DNA from: a virus
Strand: one strand, 5' to 3'
Length of the DNA: 24,529 nucleotides
IMG/VR virus record: IMGVR_UViG_3300046820_000179
Span: 1-24,529 of that record
The position numbers were made by a program, and so were the translations under genes. The notes below the pieces were generated by a model. It saw only the letters and a program-made list of their open reading frames with translations. It was not told the DNA's origin and made no database searches. Positions 1 to 24,529 of this stretch are shown one piece after another. Position 1 is the stretch's first letter. The number at the start of each line of letters is the position of its first letter.

Positions 1-1
1 C

Positions 2-1720
2 CTCAACGGAAACCCAACTGCGGCTGCAGGATTATCGGGCAGTAATTTCACCGATACTAGTGTGTATACTCCTTGCATAGGAAGATTTTCTTATGGGTCG
101 CTTGGCTTTACAGGATATATTACCAACGTTAGAGTCGCAAAGTCAGCATATTATTCAACAGCATTTAATCCAGCCAGAACTCCTTTTACTAGAAATAGTG
201 AAGGAGCATCTAATGTTCAGTTATTATTAAATCATTTAAATTCAACAAGATTCTTAACTGACTCTAGTGTTAACAATCTAACCGTTACAAATAGCGGAAC
301 TTTTTTCAACAACCTGTCGCCTTACAATTCTCAGTATTTGCCTTTTGCACCAGTGACAACAGTCAGTGCAGTAATTACACCAAGTGCAACGCTGGTTAAC
401 GAAGGCGATACAATCACATTTACTGTTTCCGGTACTAACACAGTAAATGGAACCTATTATTATACTATTGAACAACCTGTAGGTGATTTGACGGGTGCGG
501 ATTTTACTAGTGGAAGTCTGTCAGGCACATTTAGTATAAGCGGTAATAGCGGAAGTTTTCCATTAACCTCAGTAAGAGATTTATCCACTGAAGGTGATTC
601 TACATTTGCTGTTTACGTTAGAAGCGGGTCTATAACAGGACCAGTTTTAGGAACTAGTGCTGAAATTACACTAACTGACAGTTCTCTAACGCCAGAGTTT
701 ACAGTTACCCCCGCAAGTATCAACGAAGGAGGTTCAGGATCGTTTACAGTGGCCAACGTTGGTGCAGACGGTACTTACTTCTGGACAGCAATTGGACAAG
801 CCGGCATTCTTTCAGATTTACAAGCAACTAGTGGATCTTTCTTAGTCAGCGGCAGTACTAGCGGATTAGATAACGGAACAGGATCGTTCTCTGTTACTGC
901 ACTAGCAGATAGGACCACAGAAGGCGCCCAAACATTCCAAGTGCAAGTTCGAAGCGGTAGTACATCGGGTACAGTAGTCATCACCAGCGCTAGTGTAACA
1001 GTTAACGATACATCGTTAACACCGTTTGCTACTGTTACAGGCAATACTAACATTGCAGAACTTTCTGGCAACTACGGTAGTTTCCCTACTTCTACAACTG
1101 TTCAAGTGGGCAACCTTGGCCCAGCAGGCACATATTACTATACATTTAACGATGTCTTTGGAACACTACAAGCCAGCGACTTATCAACAGGAAGTTTAAC
1201 AGGTTCGTTCACAACAACATCTCTGAACCAAACAGTTAATTTAACCATTGGAGCCGCTGCCGATACTGTAGCAGAAGCAAACGGTATTCAAGTATTCACA
1301 GTTCAAGTTAGAGAAGGTTCTACATCAGGTACAGTTTTAGCAACTAGTGGACAGATACAATTATACGATTCATCAGTGGTATTTGCATCGCTTAATCCGA
1401 ATCCTGCTAGTGAAGGCAACGGGTTTGTTGTTACTGTTAGTACAAACCTTTTCTATTCCAACGGTGTAACACCTGGAACATATTTTATAACCTACGAGGG
1501 CGGAGGTACAGCCACAGCCGCTGATTTAGCCGGATTGCCGCAACCGTTTGTAGTAACTAGTCCGGGCACTTATGGGCCACTAAGTGCAGGATCTGTTGTT
1601 ACACTGGACGGAGCAGAAGGTGTTGAAACTTTCAGACTTGGAATCCGACAAGGTGACCCTAATACAGGACCACTTGTCGGACTAAGCAATTTGATTACAA
1701 TTAACGCCAGTGCTACTTAA
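2..1720 (+). CDS. Tail fibre/adhesin, 3' part (LamG-like end plus four beta-sandwich repeats)
   Basis: The reading frame is open from base 2, so the gene starts left of the window; the GTG at 62 is only an internal codon. The first ~45 visible residues (YITNVRVAKSAYY, then FNPARTPFT) match the end of the LamG/concanavalin-like domain common in phage fibres. Four ~105-115 aa repeats follow (about residues 102-208, 210-316, 320-436 and 438-552 counted from base 62). Each has an N-EG or similar turn, a GTYYYT/GTYFWT strand and an F-V-VR-GS strand, resembling Calx-beta/adhesin beta-sandwiches. This suggests a virion surface protein for receptor or matrix binding. It is Ser/Thr/Gly rich and has almost no Cys. 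It is the only plus-strand gene seen, and its stop overlaps the stop of the convergent gene. The virion role is inferred. Confidence 0.8.
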   Translation, partial: LNGNPTAAAGLSGSNFTDTSVYTPCIGRFSYGSLGFTGYITNVRVAKSAYYSTAFNPARTPFTRNSEGASNVQLLLNHLNSTRFLTDSSVNNLTVTNSGTFFNNLSPYNSQYLPFAPVTTVSAVITPSATLVNEGDTITFTVSGTNTVNGTYYYTIEQPVGDLTGADFTSGSLSGTFSISGNSGSFPLTSVRDLSTEGDSTFAVYVRSGSITGPVLGTSAEITLTDSSLTPEFTVTPASINEGGSGSFTVANVGADGTYFWTAIGQAGILSDLQATSGSFLVSGSTSGLDNGTGSFSVTALADRTTEGAQTFQVQVRSGSTSGTVVITSASVTVNDTSLTPFATVTGNTNIAELSGNYGSFPTSTTVQVGNLGPAGTYYYTFNDVFGTLQASDLSTGSLTGSFTTTSLNQTVNLTIGAAADTVAEANGIQVFTVQVREGSTSGTVLATSGQIQLYDSSVVFASLNPNPASEGNGFVVTVSTNLFYSNGVTPGTYFITYEGGGTATAADLAGLPQPFVVTSPGTYGPLSAGSVVTLDGAEGVETFRLGIRQGDPNTGPLVGLSNLITINASAT

Positions 1721-2925
1721 TTAACTTTAAGCAGGATAGTATCTTCATTAATGCGACCGTTCATTTTAGTGTCGGTTGCATTGATGTCTTCTAAGAACTT
1801 ACGCAACTGCACTTTACCAGCCGCTTTAAACTCTTTGAGTTTTTCCTCTGGCTTGCGTAGTGTCTTGCAAATACTCAAGTTCTCGTTAAAGTTCAAAATG
1901 CTTGTGCCTTTAACAGCAAGGTCCTGATACTCGTTAGCCACGTACTTGCCTAACTTGCGAGTCTTAGTATTGTAAACCCAGAGTTCCTTAGCACCGATAA
2001 TATCAGTAGGATTAACACTGACAAGTTTCAAAGGCTCGTTAGTCTTCATGTACTTGAGTTTAGCAACAAGTTTGTCCTTGCTAACTGCTTTGGTCTTGCG
2101 TGGAGCACGGTTGACCTTGGCTTCTTGGGCAAGCATTTCACAAGCATTTTTAATCTCAGTCAAAAACTGAATAAAGTTCTTAATCTGCTTCTTGCTACGA
2201 TGACTGTAGCCTTCACGCAACTGCTCGTCTGCCTTGCCGCTGGCTAGTTCTTCAAGTTCTGCCAAATCGCGAGCATAGAAGTCTTTGATAATACGTGCAT
2301 GTGCGGCCTTTGCCTGTTGACTCTTCAACAGGTTAAGTACTTTAAATGCCTTTGGATCGAAGTTTTCTGGGTCAGTTTGAAAGGACTCGTAGGCCTTTTC
2401 AATTTCTTCAGTCATGCCCAATGCAACTTCACGCAAGCGTTCTTGGATTGTAGGAACATAAACAGTAGGCTTGTCTGCTTCCACAGCCTTGGCTTCATCC
2501 GGGTCAACGTCATCTTTGCCTTCTTTGACTGCTTCAGCAATAGCCTTACGCAACCATTCGGCAGTGTCTTTACCACTGTTAAAATCTACACGTTGCGGTT
2601 GCATACCGCGGAGCAAACAACTGGCCACAGCACCCATTGTGGTACTGATACGATTGTCTTTGAGTTTCTTAACTGCGGCAATATCTGCTTTTTCAGCACT
2701 GACACTTTCCATCCACTTGATAATGAACGGCTTGTAAGATTTGATTTCAGCCTCAAGGCGATACCAATTCATTGCTCGTTTAAAGTGGCGATGGAATTCA
2801 TCAGCCGACCAAGTTTCACAGCCTTCCCACTTTGGGCTAAAATCTTTCTTTGCGTTCTCACGAATAGAAACGCTAGTGATCTTTTTTGCTTTGGCTTTGA
2901 TCTTAATGCCTGCTACTGTTGCCAT
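1717..2925 (-). CDS. Conserved phage protein of unknown function, 402 aa
   Basis: A Lys/Glu/Ala-rich, mostly helical protein. The first 20 residues are basic (KIKAKAKK). Residues ~130-170 form an acidic, linker-like stretch (KDDVDPDEAKAVEADK). The middle (residues ~170-290) looks coiled-coil/helical and the C-terminal third more mixed. There is no signal peptide, membrane segment or catalytic motif that I recognise. It is transcribed alone from a strong sigma70-like promoter at 2959-2987, with a 33-nt gap from the -10 box to ATG and a CGGAG Shine-Dalgarno (SD) a few bases before ATG. The stop codon overlaps that of the convergent fibre gene with no terminator between. Its size and strong promoter suggest an abundant product, perhaps scaffold- or DNA-associated, but I cannot assign a function. 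Confidence 0.8.
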   Translation of the reverse strand: MATVAGIKIKAKAKKITSVSIRENAKKDFSPKWEGCETWSADEFHRHFKRAMNWYRLEAEIKSYKPFIIKWMESVSAEKADIAAVKKLKDNRISTTMGAVASCLLRGMQPQRVDFNSGKDTAEWLRKAIAEAVKEGKDDVDPDEAKAVEADKPTVYVPTIQERLREVALGMTEEIEKAYESFQTDPENFDPKAFKVLNLLKSQQAKAAHARIIKDFYARDLAELEELASGKADEQLREGYSHRSKKQIKNFIQFLTEIKNACEMLAQEAKVNRAPRKTKAVSKDKLVAKLKYMKTNEPLKLVSVNPTDIIGAKELWVYNTKTRKLGKYVANEYQDLAVKGTSILNFNENLSICKTLRKPEEKLKEFKAAGKVQLRKFLEDINATDTKMNGRINEDTILLKVN

Positions 2926-2958
2926 AATATGCTCCGATGTTGTTAACTCAATAAAGTA

Positions 2959-2987
2959 ATTATATAGCCTTTTGACTCAAAAGTCAA
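2959..2987 (-). promoter_or_regulatory. Sigma70-like promoter with palindromic spacer
   Basis: On the minus strand TTGACT (2987-2982), a 17-nt spacer, then TATAAT (2964-2959), driving the 402-aa gene. The spacer and the edge of the -35 box hold a perfect inverted repeat, CTTTTGA-N-TCAAAAG (2969-2983), ideally placed for a repressor. The -35 box overlaps the 3' end of the upstream gene. Confidence 0.8.
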
Positions 2988-3255
2988 TAGCCGACCAGTA
3001 GAGAATAAACCAATTTGCGTCTTTTTTGGACTTAAACCAAAATTCCGAGAAGGACATGCGTCTTGCCCTTCTGGGTTTTAGCCAAGTTTTGAGTTGATTA
3101 TAGCACCAATCTGCCATCCTTTGGTATTCATGTTCTTCAAAATATTCTTCTGTTTCGTGGTCATCAAATAACGGAATAGTGACCCGAGAAAAATAAAATA
3201 CTTCAACTACATAATACCCGGACTTTTCACTGGTGCGAAATGCTGGTTTGGTCAC
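2977..3255 (-). CDS. Small hypothetical phage protein, 92 aa
   Basis: Not recognised. Aromatic-rich (FYFSR, FWFKSKK, WFILYW), with an acidic centre (DDHETEEYFEEHE) and a basic patch (KPRRARR) before the hydrophobic end. It is the last gene of the unit that begins at 6162, and its ATG overlaps the preceding stop (ATGA, 3252-3255). Its 3' end runs under the promoter of the next gene. Probably a compact cytoplasmic protein. No function can be inferred. Confidence 0.65.
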   Translation of the reverse strand: MTKPAFRTSEKSGYYVVEVFYFSRVTIPLFDDHETEEYFEEHEYQRMADWCYNQLKTWLKPRRARRMSFSEFWFKSKKDANWFILYWSAIDF

Positions 3256-3560
3256 AGCGTAAAGTTAATTTGCTTTATATTCTCAAATTTGAAACTACGC
3301 CAGTTACCTACAACGGTATCCCAAACTGTACACAATGTATCTGAAGTTTTTGGATTCTCAACTAAGGGAACAATACCGTCTTTTAGAGTACACTTCATTT
3401 CACGAATAGTACCATCTGCTTTGGCAAAGGTAACTTCTACGTGTTCGTGCATTTTCAACACACCTAGCAACCACTCACGGAACTGCTTACGTTCTTCTTC
3501 GTTAGCAGTACTGTACCATGTTTCGTTAAAGTCTACTAGGTCTTTTATTTCTTCACTCAT
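3252..3560 (-). CDS. SH3-fold (DUF2693-type) phage protein
   Basis: 102 aa. Residues ~1-35 are helical and acidic. From residue ~40 (VEVTFAKADGTIREMKCTL) to the C-terminal VWDTVVGNWRSFKFENI, it follows the pattern of the small SH3 beta-barrel proteins often annotated in marine T4-like phages (strand, KADG turn, MKCTL strand, late WRSFK-NI strand). The biochemical role of that family is unknown to me. It is translationally coupled to clpP upstream (TAATG overlap at 3558-3562) and to the 92-aa gene downstream (ATGA). The family call rests on memory of the motif and is moderately sure. Confidence 0.7.
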   Translation of the reverse strand: MSEEIKDLVDFNETWYSTANEEERKQFREWLLGVLKMHEHVEVTFAKADGTIREMKCTLKDGIVPLVENPKTSDTLCTVWDTVVGNWRSFKFENIKQINFTL

Positions 3561-4186
3561 TATTCGCCTCGCTTTGTAATTACCTTGTCAGCCAACCCGT
3601 AAGCAACTGCTTCTTCTGCTGACAAGAATGTGTCAAACTTCATCGTGTTAAACAACTCATCATACTGCTTACCTGCTGTGTTATGACGCACATACAGTTC
3701 TGTCAGACGCTTGTTAATACGAACACTTTCTTCAAATGTACGTTTAGCATCTTCAAACTGCAAGTCTTGTACGTGAACACTACCTCGTGTGCCAGGAGTA
3801 CCTGAACTAACACGGTGGATCATTGTGCGACTTTCAGGGAGAACAAATCGCTTGCCTTTTGCACCCGCTTGTGCAAGAAAACTACCCATGCTACATGCTT
3901 GTCCAATAACGTATGTTGCAACGTCAGGCTTGATAAACTGCATAGTGTCATAGATTGCCAGGCCAGCAGTTACAGATCCACCTGGACTGTTAATAAAGAA
4001 ACTAATTTCTTTCTCACTGTTTTCACTTTCCAGGAACAACATCTGTGCCACGATAATACTTGAACTGTGTTCGTTAACATCTGTGTCCAACATGATAACA
4101 CGATCCTTTAACAGACGTGAATAAATGTCGTAGGCACGTTCGCCTTTATTTGTTGATTCAACAACCATTGGTACTAAGTTTGGCAT
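3560..4186 (-). CDS. clpP: ATP-dependent Clp protease proteolytic subunit ClpP
   Basis: 208 aa, the normal ClpP length without a long propeptide. The serine-protease triad is complete: Ser99 in GQACSMGSF, His124 in PESRTMIHR, and Asp185 in [10 protein letters not shown]. The oxyanion/strand motif [10 protein letters not shown] is at ~63-72 and the C-terminal [12 protein letters not shown] is typical. ClpP forms a two-ring tetradecamer that degrades substrates fed by an AAA+ unfoldase (ClpX/ClpA). No unfoldase gene is visible here, so it would have to work with the host's. ClpP genes are known in several T4-like and marine phages, where maturation or proteome remodelling has been suggested. 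Start and stop overlap both neighbours (TAATG), so it is translated within the 6162-2977 unit. Confidence 0.93.
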
Positions 4187-4419
4187 TATCTTCCTTCTGT
4201 ATATTTTTGGCCTTTGGGGCCGTTGCTAATAAAATCCATTCCAGCCATACGTCCTTCGTAGGCTTTGCCGTTCCATGACATAAGCAATTTTACACTCTTA
4301 TTCATTACAACAGTTAAATTTCGGCCTTCGTTGAAAGCCATTACTTCAGCCTTAACTGTTCGTTTTGTACTTTCCTGTATAACATCACACGTTGCTTCGT
4401 ATCTTACTTTGGTATTCAT
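4186..4419 (-). CDS. Small hypothetical protein, 77 aa
   Basis: Not recognised. The pattern of alternating strands ([48 protein letters not shown]) suggests a small all-beta fold. There is a single Cys and no catalytic signature. It is coupled by ATGA to the preceding 120-aa gene and by TAATG to clpP. Its constant place next to clpP could be tested in related phages for an adaptor role, but that is speculation. Confidence 0.65.
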
Positions 4420-4778
4420 GGTTGATATTCACCTGCAATGGCTTCTAACAAATCAAAATTTTCTTCTGCACGTTGTATTGCTTCGTAAGCCTTTTTCAAT
4501 GCAGGATTGTTTTTTATCTTTGCTTCTCTAGTCCACTGTTTGTCACGTTCTTTACGTGCCCAATCTAACAGAGATTCGGTCTCGGGTGTTAGTTCAATGG
4601 TTGCGTAATTAGTGTGTAATTGTTGCCAACTATTGCCATCGTTGATTTCGATACAATTCATGTTGCCATTGTAGCGCATCATACCAGCACCCATTGCTCC
4701 TGGACTAATGTAATTACTAGCAGGTTGTCCACCCGATACTGTGAGGTATCTAGATGAACTGTTAATTCCCTTTATCAT
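4416..4778 (-). CDS. Small phage protein with structural-type N-terminus, 120 aa
   Basis: The N-terminal half (INSSSRYLTVSGGQPASNYI, then GAMGAGMMRYNGNMNCIEINDGNSWQ) resembles the short beta-repeat 'MRYNG..MEVNDGNSW' modules found in phage neck or tail-associated proteins. The C-terminal half is helical and charged (ARKERDKQW, KAYEAIQRAEENFDLLEAIAGEY). It is coupled at both ends: its start lies inside the end of the 50-aa gene and it overlaps the 77-aa gene by ATGA. It could be a minor virion protein, but the early-type unit it sits in argues for caution. Confidence 0.65.
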   Translation of the reverse strand: MIKGINSSSRYLTVSGGQPASNYISPGAMGAGMMRYNGNMNCIEINDGNSWQQLHTNYATIELTPETESLLDWARKERDKQWTREAKIKNNPALKKAYEAIQRAEENFDLLEAIAGEYQP

Positions 4779-4914
4779 ACTTCTTTACCTTATCAATAAT
4801 AGCACGAGCCTCTTTGAGGTCGCTTTGTTCTAATTGCTTTTCTATTATCGCATCCAATGGCTGAACCCAACCTGTGTAGGGTTGAGTCCAGCGATAGGTC
4901 CAATGATACATCAT
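4762..4914 (-). CDS. Short coupled ORF, 50 aa
   Basis: A short frame starting ATGATG at 4914 and overlapping the previous gene's TGA (ATGA). It encodes MMYHWTYRWTQPYTGW at the start and ends KVKKYDKGN. Its stop lies just inside the next gene's 5' end. The N-terminus is Trp/Tyr-rich and the rest is an amphipathic helix (DAIIEKQLEQSDLKEARAII). The perfect overlaps at both ends and the otherwise unexplained 130-nt gap support it as real. Function unknown. Confidence 0.65.
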   Translation of the reverse strand: MMYHWTYRWTQPYTGWVQPLDAIIEKQLEQSDLKEARAIIDKVKKYDKGN

Positions 4915-5318
4915 TGGTACTTGTCATCCAGATTAACGTTGGTCAATCCTGCTACAGTTTGAAACTTTTCCCAAGCAGATTTTGCTACAGGATTCATTTC
5001 CAATTCTGCACTGGGCAGTACTGCCTCGAGCCAAATTTCCGGACGACGACGAGGGTTAGCACCAAACTTGCGTGGCTGATGCATCTTGCCAGAGTCATAC
5101 AAGTCAATAGTGATATTGCGGAACTTGCTTTCGTCCTCATCTGGATATCCTGACCACTCTGGATTACTCCAGTGATAGCCTTGCCAAATACCTGCCCATT
5201 GGTCGTCATTATGCGGATCAAAGTCTGTCCGAGTAATCAGTACCAAAACATCATTAATATCCACTACTCCGTCTACAATGTCGCGAACGCAACGGCTATA
5301 ACTAAGTCCAATTTTCAT
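4911..5318 (-). CDS. Conserved phage hypothetical, 135 aa
   Basis: The frame extends further upstream, but MKIGLSYSRCVRDIVDG at 5318 is the sensible start: it lies 1 nt after the preceding TAA and avoids a long overlap. The N-terminus reads IDINDVLVLITRTDFDP-like, followed by a W-rich segment (QWAGIWQGYHWSNPEWSGY), ITIDLYDSGKMHQPRKFG, and RRRPEIWLEAVLP. Hypothetical proteins with this layout occur in several large phages. No enzyme motif is recognised. It lies in the 6162-2977 unit. Confidence 0.7.
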   Translation of the reverse strand: MKIGLSYSRCVRDIVDGVVDINDVLVLITRTDFDPHNDDQWAGIWQGYHWSNPEWSGYPDEDESKFRNITIDLYDSGKMHQPRKFGANPRRRPEIWLEAVLPSAELEMNPVAKSAWEKFQTVAGLTNVNLDDKYQ

Positions 5319-5319
5319 T

Positions 5320-6162
5320 TTAAATTTCCACAATAAAGTTAGAGTCAAAATTAGGATTCTCATCGTTGTAACCGCGAGGGTTACATACTACACGAGTGTC
5401 TCCAATCATATAATCAAATGTTTGGTGCATGTGTCCATGTGTCCATAATTTAATACGGTCGTGATCCAGAATGTATTCACTCAAGTCACTGGCATATCCA
5501 CCGTTCATCAGTGTGTCGTTTTTGTAGTATTCATGGATGCTCAAATGACTCGGAGCATGATGACTACAAATTACAACCTTAGCATCTTGAGGTAAACCCA
5601 ACATTACCGACTTGAAGTATTCTTTAGTACGAACGTGTTCGCTAATAGTGCGAGCAGGCAGAAACTTTTTGAATCCTTCTTTAGCAATGCGAATAAGCCT
5701 AAAGTCATTCATAGCATGTTCGAGATGATACAGGGTCAAACTGTCTGCGTTATTACAGTCAGTCCACAATGTGCCACCGATGAATGTAACATCATCAATT
5801 TGCTTAGTACCCTTGTCCAACAAGTAGACATTTTGAATATTAAGATAACCTAGCATATTGCGAATTTCATCTGCACTCAAATCAAACTTCCCATGATAAT
5901 GCTCGTGGTTACCCATGACATAAATCACATGTTTGAATTGAAAACTCACACGCTGAAAGAAGTCACGATATCTCATGCTACGTTTAGCACGGCCGTGTCC
6001 GTCTGTTGGAAGATTTTCCCATGCAAGACTAGGCGGCTGTTTATGGAGGTCATCTGCAACCATAATGTCGCCACTTAGAACTAGAACGTCAGCACCATTT
6101 TCATTCTTGATGTTGATGTCTTCAAATTCTAAATGTAAGTCTGATACGATTTGTATTTTCAT
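5320..6162 (-). CDS. Calcineurin-like metallophosphoesterase, 280 aa
   Basis: It carries all blocks of the binuclear metallophosphoesterase fold: SDLHLE (7-12), GDI (31-33), GNHEH (84-88), SHHAPSH (200-206) and GHMHQ (243-247). It should hydrolyse a phosphomono- or phosphodiester with Mn/Fe-type metals in the cytoplasm; the substrate is not predictable. It heads an eight-gene unit reaching 2977. MKIQIVSDLHLE fits the family N-terminus, so ATG 6162 is secure. The -10 box ends only 6 nt upstream, which predicts transcription starting on the A of this ATG (a leaderless mRNA) with no Shine-Dalgarno. A second, shorter phosphoesterase is at 17314-17859. Confidence 0.9.
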   Translation of the reverse strand: MKIQIVSDLHLEFEDINIKNENGADVLVLSGDIMVADDLHKQPPSLAWENLPTDGHGRAKRSMRYRDFFQRVSFQFKHVIYVMGNHEHYHGKFDLSADEIRNMLGYLNIQNVYLLDKGTKQIDDVTFIGGTLWTDCNNADSLTLYHLEHAMNDFRLIRIAKEGFKKFLPARTISEHVRTKEYFKSVMLGLPQDAKVVICSHHAPSHLSIHEYYKNDTLMNGGYASDLSEYILDHDRIKLWTHGHMHQTFDYMIGDTRVVCNPRGYNDENPNFDSNFIVEI

Positions 6163-6168
6163 ATTGAT

Positions 6169-6197
6169 ATTATACTACAATTTTGTTTGTTTGTCAA
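6169..6197 (-). promoter_or_regulatory. Consensus sigma70-like promoter, leaderless geometry
   Basis: TTGACA (6197-6192), 17-nt spacer, TATAAT (6174-6169), 6 nt, then ATG at 6162. Both hexamers are perfect consensus. The expected +1 is the A of the start codon. The promoter overlaps the 3' end of the 121-aa gene. Confidence 0.85.
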
Positions 6198-6540
6198 CGG
6201 TATTGGCCCATTTGAGCGACCAGAAGGTATAGTCCACATCTTTGAGTTTGGCTGTGACTGCGTACTTGTAACCATAACTCATAGGATCAGCATATCTGTG
6301 CCAAACAGGAGATTCTATGGAGTGACTCATTACCCAAGAGCCCGACTCACTGTGTTGCCATTTTAGCAAAGGCTCAGCGGCATAGATATCCGGATCTTCT
6401 ACATCACCCATATTGAACGTATGCACTACTACATTATGAATGCGATATGCCCTGTCTCCAATAACCATAGTATCGTAAGTAGGTCCGGAAGGACTATTGC
6501 CTAAATATCCATTTTCTGATCGCATATATGAACTCATCAC
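6175..6540 (-). CDS. Hypothetical phage protein, 121 aa
   Basis: The sequence suggests a small beta-rich domain: YDTMVIGDRAYRIHNVVVHTF in the first half, then WVMSHSIESPVWHRY, YGYKYAVTAKLKDVDYTF and a C-terminal WSLKWANTVDKQTKL. The HxI-x-P-VWHRY segment recurs in phage hypotheticals, but I know no function for it. MM at the start leaves 6540 or 6537 as start; 6540 gives an ATGA overlap with the dehydrogenase stop. It is the last gene of the unit that starts at the ligase. Confidence 0.7.
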   Translation of the reverse strand: MMSSYMRSENGYLGNSPSGPTYDTMVIGDRAYRIHNVVVHTFNMGDVEDPDIYAAEPLLKWQHSESGSWVMSHSIESPVWHRYADPMSYGYKYAVTAKLKDVDYTFWSLKWANTVDKQTKL

Positions 6541-7334
6541 TGCCGCCTGTGTTTTTTATTAATTGATTCTACTCTTTGTAGCAGTTCAAAATCTAAGTCG
6601 TGATCTATTGCTTCTTCAATAATAGCCGCAACGTCTTTTGGAAAGCAAGCACCTCCCCACCCGTACTCGCCATCTGGTCCGGGCACATCCATATGTGTGC
6701 GACCAATTCGCATATCGTATGTAGATAGAGAACACATTGTATCCCAGTCGATGCCTTCTGCTTCTGCTAATTGTTGAAACTCGTTCATAAATGTTACCTT
6801 GGTAGCAAGATAACTATTCATCATGTACTTGTACAGTGCCGCACTCTTAATGTCTGTGTAAAATACATTTTCATCTAGTGTGGGAATACCGTCAGCAATA
6901 ATAATTCGTGCTCGTTCGCACCATTCTTCAGTTCCACCTAGAATTTGATATTCAGCATTAGCATAATCTGCAATGTGGTTACGTGCTGTTAAGAACTCAG
7001 GACAATAAACGATGTTTGGATATTGTTTGTGTAGTCGTGCGTATACGCTAGGTGGTGCAGTAGTCTTACAAATAATTGGAACTTCGTTTGCAATGTTTAC
7101 AAACATCAAGTCTTTAAGAACATTTTCTAAAAAACTTGTATCACACTTTCCGCTTTCTAATGTGGTATCAACAGGTGGACTTGGTACACATACGTAGATA
7201 CCGTCGCACCCAACAAGATCCGACATCTTAGCACTGTCTGGAAGTTTTGGATCAACCACTACGAGTTCCTGCTTACGATGTGCCCACCCTACTGCTGAAC
7301 CCACGTAACCAAATCCTATAATTCCAATTTTCAT
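6537..7334 (-). CDS. Short nucleotide-sugar (UDP-glucose/GDP-mannose type) dehydrogenase
   Basis: 265 aa. The Rossmann fingerprint GFGYVGSAVG is at 7-16, the nucleotide-sugar motif KTTAPP at ~90-95, and the helix with catalytic Lys169 and Asn173 at LYKYMMNSYLATK. The catalytic Cys230 is in GGACFPKD. The family oxidises the C6 hydroxyl of a sugar nucleotide to a carboxylate with two NAD+ via a Cys thiohemiacetal. Typical enzymes are ~390-440 aa; here the third, C-terminal UDP-binding domain is missing and the protein stops ~35 aa after the Cys. It may be a naturally minimal phage form or have a changed substrate. It is coupled to its neighbours by ATGA at both ends. It might modify host envelope sugars or phage glycan precursors, but this is inferred. 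Confidence 0.85.
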   Translation of the reverse strand: MKIGIIGFGYVGSAVGWAHRKQELVVVDPKLPDSAKMSDLVGCDGIYVCVPSPPVDTTLESGKCDTSFLENVLKDLMFVNIANEVPIICKTTAPPSVYARLHKQYPNIVYCPEFLTARNHIADYANAEYQILGGTEEWCERARIIIADGIPTLDENVFYTDIKSAALYKYMMNSYLATKVTFMNEFQQLAEAEGIDWDTMCSLSTYDMRIGRTHMDVPGPDGEYGWGGACFPKDVAAIIEEAIDHDLDFELLQRVESINKKHRRQ

Positions 7335-7555
7335 CTAAGCGCATCCATTGTTAGTTCTTTGCCATATACATGCGACACCAATTGAATGTATCCTTTTGCA
7401 ATAGCAAAGTTAATTTGATCCCTAAGTTGACTTGGGCACTGTGGAAGAATATGAATCATAGCACGGGGATATGTTACCATTCCGTCATTGAGTGTAAAGT
7501 CAGGAGTTCCCTGACGAATTGGCCGCACTTCTCTAAGCGGTTTAGTATTAAACAT
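7331..7555 (-). CDS. Small hypothetical protein, 74 aa
   Basis: Not recognised by function. REVRPIRQGTPDFTLNDGMV leads into a helix with CPSQLRDQINFAIAKGYIQLVSHVYGKEL. It has the look of a small phage regulatory or accessory protein. Its start overlaps the upstream stop (TAATG at 7553-7557), and it is coupled by ATGA to the dehydrogenase. Confidence 0.65.
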   Translation of the reverse strand: MFNTKPLREVRPIRQGTPDFTLNDGMVTYPRAMIHILPQCPSQLRDQINFAIAKGYIQLVSHVYGKELTMDALR

Positions 7556-7809
7556 TACTTACCTTTCAGTGTGTCTAATGTTTGTTTCTTTGCTTCTTCT
7601 TTAACTTCGTCTCTGTGAATAGTTTGGAGTCCGCGAAACAGTTCTTCAATGACATGTATAATAGCATCCTTGCCATCTTCTGTCAAGTGACTGTACTCAG
7701 GACTTACAGTACTTTCATGCCAAACACGTTGATTCTTACTGAGTTCTAACAAAGAACCATACAGCATGTCTTTGTGCATTGAGCGTCGGATATCATATTT
7801 TCTCGCCAC
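7555..7809 (-). CDS. Small helical hypothetical protein, 84 aa (GTG start)
   Basis: The open frame runs much further upstream, but that part overlaps the ligase C-terminus. The best start is GTG at 7809, preceded by AGAGGG with a 7-nt spacing, giving MARKYDIRRSMHKDMLYGS. ATG at 7779 is the alternative (74 aa) but has no clear SD. The body is charged and helical (LLELSKNQRVWHE, GKDAIIHVIEELFRGL, RDEVKEEAKKQTLDTLKGK). It overlaps the ligase end by 17 nt. Function unknown. Confidence 0.65.
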   Translation of the reverse strand: MARKYDIRRSMHKDMLYGSLLELSKNQRVWHESTVSPEYSHLTEDGKDAIIHVIEELFRGLQTIHRDEVKEEAKKQTLDTLKGK

Positions 7810-9106
7810 GGTCAAACCCTCTAAAATGTAAGAAGCGCGGAAAGCGTAAAGAGTAACTTCCATCCTGATTTTGTGTGATAGCGTCCGCACGTACTTCCAC
7901 AACCTGCCCAATAAGGGCATCACGACTAGTCCAAAAAACATCACGATCGGAATCGCTAAACCCAGAACCGCAGTTGACTCGAATTGATCTATTATCATCT
8001 ATACCTTCGCATACAAGGGCACCTAGTTTTCCAACGTTCTTGCCTGTGCCTTCTTCTACAGCAACAACGGTAAGGCTTACTTCAATGAAAGGCTTCAACT
8101 TGAGCCATGCTACTGAACGTTTGCATTTATACCCTGCATCTAAATCTTTGAGCATGATGCCTTCATAACCACCAGCAATGGCCTGTGCGTTAATTTCTTT
8201 GTAACGTTTTTGGCCTTCGGGCTTGTCCAAGTCCACAAGTTCTTGTGCCACAACTGTTACATTGGGCAAGTCTGCTTGATATTTTTCAACCCACTCTTTC
8301 AAATTCTCAGAGCGAATAAGTTGATAAGTGTCAGTTCCACCTGCTTCAAACTGTTCCAATGTAAGCATGTCAAACAAGTTCAATACAGCATCATTGGCTT
8401 TGGCACTGCTCTTGCGATGAATCTGCTTCATCAAGTCTTGGAAAGTACCTGACATGATTTCACCGTCAAACACCATAGGTGCTTTGATAGTATGTGCAAC
8501 TTTGGAAAACTGTTCTTTCACATGCGGAAAGTTTACAAGTTCTTTGCCGTTGCGACTGTATTGATCCACACGACCATTAGGATAAACGATAGTAATAACG
8601 CGAACGCCATCGAGTTTGACTTCGATAAGTTTTCGTCCAGTAACCTTGGATTCATGATTAGCACTATCATGAGCAAGTTGACAACTAAAAACAGGAACTG
8701 CATAGTGCGACCACTTCTTTTCTACAACCTTGTTTACTGTGCTTTCACTAAAGCCTGCTCGCATATCTTTGATAAGAATACGGCGATACCATCCGTTCCA
8801 TTGTGCCTTAGTGGCTTGCGTCATTAGTGCGGTAACGGCATCACGAGCATCATTGCCGGTGAGGTCACGATTACGTAGACGCTCAGTAATACTAGTAAAA
8901 CCATTCCAATCCAGCCCAGGGCCATCTTCATCTGTCTTTTCCTTGATTTGCTTTAGGCCAAATGTAACCATACAGTCCATAGCCATGCGACACCCGTCAA
9001 AGAATTCTGTATTGCCTGCTGTGGCTTCTTTGAGTACAACGGCTTCTTTAACCAAACGACTATTGTCTGATTCGATTTCTGCAATGACTTCCCAAGGTGT
9101 ACGCAT
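7793..9106 (-). CDS. ATP-dependent DNA ligase (T4 gp30-like)
   Basis: 437 aa, somewhat shorter than T4 gp30 (487). Nucleotidyltransferase motif I is EVKLDGVR with the adenylated Lys164. Also seen are motif Ia/III FDGEIMSG (213-220), IIIa LNLFDML (242-248), IV EGIMLKD (315-321) and V WLKLKP (334-339), followed by an OB domain ending FPRFLHFRGFDRGEK. It seals nicks in duplex DNA during phage replication and repair. The frame extends 48 codons upstream into the neighbouring gene, but ATG 9106 is supported by an AGGAG SD 4 nt before it, a promoter ending 25 nt before it, and the MRTPWEVIAEIE N-terminus expected for this family. Confidence 0.93.
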   Translation of the reverse strand: MRTPWEVIAEIESDNSRLVKEAVVLKEATAGNTEFFDGCRMAMDCMVTFGLKQIKEKTDEDGPGLDWNGFTSITERLRNRDLTGNDARDAVTALMTQATKAQWNGWYRRILIKDMRAGFSESTVNKVVEKKWSHYAVPVFSCQLAHDSANHESKVTGRKLIEVKLDGVRVITIVYPNGRVDQYSRNGKELVNFPHVKEQFSKVAHTIKAPMVFDGEIMSGTFQDLMKQIHRKSSAKANDAVLNLFDMLTLEQFEAGGTDTYQLIRSENLKEWVEKYQADLPNVTVVAQELVDLDKPEGQKRYKEINAQAIAGGYEGIMLKDLDAGYKCKRSVAWLKLKPFIEVSLTVVAVEEGTGKNVGKLGALVCEGIDDNRSIRVNCGSGFSDSDRDVFWTSRDALIGQVVEVRADAITQNQDGSYSLRFPRFLHFRGFDRGEKI

Positions 9107-9131
9107 AATGCTCCTAACTGTGTAAGTATAT

Positions 9132-9160
9132 ATTTTACTGCCAAACGAGTCCGTTGTCAA
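9132..9160 (-). promoter_or_regulatory. Sigma70-like promoter of the ligase unit
   Basis: TTGACA (9160-9155), 17-nt spacer, TAAAAT (9137-9132). It lies within the last codons of the 238-aa gene and 25 nt before the ligase ATG. It should serve the ligase through the 121-aa gene at 6175. Confidence 0.75.
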
Positions 9161-9851
9161 GTACTTTAACGTAATTAAGTTGGGTTTCGGCTGTTTTGGT
9201 TGTGTAGTTTTGGGTATGCTTTTTGACTCGGGCCTGAATCTGTTGTTCATCGCCCAAACTGCCTAGTTGCTTTTTACTCAAAAAGTTTACCAAATAGTTA
9301 GTGCTAGTCACTGCTTCGTGTGCATAACATTCAATCTTCTCAATGTACTTGGTGCGAAGATATCTAATATTCAGTGTAACAGTTTCACCTTCTTGCCCGA
9401 TATATTCTTGGATAGTTTTTTTGGCTTCGTCTTTGAGAAACTTTTCCTGGATGTCACGTTCATATATCTTTGGAATGCTGGCAATGATACCTAACTCATT
9501 GAGGCCGACCATTTCGTTCTGTGTGGACGAAAATACTCGTTGCATATAATCGTTAAGTTCGCCGCCTAGTACACCAAAACTTAGTTTGCGATAAAACTTA
9601 ACAATATCGCAGGCAATGTCTAAGTCTTCACGCTTGACTTTGAATAAGGAATTATATTCCTTGTGTGCAAGACTAGGCATCATTTGATAGATTAAATGAT
9701 CCTTGTTGTTCCATCGCTGTTCTCCATTAGGATCGTTAACCAAGTATGTGCTGGTATTAGTGTAACCATTACACCGATAGATAGCACATGCCATGGATAA
9801 CGCTTCTATGGCTGTGAACTTTTTGTCTTTAGGATGTTCAGTCATCGACAT
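9135..9851 (-). CDS. Hypothetical phage protein, 238 aa
   Basis: Not recognised. The N-terminal region (FTAIEALSMACAIYRCNGYTN, then NGEQRWNNKDHLIYQMM) and central helices (DIACDIVKFYRKLSFGVLG, LNDYMQRVF) give way to a Lys/Gln-rich end. The start could be 9851 or 9845 (MSM-); neither has a good SD. It overlaps the previous gene by 14 nt, so translation is probably coupled. Its position in a replication-flavoured unit hints at a DNA-metabolism role, but no motif supports this. Confidence 0.7.
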   Translation of the reverse strand: MSMTEHPKDKKFTAIEALSMACAIYRCNGYTNTSTYLVNDPNGEQRWNNKDHLIYQMMPSLAHKEYNSLFKVKREDLDIACDIVKFYRKLSFGVLGGELNDYMQRVFSSTQNEMVGLNELGIIASIPKIYERDIQEKFLKDEAKKTIQEYIGQEGETVTLNIRYLRTKYIEKIECYAHEAVTSTNYLVNFLSKKQLGSLGDEQQIQARVKKHTQNYTTKTAETQLNYVKVLDNGLVWQ

Positions 9852-10080
9852 ATTGTTGTTGTGCCATCATAATTTGTTTACCAATCTCAATAAGACCAAC
9901 GCCACCGAGAAAGTCATCGACGCAAGCATGAACAGCAACTTCGCCGTCGCCGTCTACGCTGGCAATAACAAACTCGTTAACTTCGCCTGCTTCTACTTGC
10001 TTCTGCAAGTCTGCCAGTACTTCTAACAGATTTTGCTTACGCTTCTTTTCACCGCGATCACCAATGCTAATTACTTCCAT
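9838..10080 (-). CDS. Small hypothetical protein, 80 aa
   Basis: The basic N-terminus (GDRGEKKRKQNLLEVLADLQKQVEAGEVNEF) is followed by a strand pair around VIASVDGDGEVAVHA and an aliphatic helix (GGVGLIEIGKQIMMAQQQ). The layout 'helix, E-AGE--EFVIA--DGDGE, GLIEI' is common in phage proteins of unknown function. A strong SD (AAAGGAGAG) lies just before the ATG. It follows the HNH gene by 1 nt. Confidence 0.7.
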   Translation of the reverse strand: MEVISIGDRGEKKRKQNLLEVLADLQKQVEAGEVNEFVIASVDGDGEVAVHACVDDFLGGVGLIEIGKQIMMAQQQYVDD

Positions 10081-10081
10081 G

Positions 10082-10549
10082 TTACTCTCCTTTAGTACCT
10101 TTACGCCAGTCTTCGTTTAAAATTGTTTTGTCCGAGTTACAATTTAAACATAAAGACCGAATATTTTCTTCTGAATCATCGCCGCCATCTGCTTGTCTGA
10201 TTTGATGGTCGCCGATAATACGATTGCGACACAGTCTATTAAACAGTACAGGGCTAGTTTCCTCTAATGTAGGATACTTCAATCTAACCTGTTCCGATAC
10301 ATCTATACCGCAATCGTCGCATACCCACTTTCGATGTAACGTATGTAATCTATCAATTTTTCCAGGGCCGCCATACTCGACTAGTTTAAGTTGATGATCT
10401 CGACATAGTATGTCACTACCAGGACCTTCAAACATAGACAATGGATTTGCACATCCGTCTGTACAGCAGATACGGTTTAATCGAACCTGCTCCTTGAGAA
10501 TTGAAAGATTTTTTCGTTTATCTTTACTTGGATCGCGTAGTTTAGTCAT
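10082..10549 (-). CDS. HNH-type nuclease-like zinc protein, 155 aa
   Basis: An HNH-like block lies in the C-terminal third: GDHQIRQADGGDDSEENIRSL followed by CLNCNSDKT, with the DH pair, a central Asn and the CxxCN knuckle. Two more Cys clusters, CCTDGC (~29-34) and CDDCGID (~78-84), suggest extra zinc sites. HNH proteins nick or cut DNA, and phage ones act as homing or packaging-associated nucleases; which applies here is not known. A GTG at 10555 is possible, but ATG 10549 forms the TAATG coupling used throughout this region. It is co-transcribed with the ParB-like gene upstream. Confidence 0.75.
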   Translation of the reverse strand: MTKLRDPSKDKRKNLSILKEQVRLNRICCTDGCANPLSMFEGPGSDILCRDHQLKLVEYGGPGKIDRLHTLHRKWVCDDCGIDVSEQVRLKYPTLEETSPVLFNRLCRNRIIGDHQIRQADGGDDSEENIRSLCLNCNSDKTILNEDWRKGTKGE

Positions 10550-11709
10550 TACCACAAATCCTTCTTATCAACAGTAAAACCGTTGTTAGCAGAATATGCA
10601 GGAACCTTCAACTTAGTGCTTTTCTTAAGTTGTGCAATCAGGAAAGGAATACCTGTACGCATTTCTGTTGTGAAACCTCGCACAATAACTTCTCCGTCTT
10701 CGTTCAAGTCTTCGCTGTCGCTGTTGGCTTTGCGATACCATGAAGAATAAGCCATTTTAACTTTATCCCAGAAAGGACCATTAGGACCAAAATCGCCGTC
10801 AAAGTTACCCTTGGTAAAGTTTACAAACTCCAGCAAGTATGTGTCGTCGACCTTAATACCTTGTTCATAGCATAGGTTAAAATACTCGTACAACTGACGT
10901 GCTTCCTTAGGTTCTACAGGACGTTGTTGATTCAAGAAACTCCAGTATGTGGCAAACATACGAGTAACTTCTGGATGTTTACGTGTCTTAAGACTCTTAC
11001 TCATAAGTGTGTCAGCCAGCAAACTAAATGCGCCTGGTTGGTCTTCATCGCCAAACTTTTTGTTTGTAGCAAACAGTCCTGCGGCCGCAAGGTAGTCATT
11101 CTTTAGTGCAGTATCAACCCACTCCGGGTCATCTGCTTTGTCAACTTTAACACCAAATACCATCTGAATGTATTTGTCAATAAAGTCAAGTTCTTCTTTA
11201 GCATCGCCGTTCAACAAAATAAAGTTACGACGAATTTCCAATTTGTGCTTTACATTATACACAACCACAGGTACCATAGTCTTGGCAGTTTGCTCACCGA
11301 ATACTTTGGTAAGAATGATGTACAATGCGATGGCAGTGTGTTGCCCGTCCCAGGCAATGTAATAACCAGGTTTGTTAGCATCTTCATACACTTGAATTGC
11401 CATAACCATTGTACTGCGGAAATTTTGTAGAATGTCCAATACATGTTGCAAATTAAGATTGCGTTGCATTGTAGTGTCAATTAGGATCTTGTCCATTGTA
11501 GTAGGAATGGCTTGACACAAGTGAAGATCTTCAAACTTTGCCAATCCTTTATGTCGGCGTTTAAACTCATCTACCATACCAGTTAGCATGTTTACAAAAA
11601 CTGGAGCAGATTTAAGTGCATCAGCCAAACGTTGTTGCAACGTGATAAAATGGCTAGTTGATTTGAGATAACGCCCGTTGATAGTTTGAGCGTGGGTAAC
11701 TGTCGTCAT
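10549..11709 (-). CDS. ParB/DGQHR-type protein, 386 aa
   Basis: Residues ~75-180 carry the ParB-Srx/DndB-like layout: DTTMQR-N--HV--IL--F (77-98), a strand IAIQVYE, then AWDGQHTAIAL with DGQH at 121-124. Such domains are found in ParB CTPases, DndB regulators and phage 'ParB-like nuclease' proteins. The remaining ~200 aa are helical and unassigned. Function is uncertain: nucleotide or DNA binding is likely, nuclease activity unproved. It heads a four-gene unit (to 9135) with its own consensus promoter and a structured ~81-nt leader. SD AAAGGA lies 7 nt from the ATG. Confidence 0.65.
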   Translation of the reverse strand: MTTVTHAQTINGRYLKSTSHFITLQQRLADALKSAPVFVNMLTGMVDEFKRRHKGLAKFEDLHLCQAIPTTMDKILIDTTMQRNLNLQHVLDILQNFRSTMVMAIQVYEDANKPGYYIAWDGQHTAIALYIILTKVFGEQTAKTMVPVVVYNVKHKLEIRRNFILLNGDAKEELDFIDKYIQMVFGVKVDKADDPEWVDTALKNDYLAAAGLFATNKKFGDEDQPGAFSLLADTLMSKSLKTRKHPEVTRMFATYWSFLNQQRPVEPKEARQLYEYFNLCYEQGIKVDDTYLLEFVNFTKGNFDGDFGPNGPFWDKVKMAYSSWYRKANSDSEDLNEDGEVIVRGFTTEMRTGIPFLIAQLKKSTKLKVPAYSANNGFTVDKKDLW

Positions 11710-11790
11710 ATAATTTTCCTTTCGCGGGCTTCACTTGCCCATTTTTGCGGTCTTCTCTTGACCTATATACACAACAGAATTACTGTGTAT
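11710..11790 (-). promoter_or_regulatory. Structured 5' leader with a 5'-terminal hairpin
   Basis: From the predicted start at ~11790 the RNA begins directly with ATACACA (11790-11784), which pairs with TGTGTAT (11773-11767). A second hairpin GGGC/GCCC (11740-11726) sits just before the AAAGGA SD. A stem on the very 5' end is a known mRNA-stabilising device. Confidence 0.5.
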
Positions 11791-11796
11791 AGGAAT

Positions 11797-11825
11797 ATTA
11801 TACAGTCAGATTAATTAAAAGTCAA
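11797..11825 (-). promoter_or_regulatory. Sigma70-like promoter
   Basis: TTGACT (11825-11820), 17-nt spacer, TATAAT (11802-11797). The -35 box starts directly after the infA stop codon (11826-11828). Confidence 0.85.
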
Positions 11826-12044
11826 TCACAATCTATAAGTAATTCTGCCTTTGGACAAGTCGTATACTGATACTTCCACGCGAACTCTGTCGCCCAAAAT
11901 CATTTTAATTTTGTGTTGGCGCAAACGGCCATTTGTGTAGCATACAATTTCTGGGCCAGTGTCCAAAAGGACCCGAAACATATTGCTAGGTAGTACTTCA
12001 GTTACCTTTCCCTCTAGTTCGAGGAGATCGTCTTTTTTGCTCAT
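11826..12044 (-). CDS. infA: Translation initiation factor IF-1
   Basis: 72 aa, exactly the bacterial IF-1 length, and colinear with it from end to end: LELEGKVTEVLPSNMFRVLLDTG, GRLRQHKIKMILGDRVRVEVSVYDLSKGRITYR. The OB-fold hallmark blocks (LPN-MFRV, GDRV-VE, YDLSKGRI) are intact. The only notable change is in the region matching HVV-AHISGKMR, here EIVCYTNGRLR. IF-1 binds the 30S A-site with IF-2 and IF-3 during start-codon selection. The KGRITYR end is more like alphaproteobacterial than enteric IF-1. It is coupled by ATGA (12041-12044) to the AbrB-like gene. Its mRNA is predicted to be leaderless. Phage-encoded IF-1 is rare but has been reported from very large phages. Confidence 0.93.
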   Translation of the reverse strand: MSKKDDLLELEGKVTEVLPSNMFRVLLDTGPEIVCYTNGRLRQHKIKMILGDRVRVEVSVYDLSKGRITYRL

Positions 12045-12208
12045 ACTTTCTTTAGGATAATTCGGCCTTCGTTAGCCTCGATGTTGATAGTGTCGCCTTC
12101 TTTCCAACCAATTTGTTCACACAATTCGGGAGGAATTTTGAATATGACATTATCCGGATCGCCCGGAATGTCTTCAAACAGTTCTTCAACTAGATAAGTT
12201 TTACTCAT
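12041..12208 (-). CDS. AbrB/MazE-type swapped-hairpin DNA-binding protein, 55 aa
   Basis: VIFKIPPELCEQIGWKEGD, then INIEANEGRIILKKV, is the SpoVT-AbrB pattern (ILPxPxELxxxLGWKEGDxLxI, basic end). The 20-residue lead (KTYLVEELFEDIPGDPDN) is typical of phage versions. These small dimers bind AT-rich DNA as transition regulators or antitoxins; no toxin gene is next to it. It is encoded directly ahead of infA with a 4-nt overlap. ATG 12208 lies 6 nt from the -10 box and is probably the first base of the transcript. It might autoregulate the pair, but this is inference. Confidence 0.8.
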   Translation of the reverse strand: MSKTYLVEELFEDIPGDPDNVIFKIPPELCEQIGWKEGDTINIEANEGRIILKKV

Positions 12209-12214
12209 ATAGTG

Positions 12215-12243
12215 ATTATATGGTCTAACTTTACATAAGTCAA
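12215..12243 (-). promoter_or_regulatory. Sigma70-like promoter, leaderless geometry, of abrB-like/infA
   Basis: TTGACT (12243-12238), 17-nt spacer, TATAAT (12220-12215), 6 nt, ATG at 12208. The predicted +1 equals the A of the ATG, and there is no room for an SD. Confidence 0.85.
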
Positions 12244-12252
12244 TTGTAATGG

Positions 12253-13044
12253 TTAGACTGTGCCGTCTAGGTTTATCCAACTACCGTTTTGGTAACCTTG
12301 GATTTTGTTGACATCTGTATTATAGATCATGTCACCATTGGCCCAAGTACCAGATGTGCGTTCTGCATTTGAGTAACTTGGTAAACGGAAACCTGGTTGC
12401 CATCTACCTGCTGTAGCATTCCAAGTTAAACTCTGTCCGTCCCTTGCATTAAGAGCAAAGATTTTTTGTCCTGAAATTGTAGGGTCTTGCTGTCCCAACT
12501 CTGGATCAATGATACCGGATAAGTTTCCAGATACAGAACCTTCTAAGTCGCCGATAAATTGATTTGCACCGATAGTACCGTCTATATTGATATTGCCCAA
12601 TCCGGTGATATCAAATTCATTTAAGTTAAGTGTGCCGCCCAACTGTGGTGTAAGGTCTTGACTAACTGAGGTAATTCCAACACCGTCGCCACTAACACCG
12701 CCGTTGTAAATTTCCTGTAACATCTCATCTACTTTGCGTAGACTTTCGGCAGTATTTTCTCGTTGAATTGATCTTACCAGCATAAAGCCCGTGTCATCAT
12801 CTAGTTCTAATTCTGGGCCGCCTAAAGTTGCTGACACTGTAAAATTATTATCGTCTACAATCTCTTTGACAAAGTATATGCTGTTTGCTGTTACTCCGCC
12901 CACCATTGGTGAACTATTTGACGATTGAAAAATAATAGGTTGGCCAACTGTTAGGTTAGCAGTTTCTGCTTCTAAATAGCCTGACAATGCAGTTGTTCTA
13001 ACCACTGCTGTACCTAGACCTAGAAATAGAGGTTGATATGACAT
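12253..13044 (-). CDS. Phage structural protein, probable fibre/baseplate-associated, 263 aa
   Basis: The N-terminus MSYQPLFLGLG, then LTVGQPIIFQSSNSS and VGGVTANSIYFVKEIVDDNNFTVS, is a beta-rich particle-type domain. Next come a helical segment (NTAESLRKVDEMLQEIYNGG), a repetitive segment LGGTLNLNEFDITGLGNINI-like (residues ~130-175) and a C-terminal NAERTSGTWANGDMIYNTD-NKIQGYQNGSW module, which is common at the ends of marine-phage tail proteins. Unlike its neighbours it is preceded by a T4-late-like promoter, fitting expression with virion genes. No chaperone or peptidase domain is seen. Confidence 0.8.
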   Translation of the reverse strand: MSYQPLFLGLGTAVVRTTALSGYLEAETANLTVGQPIIFQSSNSSPMVGGVTANSIYFVKEIVDDNNFTVSATLGGPELELDDDTGFMLVRSIQRENTAESLRKVDEMLQEIYNGGVSGDGVGITSVSQDLTPQLGGTLNLNEFDITGLGNINIDGTIGANQFIGDLEGSVSGNLSGIIDPELGQQDPTISGQKIFALNARDGQSLTWNATAGRWQPGFRLPSYSNAERTSGTWANGDMIYNTDVNKIQGYQNGSWINLDGTV

Positions 13045-13064
13045 ATAAGGATCCCCGTTTCTAG

Positions 13065-13071
13065 TATTTAG
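13065..13071 (-). promoter_or_regulatory. Probable T4-type late promoter (CTAAATA)
   Basis: CTAAATA lies on the minus strand 20 nt before the ATG of the structural gene, with no good -35 hexamer. It is one base off the ATAAATA core. Confidence 0.5.
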
Positions 13072-13073
13072 TC

Positions 13074-13100
13074 AAAAAAATAGGACCCGGAGGTCCTATT
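13074..13100 (-). terminator. Intrinsic terminator of the exonuclease unit
   Basis: On the minus strand AATAGGACC, loop TCCG, GGTCCTATT, then a run of T. The 9-bp perfect stem includes the stop codon of the 132-aa gene. It insulates the late structural gene from early read-through. Confidence 0.9.
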
Positions 13101-13497
13101 AAACTAAGTCGCTATCTTTATAAGGAACAGGAAACCATCCTATTTTACTTAAATCTTGTTCAATTTCTTCTGTAACTTGGCCTTCTGGAACGTACTTCAT
13201 TTTAGCCATGTACTCGTCGCCTTCTTCTAAATCGTATGTAGCAACACCGCCCATGCCCGAACAGTAGTAGTCCATGTAGTCTTCGCCCTCATTTCTAAGA
13301 TCTGCTACAATGCCGCCGGAACTGCGCCAACTAGCAGTCCAGTACTCCTCTGCTAGTATGGGCCAAGTATCGCGCTTGCACCACTGCATATTACACCATG
13401 CGGCATACAAGTTTTGAGCATAGCCTCGATCTTCCGCACGAATCTTTGCCATTATTTCAGGCGTGTTGCGGATATCTTCTACTAGGTCGTATTTCAT
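13099..13497 (-). CDS. Conserved phage hypothetical, 132 aa
   Basis: DLVEDIRNTPEIMAKIRAED (helix) is followed by YAQNLYAAWCNMQW, WTASWRSSGGIVADLRNEG, DYMDYYCSGMGG and a C-terminal EGQVTEEIEQDLSKIGWFPVPY. This exact order recurs in hypothetical proteins of T4-like marine phages. The function is unknown to me. It overlaps the exonuclease by ATGA (13494-13497), shares its promoter and ends in the terminator stem. Confidence 0.75.
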   Translation of the reverse strand: MKYDLVEDIRNTPEIMAKIRAEDRGYAQNLYAAWCNMQWCKRDTWPILAEEYWTASWRSSGGIVADLRNEGEDYMDYYCSGMGGVATYDLEEGDEYMAKMKYVPEGQVTEEIEQDLSKIGWFPVPYKDSDLV

Positions 13498-14033
13498 TTC
13501 CTGCCAGTGTAGCCTGTAAAGCCTAATTTACGGTATACGTTGCGTACACCAATTGCTTGACGCTTTGCATCTTCCAACGCATTGTGTTTAGCATTTTGTG
13601 GCATATCTGCATCTGCTAGTTCAAACAATGTACGTGTGTCGCGAACTTCCCAGAAATTCCAAGGATAAGCACGGCCCAACTTGTCGTAGATGTTTTGCAT
13701 AATCATAACGTCAAATGTAGCACCATGACTCCAAACGTGACTACAGCCCCAAGCCATTGCGTGGAACTGATTTACAACTTCGTGAATTGGAATACGATTA
13801 AGCGGATTAAAGGCTTCTTCCTTAACGTCCACTGCTTGGTTTGCCCACCAGTTAAGTGTATCATCATTAACTGTGCAACCCAATTTATCCTGACTGTCAA
13901 TTTCCACACGAAGGTAAAGTTCCTTCATAGGATCGTTTGTAAACGGATCAAAACGCACTGCACCCAAAGTTAAGATTGTTGCAGTTGTTTTGGTATCTAG
14001 TGTTTCCAAGTCAAACATTAAATGTTGTGCCAT
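13494..14033 (-). CDS. DEDDh 3'-5' exonuclease (DexA/Rv2179c-like)
   Basis: 179 aa. RNase H-like DEDD residues are visible: Asp8 and Glu10 in FDLETLDT, Asp108 in SHGATFDV, and His150 and Asp155 in KHNALEDA. The ILTLGAVRFDP strand, DTLNWWANQA and the RDTRTLFELA helix match the Rv2179c/DexA family of 3'-5' exoribonucleases and exonucleases. It probably trims RNA or ssDNA 3' ends. Its neighbours give no substrate. It is first gene after a consensus promoter with a 27-nt leader. The SD is poor (AAAGAAAA). Confidence 0.85.
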   Translation of the reverse strand: MAQHLMFDLETLDTKTTATILTLGAVRFDPFTNDPMKELYLRVEIDSQDKLGCTVNDDTLNWWANQAVDVKEEAFNPLNRIPIHEVVNQFHAMAWGCSHVWSHGATFDVMIMQNIYDKLGRAYPWNFWEVRDTRTLFELADADMPQNAKHNALEDAKRQAIGVRNVYRKLGFTGYTGRK

Positions 14034-14060
14034 TATTTTCTTTCTATATATTAATTTTTT

Positions 14061-14089
14061 ATTATAAACAATTAGATTAGTAAAGTCAA
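14061..14089 (-). promoter_or_regulatory. Sigma70-like promoter of the exonuclease unit
   Basis: TTGACT (14089-14084), 17-nt spacer, TATAAT (14066-14061). The AT-rich leader to ATG 14033 is 27 nt. Confidence 0.85.
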
Positions 14090-14092
14090 CCT

Positions 14093-14308
14093 TTACAGTT
14101 CATCCAATCGTTGTGCTACTAGATTAGCAATAGTTTGTTCTAACTTTTCAATTTCGTCTGCGGCTTCGTCTAGCAAGTTAGCAATCTTATCTGGCTTGCC
14201 TTCTACGACTGCTAGTCGTCCTGGAATCTGTCTGCGTATCTCTGCTCGCTTACGCAAACGGAATAGCAAACTTTGTTCTGCTACTGGTAAATGGCTTTCG
14301 TCTTTCAT
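14093..14308 (-). CDS. Small coiled-coil protein, 71 aa
   Basis: LLFRLRKRAEIRRQIPGR and EGKPDKIANLLDEAADEIEKLEQTIANLVAQ make a basic helix followed by a leucine-heptad coiled coil. Similar RLRKRAEIR--IP-R---EG--DRIADLLEEAA proteins occur in many phages, with no known function. A TATAAT box ends only 5 nt before the ATG. It is the last gene of the long unit starting at 17238 and may also be made from its own promoter. Confidence 0.75.
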   Translation of the reverse strand: MKDESHLPVAEQSLLFRLRKRAEIRRQIPGRLAVVEGKPDKIANLLDEAADEIEKLEQTIANLVAQRLDEL

Positions 14309-14313
14309 ATTAT

Positions 14314-14342
14314 ATTATACTCTCAAAAAGGGATGTCGTCAT
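14314..14342 (-). promoter_or_regulatory. Possible promoter for the 71-aa gene
   Basis: TATAAT (14319-14314) with ATGACG (4/6 to consensus) 17 nt upstream. It lies 5 nt from the ATG, so a transcript would be leaderless. The weak -35 lowers confidence. Confidence 0.4.
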
Positions 14343-14658
14343 CCTCAAAATCTTCTTTCTTGTATTTGTACAACGGTGCTACATAATTTGGATTATCAAA
14401 ATTGATAAACACATCATTGTAATCATTACTACTGCCGCGCTGGCCGCAACGTAATCTGTTCTGATTGTCTGTAAGTATTTCTACCTTGTCCAAACTAGAA
14501 TGCGGATTCCACGGATGATGTACAGTGACATATCCATTATAGAATGTACCTTCCCATGCGCCGTTAATCACATAAAATTTAAAATGAGTAGGGTCGTAAT
14601 CGTCCTCTACCTCTACAAGCAAACTTGGACGTTCGGCTGTGCCTAGCATTAGTCTCAT
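14323..14658 (-). CDS. Small protein ending in an SSB-type DDDIPF tail, 111 aa
   Basis: The body (SLLVEVEDDYDPTHFKFYV, WEGTFYNGYVTVHHPW, LDKVEILTDNQNRLRCG, NDVFINFDNPNY) looks beta-rich. The last residues, EDFEDDDIPF, match the C-terminal tip of bacterial SSB (DFDDDIPF in E. coli), which recruits SSB-interacting proteins such as ExoI, RecO, PriA and the polymerase chi subunit. I do not see a clear SSB OB-fold, so this is either a diverged ssDNA-binding protein or a protein borrowing the tail. It lies between the SLOG gene and the 71-aa gene. Confidence 0.7.
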   Translation of the reverse strand: MRLMLGTAERPSLLVEVEDDYDPTHFKFYVINGAWEGTFYNGYVTVHHPWNPHSSLDKVEILTDNQNRLRCGQRGSSNDYNDVFINFDNPNYVAPLYKYKKEDFEDDDIPF

Positions 14659-14659
14659 A

Positions 14660-15073
14660 TCATTCTTCCCACGGTAATGGTTCTGGCCAAATTACATTAA
14701 ATGGCTTGCCAATTTTCTTAGCATAGTCATGCGTATACCAAGTACCGCCTTTAGGTTGCCACTCCATCTGTTTAGGGCAAACTAACAAAACATCGCACCC
14801 GTCTACGATGGCCCTATCACGCTGTAAATATCCTGCTGGCTCATGAACAACATCGCCACCGAAGTGGCCTTGCTCTTCTGTGCTAGTTGGAGGATAGCAG
14901 ATAATCTTGTAGCCAAGTTCACGTGCAATAGCGGCCGCTTCTACATCTACGCCATTACAGTCACCGTGATGAAATTCAGTGCCAGCAAGTTCAGCAAGCA
15001 CCTTACGCACTTCCTTTGCCTGCCATTCCGTCATCCCTTCACGGGTTCCTGTAATTCCTATCTTAAGATCCAC
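14660..15073 (-). CDS. SLOG-family nucleotide-binding protein, 137 aa (GTG start)
   Basis: DLKIGITGTREGMT (3-16), EFHHGDCNGVDVEAA, a C-Y-PP segment, RDRAIVDGCDVLLVCP and a GGTWYTHDYAKKIGKP end form a complete Rossmann-like SLOG/YspA-type fold. Such proteins bind nucleotide-derived ligands, and some are antiphage sensors or nucleotide hydrolases. The open frame extends upstream, but GTG 15073, preceded by GGAGG, makes the glycine-rich strand start at residue 4 as expected. It overlaps the 66-aa gene by 11 nt. Confidence 0.75.
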   Translation of the reverse strand: MDLKIGITGTREGMTEWQAKEVRKVLAELAGTEFHHGDCNGVDVEAAAIARELGYKIICYPPTSTEEQGHFGGDVVHEPAGYLQRDRAIVDGCDVLLVCPKQMEWQPKGGTWYTHDYAKKIGKPFNVIWPEPLPWEE

Positions 15074-15263
15074 AATCCATCCTCCACGGACATTGTGACA
15101 ACATTGTGGTACTGCAATCATCTTCTCCGAAACACACAGGACGATATTGTTCGTCACGCATGAGTCTTATAGTTGTTAGCAGTTGTTGTCGTTCTGGACT
15201 AGCACCTAGTCCTTGATTTGATAACTTTGCTTCTCTGTTTAACAGTTCTTGTATAGTGTTCAT
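15063..15263 (-). CDS. Small Cys-containing protein, 66 aa
   Basis: A helical first half (MNTIQELLNREAKLSNQGL, SPERQQLLTTIRLMRDE) is followed by CFGEDDCSTTMLSQCPWRMDC. The four-Cys C-terminus could bind a metal; the C-x5-C and C-PWR-DC arrangement recurs in phage hypotheticals. It is coupled to the 37-aa gene upstream (ATGA) and overlaps the SLOG start. Function unknown. Confidence 0.65.
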   Translation of the reverse strand: MNTIQELLNREAKLSNQGLGASPERQQLLTTIRLMRDEQYRPVCFGEDDCSTTMLSQCPWRMDCGS

Positions 15264-15373
15264 TTGGTTACCACTCTATACTTACTATGCGGATACGTTT
15301 CCATCAACCACTCTAACAAGCCTGGCTGGTTAGGCAGTCTAATAGAATCGTACTTATTTGTAATATAGGTCAT
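15260..15373 (-). CDS. Short coupled ORF, 37 aa
   Basis: A 37-codon frame begins MTYITNKYDSIRLPNQPGL and ends YPHSKYRVVTK. Its ATG overlaps the previous TGA (15370-15373) and its TGA overlaps the next ATG (15260-15263), both as ATGA. It exactly fills an otherwise unexplained 107-nt gap. Composition: LLEWLMETYP helix plus a basic end. Function unknown. Confidence 0.6.
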   Translation of the reverse strand: MTYITNKYDSIRLPNQPGLLEWLMETYPHSKYRVVTK

Positions 15374-15582
15374 TGTTTATCTTTCATTGCATCAAACATG
15401 TTGCCATATTCGTAGCCTTCATAGATGTTCATATCTTCACGATAAATGCCTACCCTGCGCCATACAGTTGTCATCCACTTACGTTTACCATGTACGGTAA
15501 CAGGATGCCAAGCAAACCATTGCTCCCAAGAACCTTTAGGAGGACGGCTTACTGGCCCTGCACTTACTCCGCTGTCGAACAT
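15370..15582 (-). CDS. Small phage protein, 70 aa
   Basis: VSRPPKGSWEQWFAWHPVTV, GKRKWMTTVWRRVG and an acidic Tyr-rich end (YEGYEYGNMFDAM) make up the protein. The 'WFAW-PV-V-G---W--TV-RR' block is a recurrent small phage protein motif with no assigned role, probably a compact beta-sheet. It follows the RNA ligase by 7 nt. Confidence 0.7.
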   Translation of the reverse strand: MFDSGVSAGPVSRPPKGSWEQWFAWHPVTVHGKRKWMTTVWRRVGIYREDMNIYEGYEYGNMFDAMKDKQ

Positions 15583-15589
15583 TTCATCC

Positions 15590-16498
15590 TTAGGCCGCCT
15601 CCATATAGTTGCGTACCCACACTAAGCGTTCTTGTTCGTCCATAGCAGTATACTCCACAATGTTAGCACGAATTGCGTCGATGAGTCCGTAGTACTCTTC
15701 GTCAATGTTGTGCTTGATGTCCTTGTTCAAGTCCACTAACTTGTCTGTTCGTGGATTGCGAGCAACCCACTTTGAAGTCAAGTAGTATGGACTCTTGATC
15801 TTAGCACTCACACCGTCTTCACAATAAAATACATAACCTTCGTGCTTACATTCCTTAGCCATTTGTTCTAGGCGTGCCATGTTAGTTGTATAACTTTCAG
15901 CCCAGTAACAGTTAAGGACATCGCGAGCAAAGTCCATTAGGATGTATGGGTCGTGTAGGATCTTTGAACCCCACATGTTTTCACGCCATCCTAACAAATA
16001 CATGCCTGGCTTTTCTGGAACGATGTGTGGATCGTTTGGATGCACACATTCAAACATATAAGTAACACCTTCGCATTCTGCGTTACCTAATGCCATTCGC
16101 CAGTCAGTCAAAGGCATGTGTGTTACCATCATTTCCTTTGCCATACGTACATAGTCGCTGTCAGTGCTACCAGTAGTAGAAACCAACAGTTCACCATTGT
16201 GAACTGTCATAGCAACCATAAAGCCGTTAACCTTACGGAATGCTGTAACCTTAGTATCTGCCTTTAGAACAGGTGCTTCCTTTTCAATGCCATAGTTGTA
16301 GATCTTTGTGAATGGATATGTAACTAAGTTAAAATCCTTGTCCACAATACTTCCACGGCATTCGGCAATGTACTCGTTCCACAAACCATCGTAGAACACT
16401 TTCTTCTTGTACTTTAGCACGTAGATACCATCGCCACATTCTTTCATGTTAACTAGGTTAGACGATTCTACGTATGCTTTTAATTCGTCTTTAAACAT
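15590..16498 (-). CDS. RNA ligase (T4 Rnl1-type)
   Basis: 302 aa. The covalent nucleotidyltransferase motifs are present: motif I FRKVNGF with Lys89 (KxNG instead of the usual KxDG), motif III MFECVHP (148-154), motif IV EGYVFY (220-225) and motif V AKIKS with Lys233 and Lys235. The upstream CRGSIVDKDFNLVTYPFTKIYNYG is the typical Rnl1 lead. It joins RNA 5'-phosphate and 3'-OH ends with ATP, classically to repair tRNAs cut by host nucleases. It is shorter than T4 Rnl1 (374 aa) at the C-terminus. It is in one unit with the HD hydrolase. A PNK-like kinase and a Cys-phosphatase are encoded ~2.5 kb upstream in transcription order. Confidence 0.85.
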   Translation of the reverse strand: MFKDELKAYVESSNLVNMKECGDGIYVLKYKKKVFYDGLWNEYIAECRGSIVDKDFNLVTYPFTKIYNYGIEKEAPVLKADTKVTAFRKVNGFMVAMTVHNGELLVSTTGSTDSDYVRMAKEMMVTHMPLTDWRMALGNAECEGVTYMFECVHPNDPHIVPEKPGMYLLGWRENMWGSKILHDPYILMDFARDVLNCYWAESYTTNMARLEQMAKECKHEGYVFYCEDGVSAKIKSPYYLTSKWVARNPRTDKLVDLNKDIKHNIDEEYYGLIDAIRANIVEYTAMDEQERLVWVRNYMEAA

Positions 16499-16499
16499 T

Positions 16500-16703
16500 T
16501 TACCTACCTACTGTAATTAATCGAATACGCAATGCGTTCAATCCTGTTTGAATTTTTACTAGTTCATCAAGTGCTTTAGTAAAATGGCCATTGTGATGTT
16601 TATCGTGACTTAGTTTACGGTCCACACCCATGGCCATTTTAACATTAGCAATAGCCGTATCAACTGCTTCAATACGGGCTTCAAGTTTTTCAACTTCTGT
16701 CAT
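16500..16703 (-). CDS. Small coiled-coil protein, 67 aa
   Basis: TEVEKLEARIEAVDTAIANVKMAM and FTKALDELVKIQTGLNALRIRL are two amphipathic helices joined by a His/Lys-rich turn (SHDKHHNGH), suggesting a helical hairpin. It lies between the HD hydrolase and RNA ligase genes with 1-nt gaps on both sides. No function is recognised. Confidence 0.7.
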   Translation of the reverse strand: MTEVEKLEARIEAVDTAIANVKMAMGVDRKLSHDKHHNGHFTKALDELVKIQTGLNALRIRLITVGR

Positions 16704-16704
16704 A

Positions 16705-17238
16705 TCATTCTCCGATGTACTTACGGGCTTCTTCCATTAAGGTAGAATCGCCGCGGGTCATTACTTCTAATAACATGCGCTTTTCTTCTAAGTAAGTCTT
16801 AGCGAAAGCAGGGTCATGTTGTACGATACTACGACTGTTAGAGATTAAATCTGCTAACTTGATTGTTTGTGCTTCAGCAGGTGCTTCGGCAGTGTGAGCA
16901 CGGTCTATTGCCTTGCGAACAGCACGATTGCCGTCTTCGGGCTTTGACACGTCAGTTAACCATCCAACTAACGTAGCGATGTCGATACCAAAAGCCATAT
17001 GGATGTCTGTAAATGTGCAACCAGTGTCTTCCACAACATCGTGCAACCAAGCAGCCGCTACCATTTCTGGAGTAGCACCCGGAACTCCGGCAACAATCTT
17101 TGCAACCTCTGCCGGGTGAACAATGTAAGGCTCACCGGTGTACTTACGCACTTGCTTAACACTAGCATGAGCAGCCATGGCATACACTTGTGCCTTACGC
17201 ACAACGTCCATTCCGCTTTGATCCATTGTAAATTCCAT
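16705..17238 (-). CDS. HD-domain hydrolase, MESH1/SpoT-hydrolase-like
   Basis: 177 aa, the size of a small alarmone hydrolase. It has KYTGEPYIVHPAEVA with His41, AAWLHDVVEDTG with His66/Asp67 and the ED pair at 70-71, and TIKLADLISNS with Asp130 and Asn134. This is the metal-site and ligand-site set of the ppGpp hydrolase domain of RelA/SpoT and MESH1. It lacks the synthetase and TGS domains, so the likely reaction is (p)ppGpp 3'-pyrophosphate removal, which would damp the stringent response during infection. NADPH or another nucleotide is an alternative substrate. It is first gene after a perfect promoter, with SD AAGGAGAG. Confidence 0.82.
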   Translation of the reverse strand: MEFTMDQSGMDVVRKAQVYAMAAHASVKQVRKYTGEPYIVHPAEVAKIVAGVPGATPEMVAAAWLHDVVEDTGCTFTDIHMAFGIDIATLVGWLTDVSKPEDGNRAVRKAIDRAHTAEAPAEAQTIKLADLISNSRSIVQHDPAFAKTYLEEKRMLLEVMTRGDSTLMEEARKYIGE

Positions 17239-17264
17239 ATTGCTCTCCTTCTTACTATGTGTTA

Positions 17265-17293
17265 ATTATAGCACCAAAACTAAGGATTGTCAA
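17265..17293 (-). promoter_or_regulatory. Perfect consensus sigma70 promoter
   Basis: TTGACA (17293-17288), 17-nt spacer, TATAAT (17270-17265). The leader to ATG 17238 is 26 nt and has a strong SD. It serves the nine-gene unit down to at least 14323. Confidence 0.9.
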
Positions 17294-17313
17294 TATAGTA
17301 CAATAGTATTAGT

Positions 17314-17859
17314 TTAGTGGTGCCCTTTTATTTTACCAGTCATTGCGTCTCGAATGGCGTCTTCCATTGTTACTGCAATTCGTCTAGTAGCATCCATGCC
17401 CATATCGCGGCAACGGTATTCTTCCATTCCACTGATGCCTCCGTGCAAGTGTCCATGTAAGTGAACACTGCCTCTGTGCATTTGATCCCATTCTGCAATA
17501 GGATAGTGGAACATACATACCAACGTACCTTCGTAGGTCAATCGCAGATACTGATGCACTTCTGCAAAGCAACCACGGAACGAAGGGTCGTTCAACAACT
17601 TCCTATCGTGATTACCTTCAATCAGAATCTTTGTACCATTACAACGGCGCATATATTCTGTTGCCTTTTGTGCAGGCAAAAATGCCACATCGCCCAAAAT
17701 ATATACAGTGTCTTCTGGCTCAATCAATTCGTTCCATTCCTTGACCATAGTTTCGTTCATATAGTCAAGATCCAATTTAAATCGTGCTCTTGCATCCGGA
17801 CAGAAGGTCATAATGTTCTTATGTCCAAAGTGCAAATCGCTTGTTACCCATGTTGTCAT
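17314..17859 (-). CDS. Metallophosphoesterase, phage type, 181 aa
   Basis: TSDLHFGHKNI (7-17), ILGDVAF (54-60), IEGNHDRK (79-86), FHYPIAEW and HLHGHLHGG carry all metal ligands of the calcineurin-like fold in its short ~180-aa phage/YfcE-like form. It is a cytoplasmic phosphoesterase with unknown substrate. Its position after the 57-aa and metallopeptidase genes does not narrow this. The ATG overlaps the 57-aa gene's stop, and GGAGAG serves as SD. Confidence 0.88.
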   Translation of the reverse strand: MTTWVTSDLHFGHKNIMTFCPDARARFKLDLDYMNETMVKEWNELIEPEDTVYILGDVAFLPAQKATEYMRRCNGTKILIEGNHDRKLLNDPSFRGCFAEVHQYLRLTYEGTLVCMFHYPIAEWDQMHRGSVHLHGHLHGGISGMEEYRCRDMGMDATRRIAVTMEDAIRDAMTGKIKGHH

Positions 17860-18029
17860 TTATATCTCTCCAACAAATCTTTATGTCTTTGTTCAACGTC
17901 CTTCATATGAACGTCAAGTTTCTTTTGTGCCGCATTGCGGTCACTCTTTTCTTTCTGCCAGTTTTCCCAAAGTTCTAATGCTGTAGAACCTTTTGAAAGA
18001 ACTGATCCTCGATATACTACTTGTTTCAT
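17856..18029 (-). CDS. Short coiled-coil ORF, 57 aa
   Basis: It encodes MKQVVYRGSVLSKGSTALELWENW at the start and a charged heptad helix at the end (AAQKKLDVHMKDVEQRHKDL). It begins 1 nt after the metallopeptidase stop and ends in an ATGA overlap with the phosphoesterase gene. It accounts for the whole 170-nt gap. Unknown function. Confidence 0.7.
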   Translation of the reverse strand: MKQVVYRGSVLSKGSTALELWENWQKEKSDRNAAQKKLDVHMKDVEQRHKDLLERYK

Positions 18030-18030
18030 T

Positions 18031-18438
18031 TTATTCGTCTATTGCTTTTCTGAAAATAATTTCTTGCCTTGCAAACGCATCCTTTTCCCAAGGCATGTCC
18101 AAATACTTTGTTTTCTTGCTGTAGGTCTTACCACACCATGTAGCACTACCATTCTTAGCAGTTTTCAAAAATCCTTTTGCCATTTGACGCACATGAACCA
18201 TTTCGTGTGCCAGTGTCAACCCTGCATCTTTTAGTTTCAACTTAGGGCTTATAATAATCACATAACTACCCAACCCGTCCATTGGAACTGTCATTCCCAT
18301 TCCTTCGCATTCGTTAGCCACTCTAACTACTACGCAAGCCCTGCTAGTTTTCAAACCCAATTGGCTAATCATGCTAGGCATAATTGCGTCCAAAAACTTA
18401 CGCTTCTTTTCGCTTCGTGCTGTTACTAGGAATTCCAT
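18031..18438 (-). CDS. SprT-like zinc metallopeptidase-like protein, 135 aa
   Basis: The zinc-binding signature HEMVHVRQ (78-85) sits in a helix after YVIIISPKLKLKDAGLTLA. The third ligand may lie further on (WEKDAFARQE). Small phage proteins with this minigluzincin/SprT-like core are usually annotated as metallopeptidases of unknown substrate. The N-terminus is basic (ARSEKKRKFLDAI). No signal peptide is seen, so it acts in the cytoplasm. It is first gene after a consensus promoter with a 26-nt leader and weak SD (AGAAAG). Confidence 0.75.
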   Translation of the reverse strand: MEFLVTARSEKKRKFLDAIMPSMISQLGLKTSRACVVVRVANECEGMGMTVPMDGLGSYVIIISPKLKLKDAGLTLAHEMVHVRQMAKGFLKTAKNGSATWCGKTYSKKTKYLDMPWEKDAFARQEIIFRKAIDE

Positions 18439-18464
18439 ACTATACTTTCTGTTTGTATGTGTAT

Positions 18465-18493
18465 ATTATACAGTCAAAACGAAACCCTGTCAA
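18465..18493 (-). promoter_or_regulatory. Perfect consensus sigma70 promoter
   Basis: TTGACA (18493-18488), 17-nt spacer, TATAAT (18470-18465). The -35 box is embedded in the 3' arm of a terminator-like hairpin, so an upstream terminator and a downstream promoter are fused. Confidence 0.88.
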
Positions 18494-18531
18494 TCGAAAT
18501 TAACAGGGCTCGTGTGTTGTATTTTTACAAC
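18476..18531 (-). terminator. Two hairpins after the kinase gene, probable terminator
   Basis: GTTGTA-AAAA-TACAAC (18531-18516) directly follows the kinase stop. Then comes CCCTGT-N12-ACAGGG (18508-18485), followed by TTTCGTTTT. The imperfect T-run makes termination probably partial. Confidence 0.5.
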
Positions 18532-18533
18532 GG

Positions 18534-19001
18534 TTAGTTAGCGGCGTACCAAATTTGTGTGAAGCCTTCATCTTCAGTTGGTTCTTCCCAACCGGCAATC
18601 ATACTGTCAACAACCTTTTTTGGAATGTGCTTGCCAGGACGTCCACTTAAACGTACATCCAATTCATCTCGATCAGGTGTACGAAATACAACTGCAATGT
18701 GTTCGTACTTTGGTAAAGTGTTAAACTTACGAGTACGACTTGCTCGAGTTGTGCTAGTTTGATCCCAGATAACATCTACGTTGTTTGCTTGACAGACTAA
18801 TGCTTGGTTAGCCATCAGCCGAACTGCAATTGGCATGTATTCCTTAAACACTTCGTTGTAAGTCTTGCCCTGTTCTTTGGCATACGCTTCAACAAACAAA
18901 TCTGTACTAATAATAGGCATACCTACAGCCCATTCTTGCTCATTAATCCAGGTGCTTTTTCCTGCACCTGGCACTCCAATCAATTGATAACACTTTGGCA
19001 T
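18534..19001 (-). CDS. Polynucleotide-kinase-like P-loop kinase, 155 aa
   Basis: The Walker A motif is GVPGAGKST (9-17), the acceptor-side Asp34 is in ISTDLF, WDQTST is at 79-84, and a lid-type basic segment RLSGRPGKHIP is followed by VVDSMIAGWE. The order and spacing match the 5'-kinase domain of T4 Pnkp and related AAA_33 kinases. It probably phosphorylates a 5'-OH RNA or DNA end, but a small-molecule kinase cannot be excluded. The HAD 3'-phosphatase domain of T4 Pnkp is absent; a Cys-phosphatase gene is instead coupled immediately upstream (TAATG). Confidence 0.78.
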   Translation of the reverse strand: MPKCYQLIGVPGAGKSTWINEQEWAVGMPIISTDLFVEAYAKEQGKTYNEVFKEYMPIAVRLMANQALVCQANNVDVIWDQTSTTRASRTRKFNTLPKYEHIAVVFRTPDRDELDVRLSGRPGKHIPKKVVDSMIAGWEEPTEDEGFTQIWYAAN

Positions 19002-19465
19002 TAGTCTACACTCCTAAAGGTACGCCAATCATCAATGTTAGGTTTCTCGTCACTGTCGTAAGTCCAACCTAACGCTTTCATCATACGATGCTTAACTAAC
19101 AAGTTAGGGCTACGAAAACGTCCAGTGTCCTGGAAGCCCATCATAACACCAACTTCACAAACTGCTCCGCTACGGCAAATGCCAGCGAAACAATGTACAA
19201 CCACATTCATGCGATTGTCTTTTGCATGTTGTAGCAAGCGAACAAGTTCGTTAGCCTGCTCTTGACTGCACTTCATTGCTTCTTCCAGCACTTGGTCTTT
19301 TTCCTCTACATCCAAAAATTCAAAGTTGTGAATCTCTTTGAACTGGTGTGCAGGAGTAGGACGCCAACTACCTGGATCAACAATGCTAATCAGCATTGAA
19401 TTCTCTCCGGCTTCGTGATGAAATCTTTTTGGAATATCATCAGCCGCTACGTTTTCAATCCACAT
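19001..19465 (-). CDS. CX5R (dual-specificity/PTP-type) phosphatase, 154 aa
   Basis: The active-site loop VVHCFAGICRSG has nucleophile Cys92 and Arg98 (HCX5RSG). The general acid is probably in the VDPGSW loop (~29-34) or the preceding acidic region. At 154 aa it is the size of a minimal DSP. Substrates could be phosphoproteins or, as in baculovirus-type RNA phosphatases of the same superfamily, RNA 5' ends. The coupling of its stop to the kinase ATG (TAATG at 18999-19003) argues that the two work together. Confidence 0.8.
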   Translation of the reverse strand: MWIENVAADDIPKRFHHEAGENSMLISIVDPGSWRPTPAHQFKEIHNFEFLDVEEKDQVLEEAMKCSQEQANELVRLLQHAKDNRMNVVVHCFAGICRSGAVCEVGVMMGFQDTGRFRSPNLLVKHRMMKALGWTYDSDEKPNIDDWRTFRSVD

Positions 19466-19466
19466 A

Positions 19467-19835
19467 CTATTCCTTATTTTTCAATGCTTCAACACTAGCG
19501 AATAGTTCTTCCCATTGTTTACTTGGCTTAACACCTTCTTCGTAATTTCGGATAGCAAGGAAGTCCTTGTGATTTTCCGGAATCTTAAAGTAGATGTCTG
19601 CATAAGTGTTGTCAAAGTCGCCGTCTTCGTCATGACTGTACCATGGATGGTCTTCAACCCACTCTGGGAAGTAGTCTTCGCGGTTACCTCCGCCGCAACG
19701 AGTATGAACAACAATGTAACCATCTTCCATGTAAACATTACGAAAACGGCCAAATTCTTCTCGTGTTGCGCCTAGTAACTCCAACAGTTTATCACTGTCG
19801 GGGTTCATACCAAAAACCATATTGTATAGTGACAT
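19467..19835 (-). CDS. Conserved phage hypothetical, 122 aa
   Basis: MSLYNMVFGMNPDSDKLLEL, GRFRNVYMEDGYIVVHTRCGGGNR, then W-HD-DGDFDNTYADIYFKIP. The GRFRD-Y--DG-I-V-TR-GGGNR and DDDFD-TYA--F motifs are widespread in phage proteins with no known function. A GTG at 19841 is in frame, but ATG 19835 has AAGGAG at the proper 5-nt spacing. The start lies just after the upstream stop. Confidence 0.8.
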   Translation of the reverse strand: MSLYNMVFGMNPDSDKLLELLGATREEFGRFRNVYMEDGYIVVHTRCGGGNREDYFPEWVEDHPWYSHDEDGDFDNTYADIYFKIPENHKDFLAIRNYEEGVKPSKQWEELFASVEALKNKE

Positions 19836-19837
19836 AC

Positions 19838-20206
19838 TCACTCCTTTACAAAACTAACACCTTCTGAATAATAACCATTTGACTGGCCTAACCAACGCAA
19901 GTCTACATACCCCTTGCGAGTTGCAAACTTGTAAAAAGTCCATGTGTAAGACTCGTATGCTTCAAAGTCTGCTGGGCTTTCACCTTCAACTTCTTCAGCA
20001 ATCAAAATCTCCGAACCTACTAAGTCTTGCAGGTCCCCTACTACATCTTCTAACACTACGCTTTCGCAACAGTCTTGCTCGTGATACATACGATATGTCT
20101 CACCGTCTGTAGTCTTAAAAATTAGTTCGTTACCTTCATCAGTCAACGACTCTAGGGTCTTACCCTTTAGCACGTCGACATTACAATACTTTTCCCAATA
20201 TCCCAT
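19838..20206 (-). CDS. DUF7448-like protein, 122 aa
   Basis: LIFKTTDGETYRMYHEQDCCESVVLEDVVGDLQDLVG, then WTFYKFATRKGYVDLRWLGQSNGYYSEGV, is the full signature (HEQDCCE-V-ED--GD--DL; WTFY---T-KG-V--RW-G-SNGYYSE). The adjacent Cys pair and conserved His suggest a metal or redox site, but no activity is known to me. AAGGAG SD precedes the ATG. It is coupled to the following gene. Confidence 0.8.
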   Translation of the reverse strand: MGYWEKYCNVDVLKGKTLESLTDEGNELIFKTTDGETYRMYHEQDCCESVVLEDVVGDLQDLVGSEILIAEEVEGESPADFEAYESYTWTFYKFATRKGYVDLRWLGQSNGYYSEGVSFVKE

Positions 20207-20216
20207 AATTCACTCC

Positions 20217-20444
20217 TTACGTTCTCTTACGTTTCGTTCCACCAATACGGCTTGCCTTATTCCAATCGTATGCAACACCATCTGGGCACTTGCCGTCCTT
20301 AACGCTGTCTACACCAAATATACCACATGCTTCAAAGTCTGGACCCACGATGGTTACAAACTCATTCATATGCTTGGCTAAATTCATTGCTTCAGCCAAT
20401 GTAAGAACTTTAAATGTTTCTTCTTTACCTATTATTTTATACAT
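20217..20444 (-). CDS. Small hypothetical protein, 75 aa
   Basis: MYKIIGKEETFKVLTLAEAMNLA at the start, FVTIVGPDFEACGIFGVDSV in the middle, and a basic tail GGTKRKRT. In-frame codons exist upstream, but they would lie inside the promoter, so ATG 20444 is chosen. It lies exactly 6 nt after the -10 box, predicting a leaderless mRNA. It is first gene of the unit leading to the phosphatase and kinase. The C-terminal KRKRT suggests nucleic-acid contact, but the function is unknown. Confidence 0.75.
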   Translation of the reverse strand: MYKIIGKEETFKVLTLAEAMNLAKHMNEFVTIVGPDFEACGIFGVDSVKDGKCPDGVAYDWNKASRIGGTKRKRT

Positions 20445-20450
20445 GCCACT

Positions 20451-20479
20451 ATTATAGCAAATTTTCACCAGAATGTCAA
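20451..20479 (-). promoter_or_regulatory. Perfect consensus sigma70 promoter, leaderless geometry
   Basis: TTGACA (20479-20474), 17-nt spacer, TATAAT (20456-20451), 6 nt, ATG at 20444. The predicted +1 is the A of the ATG. Confidence 0.88.
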
Positions 20480-20496
20480 GTACTACTAAAGTATTA

Positions 20497-20571
20497 TGGT
20501 CCCGCCAGTAAGGATCGAACTTACATTTGTCGCTTAGGAGGCAACCGTACTATCCATTGTACTATAGCGAG
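20497..20571 (-). tRNA. tRNA-Arg (anticodon CCT), CCA encoded
   Basis: Acceptor CTCGCTA/TGGCGGG (with G-T pairs), 8-9 TA, D-stem GTAC/GTAC, anticodon stem GTTGC/GCGAC with loop CTCCTAA, T-arm GTAAG-TTCGATC-CTTAC, discriminator A and encoded CCA. It would read AGG, a codon that is rare in many hosts. It lies 5 nt after the next tRNA's CCA and is probably cut from the same transcript. Confidence 0.92.
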
Positions 20572-20576
20572 AGGAG

Positions 20577-20677
20577 TGGTGTGGCCGGTAGGATTCGAAC
20601 CTACAAAGACGGCATTATAGCCTAGTCCATTCCCTAACTCTTACGAGCAGGAGCGCTGCCAATTTGCTTACGGCCAC
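20577..20677 (-). tRNA. Long type-II-like tRNA of unclear isotype, CCA encoded
   Basis: Acceptor GTGGCCG/CGGCCAC is perfect, the T-arm is GTAGG-TTCGAAT-CCTAC, discriminator A and CCA are encoded, and a D-arm with TTGG is present. But 50 nt separate D-arm and T-arm, giving ~98 nt without CCA. A variable arm can be drawn (GAC/GTC and GGC/GCC), but no standard 5-bp/7-nt anticodon arm is found. Candidate loops are CTCGTAA or CTGCT-containing. It could be a Ser/Leu-type tRNA with an insertion, or a degenerate gene. Confidence 0.7.
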
Positions 20678-20683
20678 ATTAGT

Positions 20684-20712
20684 ATTATATGACCTTTTGC
20701 ATCATTTGTCAA
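20684..20712 (-). promoter_or_regulatory. Consensus sigma70 promoter of the tRNA pair
   Basis: TTGACA (20712-20707), 17-nt spacer, TATAAT (20689-20684), 6 nt, then the first base of the mature tRNA at 20677. The transcript should start at the mature 5' end, leaving nothing for RNase P to remove. Confidence 0.88.
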
Positions 20713-21167
20713 TGCTCAATGGTTTTTGATTGGATATATTCGTAGTTGATTGTAGACTCGTTTTCCCTGAAAATCTCTGCACCATTTTTTAAATGGAAAC
20801 GCCTTGCCATGGGCGTTTTTGGACTTAGGGTAACGAACCTTTCGACTTCTGGATATTGGGCTTTGATTTGCTCAACTGTTCTGTTTAGCAACTCTGCGGC
20901 CGCACCCGGGACATAACTCCAAATTGTATAGAAGATTGCCGCTTTGGGTGAAGTTGATTCCTGCATTAGTTCATCTACTGTACTAGGAACGAAGTCTTGC
21001 AAACTAACGCAAACCATAGCACGTGGCTGATTTGTTTCTTCGTCAGTTATGCTACTAACAAATCTAGTTCCAGATACACGAAACTCTGCAGGAATTTCTG
21101 GACGTACTGGATCGTCCTTGATAAACTCAAGTAGTGGGCTTGTAATGTCTCGGATGAATGTTAGCAT
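20709..21167 (-). CDS. GNAT-like acetyltransferase-type protein, 152 aa
   Basis: The latter half (LLNRTVEQIKAQYPEVERFVTLSP, TPMARRFHLKNGAEIFRENESTINYEY) matches the GNAT C-terminal strand/helix pattern (ArxFHxxNGA---R-N----NYEY), where a late helix normally contacts acetyl-CoA. The central strand AMVCVSLQDFVPSTVDEL and helix SYVPGAAAELLNRTV fit the fold. The acceptor is unknown. A perfect T4-late-like promoter lies 5 nt before the ATG, so expression should be late and nearly leaderless. Confidence 0.65.
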   Translation of the reverse strand: MLTFIRDITSPLLEFIKDDPVRPEIPAEFRVSGTRFVSSITDEETNQPRAMVCVSLQDFVPSTVDELMQESTSPKAAIFYTIWSYVPGAAAELLNRTVEQIKAQYPEVERFVTLSPKTPMARRFHLKNGAEIFRENESTINYEYIQSKTIEH

Positions 21168-21172
21168 ATGAC

Positions 21173-21180
21173 TATTTATA
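21173..21180 (-). promoter_or_regulatory. T4-type late promoter (TATAAATA)
   Basis: Exact TATAAATA on the minus strand, 5 nt before ATG 21167. Initiation 6-7 nt downstream falls at the start codon. Confidence 0.7.
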
Positions 21181-21189
21181 TCTGTGTAG

Positions 21190-21250
21190 TTAATTCGGTG
21201 CTGGTTACGGATCCAGCGACACCTTATCTTGTGTCCGCACTCGTATTTAC
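21190..21250 (-). terminator. Overlapping hairpins in the ahpD-GNAT gap
   Basis: GCTGG-N8-CCAGC, extendable by GGTG/CACC, and an alternative GGACAC-N7-GGTGTC-type stem just upstream compete for the same bases. There is no clear T-run, so factor-independent termination is doubtful. Confidence 0.35.
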
Positions 21251-21272
21251 ATGCTAACAGATTACAAAATGA

Positions 21273-21779
21273 TTACGAGTTCAAAACTTTTGCAACTGAA
21301 TTCATAACACTGGCAATACGTCCAATGTCACGAAGATTTTCTACAGTATAGCCTTCTTGTTTCAATGTATCATAATGTGCCTTAACACAGAAATGACACT
21401 TGCCAACAATACTTGCGGCTAGACTGAACGCTTCAAAGTTTGCCTTAGTAGTTCCGCCATGACTTGCGATAGCATTCATACGTAACTGAGCAGGCAACCC
21501 TTTCAATGCCGGATCGTCTGTCATTTCAACGAATGGATACCAAACGTTGTTCTGTGCCATAATGCTTGCGGCTGTCATTGCAGAGTCCGCGTGAACCGGT
21601 GCATCCGCTAACATTACGCCTAGTACTTTTCCGTTACCAGTTGCTGCCAATGCCGCTACAGCACAACCCATAGCAACATCAGCATCTAATGTACTACGCA
21701 AAAGGACAGCATCAAGATTTAACTTAGTGTCCTTTGCGTATTCTGGCAACGCACCTTTAATTGCGTCAATGAATGCCAT
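21273..21779 (-). CDS. ahpD: Alkylhydroperoxidase AhpD
   Basis: 168 aa (AhpD is usually ~175). The catalytic CxxC is in GKCHFCVKAHYDTL, with Cys128, Cys131 and His135. Glu116, in NFEAFSLA, is about where the proton-relay Glu sits in mycobacterial AhpD. AhpD re-reduces AhpC disulfides using lipoamide-type electron donors and has weak peroxidase activity itself. It is encoded directly after ahpC with TAATG coupling, the classic AhpC-AhpD arrangement. It is an auxiliary gene likely acquired from a bacterium. Confidence 0.9.
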   Translation of the reverse strand: MAFIDAIKGALPEYAKDTKLNLDAVLLRSTLDADVAMGCAVAALAATGNGKVLGVMLADAPVHADSAMTAASIMAQNNVWYPFVEMTDDPALKGLPAQLRMNAIASHGGTTKANFEAFSLAASIVGKCHFCVKAHYDTLKQEGYTVENLRDIGRIASVMNSVAKVLNS

Positions 21780-22318
21780 TATAGTGTTTCTCCGCCTACT
21801 GTACGGTTACATGCACATAGTTCACCAGTTTGCAATGCGTCAAGAATACGCAGAGTTTCTTCTGGGCTACGGCCAACGTTCAAGTTGTTAACAGTAACGT
21901 GTTGGATCTCATTGCTCGGGTCAACAATGAATGTTGCGCGAAGTGCGGCGCCTGCTGGAGCATAGAACACACCTAGTTGTTCAATCAAACTCAACTCGCC
22001 ACGCTGTGTATCAGCGAACTGGTGATGTGTAATCTTCTGTAGATCTGCGTGTGCTTTTTGCCATGCTACTTTACAGAACTCATTGTCGGTGCTACCTGTG
22101 AGCAATACTGCATCACGATCAGCAAAGTCTTGTGCCAACTTGTCGTAGGCTACAATTTCTGTAGGGCATACGAATGTAAAGTCCTTTGGGTAGTACACGA
22201 TTACTTTCCACTTACCTTCAAAACTTTGATCTGTAATGGTATAGAAAGCATCTTCTGGCTGTCCTGGCTTAACGCCTGTAACTGCAAACGCTGTTAATTT
22301 ATCACCAACTGTTTTCAT
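21779..22318 (-). CDS. ahpC: Peroxiredoxin AhpC (AhpD-dependent type)
   Basis: 179 aa. The peroxidatic Cys51 is in YYPKDFTFVCPTEI. Two C-terminal Cys, 168 and 170, in ELCACN correspond to the C174/C176 pair of mycobacterial AhpC, as do TFIVDPSNEIQHV and RILDALQTGEL. It reduces H2O2 and organic peroxides, with AhpD completing the cycle. It has its own promoter at 22372-22400, a 53-nt leader and an AGGAG SD, so it can be expressed early. A role in keeping the host redox-competent during infection is inferred. Confidence 0.93.
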   Translation of the reverse strand: MKTVGDKLTAFAVTGVKPGQPEDAFYTITDQSFEGKWKVIVYYPKDFTFVCPTEIVAYDKLAQDFADRDAVLLTGSTDNEFCKVAWQKAHADLQKITHHQFADTQRGELSLIEQLGVFYAPAGAALRATFIVDPSNEIQHVTVNNLNVGRSPEETLRILDALQTGELCACNRTVGGETL

Positions 22319-22371
22319 ATTTTCTCCTGTGTGTTAAATGAAAATTTTGAACACCTTGTGTCCATGTGTTT

Positions 22372-22400
22372 ATTATACATTTATTTACACTATAGATCAA
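22372..22400 (-). promoter_or_regulatory. Sigma70-like promoter of ahpC-ahpD
   Basis: TTGATC (22400-22395), 17-nt spacer, TATAAT (22377-22372). The -35 is weaker than the phage's other promoters, leaving room for an activator. An OxyR-type site was looked for but not convincingly found. Confidence 0.65.
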
Positions 22401-22462
22401 GCAAAATTAATAGTTTTTACCTAATTTATTTTAATGACGCTAATAGGAAAAATCAATAACAG

Positions 22463-23521
22463 TTATGGTAGTTTGAAATCTTTAATACCTAATGCCGCAA
22501 TGGCTTCTGTAATTCGTTCCCGATAAATTTGTTGGAACTCATTTTGGAAGTAAGGCATGTACGGAGCATCTTGTAGATGTGTGTAGTCGTATTGAATACG
22601 ATAGCACAATCTATTTTTAATGTCACCTTGTCTACGATGTAGGGTAATACTGTTATCAAACAAACATAAGTCATTATTTGATTTATACCAATGATCGTAA
22701 ATGTATTTGTCAACGAATAATTCTTTGTCAATCAAATCAAACACACGGCGACTTTCTTCGACGCTCATGCCTTTAATTTGACTAACGGTATTGATACTGT
22801 AGTGTAACCCTTTTATGCCTGCAGGACTTTGAATTACTAATGGTATTTCACTTTCGTCTTCTGGACACATATTACTGTGCATAAGAAAGTCTTGTTCTGC
22901 AGGTAGTCCTGGATTAATTTTACCTGGACTAAATCTATGTACTATAATCATTTCGTCTAGTTCACTACGAAACGCATTACTAACACTTTCATAATAGTCA
23001 GGTGTAGTAATGAATCCTGTGCTAGATCCGATTACGTTTTCAGCGGCAAGCAAACTTACTGCTGGAGTATGGTGTATCTGTCCGCTTTCGTTACTGTGCC
23101 ACAGTAAGTCACCTTCTGCAAACATGCCTAACGGATTGCCATTTTCATCCTTGCGACCGCTTACTCTTTGCACTCGTCCTATTTCTGTTCTTTGCCCTAG
23201 TCCGTCTACAGTAGTTAACCAACGACGGTCATCGATGTGCATTGCATCATCATTGTTGTTTACACACTGCCACATCCAATCCCAACCTTGAGGGTATTTC
23301 TTTAGTAGGTGTGCTTTACTAAGTGCTCGGGCACTGCCCCACTTGTAAATAAATTTATCGTAATTGCTGAGATTTAAATTTGTGTTACGTATGATAGTAA
23401 CTAGTGACTGAAGATGGAGTTTACCTAGTTCCATCCATTCTTCATTTGTGATAGTGTTAAAGTCAACATCGTCAACGAAAACGCCAAAGCGTCCAAGTCC
23501 GGGTATTTTAGAAATTTTCAT
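22463..23521 (-). CDS. 2OG-Fe(II) dioxygenase-like protein (TauD-type), 352 aa
   Basis: DLLWHSNESGQIHHTPAVSLL (proximal metal site, His142), LFDNSITLHRR (distal His295) and RLCYRIQYDY (2OG-binding Arg) follow the TauD/TfdA double-stranded beta-helix order. The expected HxD is HSN here (Asn144), so the facial triad is altered. It may still bind metal or may not be a classic hydroxylase. ATG 23521 (MKISKIPGLGRFG) is preferred over the upstream ATG at 23593, because a late promoter sits 7 nt before it and the extra 24 residues look non-homologous. Substrate unknown. Confidence 0.75.
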   Translation of the reverse strand: MKISKIPGLGRFGVFVDDVDFNTITNEEWMELGKLHLQSLVTIIRNTNLNLSNYDKFIYKWGSARALSKAHLLKKYPQGWDWMWQCVNNNDDAMHIDDRRWLTTVDGLGQRTEIGRVQRVSGRKDENGNPLGMFAEGDLLWHSNESGQIHHTPAVSLLAAENVIGSSTGFITTPDYYESVSNAFRSELDEMIIVHRFSPGKINPGLPAEQDFLMHSNMCPEDESEIPLVIQSPAGIKGLHYSINTVSQIKGMSVEESRRVFDLIDKELFVDKYIYDHWYKSNNDLCLFDNSITLHRRQGDIKNRLCYRIQYDYTHLQDAPYMPYFQNEFQQIYRERITEAIAALGIKDFKLP

Positions 23522-23528
23522 AGTCCGA

Positions 23529-23536
23529 TATTTATT
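23529..23536 (-). promoter_or_regulatory. T4-type late promoter (AATAAATA)
   Basis: AATAAATA on the minus strand, 7 nt before ATG 23521. It contains the full ATAAATA core, with no consensus -35. Confidence 0.65.
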
Positions 23537-23703
23537 AGCACAGTAGACTTGATGGTAGGAAGAAAGGCAAGTAACAGCCTTGACAAATGACAATTGGCGC
23601 TATGATGGGCACCTCAAGCAACGTACAAAGTACAAGTCACAGAGGCCTATAAACTCCCGGGTGGCAAATCACAAATCTGATATAACCGGATCACATAAGC
23701 ACG

Positions 23704-23837
23704 AATCGTTTTCAAGACGATTTGACAGTGTTAATTCGTAATTACTCTTTCGAGTAACAACGAGCCAGACGCATGATGCGTTTGGTTTGACCGTCCTCAT
23801 CTCCTTCTTCTTTCCCAGGTAGTTTTACTAAACTACC
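23704..23837 (-). ncRNA. Cluster of four perfect hairpins downstream of the CAT tRNA
   Basis: On the minus strand: GGTAGTTT-AGTA-AAACTACC (23837-23818), ACGCAT-C-ATGCGT (23781-23769), GTTACTC-GAAA-GAGTAAT (23758-23741) with a GNRA loop, and AATCGT-N7-ACGATT (23722-23704). No protein gene fits here. Bases 23594-23700 show no further structure that I can support. The cluster may be the 3' part of the large RNA described at 23928-24404, or tRNA-processing and terminator elements. Confidence 0.5.
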
Positions 23838-23842
23838 AAAAC

Positions 23843-23918
23843 TGGATGCGGGACTTGGATTTGAACCAAGGATGGCAAAGGCTTATGAGACCTCGCTGGT
23901 GACCGGACCCTTCCCGCT
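23843..23918 (-). tRNA. tRNA with CAT anticodon (Met/fMet/Ile2), CCA encoded
   Basis: Acceptor AGCGGGA/TCCCGCA pairs at positions 2-7, but 1-72 is A-A, i.e. unpaired, as in initiator tRNAs. The anticodon arm is GAGGT-CTCATAA-GCCTT, with G-C pairs at 29-41 and 30-40 and T-G at 31-39, and the T-arm is CTTGG-TTCAAAT-CCAAG. The discriminator is T, unusual for Met or Ile, followed by CCA. Isotype cannot be settled by eye. Confidence 0.85.
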
Positions 23919-23927
23919 ATAATAATG

Positions 23928-24404
23928 CACACTAGGACGTTTCACGACGGCGGTGTCCCTGCCTGCGTCCAACTTATAGTTGGACTAGTGTGGCTTATAT
24001 GTAAACACACTAACCGCTCTGTTTCTTCTGTAGGCCTACAGATTGTATCCATTCGTCTAATGTGCTTGCATATAAGTGGAGGACTGAGAATACATCTCTC
24101 CCAATAGCACCTCGGACATTATTGTAAGCCTTGCGAGCCTACTTTCTTCCGACTTCCACTGCAACCATATTGCTATGTATCACAGTCTGCTATCAGCATC
24201 GCCGTTTTTAAAGACAGGCAGTAGTCTTGTCGCCATATGCTATTCTACGCTTTCTATCCCGTTGACCTTGCGAGCCATTAAGTCTTGCGAACTACGAAAC
24301 TTCTTGCATAAACAGATTTCACCTTGCGAGTTACGTCTGACTTGATTACCTTGCGGCTCAAGTATTAGATGCTTTTCACATATGACCGAGTCAGTCTTTG
24401 CATT
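23928..24404 (-). ncRNA. Candidate large structured phage RNA
   Basis: No credible protein gene in ~480 nt. On the minus strand it holds five hairpins with the same C-GCAA-G apical loop (24124-24142, 24263-24277, 24281-24293, 24313-24339, 24341-24362), four of them with the same bulged T. It also has a GTCCAAC/GTTGGAC hairpin (23967-23985), an 8-bp CACACTAG/CTAGTGTG pairing (23928/23985), an 8-bp CTTATATG/CATATAAG pairing (23994/24069), and a 16-nt perfect palindrome (24027-24042). GNRA loops appear only when read on this strand, matching the tRNA orientation. Large RNAs of the GOLLD and ROOL classes occur in phages near tRNAs; membership here is unproven. Confidence 0.55.
24027..24042. repeat. 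16-nt perfect palindrome
   Basis: TCTGTAGGCCTACAGA. In RNA it gives a 6-bp stem with a self-complementary GGCC loop, which could form a loop-loop dimer. It lies inside the structured RNA zone. Confidence 0.8.
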
Positions 24405-24405
24405 T

Positions 24406-24477
24406 TATTGTTAGAAGGAATCGAACCTTCAGTCTATTTCTTAGAAGGAAATTGGCCTACCATTAGCCTATAACTGA
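24406..24477 (-). tRNA. tRNA-Arg-like element (TCT), defective acceptor stem
   Basis: D-arm GGC-TAATGGTAG-GCC, anticodon arm ATTTC-CTTCTAA-GAAAT (anticodon TCT, perfect stem) and T-arm GAAGG-TTCGATT-CCTTC are all good. But only 4 bp of acceptor stem form (GTTA/TAAC), and there is no CCA. The element is flanked by GAGTCAG/CTGACTC (24499-24493 and 24394-24388), which can close it as a domain of a longer RNA. It is either a pseudo-tRNA or a tRNA-like domain. Confidence 0.65.
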
Positions 24478-24529
24478 ACCTACTGCGATGTGCTGACTCT
24501 GTTGCTACATACTCTTTTGGAATACATAA

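Follow-up and report, generated by a model that had tools for sequence, protein, structure and literature searches.

Does a virus use one core promoter in two layouts, one in which transcription would begin on the A of the start codon and one in which a leader with a Shine-Dalgarno (SD) sequence precedes it? The window, by which we mean the whole 24,529-base virus record, carries its large open reading frames (ORFs) all on the minus strand except for the first. TTGACN-N15..19-TATAAT was found nine times in it, always on the minus strand, against an expectation of 0.11 and at most one in 100 shuffles. Re-reading the sequence confirmed that the arrangement proposed in an earlier note on this DNA, TTGAC[A/T]-N17-TATAAT-N6-ATG, stands exactly at 6162, 12208 and 20444 on the minus strand. 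At 14308, which had been listed with them, TATAAT-N5-ATG is present with two overlapping TATAATs upstream, but the -35 (ATGACG) is poor and not consensus. Similarly, four of the five promoters said to combine the same consensus with a leader (2959, 14061, 17265 and 18465) do carry it, whereas the one at 9132 reads TAAAAT and not TATAAT. The "25-33 nt leaders" ascribed to these five proved to be -10-to-ATG distances; a +1 at the 7th base past the -10 would give leaders of 19-27 nt. Promoters at 11797, 20684 (before a tRNA region) and 22377 (near-consensus) had been missing from that list. A search for nucleotide neighbours of the window among cultured phages returned none. The promoters and the genes they would serve are as follows.

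6169..6197, minus strand: promoter TTGACA-N17-TATAAT, N6 to the ATG, serving the 6162 gene
5320..6162, minus strand: predicted leaderless gene for a 280-aa metallophosphoesterase whose Pfam Metallophos match starts at residue 1
12215..12243, minus strand: promoter TTGACT-N17-TATAAT, N6 to the ATG, serving the 12208 gene
12041..12208, minus strand: predicted leaderless gene, 55-aa MazE/AbrB-like protein without an internal Met
20451..20479, minus strand: promoter TTGACA-N17-TATAAT, N6 to the ATG, serving the 20444 gene
20217..20444, minus strand: predicted leaderless gene, 75-aa protein with no assigned function, 5-6 nt distance kept in about 20 relatives
14314..14342, minus strand: weak promoter ATGACG-N17-TATAAT, N5 to the ATG, serving the 14308 gene
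14093..14308, minus strand: probable leaderless gene, 71 aa, 5-nt distance also in relatives
2959..2987, minus strand: leadered promoter, gene start 2925, distance 33, predicted leader 27 nt, SD GGAG
9132..9160, minus strand: leadered promoter TTGACA-N17-TAAAAT, DNA ligase start 9106, distance 25, SD AGGAG
14061..14089, minus strand: leadered promoter, exonuclease-like gene start 14033, distance 27
17265..17293, minus strand: leadered promoter, gene start 17238, distance 26, SD AAGGAG
18465..18493, minus strand: leadered promoter, gene start 18438, distance 26
11797..11825, minus strand: long-leader consensus promoter, about 87 nt from the ATG at 11709
22377, minus strand: near-consensus promoter, 53 nt before the AhpC start (22318)

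A survey of TATAAT-to-ATG distances, which the earlier note had proposed in the expectation of a peak at 6 nt, was carried out in viral contigs matching the phosphoesterase (6162) and AhpC (22318) genes together with seven phage records 135-344 kb long; five of the eight large records searched encode a Gp23 capsid protein of T4 type. The consensus set comprised 446 promoters whose -35 departs from consensus at no more than one base, and an ATG was counted if its frame ran for 50 codons or more. ORF starts numbered 57 at 5-7 nt, 22 at 8-17 nt and 166 at 18-35 nt, so that the histogram rises sharply at 5-6 nt, dips at 8-17 nt and rises again, more broadly, at 18-35 nt. The commonest short distance was 6, followed by 5, while only two sites had a distance of 7. 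These 57 starts belong to 34 families, and among family-unique distances within 0-17 nt, 35 of 54 fell at 5-7 nt (p = 4e-15), in agreement with the proposal that the design recurs too exactly to be accidental. Pooling the large records reproduced both modes (20 at 5-7, 7 at 8-17 and 57 at 18-35 nt). Overall, 57 of 294 consensus-promoter gene starts in these viruses, about one in five, had the leaderless layout. The four window sites and the peak in the relatives alike place the predicted +1 on the start codon or within about 3 nt of it. Moreover, the leaderless share of TATAAT sites fell from 12.8% with at most one -35 mismatch to 5.2, 1.8 and 0.8% with two, three and at least four mismatches, respectively, and TATAAT without a -35 gave hardly any peak at 5-7 nt.

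The sequences on either side of the ATG also separated the two layouts. Among the related phages, an SD-like motif preceded only 1 of 57 leaderless starts vs 152 of 197 leadered ones (p = 5e-27), confirming that the leaderless design dispenses with the SD. A pyrimidine occupied position -1 of the ATG in 52/57 leaderless and 114/197 leadered starts (p = 1e-6), a preference that weakened after collapsing to families (29/34 vs 67/105, p = 0.02). Leadered promoters favoured a pyrimidine followed by A at the same 6th-7th bases after the -10, and initiation on the A of the ATG would predict both preferences. Codons 2-5 of the leaderless genes were A-rich (52% vs 38%), which may aid the reading of leaderless mRNA.

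Several observations indicated that the ATG behind these promoters is the true start. A conserved start further downstream in the same frame and preceded by an SD, named in advance as evidence against the layout, was seen in 6/57 leaderless and 12/197 leadered genes, an excess that is not significant. In the phosphoesterase, the metal-binding motif DLH forms residues 8-10 and would be lost from a later start, and the Pfam domain begins at residue 1. In leaderless families elsewhere, the J-domain begins at residue 2 and the profiles of 5'-3' exonuclease, DNA polymerase and clamp loader at residue 3; in several leaderless ORFs, then, a conserved domain begins within residues 1-4. In four phosphoesterase relatives (L061, L074, L077 and L078) the aligned start is ATT; the real start is probably the in-frame ATG found two codons before it (ATGACTATTAAA).

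We then compared the layouts among homologues. For the 75-aa gene at 20444, about 20 relatives have diverged promoters at distance 6 or 5. A leaderless score was obtained for 22 distinct upstream regions, whose spacers are dissimilar and whose distance is 6 in nearly every case. Its remaining relatives mostly lack a good nearby promoter, and about half of them carry an SD-like motif; no relative of this protein was found among cultured phages. For the 14308 gene, five sequences keep distance 5, with this distance seen in L643, L644, L665 and L685, the last with an exact TTGACA, while most other relatives bear an SD and lack a promoter of their own. The 12208 gene clearly has its layout in common only with L567 (82% identical), and in most of its other relatives the gene is without a promoter of its own. 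Both the start and the leaderless state of the phosphoesterase are kept in close relatives, the neighbouring clade has distances of 26-30 nt, and a distant clade has a similar promoter core with the ATG either directly at 6 nt or at 18-22 nt, behind a short insert that bears an SD. The tree requires at least four changes between the leaderless and leadered designs. None of eight records of cultured phosphoesterase relatives had the distance-6 layout upstream. The exonuclease-like gene at 14033, leadered in the window, has leaderless homologues in L096, L109 and L127.

We consider it likely that these are strong sigma70-type promoters whose +1 falls on the A of the ATG, producing leaderless mRNAs that 70S ribosomes read via the 5' AUG. 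The host's RNA polymerase, carrying a sigma70-type factor, would initiate at the 6th-7th base after the -10, that is, at the A of the ATG, and the resulting mRNA would start with the A of AUG and have no SD; 70S ribosomes would be expected to recognise this 5' AUG. In the second layout, the same core promoter would precede a leader predicted at about 19-27 nt and SD-bearing in most cases. Small changes between the -10 and the ATG switch a gene between layouts, and operon-internal genes often rely on SD sites instead. The position of +1 is what the geometry and initiator bases suggest, and we infer leaderless translation by 70S ribosomes from the same sequence features. That two designs share one core promoter, as the earlier note had it, is supported by the distance distribution, the -35 dependence, the SD loss, the -1 pyrimidine and the conservation. 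The leaderless genes may be early, as their sigma70-type promoters and many DNA-metabolism functions would allow, and the layout could offer compactness or independence from SD-based initiation.

Other explanations of the short distances were weighed against this one. Initiators such as CATA or TATG could be frequent and long frames could follow them by luck. At distance 6, ATA was as frequent as ATG (67 vs 56 among the 446 promoters), so that part of the ATG peak reflects an initiator preference for AT-R, and the 5'-proximal ATG before the AhpC gene is not conserved (below); by the same preference, a single A-to-G change may be able to create a leaderless start. Chance is nevertheless highly improbable as the whole explanation in view of the family-unique excess, the conservation of the layout across diverged promoters and the near absence of a peak at TATAAT without a -35; more than half of the ATGs at 5-7 nt (57/95) start long frames. 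Read-through from upstream genes could instead be the main source of expression, with the adjacent promoter incidental, as would suit the 12208 and 14308 genes, whose relatives often lack a promoter of their own and, for 14308, mostly bear an SD. We find this quite unlikely, since an SD-like motif is almost absent from the leaderless starts and the -35 dependence of the geometry suggests selection on the promoter itself.

It is unlikely, though less so, that the RNAs have very short leaders, starting 1-4 nt before the ATG with a tiny 5' tail, in which case they would be functionally near-leaderless. Start-site choice commonly shifts by 1-2 nt, and distances of 7-8 do exist, chiefly in the arbitrary viral contigs described below. 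Against this, the related phages peak at 6 and then 5, with distance 7 nearly empty, and the -1 pyrimidine preference suits initiation on the A.

The layout extended beyond the relatives of the window. In an arbitrary set of 229 viral contigs, picked solely because an ATG follows a consensus promoter at 3-30 nt, family-unique distances peaked at 6 (23) and 7 (11), and an SD was present in 1/54 leaderless vs 121/159 leadered starts. Leaderless genes in this set encoded B-family DNA polymerase, clamp loader and exonucleases, and five members of one primase family were leaderless, all at distance 6. The 5-7 nt peak was absent from a Firmicutes-heavy bacterial sample (3/103 ORF starts). In Gammaproteobacterial genomes, 7/36 exact-consensus sites lay at 6-7 nt when counted with no ORF filter, and we therefore do not claim a phage-exclusive layout. 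Among annotated cultured phages, one of five candidate sites checked agreed with the annotated start, namely the exonuclease gp244 of Pseudomonas phage PA5oct at TATAAT-N7-ATG (record position 158242), which has relatives of the leaderless type in L258 and L237; the annotated starts differ at the other four.

Further features of the window were recorded alongside. The AhpC-type peroxiredoxin gene (21779-22318, minus strand) shows 89-97% identity in its 80 best environmental viral matches. The 53-nt stretch between its -10 and ATG (22318-22400, minus strand) holds a further ATG, at distance 6, whose 16-codon frame runs up to the AhpC start; the idea that this encodes a conserved leader peptide behind a 5' AUG was rejected, with the ATG kept in only 9/52 sequences. 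Upstream of AhpC, many relatives carry CTCAGT...ACACTGAG, which could form a hairpin. A ClpP protease gene lies at 3560-4186 (minus strand), and a GOLLD RNA (Rfam, 186.5 bits) at 24081-24529 (minus strand), its 5' end missing at the contig edge, encloses tRNA-Arg(tct) at 24405-24478. Within 20582-20712 (minus strand), the consensus promoter at 20684 is followed by a tRNA-like stretch at about 20584-20660, for which neither ARAGORN nor Rfam gave a call, upstream of tRNA-Arg(cct) at 20497-20571. At 18465-18510 (minus strand), a hairpin resembling a terminator, with TCGTTTTGA after it, contains the -35 in its 3' arm; such an overlap also occurs in L071, L118 and L420, with no clear overall enrichment. 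Terminator-promoter overlap was rejected as a general cause of compactness (10/446 vs 2-8 in shuffles, none leaderless).

A broader reading, that leaderless starts form a distinct translational class used on purpose by large T4-related and other phages, seems doubtful to us. Were it true, replication proteins, for example, might still be made while host takeover alters SD-based initiation, and the single-base and small-indel switches between homologues would amount to tuning. If about one in five consensus-promoter starts is indeed leaderless, gene finders that score the SD may miss or misplace starts, and the geometry would provide a sequence-only test for leaderless genes of uncultured viruses. 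Natural homologous pairs differing only in leader type would likewise permit a direct test of leaderless mRNA use.

We found no phage-wide survey of -10-to-ATG geometry among the open-access papers searched. Leaderless genes are already known from lambda, Actinobacteria and Deinococcus and the novelty is modest; the interest is in the breadth, the two-peaked geometry and the layout switching. In a one-line remark, the AR9 paper (PMC5312081) likewise states that phage transcripts are "often leaderless"; that remark gives no geometry or survey, and AR9's own leaders are 26-491 nt. Leaderless phage mRNA was first found in lambda, as cited in PMC3160421 and PMC9031893, the latter reviewing 5'-AUG recognition on leaderless mRNA by 70S ribosomes. 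Like lambda cI, the genes described here would be transcribed from the start codon; unlike cI, which is one regulated repressor, they span many families, among them polymerase, primase, clamp loader and nucleases. In Deinococcus-Thermus (PMC12340547), a -10 at fixed spacing from the ORF also drives leaderless genes, and the spacing requirement has been tested experimentally, but the -35 is dispensable there, whereas the leaderless share here depends strongly on it. A further parallel is with the bacterial TA-led genes of Zheng et al. 2011 (PMC3160421), in which a sigma70 -10 about 10 bp before the start is likewise read as a sign of leaderless mRNA. In contrast to those genes, the ones described here belong to phages and combine the -10 with a near-perfect -35, leaderless and SD-led starts of one genome have a common core promoter, and homologous genes switch between the two layouts.
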